64,000 nt of DNA from Tupaia tana (taxonomy: Eukaryota; Chordata; Mammalia; Scandentia; Tupaiidae): contig JAKSZU010000016.1 of NCBI GenBank assembly GCA_026018925.1, forward strand, positions 10,657,940-10,721,939. The letters are read 5' to 3'. The notes below the pieces were generated by a model that ran no database searches, was not told the DNA's origin, and saw only the letters and a list, made by a program, of their open reading frames with translations. Below are positions 1 to 64,000 of this stretch, one piece after another; positions within the stretch are counted from its first letter, which is position 1; each line of letters opens with the position of its first letter. The position numbers were made by a program, and so were the translations under genes.

Positions 1-148
1 CTGCTCCGCACCTGTCAGCCTAAGAGGTAAACTGAGGCAAAGTATATAAAGGAGCTTATTCAGGCCAAGCCTGGGGACTACAGCTTACATGGGCCTGGGT
101 GGACATACTTAGGTTGCTCTGAACATGTGCACTGAGGTCTTAGCATCT
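1..148. other. Unclassified non-coding DNA
   Basis: No reading frame of note. With 361-800 it flanks the first SINE and was continuous with it before insertion. The texture resembles an old LTR, but I cannot name a family. Confidence 0.3.
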
Positions 149-164
149 TCAAGCAGTTTTTAAA

Positions 165-344
165 AAAATATATTTATTTAATTTTATTTATTATTATTAT
201 TTAAATTTGCTATATGGTGTATGTGCTCACGAGAGAGAGAGAGAGAGAAAAGTCGGAAAGCAAACCACCAGGTCCAGGACTTGAACCATGGTTAGGCATG
301 TGAAAGTTTAGCACCCTAACTACCACATTACTTGCTGGCCCCTC
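165..344 (-). mobile_element. tRNA-derived SINE, type B
   Basis: Read on the minus strand it has the GGCCAGCAAG-like head, a B box decayed to GGTTCAAGTCC, a GA/CT stretch and an AATAAA-rich tail. It is flanked by a 16-bp target duplication, TCAAGCAGTTTTTAAA, at 149-164 and 345-360. Confidence 0.85.
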
Positions 345-360
345 TCAAGCAGTTTTTAAA

Positions 361-800
361 GGCAAAAGCCACACAACAGGGGGTGAAGGTAGGAGAATGG
401 GAGGGCATTTGGGAGGGGGTTATACCAGTTGTTTAGGGACAGCTATCCTTGGCTGTCAGGGCCAATAACAAGGTGGGCAGTGGTGTCTGGGCAGGTGTCC
501 TTGCAGAGCTAGTTCTGTCAGGGTGCAGTGGTCTTTGCACAGTGCTGTGCTGGCAGCATGCTCTAAACAACCGTTCTCGTTATCAGGCGTGCTGAGTGAC
601 AAAACACCTCCTCCATGGCCTCGCTCCAGCTTGGTTAAGTAAAGGTTTAACACAAACCGACACAAATGACTCCATTTTGATTCTGACGAACTCTCAAGCT
701 CCCAAATCCTCCAATAATGCTGAACTGCTAGTGGTTCCTCAGGCTCTGTGCTCTGGCCTCTGACGCTGTTCCTTCTGTCCAAAATGCCCTTCCCCTGCTT
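361..800. other. Unclassified non-coding DNA
   Basis: About 440 bp without a SINE. The part after 735 (phrases such as CCAAAATGCCCTTCCCCTG) looks weakly like LINE-2. I see no gene. Confidence 0.3.
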
Positions 801-909
801 CCTTATATGACTTCCTGTGGCAGGCTACCTTGTGGCCCCCTAATAACTCAAGCCCCAATCTCTGGGACCTGTGAATGTTCAAGGAACCTCACAGATGTGA
901 TTAAGAATT

Positions 910-976
910 TTGATTCAGAGACAGGAGATATGAAAGGGGTTTTCCTACCACGTGGGTTTTGTATGCTGGAGGCCCA
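910..976. repeat. 67-bp direct repeat, copy 1
   Basis: Identical base for base to 1258-1324. It lies inside the MLT1 LTR. Confidence 0.95.
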
Positions 977-1182
977 GTTAGGAGTGGGACATCTTCCTTT
1001 CTCCCAGCATGTCTAGATCTCAGGAGCCATGGAGCAGACTGTCTCTTGAAGAAGGGCTGTTCTGGGAGGAGCAGAGGGAACTATTTACAAAACAAAGGCC
1101 TAGGAGGGAGGGGCCAAAGGGCCCTGTAAGACGCCTCACCTTAAAAAATTCTAAAAAGCAAAAATTAAAAAAAAAGACAGAC

Positions 1183-1233
<51 letters not shown>

Positions 1234-1235
1234 GT
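1183..1235. repeat. (GA)n microsatellite
   Basis: About 24 GA units followed by GTGAGTGAGAGG. It follows an A-rich stretch (1140-1180), so it may be the remains of a SINE tail or body. Confidence 0.9.
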
Positions 1236-1257
1236 GAGAGGTAGAGAGAGACAAAGA

Positions 1258-1324
1258 TTGATTCAGAGACAGGAGATATGAAAGGGGTTTTCCTACCACG
1301 TGGGTTTTGTATGCTGGAGGCCCA
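1258..1324. repeat. 67-bp direct repeat, copy 2
   Basis: Exact copy of 910-976, offset by 348 bp. The MLT1 sequence continues directly after this copy. Confidence 0.95.
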
Positions 1325-1600
1325 AGATGAGGTTATCTGGAATGATCTTTCTGAGCACTAAATGCAATCCTAAGTGCCCTTGTGGAGGGAGGTAGAGAAA
1401 CTTGACTACACAGGGAGGGAGGTGAAGACAGAGCAAGGGAGATTGGAAGATGCCAGACCCTGGCCTCGAATACAGGGGCAGGGGCCACAGCTAAGGAATG
1501 CAGTTCTCAGAGCTGGAGAAAGCCAGGAATGAGTGTGCTCCCCTAGAGCTGCTGGAGGGAGCTCTCGGATTACAACAAACCGTGTTGGAGACTCCAATGG

Positions 1601-2288
1601 AAGAACCGCTCCCAAACTAAGACGAATATTTAAATACATTTTGTTTGAGAATTTTGTGAAGTCATATTCTCAGGGTAACACCAGAATATCATTGGTAAGG
1701 TCTATGCCAACTGAGAGTTTTGGGAAATTGATAGACACAAGCCGTAGTCAGGACTCTGATATCAGGAACAGGCGAACGGCGTCAGTAGAATTCAGAAAGA
1801 GCAGGAAAAGGATTTTGGTCTAGAACAGCTGCCCCTCCCTTGGCCATACCAAGGGTTTCCGCTGCTCCCCAACAAGTCAGAACTGGAAATTCGTGTCATA
1901 GCCCCCTGGCTGCCTTGGGACTACGACGAGCTTCTGCTCATTTCCTGGGTAGTGAATCACGCGTCATTGCTAGCACATGATGCAGTGTAGCGACCGGTTA
2001 AGATCAGCCCATCTTTGGGGGCTTCGTGAATTCCAGAGTCAAGGAATGCCCTGAGATACTATTATAGAAGAGCTGGTTGGGATGGGTCCTGACTCTGGTT
2101 GCCATCAGGAACCTGATGGCCACCATGAGTGAACTTCAGTAACCCCCCTTCCCAAAAGCCGCTTTAAGGAGGCTTGTCTCTGCCTGGGTGGACCACGCGT
2201 TACCCATGCAGAACTCAGAAGGGTTAGATGCATCTCATGTGTGATATCACGCACATTATCATTCACTCTGTTTAAAGACACACCTGGA
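1601..2288. other. Single-copy non-coding DNA
   Basis: No SINE and no recognisable older repeat. Short open frames here show no protein family. Confidence 0.4.
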
Positions 2289-2289
2289 G

Positions 2290-2548
2290 GGCTAACCCTG
2301 TAGCACAGTGGTTAAGTCCTGTGTGTAGGGAGAGCTTAACCACTGGATCCCACATGACCAATCACCTGGTTCAAATCCCAACCCTGGTGAGTGCATACCC
2401 CAAATTCTGACAAGATGGAGATCTGGAGAAAAGGGATTATGATATGACCATGTCCCACTGCAAGGGGGGTACTTTCTCTCTCTGTGCGTCTCTTTCTCTA
2501 TCTCTGGAGGATGTGTGTATTCTCTGACGATAAAACAAAATGAGCCAA
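2290..2548 (+). mobile_element. tRNA-derived SINE, type C
   Basis: The head reads 'gctaaccctgtagcacagtg', the B box GGTTCAAATCC, and the body has 'accccaaattctgacaagat' and a CT-rich end before 'gataaaac'. It is diverged, with no clear target duplication. Confidence 0.7.
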
Positions 2549-2619
2549 AAATACAAAAAAGATAAACATGGAAATGATGAAAACATTTTGATCTTCATAA
2601 AATCACCCAGACTGAGAAA

Positions 2620-2712
2620 ACTCTACATATATATATACATATATATGTATAATATATATTTGTATATATAAATAAAATATATCATATTATATTTTATATA
2701 TAAAAATATATA
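2620..2712. repeat. AT-rich low-complexity tract
   Basis: Mainly (TA)n with (ATATTT) variants, directly before a palindromic mini-transposon. Confidence 0.9.
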
Positions 2713-2715
2713 AAA

Positions 2716-2786
2716 GTGTCATTGGTAAAGTCATGATGTATTTTTCTGTTTTTCTATGCAAAAATGCATCACGACTTTTCCAATGA

Positions 2787-2791
<5 letters not shown>
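2716..2791. mobile_element. Palindromic mariner-like MITE, copy 1
   Basis: Left arm GTCATTGGTAAAGTCATGAT pairs with right arm ATCACGACTTTTCCAATGAT around the loop CTGTTTTTCTATG. About 75 bp, no coding capacity. Related copies lie at 21181, 49806 and 56133. Confidence 0.75.

Positions 2792-2824
<33 letters not shown>
2790..2824. repeat. (CA)n microsatellite
   Basis: About 16 CA units between the MITE and the next SINE. Confidence 0.95.
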
Positions 2825-2825
<1 letters not shown>

Positions 2826-2828
<3 letters not shown>

Positions 2829-3060
2829 TTTAAGGTTTTTGACACAGGGTGCCTGCACTTGCTGGAGAGAGACAGGGAGAAAGTGAGAAATCATTCCTGG
2901 GGAGATGGCCACACCACCATCCCTTCTCCAATCTCCTACTGGAATTTTGGGCATGTAAGCACACGTACCTGGCATTGTTTTTAAGCCACCGAGTCTGGGT
3001 TTCAAGCTGTGATCAGCCATATGCGAGTTCAACGCTTTAACCATCATGCCACCTGCTGAC
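2826..3060 (-). mobile_element. tRNA-derived SINE, A-like, old
   Basis: Minus-strand head 'ggtcagcaggtggcatgatg', a decayed B box, 'gggcatgtaagcacacgtac' in the body and GGTTTTTGACACAGGGTG at the tail junction. The A/GA stretches are eroded. Confidence 0.75.
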
Positions 3061-3066
3061 CTTTTT

Positions 3067-3603
3067 TGGGGCCAGACAGTGATGCAGTGATAAAATGCAG
3101 TGCTCTCTGGGACCAACAGTTGGCGTAATGGCTATGTTGCTGGACTCCCATGTGGTTGACAATGGTTCGAGTCCTGGACCCGGGGGCTTAAACTCATGGT
3201 GGGAGCATGTGTTTGTGTGTGCCCAAGATCCCAAGAGGAGAATGAAAGAGGGAATTGTGGTGTAGCCATCCCTCCTGAGGGAGGGGTGATTTCTCACTTT
3301 CTGTCTGTCTCTCTCTGTCTCTGGCAAGCGCACGTACCCTGTAGCAAAAAAACTCTCAAAAAAAAAATGCAGTGCTCTGCAAGGCAATCTCACAAGGGAA
3401 GGTTTTTGGTTCAAGTCCAGAGCCCTCCCTGAGTAAACCAGGCACATGCGAGCTTTTAATCCAAGGCCGGCAGAAGGCTGGAGGGCAATTGCAGTGAAGA
3501 CCCTGTTGGAAATGCTCTCTCTCTTTCTCTGTCTCTCAGGCTCATAAATTAAGTAAACATCTACACACGTACACACACACACACACACGCACACACACAC
3601 AAA
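3067..3603 (+). mobile_element. tRNA-derived SINE, type E, split by a type A SINE
   Basis: The head 'gccagacagtgatgcagtga' runs to 3106 and resumes at 3364 with 'ctgcaaggcaatctcacaag', B-box-like GGTTCAAGTCC, a CT-rich stretch, 'aaattaagtaaacat' and a (CA)n tail. A relative lies at 47046-47270. This family differs from types A-C in its A-box region. Confidence 0.7.
3109..3363 (+). mobile_element. tRNA-derived SINE, type A, inside type E
   Basis: Complete copy with B box GGTTCGAGTCC and tail 'ccctgtagcaaaaaaactct'. The target duplication AAAATGCAGTGCTCT (3092-3106, 3364-3378) proves insertion into the older type E copy. Confidence 0.92.
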
Positions 3604-3606
3604 ACA

Positions 3607-4470
3607 AAAGAGCTGATGTTTCCAAATCGGAAGCCCTTCCTTTAGCCTTGGTGAGCTAAGTGCCTAATATGCTTTAGGCACTCAACAAAAATTAAATTAA
3701 CATATCCAGACATTGAAGGGAAATGCATTTTTAGACATAAGCGAACACAGCTGTGTTTGGGGTCTGTTGATGTCTCAAGTTATTTTGAAAACGTTTTGTT
3801 TTGGTAACATATTTGGCAAGTTCACTTACCCTTCATTTTTATACCCATGTGTATTTAAGGAGAATTTAATCCATATGTTCCTGATTCAATTATACTTGAC
3901 TCATCCCAGTACTGCTTTGTGAAAGTGATTTGAATGCCAAGAATCTTGCAAGTTTCATAACAAACTCTGAAGTATTTTTTCCCCAAGAACTAAAAAGTAT
4001 ATTTTGTTCATCCCAATTTCCAAAAAGATTTTAAGGAAACACATGGACATTCACTTATCATTGTATTAGTATTCAGTTACAACTTGGGCTGATGACTGGC
4101 AAAAATGATGCCACGAATAACACCGCACTATTGTTTGCTACTTGGCATCCCCATTATGACACAACCGCCCAAAAGATGTTGGCCCCCAGCCTAGGTCACT
4201 GCAGCAATGATGAAACTCTTGAAAGTTTGCTTCTTGGTTCAACTCAATTAAAAATACTGAGCATCGAGGACATCCAGGTCACTCTGTTCTCTTAACAGAC
4301 ACCTTCTGGAATTTCTGCCTTGTCCCCAAATCGAATGCCCTTCTCTGCCCCACCTCGCCCTTGCGATTCGGAAGGGGAACTTCTGGCATCATGGTTGGTG
4401 ATTGACTGGGTGGGCACCTATCTCAAATGGAACCTGCTAGAGTCTCCTGTTGGCAGTTTGAATTGAGAAA
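3607..4470. other. Single-copy non-coding DNA
   Basis: No SINE, no coding signal. It leads into a GA-rich stretch at 4470-4550. Confidence 0.4.
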
Positions 4471-4741
4471 ATAAGAGAGAAAGAGAGAGAGAGAGAGAAC
4501 AAGAGAGGGACGAGCAGGAAGAGAAGAAGGAAAAACTAAAGAGAGAGAGTGGTTTAGACTATCTGTGTGACTCAGATCTGTACTATACAAACTCAAAAAC
4601 CGAGAGTGAGTGCGTTCTGCTATAAAGTGTATGCCACAGAGTAAATGAGTAAGCCAGCACGTAAGACAGAAGGAACCAGAAAACCAGTGCGTAGTTAATG
4701 CATTATTTTCCTCTAAAATCTGTTACAATCAAAGTGTTTTA

Positions 4742-4907
4742 TTTCTTTTTAAATTTTATTTATCGTTATTTTTAACTTGCTATAGGGCATGTGCGCTCAC
4801 CAGAGAAAAGAGAGGAAAGTGAGAAAGCAAGCCACCATTCTGGAATTTGAACTGCAGTCAGCCATGTGGGAGTCCAGCACCTCAACCATCACGCCACCTG
4901 CTGACCG
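4742..4907 (-). mobile_element. tRNA-derived SINE, type B
   Basis: Minus-strand head 'ggtcagcaggtggcgtgatg', then the short body with 'acttgctatagggcatgtg' before the T/A-rich tail. Confidence 0.8.
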
Positions 4908-4916
4908 CTTTGTTTA

Positions 4917-5138
4917 GTTATTAGTTATTTTGCTATAGGGTGTATGCACTCTCTGGAGAGAGAGAGAGAAAAAGCACCCTTTAGGGGAGATGGCCACACC
5001 ACAATCCCATCTCGGGATTTTGAGCACCCATGCACATGTACCCAGCACGTTTTCAGGCCTGTGGGTCTGGGACTTGAACCACACAATTGGCCTTGTGGGA
5101 TCCAGCTGCCTTAACCACCATGCCACTGGCTGGCCCCG
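4917..5138 (-). mobile_element. tRNA-derived SINE, A-like
   Basis: It abuts the preceding type B copy. It has 'ttttgctatagggtgtatg', a GA stretch, 'ccatctcgggattttgagca' and a minus-strand head 'gggccagccagtggcatggt'. Confidence 0.8.
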
Positions 5139-5139
5139 A

Positions 5140-5480
5140 TCAATACATCTTAGAATCAATGCATTTTAGAAATTCAGTGTGCTTATTATATTGTACTCTG
5201 ATGAAGTAACAAAGATATACTACTCATTTCATCAGGGGGTGGGTGGAAAGGATGGTTCACATTGTTTGCAATGTATAGAAAACAATTTGTATAAGGACGT
5301 TATGGAAATATATTTAAAGACTGGTTTAATTTAACTAAGGGAACAAGAAGTATTACAAAAATTACAATCCATGCAATTGAAAGAACAACACTATTTCTTG
5401 AAGCCAATGATACAAAAGAGCAAACTCAGTTGAGACTACTAGATTCAGTTTTTGTACAAGTAGCTCATTCATTGAAGGGC
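5140..5480. other. Single-copy non-coding DNA
   Basis: AT-rich, no recognised repeat, no coding signal. Confidence 0.4.
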
Positions 5481-5497
5481 AAAATGATATATTTCTT

Positions 5498-5764
5498 TCT
5501 TTTTTTTTTTTTTTTGGAGAGGTTTTTGCTATAGGGTGCGTGTGCTCGCCAGACAGACAGAGACTTAGAGATAGAAAGCGAGAAATCAACCCCCAGGGGG
5601 GATGGTCACGCTGCAATCCCTTCTCCTCCATTCTCCTCTTGGGATCTTGGGCATGCACGCACACATGCCCGGCGTGAGTTTTAAGCCACCGGGTCCGGGA
5701 CGTGAACCGCGGTCAACTACGTGGGAGTCCAGTGACATAGCCATTACGCTAACTGCTGGTTCCC
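5498..5764 (-). mobile_element. tRNA-derived SINE, type A
   Basis: Nearly complete. The target duplication AAATGATATATTTCTT lies at 5482-5497 and 5765-5780. Its B box reads GGTTCACGTCC, a subfamily variant shared with 38018-38283. Confidence 0.95.
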
Positions 5765-6022
5765 AAATGATATATTTCTTAAATCCCTACTGCTAGAACT
5801 ATGATAAGGAACTAGTGGGTTGAATTTTCAGGGAAGAGAAAACCTAGCAATCTGAATTGTTATACTGTTATGTTTTTCATTCATTCATTATTATATTTTT
5901 CATTTCATTCATTAATTATCATATTACCCTTGCCGCCATCCTTAAGCCATCTCTTAAGTAAGCTGATGTATAATATTAACAATATGACATGCTGACACTG
6001 TGGCATATAAAATGGCGTATTC

Positions 6023-6247
6023 CAACTGGCTCTGTGGCCTGATGGTTAAGGGAGCTGGGTCCCACGTGGCCAACTGTGAGGTTCTAGTCCTGGCCTATGT
6101 CAGGCATGTGTGCCACAGTCCTAACAGGATAGAGAAATGGAGATGGGATGGCAGTGTGACCGTACCCCTGAGGGGTGCTTTCTCCCTCTCCTTCACTCTC
6201 ATCTCTTTCTGACAAGCGCACATGCTCTGTGGCAAAATAAAATAAAG
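6023..6247 (+). mobile_element. tRNA-derived SINE, type C
   Basis: Head 'aactggctctgtggcctgat', ending in 'ctgtggcaaaataaaataaa'. Target duplication TAAAATGGCGTATTC (6008-6022) versus TAAAATGGCCTATTC (6248-6262). Confidence 0.88.
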
Positions 6248-6452
6248 TAAAATGGCCTATTCACACCTAAATATAAATATGAGTAAAGAAACTATGAATA
6301 AAATACAGTATACATTTTCTCTCATGTCTTTGTTCAAGAGAATGTGGATTCATTGCATGGAAACAGAAGCCCAGGTAAGTGAGACCTTCTGTAGCAAATT
6401 AAAACATAATGAGAGAGAGAGAAGGAAAGAAAAGAAAAGAACTGGCATGTCT

Positions 6453-6835
6453 TAGTCTGTTTGGGCTGTTGTAACATGATACCACGGCCTGGGTGCTCAT
6501 CAATTACAAATGTACTTCTCACAGTTCTGGAGGAGGAGAAGTCCTATATTGGCACTGGCCGATTTGCTATGAGTGAGAGCCCTCTTCCTGGCTACAGAAG
6601 GCCATCTTCCTGACGTGACATCAGAGGGGGTGAGAGTCCTCTTCCTGGTTACAGAAGGCCATCTTCCCGACGTGACATCAGAGGGCAGGAGGGATGAGCT
6701 GGTTCTCTAAGGTCCCTTTTATAGCGGCACTAATCCCAGTCACAAAGACTCTGCCTCCTCACCTGATCACCTCCCTGAAGCCCCAAGCTCGGGTGGACAT
6801 AACCATTCAGATCACAAAAAGTAACCTGTGTGAGG
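6453..6835 (-). mobile_element. MLT1-type MaLR LTR with 57-bp tandem duplication
   Basis: The LTR reads on the minus strand. Its end appears here as 'cttagtctgtttgggctgtt', followed by 'cacagttctggagg', 'ggtcccttttatagcggcac' and 'cacctgatcacctccctgaa'. The middle contains an internal tandem duplication (6574-6687). Confidence 0.75.
6574..6687. repeat. 57-bp tandem duplication
   Basis: Two adjacent units starting at 6574 and 6631, both running TGAGAG(C/T)CCTCTTCCTGG through GACGTGACATCAGAGG, with only a few mismatches. Confidence 0.9.
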
Positions 6836-7254
6836 TGAGTTAAAGTAAATTAGTATCTTCAGTAAGTTATTTTTTTTCTTGCGAATGCAGGATAAAGGGC
6901 ACATATATATGCCTGGCATGTACAGGTCCATCAGGGAATTGAATGGTGCATTGCAGGCATGCTGGAAACACTGGTATTAAACCCTGCCTGTCTGATTTCA
7001 CGTGGAGTAAATCATCGTTCACTGTGTTCTTCACCCAGTGCACGTCGTGGGTATTATGTCCTCAGTAGAAGGGCTGTATTTGAGAACTCTGGCAAGTTTG
7101 TGGACATCCAGAGAAGACAGAAAATATGAGAGAAATCAAGTACGTGAAGGCGTCACAGGATCGAGGGATTAAATTTATCCTATACAAGTTCAGAAGACAG
7201 ACAGAAGACAGTGGCTACACTCAAGTAAAGGGAAGTGTCGGAAAAGCCGACATT
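6836..7254. other. Single-copy non-coding DNA
   Basis: No recognised repeat or gene; a short T8 run at about 6870. Confidence 0.35.
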
Positions 7255-7720
7255 TTCTAAGAATTTACTGCATGCTAGACATCATGCTGATTGTATTTAT
7301 CAATTCATTAAATGTTCCAAGAAAACCTGATGTATGGGACCAGCAGATGGAGTAATGGTTACATTGCTGGACTCCTATGTAGTTGACTGTGGTTCGAGTC
7401 CCAGGCCCAGTGGCTTAAAACTCACACCAGGCATGTGTATCTGTGTGCGTGTACAAGATTCTGAGAGAATGGAGGAGAAGGGATTGTGGCATGGTCATCT
7501 CCCATGGGGATTGATTTCTTGCTTTCTGTCCCTCTGGCAAGTGCACGTGCCTTATAGCAAAAATCTCTCTTGAAAAACAAAAAAAAAAAACAAAAACAAA
7601 ACCTGATGTATGTGTTACTAGAACTCCCATCTTACAGATAAGAAAAATGAAAAATGGAGAGCTTAAATTGCTTACCACAAGCAAGCAAAGAATGGTGTAG
7701 TCATCGTTTGAATGGAAACA
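7255..7720 (-). mobile_element. MIR-type SINE relic, split
   Basis: 'atttactgcatgctagacat' and, after the inserted SINE, 'catcttacagataagaaaaa' match the antisense MIR/LINE-2 3' core (about 7255-7334 and 7611-7720). Strongly decayed. Confidence 0.55.
7335..7597 (+). mobile_element. tRNA-derived SINE, type A
   Basis: Complete. Target duplication AAAACCTGATGTA at 7322-7334 and 7598-7610. B box GGTTCGAGTCC intact. Confidence 0.94.
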
Positions 7721-7929
7721 GCTTGAGCCCAAAGTCCATCTGGCTGAGTGGAAGCGCTTGTGACACTGAACTCACAACTGAAGGAAGGTATTGAGGCTCC
7801 AGACAGTGTGGAATTCAGAGGCTCCAGAGTACTTCTTTCCTTCAGAGAGCTCATCTGAGCACCTTTTCAACTCTGAGACTTTATAAATTTAAAAGTCTGA
7901 AAGAAGATATTCCAAAATGTTACAAGCAC

Positions 7930-7953
7930 TTTTTTTCCTTTCCTTTCTTTCTT

Positions 7954-7989
<36 letters not shown>

Positions 7990-8236
7990 GAGAGGTTTTT
8001 GCTATAAGGCACATGTACTCGCCAGAAAGACAGAAAGAGACAGAGAGACAGAAAGCGAGAAATCACCCCCCGGGGGGATGGCCACGCTGCAATCCCTTCT
8101 CCTCCATTCTCCTCTTGGGATCTTGGGCACGCACACACACGCCCGGTGTGAGTTTAAGCCTCTGGGTCTGGGACTCGAACCACAGTTAATTACGTGGGAG
8201 TCCAGCAACTTAGCCATTATTCCATCTACTGGTCCC
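7930..8236 (-). mobile_element. tRNA-derived SINE, type A
   Basis: A T30 run (the A tail) is followed by the complete element, with 'caccccccggggggatggcc' showing the internal C6/G6 palindrome. The head on the minus strand starts at about 8236. Confidence 0.9.
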
Positions 8237-8495
8237 TCTTTTTCTTTTTCTATAGGGCATGTGTGCTCACCAGAGAGACAGAGAGAAAAAGAGAAAGAGG
8301 GAAAGTGAGAAATCACTCTCAGGGAGGGGGGATGGCCTCACCACGGTCCCTCCTCCCCTGCCCTCCCCCCGGGATTTCTGGCATGCATGCCCATGCACCC
8401 GGTGTGATTTTCAAGCCGCCAAGTCTGAGATTCCACCGCACAGCCGGCCACAGGGGACCCAGTACTTTAACCTCCTCTCCACCTGCTGGACTGAT
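8237..8495 (-). mobile_element. tRNA-derived SINE, A-like
   Basis: It directly abuts the previous copy: 'ctttttctatagggcatgtg', a GA stretch, 'gggatggcctcaccacggtc', ending 'cctctccacctgctgg'. More diverged than its neighbour. Confidence 0.8.
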
Positions 8496-8544
8496 GGTAT
8501 GTATACTTACATATGTGAGAATTAAGATTATAGAGTACTCTTGC

Positions 8545-8764
8545 TTTTTTTTTTTTTTTAATTGCTAGAGGGCACATGTTCTTTCCAGAGAGAGAGGGGA
8601 AGCCCACGTAATGGGACCTGGCGACAGTGCAATCCCTTCCTCTCCGTTTCTCCATGCTGTCTGGATTTGGGGAACATACCTGTGCCTGGCGTGTTTTTCA
8701 AGCCACTGGGTCTGAGACTCCAACTATGGTCATTTCTTTTAACCACCAGTCACAAGGCTGGCCC
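8545..8764 (-). mobile_element. tRNA-derived SINE, type C
   Basis: 'attgctagagggcacatgtt', a short GA stretch, 'cctgtgcctggcgtgttttt', then a damaged head ending 'aaggctggcccg'. Confidence 0.7.
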
Positions 8765-8940
8765 GTTGTGCTCTCTTATTTAAGCTTTTCTGTACTTGGT
8801 GACGTGCGTACACCACCACCATAGAAAAACAGTTGAGCTATTTGCTCTTGAGGGTGGGAAAAGACAAATACTGTGAACAATGGTGTCTATACAGTTCATA
8901 GGGCAAATGAAATAAGTTTGACACTCTTCTAGAAAAAAAC

Positions 8941-8992
8941 TTTCTTTTGAGAGATTTTTGCTATGGGGCATATGCATTCACCAGAGAGAGAT

Positions 8993-9034
<42 letters not shown>

Positions 9035-9189
9035 CCCCTGGGGGTCTGGCCACCTTCTCTTCCATTTTCCTCTTGGGATTTTGGGCACGTGCATATTCGT
9101 GCCCACTGTGAGTTTCAAGCCCCCATGTCTGGGACTCGAACCATGGTTGACTGTGTGAGAGTTCAGTGCCTTATACCACCTGCTGGTTC
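8941..9189 (-). mobile_element. tRNA-derived SINE, type A
   Basis: Internal (GA)n expansion at 8997-9029. Target duplication CTCTTCTAGAA at 8924-8934 and 9190-9200. Confidence 0.9.
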
Positions 9190-9199
9190 CTCTTCTAGA

Positions 9200-9890
9200 A
9201 CTTTTTAAAACTAAGTTTCCCAGGTTATGGATTTTTTCATTAAAAAATGAATGATCTTAAATAATTTTCTCTTTACACTTATTTATTTTACAAAAAAGGT
9301 ACGACGTGGAACAAGCAGGGCTCCTGGTGTGTGATCTGAAAACGTTCTTTTGCTCTCTCCCCCTCCCGGCCACCACCTGAGTGTGAGCAGGTTATTTGAG
9401 GGTCCTGCAGAGCCCTCCCCACCGAAATAGGCTTCTCTCACCACCGTTCTCTAGGCTCAAAGTAAAATATCTCCCGAGTCTCTGAATCTGGGAGGACAGT
9501 TTCAGCCGCCTTCTGCTGAGACTCCTGGTCCCTCCGGCCATGAGCCCTGGGGAGAATACCACCCCAGCCTCGGTCCCGCGCAGCCCACACCAGGGCGACG
9601 GGAAACGCTCCCCTCACGTCGCCGCTAGAGGGCGCGCAGTCACGTCCCAGCACAACTCCTGCTGCAGGGCTTTCAGCCATTAGGTCGTTTCTGATTTCTT
9701 TATGAAGCACGTCAGACACCATCTGCACTGGACAGCTATCGAGCTGCCCATCTGGCGGGGAGACGGCCACAGCACACCAATCGTAACCTCCAGGGAAATC
9801 TTGTTTAATCTCCAACTGCAAGTGTCTTACATGCGCAAGGTGAGATCTAGGTTAAGATGAATGAAACTGGTTTTAAATATTTGCTTTGCA
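9200..9890. other. GC-rich single-copy stretch
   Basis: Between 9530 and 9660 the sequence is richer in G+C and CpG than its surroundings. No gene recognised; the open frame on the minus strand (9438-9821) has no familiar domain. It holds a CTCF-like motif at 9620-9638. Confidence 0.5.
9620..9638 (+). promoter_or_regulatory. CTCF-like binding motif
   Basis: CGCCGCTAGAGGGCGCGCA matches the CTCF core (CCASYAGRKGGC) except for one position, G for A, followed by a fitting GC flank. CTCF is the zinc-finger insulator and loop-anchor protein. The site is in single-copy DNA. Occupancy is inferred only. Confidence 0.5.
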
Positions 9891-9894
9891 GATT

Positions 9895-10236
9895 GTTCTC
9901 CTTCTTCTCCTCCTTCCCCTTCTTTTATCTTTCTCCTTCCTTTACCCGTCCCCTCCCCTCTCCCTCCTTCTACTCCTTCCTCTTCAGTTGCCAGAGGATG
10001 TGAGAGCTTGCCAGAGAGAGACAGAGAGACCAAGAGGAGAGGGAGAGAGTGCCCCCCACAGCCCATGAGCCTAATCACGCTGCAATCCCTTCTCCATTCC
10101 TCCATCCTGTGAGGCTTGGGGGCTGCATGCACATGCTCTCAACGTGTTTTCCAGCAGCCGAGGCTGGGATTTGAACCTGTCAGTCAGCTATATGGGATCC
10201 GGTTCCCTTACCCACCAGGCGATACGGCTGGTCTTG
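9895..10236 (-). mobile_element. tRNA-derived SINE, type C, with expanded CT tract
   Basis: A long (CTT/CCT) tract at 9896-9990 precedes 'tgccagaggatgtgagagct', a GA stretch and a minus-strand head 'gaccagccgtatcgcctggt'. Possible target duplication CTTTGCAGATT / CTCTGCAGATT (9884, 10237). Confidence 0.7.
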
Positions 10237-10248
10237 CTCTGCAGATTC

Positions 10249-10565
10249 TGACTGAGTGACCTGGTCCCTCGCTTCGGGAAGTGGGAGTAATCTGTATTGT
10301 TGGAGTCTCTTAGAAACAAGGCTGAGAGGGCCCGTGGTGGGTGGTTTGAGGTGCTCTTGGCTGAATCTAGGGCTCCCTACAGGAAACTGGTGGAGCAGCA
10401 CTTGGGCGTGTCCATGGGGGCATTTCCAGAGGAGACTGGCATGGGAGCTGGTGGGCTGGCTGGGGAAAATCCACCCTCAGTGGGAGCGGGCACCAGCTGA
10501 TCTGCTGGGGGCCAGGAGCTGGGACACGCTCTTCTCCTGCCCTTGAACGTCAGAACTGCAGGCAG
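10249..10565. other. Single-copy non-coding DNA
   Basis: Moderately GC-rich; short open frames on both strands without recognisable products. Confidence 0.4.
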
Positions 10566-10566
10566 G

Positions 10567-10642
10567 TTGGTACTCAAGGTTTCGGAATTTGGAGCTTTTT
10601 GGATTTCAGGTTTTCAGATTAGAGACGCTCAGCCTGTATTAC
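10567..10642. mobile_element. Tigger-type DNA transposon end
   Basis: 'tactcaaggtttcggaattt' through 'cagattagagacgctcagcc' matches the terminal sequence of nonautonomous TcMar-Tigger elements. Only one end is present. Confidence 0.6.
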
Positions 10643-10709
10643 AATAGTTCCCAATTGTTGCTGCAACAATATTACCACAAACTTAGTAACTTAAAACAGC
10701 ACACCTCTA

Positions 10710-10888
10710 GGGCCAGCAGGTGGCATGGTGGTTAAGACGCTGGACACTCCCACATTGCCAAATGGCGGTTTGAGTCCTAGACCTGGTGGCTTGCTTTCTC
10801 ATTTTCCCTCTCTCTTTCTGTTTTTATGGTCAAATTAGAATAAATGAATGAGTAAATAAAATAAAATAAATAATTCTCCAAAAAAACG
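10710..10888 (+). mobile_element. tRNA-derived SINE, type B
   Basis: Head GGCCAGCAGGTGGCATGGTG, CT stretch, 'atggtcaaattagaataaat', AATAAA-rich tail. The head contains the CTCF core consensus. Confidence 0.88.
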
Positions 10889-11097
10889 GCTCTGTTGTTT
10901 ATTTTACAGTTCTGGGGATCAGACCATTAAGACGGGTCAGGAAGGGGGTTCTCCTGGTGGCTGAGGCATCCAGTTCCTCGCCTCTTCCAGCTTCCAGAGG
11001 TTGTTGCATTCCTTGGCTGGAGATTGCATCGCTCTGACCTCTGCTCCTGTCCTCACATTTCTCTCTGTGATTCTGACCTTCCTGTCTCTTTCTTTCT

Positions 11098-11376
11098 TCT
11101 TTTTTTTTTTTCCTTTCTTTTTTGAGAGGTTTTTGCTATAGGGCGCGTGCACTCGCCAGACAGACAGAGACAGACATAGAGATAGAAAGCGAGAAATCAC
11201 CCCCCCAGGGGGGATGGCCTCGCCGCGATCCCTTCTCCTCCATTCTCCTCTCGGGATCATGGGCATGCACGCACACACGCCTGGCATGAGTTTAAGCCAC
11301 CGGGTCCGGGACTCGAACCGCGGTCAGCTACGTGGGAGTCCAGCGACATAGCCATTACGCTAACTGCTGGTCCCCT
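11098..11376 (-). mobile_element. tRNA-derived SINE, type A
   Basis: Young, complete copy with internal palindrome 'cacccccccaggggggatgg' and intact head on the minus strand (B box GGTTCGAGTCC). Confidence 0.93.
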
Positions 11377-11536
11377 CTTTTTGTTTTTTTTTAAAGGAAT
11401 TATTTTATTTAACTTTGTTTATTTAATTTGATGAGAGAGAGAAAGTGAGAAAGTAAGCCACCAGGTCCGTGACTCGAACCATGGTTGGCCATGTGGAAGT
11501 CCAGCACCATAATTACCACTGCACCTGCTGGCCTCA
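11377..11536 (-). mobile_element. tRNA-derived SINE, type B
   Basis: It abuts the type A copy. 'taatttgatgagagagagaa' then 'ggtccgtgactcgaaccatg' and the minus-strand head ending at 'gcacctgctggcc'. Confidence 0.85.
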
Positions 11537-11678
11537 TGTCTCCATCATTCACTGATAAGAATCTTCATGATTACAGTCTACTCCCCCTCATAATATAGAG
11601 TAATCTTTCATCTTAAAAATCCTTAGCTTAATCACATCTGTAAAGTGCGTTTGCCATGTAAGAAAGCATATTCAAAGG

Positions 11679-12240
11679 GGACGGCTCTGTGGTCTGGTGG
11701 CTAAGGGAGCCATATCCCTCATGGCTGAACGCTAAGGTCAAGTCCTGGCCCCAGTGGTTTGAAAATACACCAGGCTCATATTTTTCTTTTTTCTTTTTTT
11801 TTTTTTTGGAGAGGTTTTTCGCTATAGGGCGCGTGCACTCGCCAGACAGACAGAGAGAGACATAGAGACAGAAAGCGAGAAATCACCCCCCAGGGGGGAT
11901 GGTCACGCCGCAATCCCTTCTCCTCCATTCTCCTCTTGGGATCTTGGGCACGCACGCACACGCGCCCGGCGTGAGTTGTAAGCCACCGGGTCTGAGACGC
12001 AAACCGCAGTCGACTACGTGGGAGTCCAGCGACATAGCCATTACGCTAACTGCTGGTTCCCCAGGCTCATATTTCTGTGTGCCCCAAATCCCAACAGAAT
12101 GGAGATATGGAGGAGACAGGATTGTGATGTGCCCATTCACCATTGGGGTGGGTGCCTACTCTCTCTCTCTCTCTCTCACTCTCAATCTCAATCTTGGAGG
12201 GCAAGTGCCCTGTGGCAAATTTTTAAAAAAGAAAAGAAAA
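11679..12240 (+). mobile_element. tRNA-derived SINE, type C, split by type A
   Basis: Head 'gacggctctgtggtctggtg' to 11786, resuming at 12063 with 'gtgccccaaatcccaacaga', a CT tract and a 'tgtggcaaatttttaaaaa' tail. Confidence 0.85.
11787..12062 (-). mobile_element. tRNA-derived SINE, type A
   Basis: Complete, inserted in the type C copy in opposite orientation. Repeat AGGCTCATATTT marks the junctions (11772, 12063). It shares 'gagttgtaagccaccgggtc' with 40042-40312, a subfamily mark. Confidence 0.94.
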
Positions 12241-12494
12241 TATATTCACAGGTTTTGGGGAATAGGACAAGGACGTTCCTGGGAGGCAACTGCTCAGCCT
12301 GCTATGATGCCAGAGGGAATTCTCCTCAGGAATTCAATGTGGGGTCCAGGATCCTTCACACCCAGCAGAACCCGTGAAGGGTGTTTCACTGAAATTTAAG
12401 AACCATTAATACATGGCCACATGCCCTCTTCGAAAAAGCGAGCAGCCTAGGAGATTTAAAAACTTCCTCAAAAATCTATTCTAAATCTAAATTA

Positions 12495-12738
12495 AGTTAT
12501 TTTCCTCTACTCGCGATAGAGTACACGTTTGTATGTGAGAACAAGAAAGAGAGGGAGTGAGGCCTGCCCTCCACAGAGGGTGGTCGCTCTGTGACCGCCT
12601 CCTCTATCCTCCAGCTGTTTGGTCTTGGGTACTTCCTTATGGGCCTGGCACATTCAGGCTAACTGGGCCAGGGATTTGAACTGCAGTTGCCATGTGGAAT
12701 CTGGCTTCTCTTGAGCAGTACATTACTTCTGCATCATG
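12495..12738 (-). mobile_element. tRNA-derived SINE, type C, old
   Basis: 'ctcgcgatagagtacacgtt', a GA stretch, 'cctatgggcctggc'-like body and a decayed head. Weakly preserved. Confidence 0.55.
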
Positions 12739-13041
12739 GAAACAGTCCCAAATTTATTCTGTCAAAATCAATGACTAAAGAATTTAAAGTGCGTTTTTTG
12801 CCCTAATGCAATGTTCTAACTTCACATTATTTGACAATATTTTAAAATCTTTTTTGGTTATCAACTCCCTAAGCATTCTACCCTTTCCTCTTACTAGAGA
12901 CCCCCAGCACTTATTTTACTTTTTCCTTGCTGATATTTTTATAATGGCTATCAAAGCCAGCCAGCTGACATGCGTGTGCTCGTGATCTGGGGCTGACTGA
13001 GGCTGGGGGCCGATTGTGGCACTGGGACCTGTTGTGGGTGC

Positions 13042-13042
<1 letters not shown>

Positions 13043-13092
<50 letters not shown>
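13043..13092. repeat. (CT)n microsatellite
   Basis: About 23 CT units, probably from a decayed SINE body. Confidence 0.95.
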
Positions 13093-13094
<2 letters not shown>

Positions 13095-13135
13095 TCACGG
13101 AAAAGGGAAATGAGCAGATTACAAAAAAAAAAAAA

Positions 13136-13222
13136 AGGGACCAGCAGATTGCATAATGGTTACATCGCTGGACTCCCACGTAGTTGACCACGGTGTGAGT
13201 CCAGACCCAGCAGCTTAAAAGG
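13136..13222 (+). mobile_element. tRNA-derived SINE, type A, head only
   Basis: 'gggaccagcagattgcataa' to the 'cagcagcttaaaa' end of the tRNA-like region. The body is missing. Confidence 0.75.
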
Positions 13223-14960
13223 CAAATATGTGGAACTAGTGCTTCCAGGGAATAAGACAAATGAAGATTTTTCTGCTGATAATTCTCCCACCAGATCTCA
13301 TTCTCAAGTTCCTCCATGCACTGAATGTCTACACAGTGTAAGTGAACCATACCCAAACATCTGAATACTATTAGGGTCAACATATTCCTCAATTCCCACT
13401 GAATCTGCCACACAAAGGGAGAAAATCAGAATGGCAAAAAGATCACCTCCTCCCGCACACCTCTGAATGCTCAGATTGAACATCAAACATATAACCCATC
13501 AGATGACTAGAAATCACTGCAGAGGCACAAGAAATATGAGAAACCATGAAAAAACCTCTCCTCCAAGGGAAAAGAATAACTCCTCTTCGTCCACAGACAG
13601 TACAATGGACCTCACAGAAATGTCTGATAAAGAATTTAGAATACTGGGACCAGCAGTTAGCATAATGGCTATGTCGCTGGACTCCCACGTAGTCGACCGC
13701 GGTTCGAGTCCCGGACCCGGTGGCTGAAACTCATGCCGGGCACGTGTGTGTGCGTGCCTAAGATCCCGAGAGGAGAAAAGAGGAGAAGGGATTGCGGTGT
13801 GGCCATCCCCCCTGGAGGGTGATTTCTCGCTTTCTGTCTCTCTGTCTGTCTCTGTCTGGCGAGCACATGTGCCCTATAGCAAAAACCTCTCCAAAAAAAA
13901 AAAAAAAGAATTTAGAATATTCATAGTGACAAAGCTAACAGAGATCCAAAAGAAGAGGGACAATGAACTCTAGAAGAGGCTGGAGAAAAGAGCCGACGAA
14001 TTCCAGGAGGTGACGAAGTTCTTGCATGATCCGAAAGAGGAAATATACACCATAAAAAAAGAACTAGATGGAACTGTTAAAGATGAAGGCTGTAATACAG
14101 GAAGTCAAAACCTCCCTTGAAAGTATTAAAAATGGACTAGATCTTACAGAAAATTGAATCTCAGATGTAGAAGACAAAATCATTGACTAGAAAAATCCAC
14201 CACAAAGACTGAGAAAATAGACCCCCAAAAATGAGAATAGTAGATATCATTAAATACCGAGAAATACTAGATACCATTAAATATCCAAACATCTGGATAA
14301 TGGGTATCCCAGAAGGTGAAAAGACTAATAAGGGCATTGATAATTTATTCCATGAAATCCTAGAAGAAAACTTTCCAAACCTAGAGAGGCATTCAAAGGT
14401 TCAGGCCCAAGAAATGCAAAAGACCCCAAATAGGATCAACCTAAGAAGATGTTCTCCAAGACACATTATAGCCAGATTGACCAAAACCACATACAAAGTT
14501 AGATACTAAGATTGGCAAGAGAGAAACATCAAGTTACCTACAAAGGATATCCCATCAGGCTAACAGTGAACCTCTCATTAGAAACAACGTGAGCAAAGAA
14601 AGAATGGGAAAATATATTCAAAGTGTTGAGTGAAAAAAATTTTCAATCAAGAATACTATACCTGGTAAGATTATGTGAAGAGAAGACAAGAATATTCTCA
14701 AATAAACAAAACCTCAAAGAATGTACTGACATCAGACCAGTTCTCCAAGAAGTTCTGAAGGGAGTGCTATACCAGACACACAGAAAATAAGAGCTCAAAA
14801 ACAATTAAGAAAATGGCTTAATAGTAGGGACAAGTCCAGAGCTGAATGTTACCTTACAGAATTTAAATGGAAAGATCTGACCACAACAGAAGATAAATTA
14901 AGTGCAGGAGACTGAACTAGTGAAATAGAATTTTATGACTTTTGACTAAAAACTTCCCTG
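13223..14960 (+). mobile_element. LINE-1/HAL1-type ORF1 relic
   Basis: The conserved LINE-1 ORF1 core can be read at 14270-14505: NIWIMGIPEGEKTNKGI, then EENFPNLERHSKVQAQEMQK, then TPNRINLRRCSPRHIIARLT. ORF1 proteins are RNA-binding trimers needed for retrotransposition. Upstream, frame pieces (13467-13645) read DLTEMSDKEFRI before a SINE splits them. Downstream, 'gaatactatacctggtaaga' and 'ccagttctccaagaagttct' match the C-terminal ORF1 coding region. Multiple stops make it a dead copy. No ORF2 (reverse transcriptase) follows, which fits a half-LINE (HAL1) or a truncated L1M. Confidence 0.75.
13644..13904 (+). mobile_element. tRNA-derived SINE, type A
   Basis: Complete and close to consensus, inserted in the LINE relic. 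Target duplication AAAGAATTTAGAATA at 13629-13643 and 13905-13919. The B box GGTTCGAGTCC and the internal GCGGTTCGAG context are intact. Confidence 0.95.
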
Positions 14961-15086
14961 ATCTTCTATGCTTTGTTTTCCAGAGTTAAGGATTTTTGTC
15001 TTCTCTTGAGTTGTGGACAAGTCCATGTACTTACTATTCAAATAGAATCTTAACCTGTTTCCTGGCTTTAAGTCTTAAGCAAATCT

Positions 15087-15360
15087 CTCTCTCTCTCTCT
15101 CTTTTTTTTAAGGAGGTTTTCACTATAGGGCGCGTGCGCTCGCCAGACAGACAGAGAGAGAAAGAGAGACAGAAAGCGAGAAATCACCCCCCAGGAGTGA
15201 TGGTCACACCACAATCCCTTCTCCCCCATTCTCTTCTCGGGATCTTAGGCATGCATGCACACGTGCCCGGCGTGAGTTTTAAGCCACCGGGTCCGGGATG
15301 CGAACCGCGGTTGACTACGTGGGAGTCCAGCGACATAGCCATTATGTTAACTGCTGGTCC
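15087..15360 (-). mobile_element. tRNA-derived SINE, type A
   Basis: Complete. Target duplication CTTAAGCAAATCT / CCTAAGCAAATCT (15074-15086, 15361-15373). The B-box variant reads GGTTCGCATCC, as at 28530. Confidence 0.93.
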
Positions 15361-15373
15361 CCTAAGCAAATCT

Positions 15374-15651
15374 TCTAACATTTTTTTATTTTGATTTATG
15401 AAAGCTAAAACTGCCTTTCTTGAAATTTAAAAATATATGAAAACATACCTATTTAATGACCACAGTAAGCTATATAGCCCCAGCTAGGTGCTACTTTAAA
15501 GTATATTCATTCTACTCACAGAGTTTCATGCCTAAAGTCAAACATGTGTTCACAGATATGTATATATCAGCTGAATTTGCTATCAAAAGTAGTTAGATTA
15601 ACTAAGATATTTTGTGAATCAATAAAATTTGGAAGGAAAAAAAAGAATGGA
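15374..15651. other. AT-rich non-coding DNA
   Basis: Ends with 'caataaaatttggaaggaaa', which looks like the A-rich end of an old retrotransposed sequence. Not assigned. Confidence 0.35.
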
Positions 15652-15880
15652 AAACAGCTGCAGATACCAGAGACAGTGTAGAAGGAGGGTGGGAAACAGC
15701 AGAGGGTGAGAAATTGGGGGGAGGAGAGATATATAAGAAACAAGAAATAGAAAATTATTTGTTGATGATAACATGTATGATTAAGCCACTATACAGTATA
15801 TTCTGGATGGGAAATCACATATTGTTTGCTGTGATGATGTTCAGTGAATGAATGTTAAATAAATAAACAAATTTTTGAAA
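15652..15880 (+). mobile_element. Possible LINE-1 3' end
   Basis: 'gagggtgggaaacagcagag', a G-rich stretch, 'attaagccactatacagtat' and a final 'aaataaataaacaaat' tail resemble the truncated element at 46337-46673. The G-rich tract followed by an A-rich tail is typical of LINE-1 3' UTRs. Confidence 0.45.
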
Positions 15881-15882
15881 AA

Positions 15883-15967
15883 GTCACATGTGCGTGTGTG
15901 TGCGTGCCCTCGATCCCGAGAGGAGAATGGAGGAGAGGGGATTGTGGCGTGGCCACCCCCCCGGGGA
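15883..15967 (+). mobile_element. tRNA-derived SINE, type A, internal fragment
   Basis: Only the 'gtgtgcgtgccctcgatccc' to 'ggccacccccccgggg' body section is present; head and tail are both missing. Unusual for simple 5' truncation. Confidence 0.75.
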
Positions 15968-16140
15968 TAACATCAGTGTAATGCACGCACACTTGGATCT
16001 GCGAGGTGCTGCTACATGCTTCTCAGCACCACACAATCAACGCTAGCAGACAAAGCGGGAAGTGACTAGATACAGAGGGGAGGTCACATTTATTTTTTAC
16101 TGAATAATTACTCCAGATATAACAGCTCTTTGCTTTAGAA

Positions 16141-16342
16141 TTTTTAAAAAGAATTGTTTATTTAATTTTACTTATCATTCATCTATCATTTGTTTTAATT
16201 TGACCAGAGAGAGAAAGACCCACACACAGAGGGAAAGTGAGAAAGCAAGTGAGAAAGCAAGCTGCCAGGTCTGGGACTCAAACTGTGGCCAGCCATGTGG
16301 GAGCATCCAGCACCTTAGCCACCATGCCACCTGCTGGCCCCT
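16141..16342 (-). mobile_element. tRNA-derived SINE, type B
   Basis: 'gttttaatttgaccagagag', 'gagaaagcaagctgccaggt' and the minus-strand head 'gccagcaggtggcatggtgg'. A short 'gtgagaaagcaa' unit is duplicated. Confidence 0.85.
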
Positions 16343-16344
16343 GT

Positions 16345-16560
16345 TTTAGAATTTTGTTTTGAAAATTTCTTTCATGAGAGAGTACGAGAGGGAAGCAGGC
16401 ACCCCTGACAGGGTCTCACCAAACTGGGCTCTGTCTCCCTCCTCCAGCCCTTGAAAACCGGTGTTTCAGGTCAACCTGGGCTTCGAAACATGGTTTCCAT
16501 CTGGCACCAGCATCACAGAGGGGCGACCCGCTGCCTGTGTCATCTGGCTGGGCCTTGTCT
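16345..16560 (-). mobile_element. SINE, type D, old
   Basis: 'ctttcatgagagagtacgag', 'gggtctcaccaaactgggct' and a strongly decayed head. Assigned by similarity to 38295-38485. Confidence 0.5.
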
Positions 16561-17100
16561 CAGAATTTAAGATTGGCCTCACAAAAACTAAAAAGAGAAA
16601 AGCCTAATTGAACAGAACGCCCTCCACGGGGACTACCCTAGCCTATTGCACTGTATCTGAGTTGACAAAGAGATTGTGAATGACTCCCGAGTGCCCAAGA
16701 GGGCACACGTATGCATGCGTATGCTTGTGTGCATGTTAGCGTCCATGTACGAACGGAGCCAAGGCTTGCAGAAAACTTACCTAATGCTTCAGCCTTAACA
16801 GAATTTCTCTTCTTTGCAAAAAACTAAAAAAAATAATTCCAGGCAAATCTGGAAAATCTGTTTTTGTCTAAAACCTCATAGAGCACTTTCTCAAGGATTT
16901 ATGATGTCTGAGAAATGTTATACTTTGAGACACCAAAAGCTAAGATGGACAGAAATGAGAAGGCGTGGTTGGAAAGAATTCTACCTCCATATACCATTCC
17001 ACCTCTCAATTTGTTACTTAATATGGGCCTAGGAAGCTACGGAGTAGAGACAAACCTATGTTTTTACCTGGCTATAGGATTTCCAGGAAAGCAGCCTTTA
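16561..17100. other. Single-copy non-coding DNA
   Basis: Short frames on the plus strand (16814-17109) have no recognisable domain. Confidence 0.4.
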
Positions 17101-17143
17101 AAAAAATAAATAAATGAATGAATGAATAAATAAATAAATAAAG
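17101..17143. repeat. (AAATGAAT)n-type low-complexity repeat
   Basis: Alternating AAAT and GAAT units, resembling the tail of a type B SINE whose body is gone. Confidence 0.8.
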
Positions 17144-17274
17144 TGTACGATAATGTTACGGGACTGGCAGAGAACAGGAGCAAGGACAGCACCTCACAGC
17201 TGTAGGCCCAGGGAGAGGCCTGCTGGGCGACCATGTCTGTTGGGGAGAAGGACCTTGGCTGGGGGGTCTTAAGC

Positions 17275-17379
17275 ATCTGGTTTCAATCCCATGAGAATCC
17301 ACATACCAGCTAGGAAGCCGCACTCCTTATTCTCTGCCTCTTGGATGCTCACCTGTAAAATGGAATGATGACAATACCT
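17275..17379 (+). mobile_element. MIR relic
   Basis: 'cctcttggatgctcacctgt' and 'aaaatggaatgatgacaata' match the MIR core reading 'cctcatctgtaaaatgg'. Interrupted by the next SINE. Confidence 0.5.
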
Positions 17380-17569
17380 TTTTTAAAATATTATTTATTT
17401 ATTTTATTCATTATTAGTTATTATTTTTTAAGTTTGCTATAAAGCATGCATGCTCACCAGAAAGAGAGAGAGGGTAAAGTGAGAAAGCAAGCTGCCAGGT
17501 CTGGGACTTGAACGACAGTCAGCCATGTGAGAGTCCAGCAGCTTTCCCACCATGCCACCTGCTGCCCCT
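17380..17569 (-). mobile_element. tRNA-derived SINE, type B
   Basis: T/A-rich tail, 'gtttgctataaagcatgcat', GA stretch, 'ccaggtctgggacttgaacg', head ending 'gccacctgctgcccc'. Confidence 0.85.
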
Positions 17570-18084
17570 ACAATATGTATGTTTTAAATGTATTGATTTT
17601 TCACCTTCAATCGCCGTATCATTCCTGCATGCCAAATGAATTTTCCCACTATGAATACACTGCATACCAGTCCAGTCAGAGACGTGACCACATATACTAT
17701 AATCAAGAGATTTCTTTCCATTTTGGGTTCCTTAAATGTTTTGCTTTTTTCTTCTTCCCCTTGGTTCCCTCCCACCCCCTGCCCCGTTTCCCGCCCTCTT
17801 CCCCCACTGTCTCCAGTATCTCCATGGCTCGCCATGCTTTTATACCTGCAGTCATCCTGTTCCTGCTGTGGACATCCGGCATCTATCGAGTGGGGACATA
17901 TAATGCATGTTGTTGATGCTGCTCTTATGAAGACTAAATAAAACCTCAGTGTGCAGAAACCCCTAAGCGTAGCAATGTCATCGCTCCGTGTCTGTGGTGG
18001 ATTGGTTCCAGGATCCCCCAAATCCACAAACGCTGGTGCAGCATTTGCAGATGAACTAAGCACCTCCTCCCACAGTCTTTGTTT

Positions 18085-18376
18085 TTCTTTTTTTTCTCTT
18101 TTTTTTAGAGAGGTTTTTTTTTTTTTTTTTTTTTTTGCTATAGGGCGCGTGCGCTCACCAGACAGACAGAGAGAGACAGAGAGATAGAAAGCGAGAAATC
18201 ACCCCCCAGGGGGAACGGCCACGCTGCAATCCCTTCTCCTCCATTCTCCTCTCGGGATCTTGGGCACGCACGCACACGCACCTGGCGTGAGTTTAAGCCA
18301 CCGGGTCTGGGACTCGAACCGCGGTCGACTATGTGGGAGTTCAGCGACATAGCCATTACACTAACTGCTGGTCCCT
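18085..18376 (-). mobile_element. tRNA-derived SINE, type A
   Basis: The A tail is partly duplicated ('gagaggtttttt' before a T20 run). The body and head are otherwise near consensus, with B box GGTTCGAGTCC. Confidence 0.92.
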
Positions 18377-18379
18377 GTT

Positions 18380-18635
18380 TTTCATTTTTAAAAGTTAGTT
18401 TATTTTTTTCCCATGAACAAGAGAAGTAAAGAAAGAGAGACAGAGAGAAAATACCCCCAAGAGAGCCCTGATGCCTACATTCATCCCGAGTCTCCGCCAG
18501 CCCCGATCACGGGAGCATGAGTGTCGGATGTACTCAGCGCGTCTCCAGGCACAAGCTGAGAACCGCTCACTCGGGCCAGCCTCACAGAGTGTCACGTGCC
18601 CCTGCCATGCCACCCTCCAGCCCCCACTCTGGCAC
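18380..18635 (-). mobile_element. SINE, type D
   Basis: 'ttttcccatgaacaagagaa', a GA stretch, 'gagccctgatgcctacattc' and a decayed head. It abuts the type A copy inside the Tigger element. Confidence 0.55.
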
Positions 18636-18835
18636 ACTTCAAATCATCTCTGGATTACAACATCTAATACAGTGTGAACACCGTGTCACTAGCTGTTATT
18701 CCAGTTACTATTCCATTGTAAATTCAGTTTCTGCTATCTGGAACTTTTTTGGATCCCCGTCCCCCAAGTATTCTCAATCCATGGTTGGTGGCATTCATGA
18801 ATGAGAACCCAAAGATACAGAGACCTGACTGTCCA

Positions 18836-19059
18836 ACTGTGGGGTAACGCTTAGGACAGAGTAAGTGCTCAGTAATCAGGAGTCGTCGTTGTCCCTCGGT
18901 TACGTGCCAGTGCCGCGTAAGAGAAAAAGAACTTGAGCCAGGACGTAACTGAGAGGTTTCCCTGCAGTCACGGCAGATGATGAAATGGGCCCGGCTTCGC
19001 GGTGCAAGGCAAGCGTGCTACTCAAGGCAAGCTGGGTCACACACGGGAACCGCAGTTTC
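18836..19059. other. Single-copy non-coding DNA
   Basis: No repeat or coding signal recognised. Confidence 0.35.
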
Positions 19060-19251
19060 GGGTTTTTTTCTCTAAGACTTATTGATTTAATTAAATTTAA
19101 TTAATTAATTATCATTACTATTTTTAAATTTGCTATAGGGCATGTGTTCTCACTAAAGACAGACAGGGAGCGAGGGAAGGTGACAAGGTCTGGGACTCGA
19201 ACCATGTTGGCCATGTCCAGTGCCCCAACACCATGCCACCTGCTGGCCTCT
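19060..19251 (-). mobile_element. tRNA-derived SINE, type B
   Basis: 'aaatttgctatagggcatgt', 'aggtctgggactcgaaccat', head ending 'gccacctgctggcc'. Likely target duplication CCGCAGTTT (19051 and 19255). Confidence 0.83.
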
Positions 19252-19641
19252 CAGCCGCAGTTTTAACCCCAGGTTTGATCAGCCTGAAGCAGCACTGGGC
19301 ATGTGCAAGTGCCCAAAGTCCCCCAGGCTGGGGGATGGGAGGAAGAGGATGAGGCGAGAGCAGCCCCTGTGGGCGGTGCTCCTCCCTTTCACACCCTTGA
19401 ATGCACGTGGGAACACTGTATCATGAATAAAGAAAAAAGTCAATTAAATGGATACAATCAATTTAAATAATGTACTATATTTTATTAAACATACAAAAAT
19501 ATTGGCAGTTCACTATATAATCAATATCAATAAGGTATTTGACGTTCTTTTCTTTCATACTAAGTCTTTGACATCCTATATTTTACAATTGTGGCATAGT
19601 CAATTCAGACTGGCCAACTTTTCAGACTGGCAACTTTTTAA
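19252..19641. other. Single-copy non-coding DNA
   Basis: AT-rich after 19430. No gene. Confidence 0.35.
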
Positions 19642-19655
19642 AAGTATAAGCGCCC

Positions 19656-19919
19656 TTGGGACCAGCAGTTAGCGTAATGGCTATGTTGCTGAATTCCCAT
19701 GTAGCCGACTACGGTTCGAGTCCCTGACCCGGTGGCTTAAACTCATGCCAGGCGCGTGTGCGTGCATGCCCAAGACCCTGAGAGGAGAATGGAGAAGAAG
19801 GGATTGCGGCATGGCCATCCCCCCTGGGGGGTGACTTCTCGCTTTCTGTCTCTCTGTCTCTCTTTCTGATGAGTCCACGCGCCCTATGGCAAAAACCTCT
19901 CCAAAAAAAAAAAAAAAAT
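19656..19919 (+). mobile_element. tRNA-derived SINE, type A
   Basis: Complete. Target duplication AAGTATAAGCGCCC / AAGTGTAAGCGCCC (19642-19655, 19920-19933). B box GGTTCGAGTCC. Confidence 0.95.
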
Positions 19920-19933
19920 AAGTGTAAGCGCCC

Positions 19934-20331
19934 CCTGTGGCTAGTGGCTACTATATCAGACAGTGCTCGTCTAACACCTGCCCCTGAATTCCCAAGAATG
20001 ACCCCTAACCACTGGAAACTCCTTTTGGCAATTATGCAGATGGATTCCAGGTGCAAAATCTCTTCTTGCCCTGAAGCTAATCCTGTTTCACAGAGGAGTA
20101 GCAGATGGAACAATGTGGAATATTAGGACGAGCAATTTGCTACAATTTGACTCATATTCCCCAAGTTCCACATCTCTTTCTCTGGAAACTAATGTCAGGG
20201 CAGCTAGAACTAGATTTGCTTTCAGAATTCTTCAGGACACAGAGGACTGTTACTGTTATTAGAGTATATTACTCGTTGGCTCGAATTTCTTTCTACTATT
20301 CAGAGGCCAGGAACCAAGAGGAGAAGCCTGT
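19934..20331. other. Single-copy non-coding DNA
   Basis: No SINE; short frames without domains. Confidence 0.35.
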
Positions 20332-20341
20332 GTGGCACCTT

Positions 20342-20620
20342 CGTTTTGTTTCAAAGGTTTTTGTCATAGGGTGTGTGCACTCACCGTAAAGGCAGAGACA
20401 GTGAGAGGTAAAGTGAGACATCACCTGCCTTCGGGAGTAGGGGGGCAGGTAGGAGGGGATGGCCACACTGCAACCCCTTCTCCTACATTCTCCTGGGAGC
20501 TTGGGCTACATGTGCATGGGCCCAGAGTGATTTTCAAGCCACTGGGTCTGGGACTCCAACTGCAGTCAGTCATGTGGGAGTCCAGAAGCATAACCACGAC
20601 ACCATCTGGTGGCCCCTCTA
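20342..20620 (-). mobile_element. tRNA-derived SINE, A-like
   Basis: 'ggtttttgtcatagggtgtg', body and head ending 'caccatctggtggcccc'. Flanks TGGCACCTT / TGGTACCTT suggest the target duplication. Confidence 0.83.
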
Positions 20621-20635
20621 TGGTACCTTTTTTAA

Positions 20636-20914
20636 GATTGTTATTTTATTTTATTATTTTTTTGAGAGGTTTTTGCGATAGGGTGGGTGCGTGCACTCGC
20701 CAGACAGAGAGAGACAGAGAGACAGAAAGCGAGAAATCACCCCCCAGGGGGCATGGCCACGACGCAATCCCTTCTCCTCCATTTTCTTCTTGGGATCTTG
20801 GGCACACACGCACACGTGCCCGGCGTGAGTTTTAAGCCACCGGGCCCAGGATGCAAACCGCGGTTGACTACATGGGAGTCCAGCGACATAGCCATTACAC
20901 TAACTGCAAGTCCC
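20636..20914 (-). mobile_element. tRNA-derived SINE, type A
   Basis: Complete; the internal palindrome and 'ccacgacgcaatcccttctc' are present. The B-box variant (GGTTTGCATCC) is related to the 15087 and 28530 copies. Confidence 0.92.
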
Positions 20915-21180
20915 TTAAGTTCGTGTGGGAAGACCACCCAAGAAAGAACATTTTCCCTCTCCAATGTATTCCGCCCTTTGCCATGAATATTGATGAACCA
21001 GCAGGTGGCAGTCTAACACCTTATATAGAAAGTTCTAGCGTTGGACCCATAGCAGAGTAGCTAAAAGTATCTCTTTGCTGAGAAAGGCAGTGGTCAATGC
21101 TTGGTCTTTGTCTGGAGTTTATGAGATAATTATAGGATTGTGGTGAAGACAGTGCAGTTAAAGCTGAGATGGATATTCTA
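20915..21180. other. Single-copy DNA with a CTCF-core match
   Basis: ACCAGCAGGTGGCAGTCTA at about 20998-21016 fits the CTCF core without an obvious SINE around it. No coding signal. Confidence 0.35.
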
Positions 21181-21256
21181 TGGGTCGTCTGAAAAGTCAT
21201 GCTGTATTTTTCTGTTTTTCTATGCAAAAATGCATCATGATTTTTCTGATGATTTA
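21181..21256. mobile_element. Palindromic mariner-like MITE, copy 2
   Basis: Left arm GGGTCGTCTGAAAAGTCATG and right arm CATCATGATTTTTCTGATGA pair around the same CTGTTTTTCTATG loop as copy 1. Confidence 0.75.
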
Positions 21257-21595
21257 TAATATAAATCTCTATCTTCTCTTGCTTCACATCTTTCATTTAC
21301 TTTTTTAGCACAGAAAACTACTTGCATATTTTTAATCATAGAATCCAATACATTGGACTAATGTACATTTCCAGTTACGAACAAATATTTGTTGCTTTTT
21401 TCCTTTTTTCCACACCATTTGACAAACTTTGAAAAAATGTTCATCATATGCAGTTGACTGTTACTGAAAAATACTTGTTTTGCAAAATATGAAACTTTGT
21501 TGAGCAACATTCACATTAAGCGAGGTGTAGAATTCCATGATGTGATCTACGGGTTCTTCATCTGCCATAATTAAATAACTTTGCTGGGTGTATGA
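21257..21595. other. AT-rich non-coding DNA
   Basis: No recognised repeat or gene. Confidence 0.35.
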
Positions 21596-22215
21596 CTTGA
21601 TCTGTTTTCTGCTGCTGTAGTAGAATACTGTACACTGGGTAACTTATAAGCAATGGAAGTTTATTCGACTCACAGTTCTGGAGGCTGGGAAGTCCAGGAG
21701 CGTGGCCCTGGCACCTGGGAAGGCCTTCTTACTGCATCCTAGCACGGCAAAGTGCATCATGTGGTGAGAGAGCACGTGGACAGAGAGATCGGGCCGACCT
21801 TTCCCCTTTTATCAGCAGGCCACGCAGGAGAAAATGAACTCTTCCCCAAGTAATGGCATTAATTGGCTCATGAGGTCAGAGCCTCCCCTCTTAAATGTCC
21901 CACCTCTTAATACCACCAAATGGCAATTATGTTTCAAAATGAGTTTTTTTTTGGGGGGGGGCGTTAGAGATTTTTTTGCTATAGGGCACATGTGCTCACT
22001 AGAGAGACAGAGAAATAGAAAGCTAGAAATCAACCCCAAGAAGGGATGGCCACACCATTCTCCTCTCAGGATCTTGGGCGTGCACGCACACACACCTGGT
22101 ACGAGTTTTAAACCGCCGGTTCCAGGACTTCAACCATGGCTGTTGTTGTGGGAGTCCAGCGATGTAGCCATGCTGGTCCCTCAAAATGAGTTTTGACAAG
22201 GACAGTCAAACCATA
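21596..22215 (-). mobile_element. MaLR (MLT1/MST-type) LTR, split
   Basis: 'ctgctgctgtagtagaatac', 'ctcacagttctggaggctgg', 'atggcattaattggctcatg' and 'taataccaccaaatggcaat' give the minus-strand LTR order. A type A SINE splits it at 21948. No viral gene. Confidence 0.7.
21948..22180 (-). mobile_element. tRNA-derived SINE, type A
   Basis: Target duplication TCAAAATGAGTTTT at 21934-21947 and 22181-22194. Body shortened around the palindrome; head partly eroded. Confidence 0.92.
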
Positions 22216-23110
22216 AAGACTGCCATGGTGGTGCCGGGAGTAGGGGCTTCGCTGTGTGATGACAGAGACCACTCGGGAAGGCTCTGTGCTCACACCCTGG
22301 GGCCACCTGAACACTCCAGGTGTGCTCGTGTGCACTCCCATGATGGCCGTCTGCAGGGCTGGGGCAGGGCCACAGCACAAAGTCACTGCAGTTCAGGTCG
22401 CGCTGTCTCCAGCACCCGGTGTCTTCCGGCGTGGCTGGGGAGACTCACGGAGGGCCGGGTCTGTGAGCAGAGGACCAGCTGAGAAGAGTGTTGTTAGTCC
22501 ACGGCGGGAGCCAGGAGAGCTGGGTGGGATCCCACCACGGCTGCACAGAGCCCCAAGCCATCGCTTTTATCGGGGAAGCAGGAGAACTAGCAGGAACGAC
22601 GGGCAGAACGAGACCACAGAGCAGGCGTACAGCTGCTCCAGAAGGGAGCTGCCAACGCCCAACGGCTCACCCCCGGCTCCCTGGCTCTGAGCACCGGCTG
22701 GCGAGGAAGGCTCTTGGGCAGAGAGCGCTCAGGAGCCAGGAGGTTGTCCAGGCAGGTGGGCCCTGGCCACCAGGAAGGAACGCTGACCCACTCCAGAAGC
22801 TGGGCACAGGCTGCCGACTCACTTCTGTCGGGATTACCTTGGGGTGACCTGGATTCCCTGGGGGGAGATTCAAGGAGCTAGAAAAGACCAAGGCAGAGGA
22901 GATGAAATGAGGCTGATAGGATCAGAGGGAACGTGTTGGGAAAAGATGGGAGAAAAGGCTGCCAGGAAGGTGAGCCCAGATGGTAGGCGAATTTAACGCC
23001 AGGCTGAACGGTTCAAACTGAATTTCACAAGTTACAGGAAGATAGAAAACCTTCGAGTAGGGAAGCGAGATATAGATACAAACACACAGACACATAAATC
23101 ATCCTTGAAC
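22216..23110. other. GC-rich single-copy DNA
   Basis: About 900 bp free of SINEs. Frames such as 22256-22690 (+) show no domain and I do not regard them as genes. Confidence 0.4.
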
Positions 23111-23119
23111 AGCTGGCAC

Positions 23120-23398
23120 GTGGAGGGGAGCAGGTGGTGTGGCGGCTAAGGTGCTGGGCTCCCACGTGGCCGAGTGAGGTTTGGATCTCGGACTTGGCGG
23201 CTTGAAAAAAATCACACAGGTGCGTGCGTGTGTGCACGCATTTGTGTGTCCAAAATCCCAGGAAGGGCGGAGGGAAGAGGAAGGATTGTAGTGGACCATT
23301 CCCCTGGGAGGTGATTTTTCACTTTCCCTCTCTCTGTTTCTCTCTGTCACTCCATGAGAGCACACACCCTGTAGCAAAAACCTTAAAAAAATAAAAAG
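23120..23398 (+). mobile_element. tRNA-derived SINE, A-like
   Basis: Head 'gagcaggtggtgtggcggct', a CpG-decayed B box, '(gt)n' body and 'ccctgtagcaaaaaccttaa' end. Confidence 0.82.
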
Positions 23399-23529
23399 GA
23401 GTGGTATTTGTCCTGGTCCTGTCTCTCCTCCCAACAATGAGCTATTCGGGGATTCCGGTGCCGTTCGTAGCAGGACTTTTTCCCCCCTGAGACTTTGGAT
23501 GATACTGCTTTTTCTTTTTTTTCCATCAG

Positions 23530-24650
23530 AACCTTATTTTATCTACCCACTGGCTTCTCCACAGCCTCCAACAGTCTTATGTCCAGAGAACACCTCTTCT
23601 ATTACGATTCCGCAGCTCCAGATCGAAGTTCCCAATATTTGTATCTCTAGTTCAGATTTGCACTGAGTTCCACACCTATGAGGCCAACATTTCTATCTGT
23701 GTCTCCCCCAGGAATCTCAAATTGGTCAGCTCCAAATTAGAGTCATCATCTTTCTTCCTAAATATTTATTTATTTGTTTTAGAGATTTTTTGCTATAGGG
23801 CATGTGTGTTCACCAGAGAGACAGAGAGAAGTGGGAAATCACCCCCCCCCCCCCCCCGCCAGGACAGATGGCCATGCCGCACACAACCCCTTCTCCTCCA
23901 TTCTCCTCTCTGGATTTTGGGTGCACACACACATGCCTGCATGACTTTCAAGCCACTGGGTCCAGGACTCCAACTGTGGTCAACCACGTTGGAGCCCAGA
24001 GCTTCAACCCCTAGGCCACCTGCTGGCCCCCTTCCTAAACCCGTAAGAGCTGCTCTTTTAGGCGTATCCTCTAGGTCGTGACTCCCTGCCAGTTCCATCT
24101 CACATGCACCCGTACTGCCCCAGCCTTTCCCTCCCCATTACCACTGACGTGTCTCAGGTCTCTTTCACTTCTTCCCTAGGTTGTTTCAAGGGTGTTTTAA
24201 GATCACACTATCTCCAGTTTCACCCCAAGCCACCTCCCACACTGCTGCCAAATACAAACAAGATCATGTGACTGCCATAGGTAAGATAGTATCCTTCATT
24301 ATTTAGAGTGCAATCCAGTCTCCATCATCAGCTACAATGCACGCTTTGTGATACGACCTGGGCCTTCGGGTCCACTGTCCTCTTCCTCCATAGATTCTCC
24401 GAAGTATCCATAGTTTCCTGACAGACCCGTCGTGCGGATTCATGGCCCATCCCTTCTCGTGCGCACACATCCCTTCTACAGAGAATCCCTTTCCTCTCTT
24501 CTTGCCTGGACCTAGTGCAAACATAACGTTCTCTTTGAGGCTTCTCTCACACACCCCTTCTCTGTTGCCAGATGTGCTAACAATTGTACCTGAATCAAAC
24601 ATAGCTTTTACTATTGCACGTAAATGACTGTGTTTCTATTATCTTTTGCA
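23530..24650 (+). mobile_element. LINE-2 fragment, split
   Basis: Successive LINE-2 3' landmarks are readable: 'ccaaattagagtcatcatct', 'acactgctgccaaatacaaa', 'caagatcatgtgactgccat', 'atacgacctgggccttcggg'. No intact reverse transcriptase frame. A SINE interrupts it at 23763. Confidence 0.75.
23763..24030 (-). mobile_element. tRNA-derived SINE, A-like
   Basis: The internal C-tract has grown to 16 C at 23842-23857. Target duplication CTTCCTAAA at 23754-23762 and 24031-24039. Confidence 0.9.
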
Positions 24651-24677
24651 CGTCTGCCTTCTATAGAAAAATATGAG

Positions 24678-24871
24678 TTTTTAAAAAAATTACTTTATTT
24701 AACTTTATTTATTATTATTAGTTTTACTTTGATTGGGAAAAGACACAGACACACACAGAGAGAGAGACAGAGAGAGAAAGTGAGAAAGCAAGCTGCCAGG
24801 TCCAAGACTCGAACCATGGTTAGTCATGTGGGAGTCCAGGTCTTTAACCACTACACCACCTGCTGGCCCCA
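24678..24871 (-). mobile_element. tRNA-derived SINE, type B
   Basis: 'ttttactttgattgggaaaa', GA stretch, 'caggtccaagactcgaacca', head ending 'accacctgctggcccc'. Confidence 0.86.
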
Positions 24872-25405
24872 GGGAAGGATGAATTCTTTAACAATAGAAA
24901 CCATGACTTATTTACCAGTAGTTTCTAGTCGCACTACCCTCCACAAAACCCACCAGTGAAACGGTGTCCAATGAATGGATTAAAATGTGAAGGTAAATTA
25001 CATTAAATATAAATATCAACTTACGTTAAGAGAGAGTGAGCTCATAGTATTCTTTGACAGATAAAATACTTAAAATTCAAATATCCAGAAGAAGTGGCAC
25101 TTTGAAACCTAGTCACAATTTTTAAAAAAAATACTAGTCTGCCAGGCTTTAATAATTAGGATCAGACACTTCTCAATGTTACCATTAAAGCCAGCAATTT
25201 GTAGAAAACACATTAGAAACACAGCAAATAATTTGGTATTCCAAATAATTATAGAGGCAGAAATGACTAAGATGACTAACCATTTGCTTTGACATGAAAG
25301 CTTTGACCTAGTAAAATAATAGTGCAGAATAATATGAAATACCTAAAGTCAATCAGAAAGGAAGAAACAAGATAATCAGTAATAGCAGTAATAATATCCG
25401 TTGCT
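24872..25405. other. AT-rich non-coding DNA
   Basis: About 530 bp, no recognisable repeat, no coding signal. Confidence 0.4.
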
Positions 25406-25409
25406 TTTA

Positions 25410-25850
25410 TGACTTGTCGTGTATCTGGCCTTGTGCTGGACTGTACATGTCTTAGCTCAGTCCCTCCTCCTGGCGATATCAGATATAAGTGTAATTATTT
25501 ATTCTATTTTACAGATGATGAACTTATGTCTTTGAAGGGTAATTAATTAATTATTCTATTTTATTGCCAAAGGGCACATGAACAAGAGAGCACGAGAAAT
25601 CACCTCCCAGTGGGGTCTGGTCACGCTGCAATCCTTTTTCTTCCATTTCTCCGACGCTTCCCATTTGGGGCACTTCTGGGCACATGCCTGGTTTGTTTTT
25701 CAAGCTGCTGGAGTTGGGATTTGAACCTCAGTTGGACAAAGCCTGTCGGGATCAATGCATTTCAGTCACTGAGGTCACATAGCCTGCTACGTAGCAGCCG
25801 GGCTCACAGTCTGACAAGGACGCCCAAGCTCATCATCTCTATGGCGCTCA
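25410..25850 (-). mobile_element. MIR relic, split
   Basis: 'ttattctattttacagatga' and 'ctgaggtcacatagcctgct' are the antisense MIR core on both sides of a type C SINE. Confidence 0.6.
25548..25770 (-). mobile_element. tRNA-derived SINE, type C
   Basis: 'ttgccaaagggcacatgaac', 'gggtctggtcacgctgcaat', 'gcacatgcctggtttgtttt', then 'gttgggatttgaacctcagt'. The outer head is eroded. Confidence 0.72.
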
Positions 25851-26100
25851 CACAGTCCCTCACTCATGTTGACCACACCTCTCCAGTCCCTGGGCAACGG
25901 GAGGCCAGGAACCGTGTCAGAACCAAACTCCTCATGCATTGTGGTAGTCTGATAAGACTGAATTTTGTGATCACACTCTTGGGACCATGAGAGCAACAGG
26001 TGGGATGGTGTTTTCCCTGAAAAGACTGTATGCATCCCTGTCAATCATCTACCACTAAATAGAGTTCAGGTCTATTTAGATGAATGGGTGGCAGGCAATA
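25851..26100. other. Single-copy non-coding DNA
   Basis: No repeat or gene recognised. Confidence 0.3.
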
Positions 26101-26103
26101 TGA

Positions 26104-26431
26104 GGGGGAGTCTTCAAAAATTCATGGAAAATCCGCATTCTGAAAAAGCTATGTACACATTCTAATTTTAGTTTTTGAACCCAAATTAACATGTGCTGGG
26201 TTAGTGTAATGGCTATGTCGCTGGACTCCCATGTAGCCGACCGCGGTTCGAGTCCCGGACCCGTTGGCTTAAACTCAAACTCACGCCAAGTACGTGTGCG
26301 CATGTGCCCAAGATCCCGAGAGGAGAATGGACGAAAAGGGATTGTGGCGTGGCCATCCCCCCTGGGGGGTGATTTCTCGCCTTCTATCTCTCTGTCTCTC
26401 TCTGTCTGTCTGGCAAGCACACATGCCCTAT

Positions 26432-26469
<38 letters not shown>

Positions 26470-26510
26470 CTTTAACTTTGTTTTTACATGAACTTTGGAG
26501 ATTCCCTGGT
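26104..26510. mobile_element. mariner-like element (HSMAR2-type ends), split
   Basis: Left end GGGGAGTCTTCAAAAATTCA and right end ACATGAACTTTGGAGATTCC are inverted partners. The unit without the SINE is about 135 bp, so a mini-element with no transposase. Confidence 0.6.
26197..26466 (+). mobile_element. tRNA-derived SINE, type A
   Basis: Head starts at 'gctgggttagtgtaatggct', so a few 5' bases are altered. B box GGTTCGAGTCC; a long A tail at 26435-26467. Confidence 0.92.
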
Positions 26511-27000
26511 AGATGGAGATAGAAGTAGATGTTTTTCCCTCTCTGGGGCTACGAAGTGGTTGGTTTTTGTCTCCCTATAAAGGACGTGATACAATGGCTT
26601 TGGTGGGACTTCGTAAGATGCCAGTGGCACGTAGGTTTAGACAAGGTCCCTGCCTGCTCAGAGAAGGGGCGAGAAGTGAGATTCATGCAGAGGATGCACT
26701 TCATTCTCAGGGTCATAGGCTCCTTGAGTAGTTACCCAAATCTGACCAAGATCTCAAGAAAAGCTATAGTCTAATCCGACTCGTTCTGTGAACAGTACGA
26801 AGGAATTAGGAACGAGCCTGCAAAAGCTTAGAGCAAAGCGGAAGCGCAAGGAACAGCCAGCTTCTCCCAGGCCAGCATGGAGCAGTGAGGGGAGAGAGCC
26901 AAGGAAGGCCCTGAGCTTAGCAGGCACGTCTCACGAGGGCTGATGGCAACCGAGCAGCCCTGCATCAAATGACAAAATTAAAAAAAAAAAAAAATTGAAC
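26511..27000. other. Single-copy DNA, donor of a templated insertion
   Basis: No gene. Bases 26658-26705 reappear inside the SINE at 28225-28273. Confidence 0.5.
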
Positions 27001-27005
27001 CCTTA

Positions 27006-27234
27006 TTACTTTTTTAAAGTTGCATTCATTTATTTCTTTCATGAGCAAGTGAGAGAACCCCCATCAGAGTCTCGGCACTGGGATCCACCCCCTGCCTCAG
27101 CCAGCCCAGATCACAGGCACGTGTGTGCTTGGTGTACACGGGGAAGTTCCAGACACAGCTCTCCTTCCCACGAGGGTCAACCTTGCAGAATGTTGTGTTT
27201 TCCTACGGCATCACCATCTGGCCCCAGGATTTCA
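27006..27234 (-). mobile_element. SINE, type D
   Basis: 'tttctttcatgagcaagtga', 'cccatcagagtctcggcact', head ending 'catcaccatctggcccc'. Confidence 0.62.
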
Positions 27235-27339
27235 TTATTTTTTAGGCTATACCTTGTTATTTAGACTGTTTATTTGCTTATTTCTTTACATAATTGTGAT
27301 TATGCCATTATGCAATCTTATCAGTTTTATGTATAGCAA

Positions 27340-27590
27340 GGAGTTGTATATGATGGTTAAGAGCACAGACTCCAGAACCAGGCTGCCTGGGCTCATATCT
27401 GCACACCCCCCATTCACTAGCTGGATGACAGTCTCTCTGTGCCTCAGCCTTAGCTGTAAAATGGTAATAACGACAATGGAGTTGGTGTGAGGGTTAAATG
27501 AGTTAACATATAGAAAGCCAGTGGCCTCTGGCATATAGTGATGATAATGTGTTGGGCATTTTACTAAGTTATTATAAACATATGTCAGAA
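27340..27590 (+). mobile_element. MIR, nearly full length
   Basis: 'atggttaagagcacagactc', 'aggctgcctgggctcatatc', 'tgtgcctcagccttagctgt', 'aaaatggtaataacgacaat' and 'gagggttaaatgagttaaca' follow the MIR order from tRNA-like head to tail. Confidence 0.9.
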
Positions 27591-27956
27591 ATGATGAAGA
27601 TTTTCATCCAAAGTGGAAAGTAAGGAAATTCATGAAGAAGGACAGTGGCACTGACATTTATAGGAAAGCAGGGAGAATGATTTGGGAGACGGCAAGGAAT
27701 ATATGCAGGGTGAAATGTACCAAGTTGAAGTTACAGGCAAAGAGAACAGGGGAGATATCCTGGAGGTTTGGAGGCTCAGAGGCTCAATAGACAAGCTCGG
27801 CAGAGAAGGAATAACCAACCATGTGTTAGGGGACACAGGGGGCATCTGCTCAGATGCAGCAGTTAGTATCCTAAGGAAGAATGAGATAACTAAAGGAAAG
27901 AAAAGTGCCGACCTCAAGACTTTGGAGAACACTCACATGTAAATGATGTCAGGAGA
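27591..27956. other. Single-copy non-coding DNA
   Basis: No SINE; frames on both strands without domains. Confidence 0.35.
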
Positions 27957-28460
27957 GGCCAGCCCTTTAGCCTAGTGGTTAAGGGAGTTGGATCCCATGT
28001 GGCTGACTGTGTTTTGAATCCTGGCCCCAGTGGCTTGAAAAACACATTGAGTGCATGCAAATACACATGCACGTGTATGTCTGTGTGCATGCATGTCCAA
28101 AATCCCTACAAGCTGGAGAAATAGGGGCCGGCAGGTGGCGTGGTGGTTAAGGGCACTGGTTTGAGTCCCAGACCTGGAGGCTTGCTTTCTCATTTTCTCT
28201 CTCTCTCTTGCTCTGTCTCTCTGGTCAGAGAGAGGGGTGAGAAGTGAGATTCATGCAGAGGATGCACTTCATTAAAATAAATAAATGAATAAATAAAGTT
28301 AAATAAAATAATTCTAAAAAAAAAGTAAAATAAAAATGATGGGGAAATAGAGAAGTGATTGCACTGTGACCATGGTTCACTGTGGGGTGCTTTCTCCTTC
28401 TCCTTCTCTCTCCATTTCTCTATTGCACTCTGGCAAGTTCGTACACCCTCTGGCAATCAA
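27957..28460 (+). mobile_element. tRNA-derived SINE, type C, split by type B
   Basis: Head GGCCAGCCCTTTAGCCTAGT to 28124; resumes at 28340 with 'gagaagtgattgcactgtga' and ends 'ccctctggcaatcaaaa'. Confidence 0.88.
28125..28339 (+). mobile_element. tRNA-derived SINE, type B, with foreign insert
   Basis: Inserted in the type C copy with target duplication TGGAGAAATAG / TGGGGAAATAG (28114, 28340). The normal 'ctggtcaaattaaaat' junction is split by about 45 bp copied from 26.66 kb. Confidence 0.9.
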
Positions 28461-28529
28461 AAAAATGTATATATGCATATACGCACATACACACACACAC
28501 ACACACAAGCCTTAAAAATGTCCTTAATC

Positions 28530-28794
28530 CCTTGGGAACCAGCAGTTAGCGAAATGGCTATGTCGCTGAACTCCCACGTAGTCGACCGCGGTTCGCATCC
28601 CAGACCCAGTGGCTTAAAACTCACGCCGGGCACGTGGGCATGCGTACCCAAGATCCCAAGAGGAGAATGGAGGAGAAGGGATTGCGGCGTGACCATCCCT
28701 CCTGGGGGGGGGGTGATTTCTCGCTTTCTGTCTCTATGTCTCTCTCTGTCTGGCGAGCGCACGCGCCCTATAGCAAAAACCTCTCAAAAAAAAA
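28530..28794 (+). mobile_element. tRNA-derived SINE, type A
   Basis: Near-consensus, B-box variant GGTTCGCATCC. Target duplication AAAATGTCCTTAATC / AAAATGCCCTTAATC (28515-28529, 28795-28809). Confidence 0.95.
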
Positions 28795-28809
28795 AAAATG
28801 CCCTTAATC

Positions 28810-29238
28810 TCTATATCTACCTGATAGGCTTGTTATGAGGAGTCAATGTATTACCATGCCTACGTGTAGCTATTTTTATTCTAGATAATTAGATCAAGGT
28901 GTGACAGATAATCTGGGTAAAACCCAGTGACAGAGGCAGAAGAAAACCCATCTAGCAGTTGTTGACAGCAATCCAGGCAGCTGACACTCTGTGCCAGGGA
29001 GGCTCAGTGCCTGCCTTATTTTTCTTCATTTACCTTATCACCACCAGATGATGTATTTATGTACATAAGCAGTATATCATATGTATTTATGCATTGTGTG
29101 GATATAGTGTGTATTACATATGTGCGTGATACGGTCCTAAGTATCAGCTTTCTACCACAAAAATATTATCAGAGGATAGAAATTCTAGTCTTTTTTGCTC
29201 ATGACTGTCACACTAATTTAAAAAATAAGTAACTAATT
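28810..29238. other. Single-copy non-coding DNA
   Basis: AT-rich, no repeat or gene recognised. Confidence 0.35.
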
Positions 29239-29256
29239 AGAAATGCATCAATTATA

Positions 29257-30058
29257 GGGGCCAGAAGATGGTATAGCGGTTCCATCGTAGTTGACCATGG
29301 TTTCAATCCCAGACCCAGTGGCTTAAAACTCACGCTTTCCAGCCTCAGCCCTGGCCCCTGTGGCCACTACGGTGTTGATGCTCAAGAAGAACTGGGGCCA
29401 TTTATGAACTCCGTTTTAAAAAGGGAGCGATGGTGACCAAAAAGGACATCCGTACGTCCAGGCACCCGGAGCTGGCTGACAAAAATGTGCTCAACCTTCA
29501 CGTCATGAAGGCCACTCAGTCTCTGAAGTCTGGAGGCTACATGAAGGAGCAGTTTTCCTGGAGACATTTCTACTGGCACCTTACCAGTGAGGGGATCCAG
29601 AATCTCCACGATTACCTCCACCTGCCCCCCGAGATCGTGCCTGCCACCCTGCACCGAAATCATCCTGAGGCTGGCAGGCCCAGACCCAGAGGTCTGCAGG
29701 GTGAGCAAGGTGGAGCTGACAGGGACACCTACAGACCATGCCGTGCCCCCTGGTGTGGACAAGAAGCTGAGGCTGGGGCCGGTCAGCAACCGCATTTCGG
29801 TTCAGAGGCAGGTTAGTCGTGGACGTAGGCAGCCACCTCAGTAAAGCTGGAGGAGATTATTTTGTGTTGAATAAACTTGTAGCCAGAAAAACCTGAACAA
29901 ACAAAAAAACTCATGCCAGGCGCATGTGTGTGGGGTCCCAAGACCGTGAGAGGAGAATGGAAGAGAAGGAATTGTGGAGTGCCCATTCCCTCAGTGGGGC
30001 GATTTCTTGCTTTGTCTCTCTGATGAGCTCACGTGCCCCATAGCAAAAATCTCTCTCT
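29257..30058 (+). mobile_element. tRNA-derived SINE, A-like, split by the RPS10 pseudogene
   Basis: Head and tRNA-like part 29257-29335; body and tail 29906-30058. The outer target duplication is AAATGCATCAATTATAG (29240-29256), matched by AAGTGCATTAGTTATATAG far downstream at 30531-30549, after two further SINEs. Confidence 0.88.
29336..29905 (+). pseudogene. RPS10: Processed pseudogene of ribosomal protein S10
   Basis: RPS10 is a small-subunit ribosomal protein (eS10). The copy is intronless. It has a short 5' UTR, a region equivalent to the coding sequence at 29372-29844, and a 3' UTR with AATAAA at 29870-29875. Readable blocks include [36 protein letters not shown] and [13 protein letters not shown], strongly RPS10. 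Defects: the first ATG is GTG (29372), a 2-base loss near 29395 shifts the frame, about six codons are missing near 29700, and a 1-base loss near 29792 leads to a stop at 29814. The copy is flanked by AAAACTCACGC (29325-29335) and AAAACTCATGC (29906-29916), with the LINE-1 endonuclease-type context TTAAAA. Non-functional. Confidence 0.95.
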
Positions 30059-30074
30059 AAAAAAAGTGCATCGG

Positions 30075-30342
30075 GGGACCAGCAGTTAGCGTAATGGCTA
30101 TGTCGCTGAACTCCCACGTAGTCGACCGCGGTTCGTGTCCTGGACCCGGTGGTTTACAACTCACGCCGGGCGCATGTGCGTGTGTGCCCAAGATCCCGAG
30201 AGGAGAATGGAGGAGAAGGGATTGCGGCGTGGCCATCCCCCTTGGCGGGTGATTTCTCGCTTTCTGTCTCTCTGTCTCTCTCTATCTGTCTGGCAAGTGC
30301 ACGTGCCCTATAGCAAAAACCTCTCCAAAAAAAAAAAAAAAA
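30075..30342 (+). mobile_element. tRNA-derived SINE, type A
   Basis: Young copy inserted in the right target duplication of the preceding SINE: AAAAGTGCATCGG (30062-30074) and again at 30343. B box reads GGTTCGTGTCC. Confidence 0.94.
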
Positions 30343-30354
30343 AAAAGTGCATCG

Positions 30355-30530
30355 GGCCAGCAGGTGGTGTGGTGGTTAAGGCACTGGACACTCCCACATG
30401 GCTGACCAGTTTGAGTCCTGGACCTAGTGGCCTGCTTTCTTACTTTCCTTCTCTCTGTGTGTCTATCTTTCTCTGGTCAAATGAAAATAAGTGAATGAAT
30501 AAGCAAAATTAAATAAATCTTTTTTTAAAA
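30355..30530 (+). mobile_element. tRNA-derived SINE, type B
   Basis: Head GGCCAGCAGGTGGTGTGGTG directly behind AAAAGTGCATCG; AAAAGTGCAT follows its tail at 30529. Third SINE of the stack. Confidence 0.9.
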
Positions 30531-30550
30531 AAGTGCATTAGTTATATAGG

Positions 30551-31310
30551 GAAGTTTGTTCAGAATTCAGCCTGAGTTCCACAGAGACAAGGAGCTGGCG
30601 TTGAGGTTGGTGTGGAGGGCGCAGGGTGGGGATGCAGGAAGGGCTGTGGCCGCGCTGGGGGTCTGTCCTGGAGAAGCGGGCGAAGGAGGGGGGAAGCCGA
30701 GGGCAGGAGTTCAGGCTGCAGAGATGTGAGCCAGGCTTGCTGGAATGTTCCTGGGAGGAGTTAGTGGGCCTGGGGCCAGGCAAATGCATTTCTGTTTGGT
30801 CTTCTCCAGTTCTGAATCTCTTCTGTGTGAATATTTTCAAAATTACATTTGTCTAATTTAAACACTAGATTAAATTGTTTATAATGACCTCTTCTTTAAT
30901 TTAGTTCATGGTTTTTCTTAATGATTTCTCTTTCATTTGTGTTATTTTTCAATTAAAATTTCAGGGATTAGTCTATTTTGGTGGAAACATTTCCCTAGTA
31001 AAAGGATCCCATTCGAATGTATTTGCTAATTTAAATGATGTCCTAGTTTTTAATTGGCTTGTTCATATAGCATGTTAGTTTCTTCTTTCTGCTATCTTCA
31101 CAATTGTCTTCTTTTCTTTTCTTCTTGTCAAGAATCTTGAGTTGAGTGTTGAATAATTTAACAAACAAAATAACGGCGTGGTTCCTAAGCCTGGCCTTTG
31201 TTGATGGTCTCCCCAGAGCCTTGAGGGTGAGGCTGGGGTGGGAAGGGGAACGAGGAAAGAGGGCAGGCCTTCCTCCTGCTAGTTGATGTCCCAGTTGCCT
31301 GAATTTTAAA
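30551..31310. other. Non-coding DNA without SINEs
   Basis: About 760 bp, AT-rich from 30830 to 31160. No gene or named repeat. Confidence 0.4.
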
Positions 31311-31499
31311 AGTTCACCGTGTCAAATCCTAAACTACAAGGATTTCCTTCCCAAGCCTCAATCTCCTTGGAATAATCCTTGCTGTAATTGTAAATACAGC
31401 CTCCTTTCATTTTCTCGTCCGGCTTTCCATAACCTCTCAGGAGGGCCCAGGCAGTTCTCCTAGCCATGTGTTGCGGGGAGAATTGTTTACAGTGGTGGG

Positions 31500-31625
31500 A
31501 AGTAGAGACCCCAGACGTCTGGGACTCTGGCCTCACCTCCCAGTTCCTCGACCTCTCAGCCCAGTGAGCTCCCTCAGGTTGTTCGGCCCAGCCTGTTTCC
31601 CCACTTACCAGATGAAGGAGCACCT
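31500..31625 (+). mobile_element. Possible MIR fragment
   Basis: 'cccagttcctcgacctctca' to 'cctgtttccccacttacc' loosely follows the MIR core. Weak. Confidence 0.3.
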
Positions 31626-31639
31626 GTCTCCATGAACAG

Positions 31640-31865
31640 CTGTGGGCCAGCTCCATGATGTGGAGGTCCGGTGCCGCTCCAGAGGAGCCAGATCCTAGAG
31701 GTGGCCTCGGTTCGATTTCCTGAACTGGCTGGCCTGAAACACACCGGGTGTAGGCATGTATGTCAATGACCCCCTGGGCTAGAGGACTGGAGGAGGGGGA
31801 CAGGCAAGAGCAGACCCTATCCTTCTCTCCTCTCTTGTTCTCATTCACACATAGGCGCTATTACA
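31640..31865 (+). mobile_element. Old tRNA-derived SINE (type C or D)
   Basis: B-box-like GGTTCGATTTCC, 'gcctgaaacacaccgggtgt', then a CT stretch and 'gctattacaagaaaaac'. Family uncertain. Confidence 0.45.
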
Positions 31866-31983
31866 AGAAAAACATTTTTTTTTTAAACAAAGAATAGTTG
31901 TGAGCATTAAAGGAGACAATGCCTGTCAGAGACTTACCAGGGAAGGAACATTAGCTAATCTAGTGTGTTGTGCTGTTAAAAAA

Positions 31984-32180
31984 TGTTTCTTTCTTTCTTT
32001 TATAAGACAGACAGAGAGAGAGGAAGAGAGAGAGAGAGAAACACCACCCTGCGCAGGGTCTCAGGCCCTCCCGGCCAGCCGTGACCGTGGGCGCATGTGC
32101 CTGGTGCACACGGGTTGACCAGGACCTGGGCCACGATGGATCCTGCTTCTTCTGAGCTGGGCCTTGCAGCTCCCCACCGA
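31984..32180 (-). mobile_element. SINE, type D
   Basis: CTTT-rich tail, GA stretch at 32008-32040, 'cgcagggtctcaggccctcc', 'gtgcctggtgcacacgggtt', then an eroded head. Confidence 0.55.
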
Positions 32181-32221
32181 GCCAGCCCTGGCACCTGCTC
32201 CAAAAGGCTTCATGTGCAGGT

Positions 32222-32475
32222 CGTTGTTTTTAGGTTTTGCCATAAGGCGCATCTGCCCACCGGAGAGAAACAGCGAGACAGAGAGAGGGAAAGTGAAAAA
32301 TCCCCCGGGGGGATGGCCACACTGCAACCCCTCCTCTTCCATTCTCCTCCTGGGATTTTGGGCACACACGCACATGTGCCTGGAGTGATTTGAAAGCTAC
32401 CAGATTTGGGACTTGAACTGCAGTCGACCATGTGGGAGTTAAGCACCGTAACCTCTACGCCACCTACTGGCCCCT
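32222..32475 (-). mobile_element. tRNA-derived SINE, A-like
   Basis: Target duplication ATGTGCAGGT at 32212-32221 and 32476-32485. 'ggttttgccataaggcgcat' and head ending 'gccacctactggccc'. Confidence 0.9.
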
Positions 32476-32485
32476 ATGTGCAGGT

Positions 32486-32852
32486 TTTAAACATCGCCCA
32501 CACACTACCATACAGTGTAGATATTAGTTTTAGTTCGCGATGAGGAAAATGAGACACAAAGACAGAAAGTGCGTTTTCTGTGGTTAACAACATGGTGACG
32601 GTAATTGGAGATCCCTCATTCCAGGGTGTGCTTTCTCAGGCAGGAAGTTAGCTCTTAGCACCAACTGGGAAATAAAGACTTTTTTGCTAATGGTGTGCCA
32701 ACAGCCCTCTCACCTTCTCTACTTAATTTCTGGCATCTTTTTTCTCCTGCTAAAATCTTTATCAATAAGTTTTCACGTGTTATCCTTCCCAAGAGCATTT
32801 GTATTACATCAGTGAATTTTATTTCTTAAGATTTCTTTTTTAAGAATTATTT
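32486..32852. other. Non-coding DNA, possible MIR remnant
   Basis: 'cgatgaggaaaatgagacac' at about 32539 looks like the antisense MIR core; otherwise unassigned. Confidence 0.35.
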
Positions 32853-32856
32853 ATTT

Positions 32857-33020
32857 TTGGACCAGCAGGTGGTGTGGTGGTTAAGGCGCTAGACACTTCC
32901 ACATGGGCGACCACGGTTCGAGTCTCAGACCTGGTGACTTGCTTTCTCACTTTGCTCTCTCTCTCTCTCTGTGTTTCTCTCTGGTCAAATTAAAAAATGA
33001 ATGAATAAATCTTTTTTTAA
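32857..33020 (+). mobile_element. tRNA-derived SINE, type B
   Basis: Head 'ggaccagcaggtggtgtggt', B box GGTTCGAGTCT, CT stretch, 'tctggtcaaattaaaaaatg'. It faces the next copy tail to tail. Confidence 0.9.
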
Positions 33021-33196
33021 AAAGAATGATTTATTTTAATTTTATTTATTCATTCATTTATTTTAATTTAATCAGAGAGAAACACAGATAAAGAGAAGGA
33101 AAGTGAGAAAGCAAGCTACCAGGTCTGGGCCTAGAACCATGGTTGGCCATGTGGCAGTGTCCAGCGCCTTAACCACCTTGCCACCTGCTGGTCCCT
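33021..33196 (-). mobile_element. tRNA-derived SINE, type B
   Basis: Inverted neighbour of the previous copy, with its T/A-rich tail joined to the other's tail. Head on the minus strand GGGACCAGCAGGTGGCAAGG. Confidence 0.9.
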
Positions 33197-33304
33197 TATC
33201 AGTGAATTCTTAAAAATTAGGAAGCCCTCAAGCATGAAGACTGAAGCCATAAGAAAAATTGTAAGGCCAGGAACAGTTGAGCAGGCCCTCTCAGCAGGTA
33301 TACC

Positions 33305-33562
33305 ACTTCTTCCTTTTTTTTAATTGCCAGAGGGCATGTGTGCTCTCCAGAGGAAAAATTTGGGGGGGGTTGGGGGGAGTACTCTCATAGACCTGGTCAT
33401 ACCGTAATACTTTCTTTATTTCCCCATTTTTTTAGGATGTGGGGGGGGGGGCACACGTGGTGGGTACCTGGTGTGTTTCGCAAGCCCCTGGTACCAGGAT
33501 TCGAACTGTAGTCAGCCATGAGGGAGTCCAGACCCCTTAACCACTAGGCTACTGGGTCAGCC
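33305..33562 (-). mobile_element. tRNA-derived SINE, type C
   Basis: 'aattgccagagggcatgtgt', G-rich tracts at 33361-33372 and 33438-33450, 'gtacctggtgtgtttcgcaa', head ending 'aggctactgggtcagcc'. Confidence 0.72.
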
Positions 33563-33592
33563 TGAGTGCACTTTCTTGCTGTGTCTTGTGTG

Positions 33593-34050
33593 GACAGAAT
33601 AATGGCCCCAAAGATGTCCATATCCTAATCCCTAGAAACCACCATGTCATCTAACATGGCAAATAGGTCTTTGCCATGTGATTAACTGCGGACTTTGAGA
33701 TGGAGAGATTATCCCGGCAGCTTCAGTGGGACCCTGTGAGAGAAGCAGGGGGTCAGAGCCAGAGGAGATGTGATAGGAGAAGCAGAGGGTGTGGATGTGA
33801 GAGAGAGATTCGAAGATGCCTGCTGCCTTTGAGGATGGAGGAGGATACTAGTCAAGGTATGTGGGCCCCTTGGAAATTGGAAAAAGCAAGAAAATAGATT
33901 CTCCTGTAGAGCTCCCGGAAGAAATGCAACTCTGCTGGCACCAGAATTCAAGACTTCTGACCTCCCACATTGTAAGATAACACATTGGTGCTTAAGCCAT
34001 TGAGTGGGTGATTTCTTACAGCAGCAGAAAGAAACGAATACACAGCTCAT
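33593..34050 (+). mobile_element. MLT1-type MaLR LTR, nearly complete
   Basis: Reads in order: 'gaataatggccccaaagatg', 'gagattatcccggcagcttc', 'agattctcctgtagagctcc', 'cttctgacctcccacattgt', 'gatttcttacagcagcagaa', ending ACGAATACACA. Solo LTR, no internal genes. Confidence 0.9.
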
Positions 34051-34770
34051 ACTGTGTCAGGTAGGCTGGCTCGCTTTTTCCACTCAACTGCTTCCAACAT
34101 AGATGGGGGGTCCCAGTTAGGCTGGGAAAATTGCACAGTGAGACCAGAATTAACTGAGTTCAAACCTGAAACCATAACCTGGGAAAGTATAACTGCGTGG
34201 TTGTTAGTAAAGGCAGTGGTATGAGGTAGGGAGGATACTGGCCGTTCTGGGCCATTGTGTGAGGCCGTGCAGGGTGGGCCCAGCCTAAGGGCACCTGACT
34301 GAATGGGCAAAGGATGAGCCCCATCTGCAAGGGGTGCCTCCAGCCACGGAGCTGCGTTTGCCTAGAGGAAGAGACAGCTTTTTCTAATTTGCCCAACGGC
34401 ACCAGAAGGACTGGCAGCCGTCCCAGAAGAGTCATCCCGGCTCTGCCCAGGATTGGTGTGGTGAACTCAGGCTTGTTATCACTTACCATTGTGGTTGGAA
34501 GCTACAGTTAAGTAACTAACAGTTAGGTAACTAATTGTTAGCTACTGGAGCTACAGTTAGGTAACTAACCCTCTGACTTTCAGTTCCTTTATGGAGAAGG
34601 GAGACTTCAGGTGGGCTGAACTCGCGGCAGCCAGCAGCACTCCTCCCTGCTCGCCTTCTTGCCTTCGCTGAGGCTAGGCCGCCTCTCCGGGGGCCTTCCC
34701 TCCACCTTCCTTCCTACCCAGCCCAGCGCTTCCTTCCTCCCTTCAGGTTTCTGCTTGGAAAGCCATATAT
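34051..34770. other. Single-copy DNA with short local repeats
   Basis: GCTACAGTTAAGTAACTAAC (34501) recurs as GCTACAGTTAGGTAACTAAC (34549). No gene recognised. Confidence 0.4.
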
Positions 34771-34790
34771 TCAGAAAAGCCTTCCTTCAG

Positions 34791-35030
34791 GGATGGTCCC
34801 ATAGCTTAAAGGCTAAGAGAGTCAGATACTACATGACAGAGCACACGGTTCAGGTCCTGGCCCCGGTGGCTTGAAATGTATTTTGAGTGTGCACGCATGC
34901 CCCAAAGTTGGACAGGATAGAGAGATGCAGGAGGAGGATTACAGTGTGACCACACCCCACTGCAGGAGTGCTTTCTCTGTCTCTCTTTGGCAAGCACACT
35001 CGTGCTCTGGTAAGTTGGAAAAAAACAAAG
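34791..35030 (+). mobile_element. tRNA-derived SINE, type C
   Basis: Head GGATGGTCCCATAGCTTAAA, 'atgccccaaagttggacagg', 'ctctttggcaagcacactcg'. First half of a tandem whose outer duplication is AGAAAAGCCTTCCTTC (34773). Confidence 0.85.
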
Positions 35031-35036
35031 AAAGGG

Positions 35037-35308
35037 GCCAGCAGATGGTGTAGCAGTTATATCATTGAACTCCCACGCCGACTGTGATTCAAGTCCTGGA
35101 TTCCGTGGCTTGAAAATCATGCCGGCATGTGTGTGCATGTGTGTGCGTGCCCAAGATCCCAGGAGAAGAATGGAGGAGAAGGGATTACGGTGTGGCCTCC
35201 ACCCAGGAGCAGTGATTTCTCACTTTCTCTCTCACAGTCTCTCCCTCTCTCTTTCCAGCAATGGCACGTGCCCTGTAGCAAAAGTCTCTTAAAAAAAAAA
35301 AAGACAAA
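35037..35308 (+). mobile_element. tRNA-derived SINE, A-like
   Basis: Head GGGCCAGCAGATGGTGTAGC, B box decayed; ends 'ccctgtagcaaaagtctctt' plus A11. The outer duplication AGAAAAGCCTTCTTTC follows at 35309. Confidence 0.88.
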
Positions 35309-35396
35309 GAAAAGCCTTCTTTCGTTAATCATTTTATTAGAAGCATCACCCTCATGCTTTATTCTCTTAACTCTGCTTGACTTTCTTTCTTTCTTT

Positions 35397-35669
35397 TTAT
35401 TTATTTATTTACTTTTTTGGAGAGGTTTTTGCTATAGGGTGCATGCTCTCGCCAGACAGACAGAGAGAGACAGAGAGACAGAAAGCGAGAAATCACCCCC
35501 CAGGGTGGATGGCCACGCCACAATCCCTTCTCTTCCATTCTCTTCTCAGGATCTTGGGCATGCACACACACGCACCCGGCGTGAGTTTTAAGCCACCAGG
35601 TCCGGGACTCAAACCGCGGTTGACTACATGGAGTCCAGCGACATAGCCATTACACCAACTGCTGGTCCC
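35397..35669 (-). mobile_element. tRNA-derived SINE, type A
   Basis: Complete young copy with B box GGTTTGAGTCC and head ending 'accaactgctggtccc'. Confidence 0.93.
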
Positions 35670-35671
35670 AT

Positions 35672-35850
35672 GGATGACCAGGTTTTGAACTGCCCAGGCG
35701 ACTTGAAAAACACACCAGTGCCCAGAATCCTGATATGTGGAGAACTGATGGAAAACGGATTGCAGCATGACCAGAACCCACCAGGAGGTGCTTTCTCTCT
35801 CCTGCTCTCTAACACATGCTTACACCCTCCAACACTAAAAATCAATAAAG
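35672..35850 (+). mobile_element. tRNA-derived SINE, type C, head disrupted
   Basis: Body 'ttgaaaaacacaccagtgcc', 'ccaggaggtgctttctctct' and tail 'aaaaatcaataaag'; its head is replaced or cut by the neighbouring type A copy. Confidence 0.7.
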
Positions 35851-36112
35851 AGGGACAGCGAGCGGTGTGGTGCTTAGGGTGGCTGGACTCTCACACGGCC
35901 CACTGCAGTTTGAATACCAGACTTAGTGGCTTGAAAAACACACTGTGCACATGTGCATGCCTCAAACCCTGAGAGGAGAATGGAGACGGGATTCCAACGG
36001 GGCCAACTCCCCTGGGGGGTGCTTTCTCACTTTTCCTCTCTCTTTCTCTGTCTGTCTCTAGGGAGTTTTTGTGCCCTATAGAGGAAGAATTAAAATAAGT
36101 AAATAAAATCAG
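35851..36112 (+). mobile_element. tRNA-derived SINE, A-like
   Basis: Head 'gacagcgagcggtgtggtgc', 'aaccctgagaggagaatgga', 'ctcccctggggggtgctttc', end 'gccctatagaggaagaatta'. Confidence 0.83.
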
Positions 36113-36461
36113 TCAATGGAAAGTGTCTACTCCCTGCGCCATTCATCTTTACTTGCAAATTTCTAAATTCTTTAGATTACAGATTTGTGCCAACCAATGA
36201 ACTATGCCTACATTTATAGTAATCATTTGAACACTAATCTCTTACTATTCGTATAAAACCTCAGGTCCACATTTTGGAAAAAGCTGCCTTGATCCCTGTC
36301 CTCATCACCTCACTGACTTTTGCTGTGCTGGCCTGTTCCTGCCTCTCTGAACTCTCTGCTACAATCTCTCACCCTTCGGGCCAGGTCTGGTGGCCTTCAG
36401 TGGAGGGAAGTGCAGAGCTCACCTCTGAAGAAGCAGAAGTCATTCTAAGTCATTTGTACTT
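36113..36461. other. Non-coding DNA, part LINE-2-like
   Basis: 'gctgccttgatccctgtcct' to 'ttctggccag' hints at a LINE-2 3' part (36270-36400). Weak. Confidence 0.3.
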
Positions 36462-36708
36462 TTCTGGCCAGAAGGTATGTGCACGCAACAGAAAGGGACA
36501 AACAGAAAGAGGGAGAGAGGCAGAAAGCAGCCCCCAATGAGGTGTGGTCCTCCACATGCCTTTTTCTCCATTTCTCCATCCCATCAGGATTTGGGATGCC
36601 CGGCATGTTTTTCTAGCCTCTGGGACCAGGACCAGGACAGTTGGCCATGTGGGATCCAGCACCCACTGCACTGTCCTCAACCACTGCTCTACGGGGCTGG
36701 CCACATTC
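36462..36708 (-). mobile_element. tRNA-derived SINE, type C
   Basis: 'tctggccagaaggtatgtgc', GA stretch, 'gatgcccggcatgtttttct', head ending 'ctacggggctggcc'. Confidence 0.8.
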
Positions 36709-38000
36709 TGGCTCCTTTGGTTTGGGAACTTTCATTACGTGTGTCCCTGAGAAGACAGATCATCCTGTTTCCAGACCTGCCTGGTTGAGAGTAGTTTCAG
36801 CTTGTGCTCAGGAATACATTCTAGCTCTGCTTCTTAATTATTCTGACTTTAAGGGTCCCCGTATGGTGGGAGGTGTAGAGAGGCATTTATACCACGGAGA
36901 CTTTCGCCGTTCATTGCTTCTGTCAGCTACTCCGTGTAGCTGTGAGTCCTTAATGATTACCACATGCACAGGCCGCTAGGGACTGAGCCTCTGCTCAGCA
37001 TGTGGTCCTTGAGAATAATGTCACAGAGCAGTGTGGCTTTTCCCGCAAGGTCAACGTTCTGTGTAATATAGGAGGGTGACAGATACCTTATCCAGAGCCA
37101 CCACTCTGCTCCCTAATGCTTTCTGTGCATATTTTGGAACAGCCCGGCCAATCACTGGAAGACACTTAAAATACACATCCATGTTTGCAATTCCCTGGGT
37201 GGGTATTAAAAGTCCCTTTGTAAGTCTGTCTGTCAACGATGGGTGGAGAAACTTGAGTCTAGCTTTTATCTCAGTAAAACAGTGGCGAGCCTTCTTTCCA
37301 GCCATAGTAAGAACTCTGTCTCCAATGGCTGAAATCTGCAAGAGTTCAGATGGCTGCGTGCAGGGCGACTGTACCATTTCATTATCTGAACAAAACCGCT
37401 GGCCTTGTTGTGGGAAGCTCATTTATTTCAAATGGAAAATAATCAGCTCAGAGAAGAATGGGTGGGATTTTGTCTTCCTCTTTTTCCTGCAAATTAGAGG
37501 AAAATGATTTCTGGCTGAAACATGGCTTGGCAAGAAGTTTGAGTCTCCAAAGGCAAGCCCTTGTTGAGAGCAGATAGGTTATGACCGCCCAGAGAGGAAG
37601 GCCTCCGGAGCACAGGGCAGGGCGCGAGCCTCCACTTGTCATGCACTTTCGAAGTGGTGTGGCCTTTATAGTTCATACCAAAGAGGGTTTCCACTGAGGG
37701 GATCGTTCTCCATAACCCACGGGCCATAAGTGGCTAGGGGCTGGTTTCCAGAGGCCCATCAGCTTTTTCTGACCTCCCAAACTGTAGATTAATGTTGCAG
37801 GTGGGTGAGATGAGGCTGGAACAAGAGAAAAGGAAAATTTTAAGAATTTCTAGCTTTCTTTGGATGGTAACAATGAGAGCAAAACTTGAAAACCACTGCA
37901 TCAAAATGATGGAAGATGTTGTAGATGCAAATTCTATGTAAACACTGTCTCCAGCAACAGCTCAGTTTTCTATATCCGTCTTATGTTGTTTTTTCATCAT
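36709..38000. other. Long single-copy stretch
   Basis: About 1.3 kb without SINEs or recognised old repeats. The largest frame (37076-37507, 143 codons, +) overlaps an equally long minus-strand frame and shows no domain. Conserved non-coding DNA is possible but not shown. Confidence 0.4.
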
Positions 38001-38017
38001 TCTCTTTCCCTCTCTCT

Positions 38018-38283
38018 CTTTTTTTTTTTTTGGAGAGGTTTTTGCTATAGGGCGCGTGTGCTCACCAGGCAGACAGAGAGAGACATAGAGACAGAAAGCG
38101 AGAGATCACCCCCCAGGGGGGATGGTCACACCACAATCCCTTCTCCTCCATTCTCCTCTCGGGATCTTGGGCACGCACGCACACACGCCTGGTGCGAGTT
38201 TTAAGCCACCGGGTCCGGGACGTGAACCATGGTCGACTACATGGGAGTCCAGCGACATAGCCATTATGCTAACTGCTGGTCCC
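38018..38283 (-). mobile_element. tRNA-derived SINE, type A
   Basis: Complete; B-box variant GGTTCACGTCC. Target repeat TTCCCTCTCTCT (38006, 38285). Confidence 0.93.
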
Positions 38284-38294
38284 ATTCCCTCTCT

Positions 38295-38485
38295 CTTTTT
38301 AAGTTTATTTGTTCCATGAGAGAGAGACAGGCACCCCCCACAGGAGCCTTTGCTGTGCAATCCAGCCCCCAGCGTCGGCTGCCCAGGGTCACGGCACGCA
38401 TGCTTGCTGGTGTGCTCAGGGAGGTCCCAGGAACCTTCCCATGGGGCCCAGTGGCATTACCGCTGTGCCACCACCCAGCTCTCTT
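38295..38485 (-). mobile_element. SINE, type D
   Basis: Best-preserved type D copy: 'tgttccatgagagagagaca', 'cagccgacgc'-type GC body, and a minus-strand head 'agctgggtggtggcacagcg' with an A-box-like TGGCACAGCGG. Confidence 0.7.
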
Positions 38486-38489
38486 CACT

Positions 38490-38704
38490 TTCTTTCATTT
38501 TTTAATTGCCAGTGTGGGTCCATCCTTCATGGGGCGTGGTTACACTGTAATCCCCTGTCCTCCATTTCTCCTTCCTGTTGGGATTTTGGGCACACGTGCA
38601 CACACACATACTTGGTATGTTTCTCAAAGTGCTGAGCCTGGGGCTCGAGCTGCACAGCTGGCCATGGGGGATCCAGCCACCTTAATGACTGCTCCCAGCT
38701 GTCC
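38490..38704 (-). mobile_element. tRNA-derived SINE, type C, internally deleted
   Basis: 'tttaattgccagtgtgggtc' lacks the GA stretch; 'acttggtatgtttctcaaag' and head ending 'ctcccagctgtccc' are present. Confidence 0.75.
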
Positions 38705-38771
38705 CACTCCTCGTACTCTTTCACCCTCCTTTTTCCTTTTTCTCAACTTGTTTTATTTTCCCCCTCCAACT

Positions 38772-39056
38772 CTTTTTTTTTTTTTTTTTTTTTTTTTTGG
38801 TAAAGGTTTTTGCCTTAGAGTGTGTGTGCTCACTGGAGAGATAAAGAGACAGAGACAGTGAGAGGAAAAATGAGAAATCACTCCCTAGGGGTGATGGCCA
38901 CGCCACAGTCCCTCCTCCTCCACTCTTCTCCTGAGATCTCGGGCATGCACACACATGTGCCCGGTGTGAGTTTCAAGCCACTGGGTCCAGGACTCAAAGC
39001 ACAGTCAGCCACATGAGAGTCCAGCGACATAACCATTACGCCATCTACCGGTCCCC
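38772..39056 (-). mobile_element. tRNA-derived SINE, type A
   Basis: T25 run, 'ggtttttgccttagagtgtg', complete body, head ending 'catctaccggtcccc'. Flanks CCCCTCCAACTCTTT / CCCCCCAGCTCTTT. Confidence 0.88.
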
Positions 39057-39304
39057 GGACCCCCCAGCTCTTTCCTCTTCTTATTTCCTTCCCTCATCCT
39101 CTCCTTTAACCACTCCTTCCTCCACAATTTCGCCTTCTCATAATAATCTGGCATTTAAAAAGAGTGGCCTATTGATACACTACAATGTATTTATCCATTT
39201 ACCTGTTGGTGGACATTTAGGTTGTTTTCAGTTTGGGATGATGATGAATAAAGCAGCTGTAAACATTTGTGTACACTGCTTTCTGAAGTGGTTGTGCTCT
39301 TTCG

Positions 39305-39560
39305 TTTTGTTTTAGTCTGCTGTAGGGTGTGTGCTCTCACCAGAAAGAGACACAGAGAGAGAGGGAGAGGAAGAGGGAGAAATCATCCCCTAGGGGTGAT
39401 AGCCACACTGCAATCTCTTCTCCTCCATTCTTCTCTCGGGATTTGGGCACACACTCGTACACACCCTGTGTGTTTTTCAAGCTGCTGGGTCTGGGACTTG
39501 AACCCTATAGTCAGCCATGTGGGATCCAGCCATTTTAACCACCACATCACCGGCTGTCCC
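39305..39560 (-). mobile_element. tRNA-derived SINE, A-like
   Basis: 'tttagtctgctgtagggtgt', GA stretch, 'aggggtgatagccacactgc', head ending 'catcaccggctgtcccc'. Splits the LINE-1. Confidence 0.84.
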
Positions 39561-40041
39561 CAGTGGTGTCATTTTCTGCTCTTATCAGAGATGCACGAGA
39601 GTTCTACTTACTCCTCCCCCTCTGTAACACAGTGCCTTTCGTTTTAGCCTCTCTAGTGGGCACGCAATGGTATCACATTGTGGCTGTCTAGTGATGTGAA
39701 GGGCTGTGGTGTGATTGTTTGCCATCTGTTGGTCCTTTAGTGAAGCATCTGTTCAACTCTTCCACTCATTTTAGAAAACTGATTTATTTGCTTTCTTATT
39801 ATTGAGTTTGGAAAGTTCCTCACTTAGTCTGTATATAAGACCTTTATCAGATATATGATTTGCAAATATTTTCTCACAGTTCATGGTTTGTCTTTTTATT
39901 ATTGTCAAAATGTCTTTCAAAGAGCATGTTTTTAATTTTGATATAGTCTAATTTATTTCAGTTTTTTCTCTTATGAATTATATCCAAAGAATCTTGCCCA
40001 ATCTGAGATGCTAAAGATACTTTTCTCCTAGAACTTTTTTT

Positions 40042-40312
40042 TTTCTTCCCTTATTTTTTGGAGAGGTTTTTTGCTATAGGGCGCGTGCGCTCGCCAGACA
40101 GACAGAGAGAGACATAGAGACAGAAAGCAAGAAATCACCCCCCAGGGGGGATGGTCACGCTGCAATCCCTTCTCCTCCATTCTCCTCTCGGGATCTTGGG
40201 CATGCACGCACACGCGCCCGGCGTGAGTTGTAAGCCACCGGGTCCGAGACGCGAACCGCGGTCGACTACGTGGGAGTCCAGCGACATAGCCATTACGCTA
40301 ACTGCTGGTTCC
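40042..40312 (-). mobile_element. tRNA-derived SINE, type A
   Basis: Near-perfect young copy ('gagttgtaagccaccgggtc' subfamily). Target duplication CTCCTAGAACTTTTTTT at 40025-40041 and 40313. Confidence 0.96.
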
Positions 40313-40330
40313 CTCCTAGAACTTTTTTTT

Positions 40331-40578
40331 TAAAGAGTTTTATTTACTTATTTATTTTTCTATAAGGTGTGTGTGCTCACCAGAGAGATAGAGAGACAGA
40401 AAGTGAGATATCACTCTCCACAGGGGATGCCCACGCTGTAATCCCTTCTCCTCCATTTTCCTCTCAGAATTTTGGGCACACGTGCACACGAGCCTGGCAT
40501 GAGTGTTAAACTGCTGGGTTCAGGACTTGAACCACAGTAGGAGTCCAGCAATGTAACCATGACACCATCCACTCGTCC
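40331..40578 (-). mobile_element. tRNA-derived SINE, A-like
   Basis: Older copy in the same site: CTCCTAGAACTTT precedes it at 40313 and follows it at 40579. Confidence 0.92.
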
Positions 40579-41194
40579 CTCCTAGAACTTTCATTTTGTT
40601 TTTAGAATTTTTATATTTTTATCTTTTAAATTTAAGTCTATGATCCATTTTGAAGGAATTTTTACCTGTAGCATGAGATATGAATCAAAGTTCTTTTTTT
40701 TTTTTTTTTTTTTTTTGGCCTATGGATAGTCTATTATTCCTTTGTCTGTTGAAAAAAAAACTCTCTTTATTTCACTACATTACCCATGTATTTGTTGAAA
40801 ATCAATTGACCATGTATATGTGGGTTTATTTTTGGTTTCTATTTGATTTCACTGACTTGTCAGATCATGCTGTTTTTATTCTTGAATTTATGTTTTTCAT
40901 TATTTTTACTTCAATAAGGAAATAAAATACTTTAAAAATATCAATCAAACTATAGAGATGCTTATTATTGGAGAAATTTTTCTTAATACACATGCATATT
41001 TGGTTTCCTTAGGACTTGTTTTTCAAATAATCTAATCAATATTTAATATCCAGTTACAAGAGGAGTCTCAAAAACACTAATTTGGGGGCGGGGGAGGAGA
41101 AGCAAAGCAATCTTTGTACTTCTGAAAAGAAAAATAGTATATAATATAAAATAGTATAAATAGTGACTGTTCTTTTAACTGAAGGAAAAAAAAT

Positions 41195-41450
41195 TTGCTT
41201 TGGCTTTTGCCCTAGGACATTTGCACTAGGTGAAGAGAGAATGACAGAAAGACACAGAGAGAGGGAAAGTGAGAAATCACCCACCAGAGGGATGGCCACG
41301 CAGCAAGTCCTACTCCATTCTCCTCTCAGGATTTTGGGCAAGCATGCACATGTGCCCAGAGTTATTTTCAAGCCACCAGGCCTGGGACTAGAGCTACTAT
41401 TAGTCATGTGGGAGTCCAGCACTTTAACTACCATGCCACCTGCTTGCCCA
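41195..41450 (-). mobile_element. tRNA-derived SINE, A-like
   Basis: 'ggcttttgccctaggacatt', GA stretch, 'atggccacgcagcaagtcct', head ending 'gccacctgcttgccc'. Confidence 0.84.
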
Positions 41451-41626
41451 AGGAAATGATTTCTCTTATTGGTTCACAAAAACATTAGTGATTGTGTTTA
41501 TCAATATATGTATATTTTAATCTCAACTTAAAAGATTTAAATTTTCCTGAATATCTTTGCATTTTTAATATATGTGTTCAGAGAAGCACGTTATTCCATA
41601 AATCACTGACAAGCTTAAGAGTGTAA

Positions 41627-41990
41627 TATCAGGGTACTTCAATACATTTGTAGAAAAAAAGAAATTAAAGTGCAAGTTTATTATTTGAGAGATTTTTCTT
41701 ATAGGGCGTGTGCACTCACCAAAGAGACAAAGATAGAAAGCGAGAAATCACTCCCACCCAAGGGGTGATGGCCATGGCATAACCCCTTCTCCATTCTCCT
41801 CTCAGGATTTTGGGCACCCCTGCACACATGCCTGAAGTGAGTTTCAAACTACTGGGACCAGGAATCAAAACACAGTCAACCACGTGGGAGTCCAGAGCCG
41901 GAACCACTCTGCCACATAACAGCCCCATAAGTTTATTTTAGTGAAAAAAAAATTGAAATCTATGCATAGTGTTTTCATAATATGCATTTT
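41627..41990. mobile_element. mariner-like element (HSMAR2-type ends), split
   Basis: Left end GGGTACTTCAATACATTTGT and right end GCATTTTCCATAAACATTGT are imperfect inverted partners; a type A SINE lies between. Confidence 0.5.
41686..41928 (-). mobile_element. tRNA-derived SINE, type A
   Basis: Target duplication AAGTTTATTATT / AAGTTTATTTT (41674-41685, 41929-41939). Head partly decayed. Confidence 0.9.
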
Positions 41991-42690
41991 CCATAAACAT
42001 TGTGAAAGCCATTCATGACCATATAATATTAACATGAATATTCCAATTCATGTTTTTCCACCTCTGTAGTGGGCTCTCCATGGCTGTTCAGAAAAAAGGA
42101 GAATCAATATATTTGGGTCCAACAGCTAACAGATATACAACAAAATCTTCCTTATATTTGGTTAGTGCTCTATATTATTTAGTCTGCATATGTAGACATT
42201 TTATCCAATAAAATTTAAAAGGTAGCATTGAGATGTTTATGATGCACCAAAGAAGCTGAGTTGAGGAAAATTAGACCACATGCATTTTTCATAGATGTTT
42301 TCCACGTTTCAAAATAAGAAGTTTATAAAACAGGAACAAATGGAAATAGTTCTTTTTTTCCAGTCATATGATTGGTTTGCTGTGGTAATCGGCCTGCTTT
42401 CTCGTCTCTAAAGGGGGCGTAATCCCCCAGCAACACGAGACAGTGTGAAAATACAAGGCCCATCGCGTGGCAGGAGAGAGGCGTTTATTAAGCAGAGTGT
42501 GGCTGTGTTCAGAGGGATTCACCATCATCTTCTCACTTGGCATCTCCCAGTCACCCACGAGATATCTCTGTGGGGCTCAATATTTCATGACTTTTGAAGG
42601 CAAGAGAAGTGTTAGAATAATAAAAATAAAGGTTGAAAGATAAGTATCCAGGTGATACAATCTAATTGACTAAGATAATATGAGGTATAT
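41991..42690. other. Single-copy non-coding DNA
   Basis: About 700 bp, AT-rich, no recognised gene or repeat. Confidence 0.4.
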
Positions 42691-42695
42691 TATTG

Positions 42696-42784
42696 GGGCC
42701 AGCAGTTGGCATAATGGATGGGGCCCAGGGTCCCAAATAGTCAACTCCATGGTTCAAGCTCAGACTTGGCAGCTTGAAAAACAC

Positions 42785-42827
<43 letters not shown>

Positions 42828-42965
42828 CCTAAATCCCAAGAGGAGAATGAAGAAGAAGGGATTGGGGATTGGCCATCCCTGGAGAGGGAGTTGATTTCTC
42901 ACTTTGCCTCTCTGTCTCACTCTCTCTGGTGAGTGCACATACTCTATGGCAAGAAAAAAAAAAGA
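42696..42965 (+). mobile_element. tRNA-derived SINE, type A, with (TG)n expansion
   Basis: Head GGGCCAGCAGTTGGCATAAT; the body GT stretch has grown to about 18 TG units (42787-42823). Confidence 0.88.
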
Positions 42966-42992
42966 CATATCCTGTGAATATATATATATTTT

Positions 42993-43330
42993 TTAACCCA
43001 AAATGTGTTTATTGGGATATTTCCACTCATCTTGAGTCAGGATGCTTTTACTGCTGCTTCCTCCTGCAGGAACATCCTCCTGTAAGCCTCGCTTTTCCTC
43101 CTGTAGGCTGAGGACAGTGGAGCAGCCAGTGCACGAAACTGTCCTTTGTGCCTGGCTAAAGACTGCGGTGACTCTGCAGCATCCTGGGCACTCCACAGCC
43201 ATGAAGCAGGAACTTGGGCTCTGCACCAGGTGCTGCTGCTTGTGTTCCCTCGTCTCTGCTGGAGAGGGATGAAGGAGGTCCTTTGCGAGAGGCGTGTTCT
43301 CGTGGGGAGGTCGTTACCGCTGGAAAGGGC
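42993..43330 (-). pseudogene. RPS27: Processed pseudogene of ribosomal protein S27
   Basis: RPS27 (eS27) is a zinc-binding small-subunit ribosomal protein. The minus strand gives the 5' UTR CTTTCCAGCGGTAACGACCT, the start region, the body and the 3' end AATAAACACATTTTGG with no introns. Frame pieces read [20 protein letters not shown] and CTGCSTVL, matching the C4 zinc-finger part. Defects: the start codon is ACG (43293-43295), frameshifts lie between the N-terminal part and the zinc finger, and a 4-base loss after CSTVL shifts the C-terminus. An A-rich/AT tail follows at 42980-42995. Non-functional. Confidence 0.93.
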
Positions 43331-43439
43331 TGCAAATCTTTTCTTATGCTGCCGTCTGAAGACTCACGAAAAGCAGCACAAAGTGATTTAAATGATTTAA
43401 GTGCCATCGTGTTGTCATCATAGTGAGCACGTTATTTAT

Positions 43440-43678
43440 AGTCTTTCTCTTCCTTTTTCTTGCCAATATGCACTTGCCAGAGAGAAAAAGCACCCTGGAA
43501 TAGGTGTGGTCACACTGTCATCCCTCCTCCTCCATTTCCCCGCCTGTCAGGATTTGGCACGTGCACACACATTGGGGTTGTTTTTCAAGCAGACAGGGCC
43601 GGGACTCAAACCACAGTTGGCCACGTGGGATCCAGCTTTATATGCACAACACTCAACCACTGTGCTATGGGGCCAGCC
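43440..43678 (-). mobile_element. tRNA-derived SINE, type C
   Basis: 'cttgccaatatgcacttgcc', 'attggggttgtttttcaagc', 'cagttggccacgtgggatcc', head ending 'ctatggggccagccc'. Confidence 0.82.
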
Positions 43679-43695
43679 CTCTGCTTTTAGAAGAG

Positions 43696-43800
43696 GGGCC
43701 GGCAGTGGTGTAGTGGTTAAGGCGCTGGCCTCCCACATGGCCCACCACAGTGCGAGTCCTGGACCCAAGGGCTTGAAACTCACAATGGGCCCATCGTGGG
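43696..43800 (+). mobile_element. tRNA-derived SINE, head fragment
   Basis: GGGGCCGGCAGTGGTGTAGT through 'gggcttgaaactcacaatgg'; body missing. Confidence 0.8.
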
Positions 43801-43865
43801 GTATATTTTCAAAGAGTGATGGTCGTTTGTTTTTTTCCTAATGAAAACCAATACTCCTAATAACA

Positions 43866-44016
43866 TTTCTTTCTTTCTTTTTTTGTTTAAGGATTTTGCC
43901 ATAGGACATGTGCACTTGCCAGTGTGGGATGGGGGAAGAAAAAGTGAGAAATCACACCAGGGGTGGCCACACCACACATTAACTACTTACTCACCCGCTG
44001 GCCCTGCTGGTCCCGC
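43866..44016 (-). mobile_element. tRNA-derived SINE, A-like, internally deleted
   Basis: 'aggattttgccataggacat' and 'gagaaatcacaccaggggtg', then a jump to 'cccgctggccc', so most of the body and tRNA part is gone. Confidence 0.75.
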
Positions 44017-44283
44017 TTCTTAAGTATGTCTTTACCTACTGACGTGAACTGCCTCCTTACATACCCCAATGTTTCTGTAACGAGCGAAACTTTGTGAACT
44101 CAGTTTCTATCTCCTCAATTTATTTGATTATTCCTGCACTAGAGTCTCACCATTTTAACTACCAAATGTTTTATAGATATATCAAAGTAAGCTTTATCAA
44201 TAATTTATTCATAACCATGTTCTCTTCCAATGAACTTCAGGATCAGCTTGCCAATGTCCACAGCAAATCCTGTTAGAATTTCT

Positions 44284-44536
44284 TTTTTTTTGGAGATGTT
44301 TTTTCTATAGGGCGTGTGCGCTCGCCAGACAGACAGAGACAGAGAGACAGAAAGTGAGAAATCACCCCCCGGGGGGTTGGCCACGCCGCAATCCCTTCTC
44401 CTCCATTCTCCTCTCGGGATCTTGGGCACACACGCACACGCACCGGCGTGAGTTTAAGCCACCGGGTCTGGGACTCGAACTGCGGTCGACTACGTGCTAG
44501 TTCAGTGACATAGCCATTACGCTAACTGCTGGTCCC
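44284..44536 (-). mobile_element. tRNA-derived SINE, type A
   Basis: Near-complete; target duplication CCTGTTAGAATTTCT at 44269-44283 and 44537-44551. Confidence 0.95.
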
Positions 44537-44551
44537 CCTGTTAGAATTTCT

Positions 44552-44730
44552 AAAAAATAAATATTTTATTTAACTTTATCTATTTATTTATTTTAATTTG
44601 ACCAGAGAGGGACAAAGTGGGGTGTGGGGGCAAGAGAAGTAAGAAAGCAAGCTGCCAAGTCTGGGACTTGAACCATAGTTGGCCACGTGGGATTCCAGCA
44701 CACTTAACCACCACGCCACCTGCTGGCCCC
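44552..44730 (-). mobile_element. tRNA-derived SINE, type B
   Basis: It follows the duplicated target; TAGAATTTTT appears again behind its head at 44731. Minus-strand head GGGGCCAGCAGGTGGCGTGG is an intact CTCF-core copy. Confidence 0.92.
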
Positions 44731-44739
44731 TAGAATTTT

Positions 44740-45012
44740 TTTGAAACAGGATTTTGCCTTAAGGCACGTGAACTCACTGGACGGGGGCAGGAGAAGACAG
44801 AAGCAGTGAGAGGGAAAGTGAGCAATAGCCCACAGGTAGATGGCCTCGCCACAGTCCCTTCTCCCCCATTCTCCTCCCAGGATCTTGGGCACACATGCAC
44901 ATGCACCTAGGGTGACTCTCAAACCCCTGGGCCTGGGACTTGATCTAGGACTCACACTGTGTTGGCCGTGAAGGATCCCACGGCCTCCATCACCAGGCCC
45001 CAGAGCCAGCTC
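44740..45012 (-). mobile_element. tRNA-derived SINE, A-like
   Basis: 'caggattttgccttaaggca', 'gatggcctcgccacagtccc', then a rearranged head 'ctccatcaccaggccccaga'. Confidence 0.75.
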
Positions 45013-45460
45013 CAGGAATAAGCACTTGTTTGTAGCAACATAACGTAGCTCTTCATTGATTCCAGGCGTTAGCGCTTCGAACCGGGACTAGTAAGCTTTC
45101 ATGCTCCTGCTCCGCATGCCCAGTGTGCTGCATAGTAGGCTTTCCCCTCACTACCTGATTGTTCTCGTCGCTCTTGTGGGTCTGTTTTTACTCTCCATTT
45201 GTAATCGTGTCGATCTTGTACCCAATCAGCTTAACTGAATGTCCTCGGGTTCTGTTTGTTTTTCTCTTGATTCTCCTTGATTTCCTAGACTTACAATTAT
45301 ACAGTGGTGCAGAACGTGCTTCTGTCAGCTCAAGGGAGTGATGGTTCATTTGGGGGAGTTTCGTGAGATGGCAGTTAAACATAGCCAATATGAAAAATTA
45401 AATTATATGAATTTATAACTAAATAGGTTTTATATATATATATAAAAAAAAAAGGTAATA
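45013..45460. other. Single-copy non-coding DNA
   Basis: No repeat recognised; ends in a short (TA)n/A10 run at 45430-45455. Confidence 0.35.
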
Positions 45461-45461
45461 G

Positions 45462-45700
45462 GGACCAGCAGATGGCATAATGGTTACATCGCTAGTCTCC
45501 CACTTAGTCGACCATGGTTCAAGTCCCAGACCTGGTGGCTTAAAACTCACACTAGGTGCATGTGCGTGCATGCCCAAGATCCTGAGAGGAGAGTGGAGGA
45601 GAAGGGACTGTGGCGTGGCCATCCCCCCTGGGGGGTGATTTCTCGCTTTCTGTCTCTGTCTCTCCAGTGAACGTATACACCATACAGTAAAAATCTCTCT
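45462..45700 (+). mobile_element. tRNA-derived SINE, type A
   Basis: Head 'gggaccagcagatggcataa', decayed B box; internal 'ccatcccccctggggggtga' intact; end altered to 'ccatacagtaaaaatctctc'. Confidence 0.9.
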
Positions 45701-45920
45701 GAAAAGTTTATTTACTTATGTCTCCCATGAACAAGAGACAGTCAGCACTCCCAAAGGGGTCTCGATGCCACAATCCATCCCCACCTGTAGCCCTGAACCA
45801 CGGGAAAGCACACAAACGGCCCACTCAGGGAGGCTTCTGAACTTGAACCGGGAACCCTCCCATGTTGGAGTGCCTCACAGAGCATTGCCTTTTACTGCCG
45901 TGCCACCATCTGGGCCTTCA
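45701..45920 (-). mobile_element. SINE, type D
   Basis: 'atgtctcccatgaacaagag', 'aaaggggtctcgatgccaca', head ending 'gtgccaccatctgggcc'. Confidence 0.68.
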
Positions 45921-46080
45921 TGCGCACCCTCTATAGCTGGGTACACGGTGTCTCTTTCAACTCTGCATTCGGCGTCACTTTGGTAGCTCACACGGTGCAA
46001 ATCAGCAAATGCCACAAATCAGATCTTGCTTTATTGTCCTGTCAATCATCTAGGCTTATAGACATAATGGAGAAAATAGG

Positions 46081-46282
46081 GGGTGCCAGGTGACGTTGTG
46101 GTCGAGGGCACTGGACTCTCACAAGGCTGACTGCAGTTCGAGTCCCAGACCTAGCGGCTTGCTTTCTCACTTTCTCTCTTTCTCTCTCTCACTCTGTCCC
46201 TCTCTGGTCAAATTTAAATAAATAAATAAGTAAATAATAGATAAATAAATAAAGTTAAATAAAAATAATTCTTAAAAAGAAA
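46081..46282 (+). mobile_element. tRNA-derived SINE, type B
   Basis: Head 'gggtgccaggtgacgttgtg', B box GTTCGAGTCC, CT stretch, 'tctggtcaaatttaaataaa'. Flanks ATGGAGAAAATAG / ATAGAGAAAAT. Confidence 0.87.
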
Positions 46283-46336
46283 TAATAGAGAAAATTTTAA
46301 TAGTAGAGGTACAACTTAAAAGTGTGTCACATCTAT

Positions 46337-46673
46337 GTCTCCACTTAACATATACCGACTGTCTGCGCTCTATGGTAGGGACGGAAAGACTGGAGAACAG
46401 AAAAGTATTAAAAATTGTAATGGACACTGGAGACAAAGTGGAAAGAGAGGGTGGGAGGGGAAGAGCGCAAGAAAGTAAATTTGGGGGGGGAGTGGAGAGG
46501 TGAGACACTTGTGGGACACAGATAAGGTTAATTATCTGTGGACGAGGATGTGTAGAATAGTCTCAACTGGACTGAGGTGTAAATCATGCCGAGTAAGTCT
46601 CTTCACAACCTAAATGATGTATAGCGATTTAATGTATGAATAATAATAATAATAAATAATTTAAATAAAATTT
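46337..46673 (+). mobile_element. 5'-truncated retro-insertion, probably LINE-1 3' end
   Basis: A 337-bp insert with G-rich stretch (46440-46500) and (TAA)n/A-rich end, flanked by a near-perfect target duplication AAAAGTGTGTCACATCTAT (46318-46336, 46675-46693). Similar in layout to 15652-15880. No coding frame. Confidence 0.7.
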
Positions 46674-46693
46674 AAAAAGTGTGTCACATCTAT

Positions 46694-47045
46694 AGCCATT
46701 ACATTGTAAACAGCCCTCAAAATTGAGGAAATACTCCTGCAGGACTTGGAAACTATTTTTCAGTTTAGCCAACCTGCTGCCCACATCCCTGAGCACAAGT
46801 GAGTTTGGGACAGGTTGTTTCACCGTGACCTACTCATTACCCTACACAAATCCATCAGCCAACATCCGGGTCAGGAGCTGCCCTCGGAACTGGTGGCTTA
46901 ACATCCAACCTCCTCACAGCAAGGAAAGAGTGAGTCTCTCTTCCTTTCAAATAGCTCAGCTTTTACTTAGAGCTTTATGAAAATACACAGCACTTTATAC
47001 ACAAGGTGAGACAAAATGAAAATAATTAAGAAAAAAATGATAAAG
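46694..47045. other. Single-copy non-coding DNA
   Basis: No repeat or gene recognised. Confidence 0.35.
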
Positions 47046-47270
47046 GTGGCTAGACTGAGACCCAGTGGTAGAATGTGATGCTTTGCAAGACAATCCCACA
47101 TGGGAAGTTCCTGGTTCAAGTCCGGAAGCCAGTCTGAGAACACCGGGCACACCTGTGCCATGGCCCAGGCCTGGCTGAAGGCTGTCAATGGGTTATGCTG
47201 TCGGGTTCTGTTGGGGGTAGTTTCTCTCTCTCTCACCCATGGAAGAGACAAATAAATAAACTTAAAACAA
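47046..47270 (+). mobile_element. tRNA-derived SINE, type E
   Basis: A-box-like CAGTGGTAGAATG, B box GGTTCAAGTCC, 'ggcacacctgtgccatggcc', CT stretch and 'caaataaataaac' tail. Its A box recalls tRNA-Gly/Glu-type genes. Confidence 0.75.
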
Positions 47271-47559
47271 ATGAAGCATTTAGTAAAATGATGAATTCTG
47301 AAAAAAATCATCGCATTTCATTTTTTGCACCTACCCCGTCAGCTAGGATAGTAGTGCTCCTTGACATACTTGACTTGATCCTTATTTTAAGCTGCTGTTT
47401 TATCATTGCGATGCTTGCTCTGGGTTTCTGGGAGATACGAGCTGCAGTTCTGGCATTTCATTTGAATACTTTCCTGCGTGCTAATAGGAAACTTCTGCAG
47501 CCTGTCCATAGTAAAATTTCCTATTAAAAAATAATTCTTCCATTTTCGACAATTCTCTA
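47271..47559. other. Single-copy non-coding DNA
   Basis: No repeat or gene recognised. Confidence 0.3.
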
Positions 47560-49215
47560 TTTTCATTCCAAAATTTTATGACCATATGGATTCCAGAGTC
47601 CTTGCGACGTCTGGCACCATCCCACACTTACCCAAAGGCCTCGTCTGACTCGGAGACACTCGCCTGTCCTCGTTGTCTGTGCTCCTGGCCTGCCGGGGCT
47701 CTCGGGTCTTCAGTGCCTCCTCTCACTCCACACCACGGGGCCACTCCTGCCACTGTCACCAGAGCCGCCCACGTGCCAGATGCAGCCGGCAATCTTGGCC
47801 CTAACCTTAGCAGCATTGCCGGTCCACTCTGTCTCTCCTCCAGTCCGCTTCTCTCAGCATCTGGGACTCCTGGCTCTTCTGGTCTATTCCTACCTCATGG
47901 GCCACTCCTCTTTTGTTTTGTTTTGTTTTGATTTGTTTTGTTTTGTTTGTTTTGTTTGCCATCAGGCATGTGCACTTGCCAGAGTGAGGCAGAGGGAGAG
48001 AGTGAGGGAAAGTGAGAAATCACTCCTCAGGGGGATGGCCACACCACAATCCCACCCTCCTCTTGGGGTTTTGGGCAGGCAATGTGCCTGGCAAGATTTT
48101 CAAGCCACCAGGTCTGGGACTCAGCCGTGGTCGGCCATGTGGGAGTCCAGCGCCTTCACCACTACGCCACCTGCTGGCGGAGGTCTCGCCTTTAATCTTC
48201 TTTACTTGGCCTTTTCCTCATTTTGGCCTCTGTATTTGTTAGGTCCCGGCTTGCCTGGAGCTCTGTCTTCAGCCTTCTTTATCCCTGCAATGGTTTGGAG
48301 GACAGTTTATTTTCTGCTGATATCTACATTTACATATCTGCCAGATCCGGCCTAGAGTATTCAGACACTCCCACATGCACTTTGCTAGCTCATAGCCTTC
48401 TCAACCACAGCAAAGCCAAAACCCGCTCCCCGTGCTCAGCCCCTCCTCCAGCGCCACACCGTGGCCCTTACTGTCGCAGTCCATGACTGTTAGTTGCTTA
48501 GACCACAGCCGAGAACTGAGTGGGCTCCCCTCTCGTCTCACCTCCACACACGCTCCATCAGTAGGTTCTGTTTTCCCCCTTACAATCCACCCCACATCCA
48601 GCCACTGCTCCCCACTAATAGCACTTCACCTCCGGGTCCAGACCCCACTTTTGCCTCTCACCCAGGCCACCACGGTAGGCTCGGAACCGTCTCCACTTCC
48701 ATTCTTCCTTCTTTCAGAGCAGGCATGGACATTATGTCTGTGTTCATGTCATTTCTTGTGCAAAGAAAAAAACATTCCTCTATTGGCTTCCCACTGTACT
48801 TAGGAAAAGAATCCAGACTCTTTAACAGCCGGAGTCATCGTCTCCCCCCACCCCGCGATCTCATCCCGCACCACCCCACCTTACTCATCTCCCTTGCCTG
48901 CACCAGCTCGTCCCGCCCCCAGGCTGTGTCCTTGCGGGCTGCTCCGCCTGGGGTCCGCTTGCTGGCTGTTTCATGCGGCTGGCTCCTTCCTGACACTGAC
49001 CTCTCCTCAGAGGGGCTCTCCACCCACTTTACCCAATAGCAACATGCTTCATTTTCCTCCTAGCACACGTAGCGTTGGCTCATGTCCCACGTGTCCTGCC
49101 GGACCTCTTCCGTTGGAGTGTAAGTGGCACTGAGCCTAGGGGACTCGTTTACCTCTTCCATGAACTGGCATGTTCCTGGCTTTTAGAACAGTGCTTGCTG
49201 TGCTAGAGAACCCAA
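47560..49215 (+). mobile_element. LINE-2, long decayed 3' part
   Basis: 'ctgctgatatctacatttac', 'ctattggcttcccactgtac', 'aaagaatccagactctttaa', and 'gttcctggcttttagaacag' follow the LINE-2 order. Open frames here (such as 48494-49039) are chance frames in CT-rich LINE-2 DNA. A SINE splits it at 47912-48177. Confidence 0.75.
47912..48177 (-). mobile_element. tRNA-derived SINE, A-like, with (TTTTG)n tail
   Basis: The tail has become a TTTTG pentamer repeat (47912-47960). Minus-strand head CCGCCAGCAGGTGGCGTAGT keeps the CTCF core. Confidence 0.88.
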
Positions 49216-49264
49216 ACGGTGTTTGTTTCAGGAATGAACAGAGAAATAAAAACAATCCATGACT

Positions 49265-49440
49265 CTGGGGCTGGCAGGTGGCATGGTGGTTGAAGGTGCT
49301 GGATTCCCACATGGCTGACCAAGGTCGGATCCTGGACCTGGTGGCTTGCTTTCTCACCTTCCTTCTCTCTCTCTCTGCCTTGTAAAATTAAAAAAATATA
49401 TAAAAACATGGAATTAATTAAATAAATAATTCTTAGGGGA
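49265..49440 (+). mobile_element. tRNA-derived SINE, type B
   Basis: Head 'ggggctggcaggtggcatgg'. Flanks AATCCATGACTC (49252) and AAACCCATGACTC (49449). Confidence 0.88.
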
Positions 49441-49539
49441 TAAAAAAGAAACCCATGACTCATTTGATTACAAATGGTAAGTAACTAAATTTAAGTAGGC
49501 GTTAGTAAACAGAAAAATATATAGATTCAAGGACTTGAA

Positions 49540-49640
49540 AAGTCCTAAGGTGGTTATAGCATCAGGCTCACCTGGATCCAGGTGATAAAGCAATAATGTC
49601 CCTGGGTTTCCCTCTTCCTAGCTGTGTGCTCCTCACAGTC
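49540..49640 (+). mobile_element. MIR fragment
   Basis: 'gtggttatagcatcaggctc' and 'ttcctagctgtgtgctcctc' fit the MIR tRNA-like and core parts. Confidence 0.5.
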
Positions 49641-49805
49641 ACTTCCACTCCTGGTCACTGACCTCTTCATCGTAACCAGATGGCTGGGGCATCCCCAATC
49701 TTCCTTCCTGTACTAGACACTGCAGCAGAAGACAGCAATTTTCTCCTTCCCAATAGATTCACAAAGTTCCAGAACTGAGCGTCATTGGATCTGAATGCAT
49801 AATAC

Positions 49806-50125
49806 TGAGTTGTCAAAAAAAAAAAATCATGACTTGGGGACCAGCAGGTGGCATGGTGGTTAAGGTGCTGAACACTCCCACATGGCTGACCACGGTTTGA
49901 GTCCTGGACCTGGTGGCTTGCTTTCTCACTTGCTTTCTCTGCCTCTCCAAACCCTCCCCCCCACCCCCCACCCCCCGTGTATCTCTCTCTGGTCAAATTA
50001 AAATAAAATGAATGAATGAATAAATAAAATTAAATAAAAGTTCTTTAAAAAAATATTTTAAAAAAAATCATGACTCCTTTTTTTCTGTGTGAACATGTGC
50101 CATGACTTTTCTGACAACCCAGTGG
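49806..50125. mobile_element. Palindromic mariner-like MITE, copy 4, split by a SINE
   Basis: Left arm ACTGAGTTGTCAAAAA near 49803 and right arm CATGACTTTTCTGACAACCC near 50100 are inverted partners; a type B SINE sits between two ATCATGACT copies. Confidence 0.65.
49836..50068 (+). mobile_element. tRNA-derived SINE, type B
   Basis: Head 'gggaccagcaggtggcatgg' with CTCF core; C-rich tract at 49957-49976. Target duplication AAATCATGACT (49825, 50066). Confidence 0.9.
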
Positions 50126-50336
50126 GTCCTTCTCTTAACCAAAGCCTATGGCCAAGGCATGTAGATAAGTCTCCATGTTTGGGAGTAATTTGTTACAAAA
50201 CAATAGGTAGCGAATATAATTTTTCAATGTATTTTATTTCATTTGAATAGGATTTTGGAAGGGAGAGAAAGAGTATCTTCTTGCATCATACCTTCTTTTT
50301 TTGTTGTTTAAAGTTTTTTAAAAAAATATTTATTTA

Positions 50337-50604
50337 GGGACCAGCAGTTGGTATAATGGCTATGTCGCTGGACTTCCATGTAGCCGGCCGTGGTTGAAGT
50401 CCCAGACCTGGTGGCTTAAACTCATGCCAGGCGCGTGCGCGTGTGCATGCATGTGCGTGCCCAAGATCCTGAGAGGAGAATGGAGGAGAAGGGATTGCAG
50501 TGTGACCATCCCCCCGGGGGGTGATTTCTCGCTTTCTGTCTCTCTGTCTCTCTCTCTATCTTTCTGGCGAACGCACGCGCCCTACAGCAAACACTTCTTC
50601 AAAA
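50337..50604 (+). mobile_element. tRNA-derived SINE, type A
   Basis: Complete; B box altered to GGTTGAAGTCC. Ends 'gccctacagcaaacacttct'. Confidence 0.92.
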
Positions 50605-50760
50605 AATAATTTTTATTTTATTTATTTATTATTATTATGTAATTTGACCAGAGAGAGAAAGAGAGGGAGTGAGAAAGTAAGCTGCCAGGTCTAGGACTTG
50701 AACCACAGTCAGCCATGTGAGAATCCAGTGCCTTAAGCATCATGCCACCTGCTGGTCCTA
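50605..50760 (-). mobile_element. tRNA-derived SINE, type B
   Basis: Tail-to-tail with the type A copy. TTTAAAG occurs before the pair (50308) and after it (50761), so the pair may share one target duplication. Confidence 0.85.
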
Positions 50761-52340
50761 TTTAAAGATTTTTTTTTGATTAATTTTTTTTTTCATGAAC
50801 AAGAAATGACTGGGAGAACCAGATGTTCATATAGGGAAAATGTTAGAATTTCACAAAATACCTCCACCCTTATAAATCTGTATCTCTACCAACACATAAA
50901 ATTGTTTGTATCAGAACAAATGAACACCAGACACATAAACCTGTGTAAACACTGAGGGCAATGGACGAGAACATAAGATGAACATGTTGCTTGGCAACTA
51001 AAAAAGAGACAAAACAGGTGTTGCAAACAGACGGTAGCTACCGTCTCATCCAGGATGCATTTGTTGGGGTGAATGGTTGGGTGTTTGGTAATGGTGGTGG
51101 GGGGACAGGTAGACCATGCATGTTCTCTTCTCTTTCGTCTAGATCAAGTTCTTCTAATGTTTTTATTCTGAATTGGAATGTCCACTCCAATTCCTCTCCT
51201 CCAGTTGTTCTAAACCTTTGTTTTAGGAATTCCTCTTTCATCTCCTCTTTCTTCTCACCTCCCTGATGACCTTCCTTCAACTGTTCTCACACCCCCCCCA
51301 CCCTCTGGCACTCAAAATTCCTCTCACCCTGAATTATATGTAGAACTGAGTTTGGATGTTTGGGAGGAAACGTTTGCTTTTCCATTGTTTCTAGATAGAC
51401 TTTAAAAAATTATTTCCAACTACTGTACACATGTCTCCCTGGGGGGAAAAGTGTCTACATGTGTCTCTTTTTGAGTGGAAACTGTTCCTTCAAAAATACT
51501 TAAAACATGATATTCTAAGAAATGAGATTAAAATTATTTGCACGGCCAAATTTTTACCGGACTTGAGTTACATGATTTCCTGTGTTATTGTAGTTTCAAA
51601 AATGTGTAATGTTGCATAGTGGAACGTCACAGAACTAACTGCATGTAACCTTTTCCTGTTACTCCTGAGTGATTTATTTCAGCTGAAAATGTGTAAAGTG
51701 TGCTGAACAGGGCTGAGTAATGCAGAACTCAGGAGCCAGACTGGTACAACCCAGAATGCTGGGGTTTTAGAAGTTGGCTAAGTTAGGTAGACCTCTCCTA
51801 GTGCCGTAAGCACAGCTTTTGTAGCCAGACACAAAACGCACTCAATTCTTGGCTGTATGTTTCAGCCATCAGACATTTGACGTGGTACCTACCGTCTCAG
51901 TGCCCAGTTTCCTTCTCTGTAAAAACAAGCGATAATGCTTGCCTTGCAAAGGTGTTGGAGGATGACCTGTGGTTACAGATTATAAAACACGTACTACGAT
52001 TTAAGTGCTCGAAGTTCATTTTACATATGTGCACACAATACTACTGTAGTGCTTTCTAACCTTAATGATTTCTAACAGGCTTATCCTGTTCATATTCTTA
52101 GTCACTATTCAGATCATAAAATGTGTATAAACTGCCAATTGTAAAACAGTAACTCTAAAACGCTAATGCTTCCAAAAAAATGTAATGATAGCCTTTCAAT
52201 TTTCATTTAAACCATAAATCACTTAAATGGGATGAGGGTGGGATATAGTCAGGACAGCATTTCATTAAGTGGATAGGAAATAGAAATAGTGTATCCAAGA
52301 TAAGCCCCTTGCAATTTATGTATGTATTATTATTTATTTG
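50761..52340. other. Long non-coding stretch, part MIR
   Basis: About 1.6 kb without lineage SINEs. 51895-52060 resembles MIR ('tttccttctctgtaaaaaca'). An 18-bp perfect palindrome lies at 51029-51046. Confidence 0.45.
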
Positions 52341-52344
52341 TTGG

Positions 52345-52389
52345 TTTTTGTTTCTGCCATAGAGTACATGCGCTTATCAGAGAGAGAGA

Positions 52390-52421
<32 letters not shown>

Positions 52422-52605
52422 ATAAATCATTTTCCAGGGGGGGATGGCCATGCCACAATCCTTTCCCCTCCACTCTCCTCTTGGGATTTTGGGCACACAT
52501 GTGCACGTGCCTGACATAGCTCTCAAGCCACCAGACCTGAGACTGGAACTGCAGTCAGCCATGTGAGAGTCCAGTGCCTGAAGCACCATGCCCCCGGCTG
52601 GTCCC
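52345..52605 (-). mobile_element. tRNA-derived SINE, A-like
   Basis: 'gtttctgccatagagtacat', (GA)n to 52422, 'ggggggatggccatgccaca', head ending 'gcccccggctggtccc'. Confidence 0.87.
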
Positions 52606-52607
52606 AT

Positions 52608-52790
52608 ATATTTTGTAAGACAGGGTCTCACCATGTCACAATCCTCCTGCCTCATGCTCCTGATTGGCTGGACTACAGGTGCACGCCACTGCACACAGCC
52701 TTTCAGGTTGGACTAGGAATCGAACCAGGCCTCCCGTGTGGCCCAGGCCCATGGAGCACAGTATCTTAGCAGGGAACACAACTGCAGCTA
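52608..52790 (-). mobile_element. Composite tRNA-like / 7SL-like SINE
   Basis: Plus-strand text 'agacagggtctcaccatgtc', 'ggctggactacaggtgcacg' and 'ccactgcacacagcc' is the reverse complement of an Alu/B1-type 7SL left end. It is followed by 'taggaatcgaaccaggcctc', the reverse complement of a tRNA B box (GGTTCGATTCC). Read on the minus strand: tRNA-like part, then 7SL-like part, then A-rich end. Confidence 0.65.
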
Positions 52791-52811
52791 GGCCTGTAAT
52801 TTATTGATATC

Positions 52812-52833
52812 ACACACACACACACACACACAC
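52812..52833. repeat. (CA)n microsatellite
   Basis: About 11 units, next to the composite SINE. Confidence 0.9.
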
Positions 52834-53064
52834 GGCAAACTGGTAATGCATATGTCTCAAATATTATCTCAGATGCTAAAAGCATGGTGCTAATAAAATG
52901 AAGAATTTCAGATCACTTAATTTCTGTAAGAATAAAAACTCCCCAATATCTTCTGGTGGTTGGAAAGGGAACTTAAGGAGAGGCTGAAGGAGTGACTTAT
53001 CCCAGGATCCCAGCTGAATAAACAAAGCAAGTTCTGTTCTGGACTGCAGGTGCATACACTGCAC

Positions 53065-53166
53065 ACAGTGGCATGGTGTGAGTTTCAAGCCTCCACGTCC
53101 AGGACTCGAACTACAACTGCTCATGTGGGAGTCTAGCATCTCAACCACCACGCCACCTGCTGGCCC
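53065..53166 (-). mobile_element. tRNA-derived SINE, head fragment
   Basis: Only the tRNA-like part: 'gtgtgagtttcaagcctcca' to 'cacgccacctgctggccc'. Its minus-strand head carries the CTCF core exactly. Confidence 0.85.
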
Positions 53167-53589
53167 TTGAATATTATCTTTAGCTTATGTTATAATTTCC
53201 GTTGCCAGATGACTAGCTAAAATATGGGTGCATGATCAATTATTGGGGTTAAATATTAGACAATGATATTGACTATATAGTGCCTTGCTTTACCATTTAT
53301 ATCATGATGTGGATTTACAGGTATAGAAAATAGTTTTTAAAGCCCTCCTTTTGTGTTACATTAGACATTTACCCTTAGTTACATGTGTTCTCAGAGACTC
53401 CTATGGGGAAGAAGAGAAAAGGAAATGAACTGAAGGCGTGGCCCAGAGAGAAGCCACTGAGCTGGCAAATGGGAGAAAGAACTCAGAAGAGGTCTCCCTT
53501 CCTTTATTCATTTCACAGAGATTTGTTGAGCACGTACTATATGCCAGATCCCAGGCTAGGTAAACAGCAGTGAACAAAGTGGAATTGTC

Positions 53590-53842
53590 GGGACCAGCAG
53601 TTAGCGTAATGGCTATGTTGCTGGACTCCCACGTAGCCGACCACGGTTAGAGTCCTGGACCCAGTGACTTAAAACTCATGCCAGGCGTGTGCGTGCCCAA
53701 GATCCCAAGAAGAGAATGGAGGAGAAGGGATTGTGGCGTGGCCATGGGGGGGGGGGGGGTGATTCTCGCTTTCTATCTCTCTGTCTCTGTCTGGCGAGCG
53801 CACGCGCCCTATAGCAAAAACCTCTAAAAAAAAAAAAAAAAA
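53590..53842 (+). mobile_element. tRNA-derived SINE, type A (first of tandem)
   Basis: Outer target duplication AAAGTGGAATTGTC at 53576-53589. The internal palindrome is replaced by a G14 run (53746-53759). Confidence 0.94.
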
Positions 53843-53845
53843 AAG

Positions 53846-54115
53846 GGAACCAGTAAGTTAGCATAACGGCTATGTTGCTGGACTCCCATGTAGTCAACCT
53901 TGGTTCGCGACCCGGATCCGGTGGCTTAAAACTCACGCCGGGCGCGTGTGCATGCGTGCCCAAGATCCTGAGAGGAGAATGGAGGAGAAGGGATTGTGGC
54001 GTGACCACCCCCCCCCCCCCCCCCCAGGGTGATTTCTCGCTTTCTGTCTCTATGTCTCTGTCTGTCTGGCGAGCGCAAGCGCCCTATAGCGAAAACCTCT
54101 CAAAAAAAAAAAAAA
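53846..54115 (+). mobile_element. tRNA-derived SINE, type A (second of tandem)
   Basis: It starts in the A tail of the first copy; the right target duplication AAAGTGGAATTGTC lies at 54116-54129. Contains a C18 run (54008-54025). Confidence 0.94.
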
Positions 54116-54489
54116 AAAGTGGAATTGTCTATGCCCAATGAATTTTATATTTTAGTGGGACAGATGGTAAATACGAGTAAATCATACATATTTGAAATCG
54201 ACCTGAAACGAGGTGCACAGGGGGCTGTGTTGGAGGGTCAGAAGGGGGAAGGCATTTCCCAGGAAGCAGGGTTTGAAGCTGAGGCCTGAAAGAGGAGCTG
54301 GCCGTTTGAAGAGGGTGGGAAGACGGAACGTTCCGCGAAGGCCCCGGGCAGAAGGGGAAGAGCTTGGTGTTGCACCGTTTGAGCTTCCAACGCTCTGGCG
54401 CAGGTGGTCGAGGAGGAGCGAAGCGAAGACGTTGAGCATTGCAGGAAATGAGGCTGGAGCAACAGACGCAGGCTTTGTTCGTTTCTTGT

Positions 54490-54717
54490 GTTTCGGGTTT
54501 TTGCTATAGGACAGGCGCACTTGGGTGGTCAGAGAGGGAAAGCGAGACATCACCGCCCGGGGATGGCTGTGCTGCACCCTTTCTCCTCCGGTCTCCTCCT
54601 GGGGTTTTGGGTGCGCGCACGTGCGCAGCTAGGTTTTCCAGCCGCCAGGTGCCGGACTCGAATTGCAGTTCATCATGCGGGAATCGAGCACCTTAACCAC
54701 ACCACCTGCGGGCCCCC
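54490..54717 (-). mobile_element. tRNA-derived SINE, A-like
   Basis: 'gggtttttgctataggacag', 'gacatcaccgcccggggatg', head ending 'accacctgcgggccccc'. CpG-rich, so perhaps not heavily methylated. Confidence 0.85.
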
Positions 54718-55330
54718 AGACACAGTGTCCGTTAAAAAACATGTACGTTTTGTATTAAGTGAAACGGACACTATAGAGGGAAGTAGGGAAGCAAGGAGCC
54801 TTGAGCATATCCCTGAACGGGCCCTCCGTTCTATGTGTGGGGAAGCTGCGAGGTCAGCCTCCAAGGGAAGACGGCAGCCTCGGCGAGACGGGAGACTAGC
54901 GACTCCCGAGAAGTCTCATGTAGGGGAGGGCGGGGGCAATGACCAGGGATGACTCCCAGGTTCCTGACCGGACTAGCAGAGAGAGCTTGCTACGTTTTGT
55001 AAGGCGCAGGGAGGACAGGGGTTTGCAGAGGGAATCTGGAGCTGGGTTTTGGAAATGGAGTGGGACCCTTGCCCGCAGCTGGCTGACTGCTCCCCTGCTG
55101 GGTGCGAGGGCCCGTCACTCTCACCCCTGCAAGTACATGGCCTCTCAAATACTGCACTTCTGAGCAAAGCCTTTCCCTACTGTTCCGTATTCCAACTAGA
55201 TCTGGTCTTCATGCTTTTAAAAACCACTCTCTGGACCTTAATTTTTTTTTTATTTTTATTTTTTTGCTGTCCAAAGACTTCAGTGTGGGCTTTGTCTCCT
55301 AGCTAATTCGAATCATTGCTTAGTAACACA
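54718..55330. other. Single-copy non-coding DNA
   Basis: No SINE; mixed GC content; frames without recognisable domains. Confidence 0.4.
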
Positions 55331-55336
55331 AGCCCT

Positions 55337-55548
55337 GGTGGCCAGCAGGTAGCGTGGTGGTTAAGATGCTGGACTCCCACATGGCTGATGGTGGTTTGAG
55401 TCCTGGATCTGGTGGCTTGCTTTCTCACTTTCCCTCTCTCTCCCTCTCTCTTTCTCTCCTAGTAAGTGCATATGTCCTATAACGAATTTAAAAATATATG
55501 TAATAATAACAAAGTTAAATAAAATAATTCTTTAAAATTAAAGAAAAA
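55337..55548 (+). mobile_element. tRNA-derived SINE, type B
   Basis: Head GGCCAGCAGGTAGCGTGGTG, CT stretch, 'cataacgaatttaaaaatat'-type end resembling type A's 'cctatagc'. Confidence 0.87.
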
Positions 55549-56130
55549 AAGAGTTAACATATTAAACACACACACACACACACAAACCCTTTTCTCAGCA
55601 GAACTCCCAATTTCTCATATTTTTTTTTTATTCTTCCAACTGTGCAATCATTCATTCAACAGGTTATAGTGCACTGCCTTATGGGAAGGGAGGGATGCAG
55701 GACAGTTTCATTGATAAAACCAGGAAACCATCTCTGAAACATGGTTTATGTTTCCAGGGCCATTTCCCTCTACTATGGTCACTTCAGTTGGATCAACAAA
55801 GATAGCACTGTCATTCTAGGTTTGGAAGGAAGTGCAGAGAGAGCCGACACTGAGTCATTCACCCAGGAGGTGAGGTTTTTGGTTGAGCGCTGAGGGAGCT
55901 GCCTAGAGCCGTGAGAGGTAGCTTGCCACCTGTGGAATCGAGACACTTCACTCAGCCAAAGCCTGGGTTTGGACGGAGTCGTTGGAAACTGTCCAGTTAG
56001 GTCTTTTCTCTTGACTTTCCTGGATGTCATCCCTCACCCCCAATATGTTATGCTTATTTTTTCATATTGGATCATTTCTAGGGATTTGCATTCAGAGTCA
56101 CAGAACTTTTTATTTTTCATTGTAGATACC
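55549..56130. other. Single-copy non-coding DNA
   Basis: (CA)n at 55566-55584; otherwise no recognised element. Confidence 0.35.
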
Positions 56131-56132
56131 AT

Positions 56133-56208
56133 GTTAGATCGTTGGGAAAGTCATGATGTATTTTTCTATGTAAAAATGCATCACGACTTTCCCCACGACC
56201 CAATACTT
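56133..56208. mobile_element. Palindromic mariner-like MITE, copy 3
   Basis: GTTGGGAAAGTCATGATGTA pairs with ATGCATCACGACTTTCCCCA; shortened loop CTATGTA. Confidence 0.75.
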
Positions 56209-56257
56209 TTCGACTCTAACCTTTTCACTGGGTTCTTCTTTTAAGATACAGGTTCCA

Positions 56258-56512
56258 GAGCCAACCCTGGGGCCCAGTGGTTATGGGAGCTGGATCCCAT
56301 ATGGCCAACTGTGGTTCGAATCCTAACTGTGAGAGCTTGAAAAACATGCTGTGTGCATGCGTGCCCCAAATCCCAACAGGACGGAGAAATGCATGAGAAG
56401 GAATTGAGGCATGATACCCTAAGTGTCTGTGCTTTCTCCCTCTCCCTCTGTCTTTCTCTGGTGAGCACAGGTACCCTATGGCAATGGGAAAACCCCCCCA
56501 AAAAAGTAAAAT
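56258..56512 (+). mobile_element. tRNA-derived SINE, type C
   Basis: Head AGCCAACCCTGGGGCCCAGT, B box GGTTCGAATCC intact, 'gccccaaatcccaacaggac', 'taccctatggcaatgggaaa'. Confidence 0.88.
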
Positions 56513-56514
56513 GG

Positions 56515-56944
56515 AGTTTCCAGTTTTCTGCTGAGATTTCTCCATCTGTTTCTGCATTATGAACATCTTTCTCTTTAATTGTTTGAACCTATTTATAATA
56601 ACTGCCTTAAAGTTTATATCTATTAATTCTAACATCTTGATTATCTCAGAAAATGTTTCTATTAACTTTTTTCTTAACTATGGATTATACTTCCCTGCTT
56701 CTTTATTTTTATAGTAATTTTTTGGCTGTATATGGGCCTTGGGGATGATACATTGTAGGCACTTTGGAACCTCTTGCACTCCTTGAAGAGTGTTGGTTTT
56801 TGTTCTAGCAGGCAGCTGAATTATAGCTGACCAACTTTAACTGTGGATGCGTGGTTTTACATGTATTTAGGGAAGATCTATTTTGGTTCTGCTCTTGCTT
56901 CTGTAGTAAACCCCTCAGTCCTGGACCAGAGTCCCTTCTAGGAT
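56515..56944 (-). mobile_element. LINE-1 (L1M-type) 3' region
   Basis: 'ataactgccttaaagtttat', 'attaattctaacatcttgat', 'gatgatacattgtaggcact' and 'gaagagtgttggtttttgtt' resemble antisense L1M 3' sequence. Family level uncertain. Confidence 0.5.
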
Positions 56945-57148
56945 TTTTTTCTTTCTTTTGATTTTACTTATTTATGTATTAGTATTCTTTTAAAAATTTG
57001 CTATAGGACACATGTGCTCACCAGAGAGAGAGAGAGGGAGAGAGAGAGAGAGAGAGAATGAGAAAGCAAGCCGCCAGGTTTAGAACTTGAACTGTGGTCG
57101 ACCATGGGGAGTCCAACGTCTTAACCACCATGCCACTGGCTGCCTGTC
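56945..57148 (-). mobile_element. tRNA-derived SINE, type B
   Basis: 'aaaaatttgctataggacac', (GA)n at 57022-57057, 'ccgccaggtttagaacttga', head ending 'gccactggctgcctgtccc'. Confidence 0.85.
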
Positions 57149-57328
57149 CCCCCTCTCCCAGGATTTCGAAGGAAAGTCTGAGGTGTTTCCAAAGTCCCTC
57201 TGACATACAGGTTTCCAAATGTCAAAGTTGGTTTCTCTTGTGGCAGGCAGCAGGCATCTCTGTGTAGCCCTGTCAGACTTCTGGGCTCCTCAGTCGGCCC
57301 GACACATGCTCACTTTGAAAGTCAGCAG

Positions 57329-57617
57329 AGGGCCAGCAGGTGGCACTGTGGTTAAGGCACTGCATCCCACATAGCACACACTGCATTTTGAGCCCCAGAC
57401 CCACAACTTGAAAACCACACTAGGCGCATGTGTGTGTGTACCCAAAACCTAGAAAGAAAAAAGGAGGAGAAAGGTTTGCGGTGTGGCCATTCTTCCTTCA
57501 TCCCCTGGGGAGTGAAATCTCACTTGCCCCCTCTCCCTGTCTCTCTCCAGGGAGCAAATGTGCCGGATGTCAAAAAAAACAAAACCAAATTTAAAAACAC
57601 TTAAAAACAAACAAACA
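57329..57617 (+). mobile_element. tRNA-derived SINE, A-like, with strong CTCF-core head
   Basis: Head GGGCCAGCAGGTGGCACTGT. Flanks GAAAGTCAGCAG (57317) and AAATAGTCAGGAG (57620). End: 'gtgccggatgtcaaaaaaaa'. Confidence 0.85.
57330..57348 (+). promoter_or_regulatory. CTCF-like motif inside a SINE head
   Basis: GGGCCAGCAGGTGGCACTG fits the 19-base CTCF consensus at all but the first position by my count. It arose in a retrotransposon. Binding not shown. Confidence 0.45.
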
Positions 57618-57634
57618 AAAAATAGTCAGGAGAG

Positions 57635-58120
57635 GGTTTGAGAAGGGTTTGTATTCAGATTTCGGGGCTCTCTCCTCTGTGGTTCTCTCAATTCTAGGAT
57701 TTCTGCCGTCAATACCCAGTCACTCGAGCATCCCTGTATTCTATCCTCTGGACCCTCTGACCAGGAAAACTCGCTTTCTTCTTCAGTGCAGCCACCCACA
57801 CTGTGTGGGCTGAGCCCTCAGAGGTAGTCACACAGGCGAAGCTCTTACCTAGTTTCTGCCTGCTTTTAGTCTCCCCCAACCCCAGGCCCTCCAAGTTGTG
57901 TTAAAAACTACTTCAGAATTTATAATCAGCATCAGAGGAAGGTTTATCAACACAATCGACTCCACCATTGCCAGTAGTGACTCTGAGTTCTTGCTGGTTA
58001 GTACCGGGCAGGTGTGTTTGGTAGAAGCCAGGCGGTGCTTATTACGGAGCCATTAACAACACCTCACCTCATTGTCTCGCTGATCCCCATAAACCTCAGA
58101 GCCGGGAGGGGGCAGGGAGG
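57635..58120. other. Single-copy non-coding DNA
   Basis: No gene; 58020-58120 may be a decayed MIR. Confidence 0.35.
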
Positions 58121-58139
58121 AAGTAGCACTATTTAAAAA

Positions 58140-58332
58140 AATAATGTCACTGACTTTTTTTTTTTTTTTTTTCTATATTGTGCCTGTACTTGCTGGAAAG
58201 AGAAAGAAAGGGAAAGTGAGAAATCACACCCATACACCTGGCAGGATGTTCAAATTGCTGGGTCTGGGACTCGAACTGCAGTCGGTCATGTGGGAATCCA
58301 GTGCCTTAACCACCATGGCACCTGCTGGCCCC
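58140..58332 (-). mobile_element. tRNA-derived SINE, A-like, internally deleted
   Basis: The middle of the body is missing ('gagaaatcacacccatacac'). Flanks AGTAGCACTATTT (58122) and AGTAGCACTCTTT (58333). Confidence 0.85.
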
Positions 58333-58443
58333 AGTAGCACTCTTTTTACGGTACAAAAGTAAAAATTCACACTAAAGACAAGGGGAAAAATGTGCTTATC
58401 ATCAGACCTTTGTAAATATTTGTCTTTTCTATTTGTCTCCCTT

Positions 58444-58588
58444 GTTTCCTCCATGTTTATCTATTTGTGAGAGAGACAGAAGGAGAGAGAGTACACATCC
58501 AACAGGGTCTGGATGGCGCTCTCCTTCCCCGGCTCCGCCAGCTCTGAATGGCAGCGACTTGTGTGCCTGACCACTGCCCAGCCCCAGT
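58444..58588 (-). mobile_element. SINE, type D
   Basis: 'ctatttgtgagagagacaga', 'aacagggtctggatggcgct', head ending 'gaccactgcccagcccc'. Confidence 0.6.
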
Positions 58589-58741
58589 AGGGTCAGAGCA
58601 TTTTAACCAAGGAGATGAGAATAAGCCCCGCCTTCATAGTTATGTTATTCCTGTTGAACAAGCTTAAAATCTGTAAAGCTCTTAAAGATCTTTGTGCATA
58701 TGCTGGGGGTCATAGGAAAACCTTATTTCAGATTCTACTTT

Positions 58742-59000
58742 TTCTTTTTTAAAGAGAGATTTTTGCTATAGGGTGCACATACTTGCTGGACAGAGAGAGA
58801 CAGAGAGACAGAGACATCACACCCCGAAAGGGATGGCCACACCACAGTCCCTTCTCCTCCATTTTCTTCTCAGAATCCTGGGCACGCACACACACACACA
58901 CACCTACCTGGTGTGAGTTTTAAGTCGCCGGATCCAGGACTCAAACTGTATTTGACTACGTGGGAGTCCAGTGATGTAACCATTATGTCATCAGCTGGCC
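58742..59000 (-). mobile_element. tRNA-derived SINE, type A
   Basis: 'gagatttttgctatagggtg', complete body. Flanks CAGATTCTACTTTT / CTGATTCTACATTT. Confidence 0.9.
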
Positions 59001-59269
59001 CCCTGATTCTACATTTGATGATTTAATTTAAACCACAAATAAGTCTCAATGTTGCATTACCTATTAAAAAAAAAAAGTTCTGCAGTTGAAAAGCTACTAG
59101 AAATATTTTAGAAATTAGTAAAAAAAAAAGTTAGTTTTTAAAGTAACATGCAAAAATAAATCCTTTCCTAAACTCAAAATATACAATGAAAATACCATGT
59201 GAGAACAGTCGCTCAGTCACAATGCCAAACCAAACAGGTTAGGAATAATCCTTCAGAGTTCATTTAAGA
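59001..59269. other. AT-rich non-coding DNA
   Basis: No repeat or gene recognised. Confidence 0.3.
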
Positions 59270-59502
59270 AGGCCAGCAGATGGCATAATGGTTACGTTAC
59301 TGGACTCCCACATAGTCAACTGCAGTTCAAGTCCCTGACCTGGTAGCTTAAAATTCATGCTGGGCATGTGTGCATGTGTGCCCAAGAGGAAAATGGAGAA
59401 GGGATCGTGTTGTGACCATCTCCCCGGGGGATAATTTCTCACTTTCTGTCTCTCTGTCTCTCTGGCAAAAATCTCTTTCTCAAAAAAAAAAAAAAAAAAA
59501 AA
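59270..59502 (+). mobile_element. tRNA-derived SINE, type A, shortened
   Basis: Head 'ggccagcagatggcataatg'. The end lacks the 'gcgagcgcacgcgcccta' part and passes from 'ctctctggcaaaaatctctt' to A23. Confidence 0.88.
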
Positions 59503-59518
59503 AAAGGCAGTACTCAGG

Positions 59519-59751
59519 ACCAGCAGAAGGAGTAATGGTTACATCGCTCTACTGACCATGGTTCAAATCCCAGACCTGGAGGCTTAAAACTCACACCGGG
59601 CGTGTGTGCATGCATGCCCAAAATCCCAAGAGGAGAGAAGAGGAGAAGGGATTGCAGCATAGCCATCGTCCATAGCAGGTGATTTCTTGCTTTCTATCTC
59701 TCTGTCTCTCTGGTAAGCACATGTGTCTTATAGCAAAAATTTCCCTTAAAA
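59519..59751 (+). mobile_element. tRNA-derived SINE, type A
   Basis: Target duplication AAGGCAGTACTCAGG / AAGGCAGTATTCTGG (59504, 59753). It inserted next to the tail of the previous copy. Confidence 0.9.
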
Positions 59752-59938
59752 AAAGGCAGTATTCTGGGGTACTGATTTTTTTTTTTTTTAATATTTGAGA
59801 GTAAGGAACTTTTTATAATACTGGTACTATCTAAAGTAATCAATAAAGCAAATGATATCTCTATCAATTGGAGAAGAGGAGGCAGGCAAGGAGACTTTAT
59901 AAATTGGTCTATCATCATTAAAAGGTTCAGGAAATTGG

Positions 59939-60119
59939 GGCTGGCAGGTGGTGTGGTGGTTAAAGGCACTGGACTCCCACATGGCCAACTGTGGTTCAAG
60001 TCCCAGACCTGGTGGCTTGCTTTCTCACTTTTCCTCTCTCTCTTTTTCTGTCTCTCTCTGATCAAATTGTAAACTAATAATAATAAATAAGATTTAATAA
60101 AATAATTCTTTAAAAAAAA
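59939..60119 (+). mobile_element. tRNA-derived SINE, type B
   Basis: Head GGGGCTGGCAGGTGGTGTGG; flanks GGTTCAGGAAATT / GATTCAGGAAATA. Confidence 0.9.
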
Positions 60120-60134
60120 GAGATTCAGGAAATA

Positions 60135-60530
60135 ACCAGGATCATTTTAGAGAAGAATATAAAAGCAGTACCATTTAGTACATTTTAATATGTGGTATAA
60201 TAAGTATAAAGTGTATTACAACATACTTCAATGGTTAAACAGTATGGCAACATAAAAGCTACAGCTATAATGGTTAAAACAGTGGGGCAATAAAAATAAA
60301 CACAGCAATGGAACAGAATAGCAAGGCTAATACATATAAAACTTTAATAGATGATGAAAATATTTTACATCAGTGTCACATGTTATTTAGACAAATGGAA
60401 AGTCATTAAGTAAACTGGATTTATAGTTTATTCTTTATATGCCAAAATATATTCCAGTTGCATGGAAAATGTAAATGCTAAAAATATAACTATGAGACAT
60501 TAGAAGGAACCATGGATCAATTTATAATTT
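60135..60530. other. AT-rich non-coding DNA
   Basis: About 400 bp with no recognised repeat or gene. Confidence 0.35.
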
Positions 60531-60531
60531 G

Positions 60532-60775
60532 GGGACCAGCTGGTCATATGATGGTTAAGGCAGCTGGATCCCACATGGCGAACTGTGCAGTTCAAGTCCT
60601 GGACCCAGGGGCCTGAAAAACATGCCAGATGCACGTGCATGTGTGCCAAAAATTTCAAGAGGAGAATGGAGAAGGAATGGTGGCATGGTCATCCACCCTG
60701 CAAGGTGCTTTCTCATTTTTCCTGTCTCTCCTTCCAATCTCTTTCCGAATCTTTCCAGTGTAGGGGGAAACCATA
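60532..60775 (+). mobile_element. tRNA-derived SINE, type C
   Basis: Head 'ggggaccagctggtcatatg', B box GTTCAAGTCC, 'catgtgtgccaaaaatttca'. The end is poorly defined. Confidence 0.78.
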
Positions 60776-60789
60776 TAGACTTTCTTTTT

Positions 60790-61093
60790 TTTAATCTTTT
60801 TTTTTTTTTTTTTGGAGAGGTTTTTGCTATAGGGTGCATGCGCACACCAGAAAAACAGAGAGAGAGAGAGAGAGACAGAGAAACAGAAAGAGAGAAATCA
60901 CCACCACCACCACCCCCCCCCCCCCAGGGGGGATGGCCACACAGTAATCCCTTCTCTTCCATTCTCCTCTCAAGATCTTGGGCATACATGCATACGCACC
61001 CGGAGTGAGTTTGAGCCACCATGTATGGGACTTGAACCATGGTCGACTACATGGGAGTCTAGTGACATAGCCATTACGCTAACTGCTAGTCCC
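60790..61093 (-). mobile_element. tRNA-derived SINE, type A
   Basis: C13 run at 60913-60925; target duplication TAGACTTTCTTTT / TAGACTTTCTTCTTTT (60777, 61095). Confidence 0.92.
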
Positions 61094-61945
61094 TAGACTT
61101 TCTTCTTTTAGGTTGACAAGATGAAAAATTTGAGTATCTCTGTTTGAAATGGAATTCAACTTCTAATCAAAAAAAGAATTTTCTAGTTAAGGGAATATGT
61201 CAAGTCAGATGCATTTTCTTTTTTCTGAATTGACTATGAATGAGATTCTGACAACCAGAGAGAAAATATTAAGAATTCCACCAGAGCTTGTAACTTAAAC
61301 TTATAAACTTAACTAGGGCTTATAAACCTAAATACTCCTGGGGTTTATTCTACTAGGGCTTAAATAGTCTTATCCTTGCCATATTTTAAACATCGCCTTA
61401 CTGAAAAAGAGAAATACCATGATTGATGTCCCATTTCAAGGAATTCAAATGTAAGAACTATAAAGTAGACCTTAAAGAACAGTTATTCTACATTTTCCGG
61501 GATATGAATTTGAACACCGAACCTTTGCATGAAAGGCAAAGCTAGTGTTAATTCGATTTGATCTGACAATTTAATTTTTTCTTAAACAATTGCAAGTAAG
61601 AGTCATCAGAGCTGAGAGTTTTATGAGCCAGGCATTAAGACTCTATTATATTAATGAAGCACTGGGAGCTGGAGTTAAATAAGAAAGCATTGATAGCTCC
61701 CAGGACAGAACGACACTGTGCATGCGGACAAAACCTTCTTTGCTGGTTGGGCGGCTCGAGAAGCCTGACTGGTTTCAACAACTGTAAGTTACAAAATCAT
61801 ATTTCTGTTTACCAGGTCAGGGGACTGAGGGAACCCCAAGGCCAACGCCATTTATTTCCTCTTATCTTGTAAGGAGTTATTAATCCAGCTATGTTTTGGT
61901 CCATGGAACTCTTCCAATCACCTCTGTCCTGTGTGATACAGTCAG

Positions 61946-61986
<41 letters not shown>

Positions 61987-63065
61987 AAGAACACAATGGC
62001 TGCTAGTGTGCTAAGCCTCAGGGCTTGGGCTTGGGAATCAAAATTTCACTTGGTTCTTGACTTGAAAATTCGTGTCCCAAACGTGTCCCTAAATGGTCTG
62101 AGCATGATTCATTCTCCACTGGTAAAAATAGAACCCTCGCTGGAACAATGAGCAAGAGATTAAACAGCTTCTGTAAAATAAGTCATCAAATAAATAAATT
62201 AGAACTCAGATGAATCTGGAAATTTAGGTCCCTTTAAAGATCATTCAATTAAAATCTCCAAGCTTTTCAGTTTTCTATTCCGTTCTTCCTATCAGCCCGT
62301 GTAGTGAAGAAGTTCTTTATCAAGTTACTCTGCAGGTCTGCCAGTTTCTGTTGTTAGCGCCAAATAAGAAGAAAGACAATGAGTTTTTTTCTTAGCTGCA
62401 AATCTTTTTCATTCCTTTGCTGATGACAGTCAAATGGATTTGAAATAAGCCAGGTAGAAGGTGGAATATTTGTACTTTTAATCTCTTTCCAACACAGCTT
62501 TCCACAGTTTAGTTAAAACATTTCTGACCTTCTTAGCAAGTTGAAATCAAACCGTGAGAGGCCCTCAGACTGTCCTGCTCCTAGTTTGGGCTGGTCTGTC
62601 TGAAGAGCTATTTTTACCCCCGGCTCGGAGCCATCTGGTCTCCCTGCGCAGGTTCACATTGGTATTTTTCAGTGCAGCTGGTCACATGTGCTCGCTGCCA
62701 AGTCCGGGCTGGTGACCTGGGGAGGAATGTGCCCAGGCTCCGCGGCCACCTCCAGCCTAGCCATATCCTTCTGCCGGTGGTCGATTCTGTCGGCCCTCAT
62801 GGCTGAGCCCTGAGCTTGGTGGCCAGTAGACGTCAGCTCTCTCTTGCATTTAAATGTTGACGCTTTTTCTCCCCAGTGGGACCTCGTCGACTCTCCATGC
62901 AGTGGACACCCTGGAGCTGGGGCTCATGGCTCCTCTGGTGAGCTGACTGGCATTGACCCTGGCGGTGTGGCCTGGCACCTCCTGCCCATTCCTGCTTTGC
63001 TGCTAAGGGTAGTATGCTTGGTGCACGCGAAGGGACAGAGTTTGCCACAGTAGTTCTGTGTAGGC
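61094..63065. other. Longest SINE-free single-copy stretch
   Basis: About 2 kb with no lineage SINE and only a (CA)n at 61955-61984. Frames are short and without domains. It may hold regulatory or conserved non-coding DNA, or flank an exon outside the window. Confidence 0.45.
61955..61984. repeat. (CA)n microsatellite preceded by (CG)n
   Basis: CGCGCGCA then about 14 CA units. Confidence 0.95.
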
Positions 63066-63080
63066 AGGCAATTTTTAAAA

Positions 63081-63154
63081 AGAATTATTTATTTAATTTT
63101 ATTTATTATTATTATTATTAAATTTCAACTTGCTGCAGGGCACATGCATTCACC

Positions 63155-63188
<34 letters not shown>

Positions 63189-63277
63189 GGAGAGAGAAAG
63201 TGAGAAAGCAAGTTGTCAGGTCGTCAACCATGTGAGAGTCCAGTACCTTAACCACCCCTCCATCTGCCGGCCCCAAC
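63081..63277 (-). mobile_element. tRNA-derived SINE, type B
   Basis: Target duplication AGGCAATTTTTAAAA (63066) / AGGCAGTTTTTTAAA (63278). (GA)n at 63155-63185; head 'ggggccggcagatggagggg' on the minus strand. Confidence 0.92.
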
Positions 63278-63292
63278 AGGCAGTTTTTTAAA

Positions 63293-63935
63293 GAATGAAT
63301 TTGCAAAGTTGACTTAGTTAGGAGAAAGAATAAGTGATCTTAGGTGCTCCATCAGACTCAGCCGGGGCTTGCTCTCAGGATGGCGGTCACCCGGCACAGC
63401 CAGGAACGACGTTCTAATGACCTGAACTCCCTTCTGTTGACAATGGAACCTGAAGCGTGGACTGTCACCCTTCGGAGCAGTGTCAGTTTCTCTACCTTAT
63501 CAACACCTTTCAATTCAACGACTATTTATAGGCTGCCTGCTGGACTGCGCCTCCTGCCAGCACCTCCGACTGCTCGCGGTTACGCACAGGCCGGAGGACA
63601 GCAGCCCATTCACCTCCAGCAGCCTTGGCCGCGGGTGCACCGTGTTCTCCGGATGCTGTCATGCGGGTTTACGTCTTGGGGGTCTTCTGGCGAAAGTGCC
63701 TCCTGGAGGTGCAGAAAAATCCCAGTGATTAGAGGGATTCTAGGAATCAGAATAAGATGTTCACAGACTCGAGAACATCCCTCTGCACTATCACACCCCC
63801 ATGTCTTTGGTGTTCAACTATGGAGGGGGTGATCACATGCAGTTTGTACAGACCTTGGGGACTTCGAGAAATGGGATGTGCTGTCTCCTTCAGAGCTAAC
63901 TTCATTCCTACACACTTTTTTCTCTTTAAGGATGT
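63293..63935. other. Single-copy DNA with an unassigned frame
   Basis: A plus-strand frame at 63344-63832 (162 codons) overlaps other frames; no protein family recognised. I do not call a gene. Confidence 0.35.
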
Positions 63936-63944
63936 TCTTTTTCT

Positions 63945-64000
63945 TTTTTTTTTTTTTTTATAGGCTTTTTAAAAAAAAATTGTTTTGCCTTAGGGCACAG
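63945..64000 (-). mobile_element. tRNA-derived SINE, cut by the window end
   Basis: T15 run and 'ttgttttgccttagggcaca', the tail end of an A-like copy. Confidence 0.75.

Follow-up and report, generated by a model that had tools for sequence, protein, structure and literature searches.

A tRNA-like SINE family of Tupaia tana with a CTCF core motif at the head of its middle-aged subfamilies

The middle-aged subfamilies of a tRNA-like SINE family of Tupaia tana start with a close match to the CTCF core, which is dispersed in very large numbers over the genome and is lost from the youngest subfamilies. In the window, i.e. the whole 64,000-nt stretch of DNA analyzed here, the core CCASYAGRKGGC has 15 exact matches, whereas 100 shuffles gave a mean of 0.14 and a maximum of 2, which confirms the proposal of a preliminary description that the SINE heads fit the CTCF core exactly. 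Fourteen of the 15 cores form the 5' start of a tRNA-like head and are followed downstream by a B-box-like GGTTCRAGTCC. From the sequence, binding of CTCF at heads of the O and M groups is plausible.

CTCF cores in the window and genome-wide

All bit scores were obtained with a working human CTCF matrix. The part of CTCF covered in the source genome (residues 105-219 of a 233-residue query) shows no difference from the human protein as far as the exon ends, so a human matrix should be applicable. The window contains 24 places with matrix p<1e-5 (~1.3 expected), 21 of them within SINE heads and on the same strand. The highest score belongs to 57330-57348 (p=1.2e-8), the copy that had already been singled out as the best over 19 bases.

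Seven places had been named beforehand, and CCAGCAGGTGGC is present in all of them, with two of the coordinates exact and five shifted by 1 to 3 bases. The corrected core starts are given in Table 1 together with seven further SINE-head cores and an eighth additional core that lies outside any SINE. The four bases after the core were expected to read GTGG or ATGG; this holds for 6 of the 14 SINE-head cores (4 of the 7 named ones), while the remaining heads have ATAA, GTAG, ATGA, AAGG, CTAG or ACTG at the 3' side.

Table 1. Exact CTCF cores and selected SINE heads of the window. Cores are marked as named in the preliminary description or added here; the first coordinate of a core is its start.
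Feature	Position	Strand	CTCF core	Score (bits)	Remarks
SINE head O_B (short-body type)	10711..10792	+	10713-10724 (named)	16.5	19-mer 10710-10728
SINE head O_B	16259..16339	-	16326-16337 (added)	16.5	
Short-body SINE head with partial deletion	19184..19248	-	19235-19246 (added)	16.4	
Exact core without SINE head	20998..21009	+	20998-21009 (added)	18.9	19-mer 20995-21013
Long-body SINE head, group intermediate M/O	23950..24028	-	24015-24026 (added)	12.3	
E-type head without core	27958..28036	+			interrupted in body by short-body copy
Short-body copy, decayed core	28127..28183	+	CCGGCAGGTGGC	13.9	within body of E copy at 27958
Long-body SINE head O	32394..32472	-	32459-32470 (added), CCAGTAGGTGGC	16.9	candidate 10-base target-site duplication
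SINE head O_B	33113..33193	-	33180-33191 (named)	16.7	
Y3 head (youngest type), core lost	40232..40309	-	CCAGCAGTTAGC	2.7	insertion at 3' end of M copy
M-type head, core decayed	40508..40575	-			A-tail and 3' target-site duplication belong to target of Y3 copy at 40309
SINE head O_B	44649..44728	-	44715-44726 (named)	17.2	consensus 19-mer
SINE head M	45463..45541	+	45465-45476 (added), CCAGCAGATGGC	15.2	
SINE head O, body type unclassified	48102..48177	-	48166-48177 (named)	18.0	
SINE head O_B	49839..49919	+	49841-49852 (named)	15.5	perfect 16-base target-site duplication
SINE head O_B	50679..50757	-	50744-50755 (added)	15.8	
SINE head O, body type unclassified	53087..53165	-	53152-53163 (named)	17.2	consensus 19-mer
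SINE head, diverged long-body, unclassified group	57331..57402	+	57333-57344 (named)	22.6	19-mer 57330-57348
SINE head M	59271..59349	+	59273-59284 (added), CCAGCAGATGGC	16.1	

Altogether, 262,814 exact cores were counted in the 2.95-Gb genome, compared with ~6,400 extrapolated from the window shuffles, in line with the wide spread proposed for the family. Counts of repeats in the genome are possibly lower bounds. The shuffle figure was used because reversed-pattern controls, which gave 1,410 for the core, hold CpGs that are absent from most of the patterns and so understate chance. Core density reaches ~234 per Mb in the window versus ~89 per Mb in the genome. The two SINE-type words, CCAGCAGGTGGC (135,804) and CCAGCAGATGGC (93,655), together account for 229,459 copies, and of the four words counted, the most frequent (322,430) is one that lacks the core. 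The 12-mer CCAGCAGGTGGC also has a text match in the literature, in a paper that by its title concerns angelfish germ cells.

We also sampled 24 stretches of 10 kb, chosen by place; SINE heads contain 22 of their 24 cores and 23 of their 35 matrix matches at p<1e-5. Among these sampled heads, 60 of 202 exceed the threshold at p<1e-4 and 22 of 202 at p<1e-5; for the joint set of window and sample, the corresponding fractions are 98/291 and 43/291. Genome-wide, copies thus pass the matrix threshold beyond chance. The expectation that most copies would pass a CTCF matrix is borne out for some groups only: at p<1e-4 in the window, 33 of 49 O and M heads and 3 of 5 unclassified heads pass, but none of 12 E heads and only 2 of 23 of the youngest Y heads.

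Identity and mobility of the SINE

Alignments show an A-box region and a GGTTCRAGTCC-type B-box, as recognized by the Pol III box consensuses, with the core at the 5' end of the head. These observations agree with the earlier assignment to a tRNA-like SINE and with the placement of the motif on the A-box side. At a lowered threshold, the matches listed by ARAGORN for the O_B consensus include a tRNA-like fold of 74 bases; at its default threshold it found no tRNA in the window. Rfam gave no match at gathering score, and its tRNA model gave none at E up to 10 in one 301-base stretch.

We identified 89 heads in the window and 203 in the 240 kb sampled (reversed control 0). The family is multicopy, with an A-rich tail and target-site duplications, the marks of a tRNA-derived SINE. 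Target-site-like repeats, some of them A-rich, flank 28 of 72 copies, whereas five shufflings of the pairs gave such repeats for 1 to 4 of 72. Two head patterns had zero copies in viral contigs. MIR copies mark the sequence as mammalian.

A comparison with ten tRNAs gave no clear parent. Serine tRNAs ranked first for four consensuses (E, O_A, O_B and M), by a margin of 1 point in O_B, but the Y consensus favours glycine tRNA, and the scores of 34-44 lie below the shuffle maximum of 50 (mean 24.5, n=200). Of the twelve SINE consensuses compared (rodent B2, dog, cat, horse, cow, hedgehog, shrew, mole, bat, Afrotheria, armadillo and rabbit), the dog element comes closest, at 18.1 bits, and none is a good match. 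This lack of recognizable kinship with the twelve is in line with the earlier suggestion of an independent expansion.

Sequence basis of the CTCF match

In the consensus of the middle-aged O heads, the 19-mer reaches 17.2 bits (p=8e-7), and the M (15.9) and Y0 (15.2) consensuses also contain the motif, while Y2 (4.3) and Y3 (2.7) fail. For comparison, the same matrix gives 8.1 bits for the M1 site of mouse B2, in a stretch checked against a printed template, and 5.8 bits for the dog head consensus used here. The best places in the ten other SINEs compared reach at most 9.4 bits, and that on the opposite strand of B2 reaches 10.5.

The match stems from GGTGGC, with which the Pol III A-box region begins; the left half of the core, CCAGCA, and the CCAGCC of the inferred E consensus are one substitution apart. 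The fit is poor at matrix positions 1 (G), 17 (T) and 18 (G), and the C15-G16 CpG may carry methylation. In the available text of an EMSA study (PMC5498337), binding was abolished only upon replacement of the first three M1 bases, TGG, while single or few-base changes were tolerated; the SINE has GGG or GGA at this place. Since other 3-base replacements of M1 are described there as harmless in vitro, the changes in the Y heads need not abolish CTCF binding. Judged from position, the element does not contain the M1 and M2 pair of B2: M1 begins at most a few bases into the head, and an M2 placed 5-6 bases upstream, as given in the same text, would fall in the flank.

Loss and probable gain of the core with subfamily age

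Over the 291 heads, the consensus match declines stepwise (17.2, 15.9, 15.2, 10.8, 4.3 and 2.7 bits) from the middle-aged subfamilies at 16-21% divergence to the youngest at 2.0%, with divergence measured outside the CTCF footprint. The spread is therefore old, and the idea of a recent or ongoing wave is not supported. The divergences of M (17.5% ±1.9) and O_B (16.2% ±0.9) overlap and do not order the two. Two nested insertions were observed, a Y3 copy within the 3' end of an M copy and a short-body copy within an E copy.

The gain is less firm than the loss. The core was probably gained from an older head by one change from the E-like CCAGCC, and its date is loose because the divergences of E (23.5% ±1.3) and O_A (21.2% ±1.1) overlap. 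The E consensus score is unstable, at -8.2 bits in the window, -5.0 (window) and 10.5 (sample) in a separate run, and 11.2 in the joint set. Of 46 E copies, only 3 exceed the threshold at p<1e-4. The CpG-containing word CCAGCCGGTGGC has only 1,585 genome copies.

Discussion

The reading that we favour, with fair though far from full confidence, is that the core was gained by one change, spread and was lost in the young lineage, and that a minority of the middle-aged copies bind CTCF. Heads of the O, M and early Y subfamilies start with a near-consensus M1, which probably arose by one substitution, CCAGCC to CCAGCA, next to GGTGGC. SINE copying spread it to about a quarter of a million places, after which source copies changed GGTGGC to GATGGC, GTTGGC and GTTAGC, so that the youngest, little-diverged copies ceased to match. 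Unmethylated and little-decayed copies, a minority of the middle-aged ones, may bind CTCF through M1 alone, as is reported for dog SINEC_Cf, with GGGCCAGCAGGTGGCGTGG as the sequence predicted to be bound. Such copies would be candidates for scattered boundaries or loop anchors, any effect on folding being inferred along with the binding, while the remaining copies would decay neutrally.

The strongest competitor, to which we give roughly a third of our belief, is that the core is a coincidental by-product of the tRNA-like head and its A-box, hardly bound by CTCF owing to methylation, heterochromatin or competition such as ADNP/ChAHP-like repression. The A-box region indeed supplies GGTGGC, the joint E consensus already reaches 11.2 bits, rare-variant tests show no constraint on the core, and the CpG C15-G16 has become CA 41 times and TG 29 times (p=0.19). 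ADNP is reported to limit CTCF occupancy (PMC13061322). On the other hand, the B2 site and the dog site as scored here are lower although those families are CTCF-bound in vivo, and binding is possible at sites without selection.

The loss in the youngest subfamilies could itself have been selected, if CTCF and TFIIIC compete for the A-box, CTCF-binding copies are harmful or poorly transcribed, and source copies free of CTCF thereby prevailed, but we regard this as improbable. The loss is stepwise and accompanies falling divergence (M and O_B, which overlap, excepted), the change of G to A at matrix position 13 breaks the CTCF core and spares the A-box (TRGYNNARNNGG), and the lost-core word has its 322,430 copies. 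Against this, O_B and Y3 differ at 6 of 19 footprint positions versus 14 of 63 elsewhere (p=0.54), 67% of random six-change footprint sets reduce the score equally far, and drift among few source genes would be enough.

Wide maintenance of individual cores by selection as CTCF sites is very unlikely: the window short-body O copies (n=21) did show fewer changes in the core than in the rest of the head (22/231 versus 149/942 non-CpG sites, p=0.016) and 12 of 21 passed p<1e-5 where simulation gave 5.7 (95% range 2-10), but there is no such difference in O_A (p=0.42) or M (p=0.76), and neither rare variants in O_B (4/231 versus 29/942, p=0.37) nor those in the joint set (10/279 versus 33/1487, p=0.2, with the direction reversed) upheld it. 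The initial signal of core-specific constraint is probably explained by subfamily structure.

A bolder reading, which we hold to be a long shot, is that the ~230,000 exact words represent one of the largest spreads of CTCF-competent sequence by a mammalian SINE, gained by one substitution beside the A-box and then shed by an element escaping CTCF/TFIIIC competition. If true, dated copies in the genome record the period from before the gain to after the loss. 

The consensus match is far stronger than in the mouse and dog elements scored here, copy numbers are very large, and a single lineage displays the loss of the site, and probably also its gain, across ordered and dated subfamilies. Two questions could hence be approached within one genome: what age a SINE-borne CTCF site needs before it is used, and what such a site costs or brings a SINE when it overlaps the element's Pol III promoter.

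Comparison with known CTCF-carrying SINEs

SINEs have dispersed CTCF sites in rodents (B2/B3), dog (SINEC_Cf) and opossum (MAR1_Mdo), as described in the available text of PMC3368268, and the Tupaia family is likely a further case of this known class. The canid tRNA-Lys-derived SINEC_Cf is likewise a tRNA-derived SINE with M1 and, in the portions available, no M2 (PMC3368268, PMC9902604); Schmidt puts the CTCF-bound events in dog at well below a thousand. In the SINEC_Cf consensus used here the best match runs from head base 2 over the A-box start, as here, although at a much lower score and in a different head sequence and host. Rodent B2/B3 have also dispersed the motif (PMC3368268, PMC5880236), but B2 combines M1 and M2, with M1 near base 72, whereas the Tupaia SINE has M1 alone at its 5' end. 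In Mus caroli, a single substitution is reported to have made a B2_Mm1 lineage CTCF-carrying (available text of PMC5880236), similar to the one substitution between the E and O consensuses; there a young lineage gained the site, whereas in Tupaia it disappeared from the young lineage. Opossum MAR1_Mdo, of the MIR family, is also a lineage-specific SINE with M1 only (PMC3368268, in part), and is a separate family, likened here by its description.

A CTCF motif in tRNA-like SINE heads

The 12-base CTCF core pattern CCASYAGRKGGC was found 15 times in the 64-kb window, as compared to 0.14 on average and never more than 2 in 100 dinucleotide shuffles. According to flank inspection, 14 of these matches open a tRNA-like SINE head, usually laid out as GGG-CCAGCAGGTGGC-RTGGTGGTTAAGG...GGTTCRAGTCC, which confirms the core-bearing heads claimed in the preliminary description. 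Altogether, an iterated profile search identified 89 heads in the window; MIR copies, detected with a MIR consensus at E-values down to 5.6e-22 (1.4 at best for the reversed control), mark the DNA as mammalian. The core is composed of CCAGCA on the left and GGTGGC of the A-box region, and a tRNA head can turn into a CTCF motif because the latter region supplies GGTGGC beside CCAGCA.

All sites were scored with a reconstruction of JASPAR MA0139.1, whose column sums (908-913) are as expected of such counts. The head consensus GGGCCAGCAGGTGGCGTGG reaches 17.2 bits (p=8e-7); the motif had been assigned correctly to the SINE head, and the copy singled out as the best match indeed tops the window. 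The SINE motif fits poorly at matrix positions 1, 17 and 18. At p<1e-4, the matrix matches 67 places in the window versus 12.8 expected, 40 of them inside heads; at p<1e-5 and p<1e-6, heads contain 21 of 24 and five of seven places, respectively.

Several features outside this pattern were also noted. The strong 19-mer at 20995-21013, which no SINE head contains, may be a CTCF site of the ordinary kind. The open frame is a candidate processed ribosomal-protein pseudogene, which we presume by eye from a resemblance to RPS10.

Coordinates of individual features in the window and in L011, a 10-kb genomic stretch
Feature	Stretch	Position	Strand	Bits	Remarks
Best-matching SINE copy	window	57330		22.6	
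Core without SINE head	window	20998	+		single one of 15
Candidate ordinary CTCF site	window	20995-21013	+	18.9	19-mer; same core word; no SINE head
CTCF-like 19-mer TCGCCGCTAGAGGGCGCGC	window	9619-9637	+	17.9	GC-rich, CpG-bearing surroundings; no SINE head
Four CTCF-like sites	L011	4392-4565		16-20	spacings 31, 62, 62 bases; GC-rich surroundings that look tandem; no SINE heads
Y3 copy	window	40309	-		its target-site duplication takes in the M copy's A-tail and 3' duplication
M copy	window	40575			
E copy	window	27958			interrupted by short-body copy
Short-body copy	window	28127			
Broken SINE head	window	29259			
Open frame	window	29379-29816	+		just downstream of broken head

Loss and probable gain of the core

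Heads were grouped by bases outside the CTCF footprint, where divergence was also measured with CpG sites excluded. The joint set (n=291) combines the 89 window heads with 202 of 203 heads from sampled genomic stretches, one short or N-bearing head being left out.

Consensus score and divergence of head groups in the joint set (excluded: four further Y heads and twelve without a class)
Group	Bits	Divergence	n
E	11.2	23.5%	46
O_A (unclassified bodies included)	17.2	21.2%	53
O_B	17.2	16.2%	57
M	15.9	17.5%	23
Y0	15.2	13.5%	16
Y1	10.8	7.5%	19
Y2	4.3	6.6%	37
Y3	2.7	2.0%	24

From O_A to Y3, divergence drops along with the score (Spearman 0.94, seven groups, E left out); the Y subgroup scores are built in, since the Y split uses core letters, while the Y divergences are not. 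Within the window alone, Y heads are less diverged than those of O_B or O_A (p=4e-7 for each) and than M heads (p=0.004). Given this divergence order and the insertions of a Y3 copy in an M copy and of a short-body copy in an E copy, loss of the core in the young lineage is firm. The age of the core expansion as first read was not borne out, the youngest groups having lost the core. Its gain from an older head is less firm because E and O_A overlap in divergence, the E consensus score shifts with the set (-8.2, -5.0, 10.5 and 11.2 bits), and no more than three of the 46 E copies match at p<1e-4.

Selection is not needed for the loss: O_B to Y3 changes affect 6 of 19 footprint positions versus 14 of 63 others (p=0.54). 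Of random sets of six changes, 67% bring the score down as far. Retention of the core by selection in O_B was considered after a first window test (p=0.016, with p<1e-5 reached by 12 copies versus 5.7 simulated) and was dropped when only rare variants were counted, with no core conservation in the window (p=0.37) or the joint set (p=0.2 in the opposite direction). In O copies, the CpG at C15-G16 changed to CA 41 times and to TG 29 times (p=0.19).

Genome-wide abundance

The assembly (2,948,224,869 bases, 1,198 contigs) contains 262,814 cores versus ~6,400 expected by extrapolation from the window shuffles. CCAGCAGGTGGC (135,804) and CCAGCAGATGGC (93,655) together make up 87% of them; CCAGCAGTTAGC, a word without the core, is the most abundant of the four words counted (322,430 copies). 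Twenty-four 10-kb stretches chosen by place, 20 of them within 10 Mb of the start of a single contig, contain 203 heads (none in reversed sequence) and 24 cores, 22 of which are in heads; the remaining two resemble decayed heads by eye. Matrix matches in this sample number 150 at p<1e-4 (48 expected; 63 inside heads), 35 at p<1e-5 (4.8 expected; 23 inside heads) and 10 at p<1e-6 (four inside heads). The window has 89 heads per 64 kb versus 203 per 240 kb in the sample, and its cores are 2.6 times as dense as the genome average, making it rich in SINEs even against its own genome. For host CTCF, two alignments cover residues 105-219 of the 233-residue query, one identical at 62/62 positions and the other at 57/62, with mismatches beyond the apparent exon end.

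Comparison with known CTCF-carrying SINEs

CTCF binding is reported in rodent B2, dog SINEC_Cf and opossum MAR elements (Schmidt et al. 2012, PMC3368268), the latter two carrying only M1, the main motif. M2, the additional upstream motif, has no room inside the SINE described here. Among M1 positions, TGG at 1-3 alone was essential in one EMSA study (PMC5498337). These points, like the poor fit at matrix positions 1, 17 and 18, call for caution in presuming CTCF binding. Mus caroli B2_Mm1 offers a precedent for one-base gain of a CTCF motif (PMC5880236). Among the matches listed in literature searches on CTCF with SINE and related words there is no such family, which is weak evidence of novelty; the survey of Choudhary et al. 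2023 (PMC9902604) covers human, mouse, dog and macaque, and an Atelerix SINE paper (PMC12026660) mentions CTCF.

Of the SINE consensuses compared, only the B2 stretch holding the site is supported by a printed template (PMC7717908). With the matrix used here, the B2 M1 site scores 8.1 bits and a place on its other strand 10.5, in contrast to 17.2 for the head consensus here. SINEC_Cf has its best match at the same head place, but at 5.8 bits, and ten further consensuses do not exceed 9.4 bits. By its consensus motif, the family is likely a CTCF-carrying SINE and an addition to the known kind, standing out by its consensus strength, copy number and recorded core loss.
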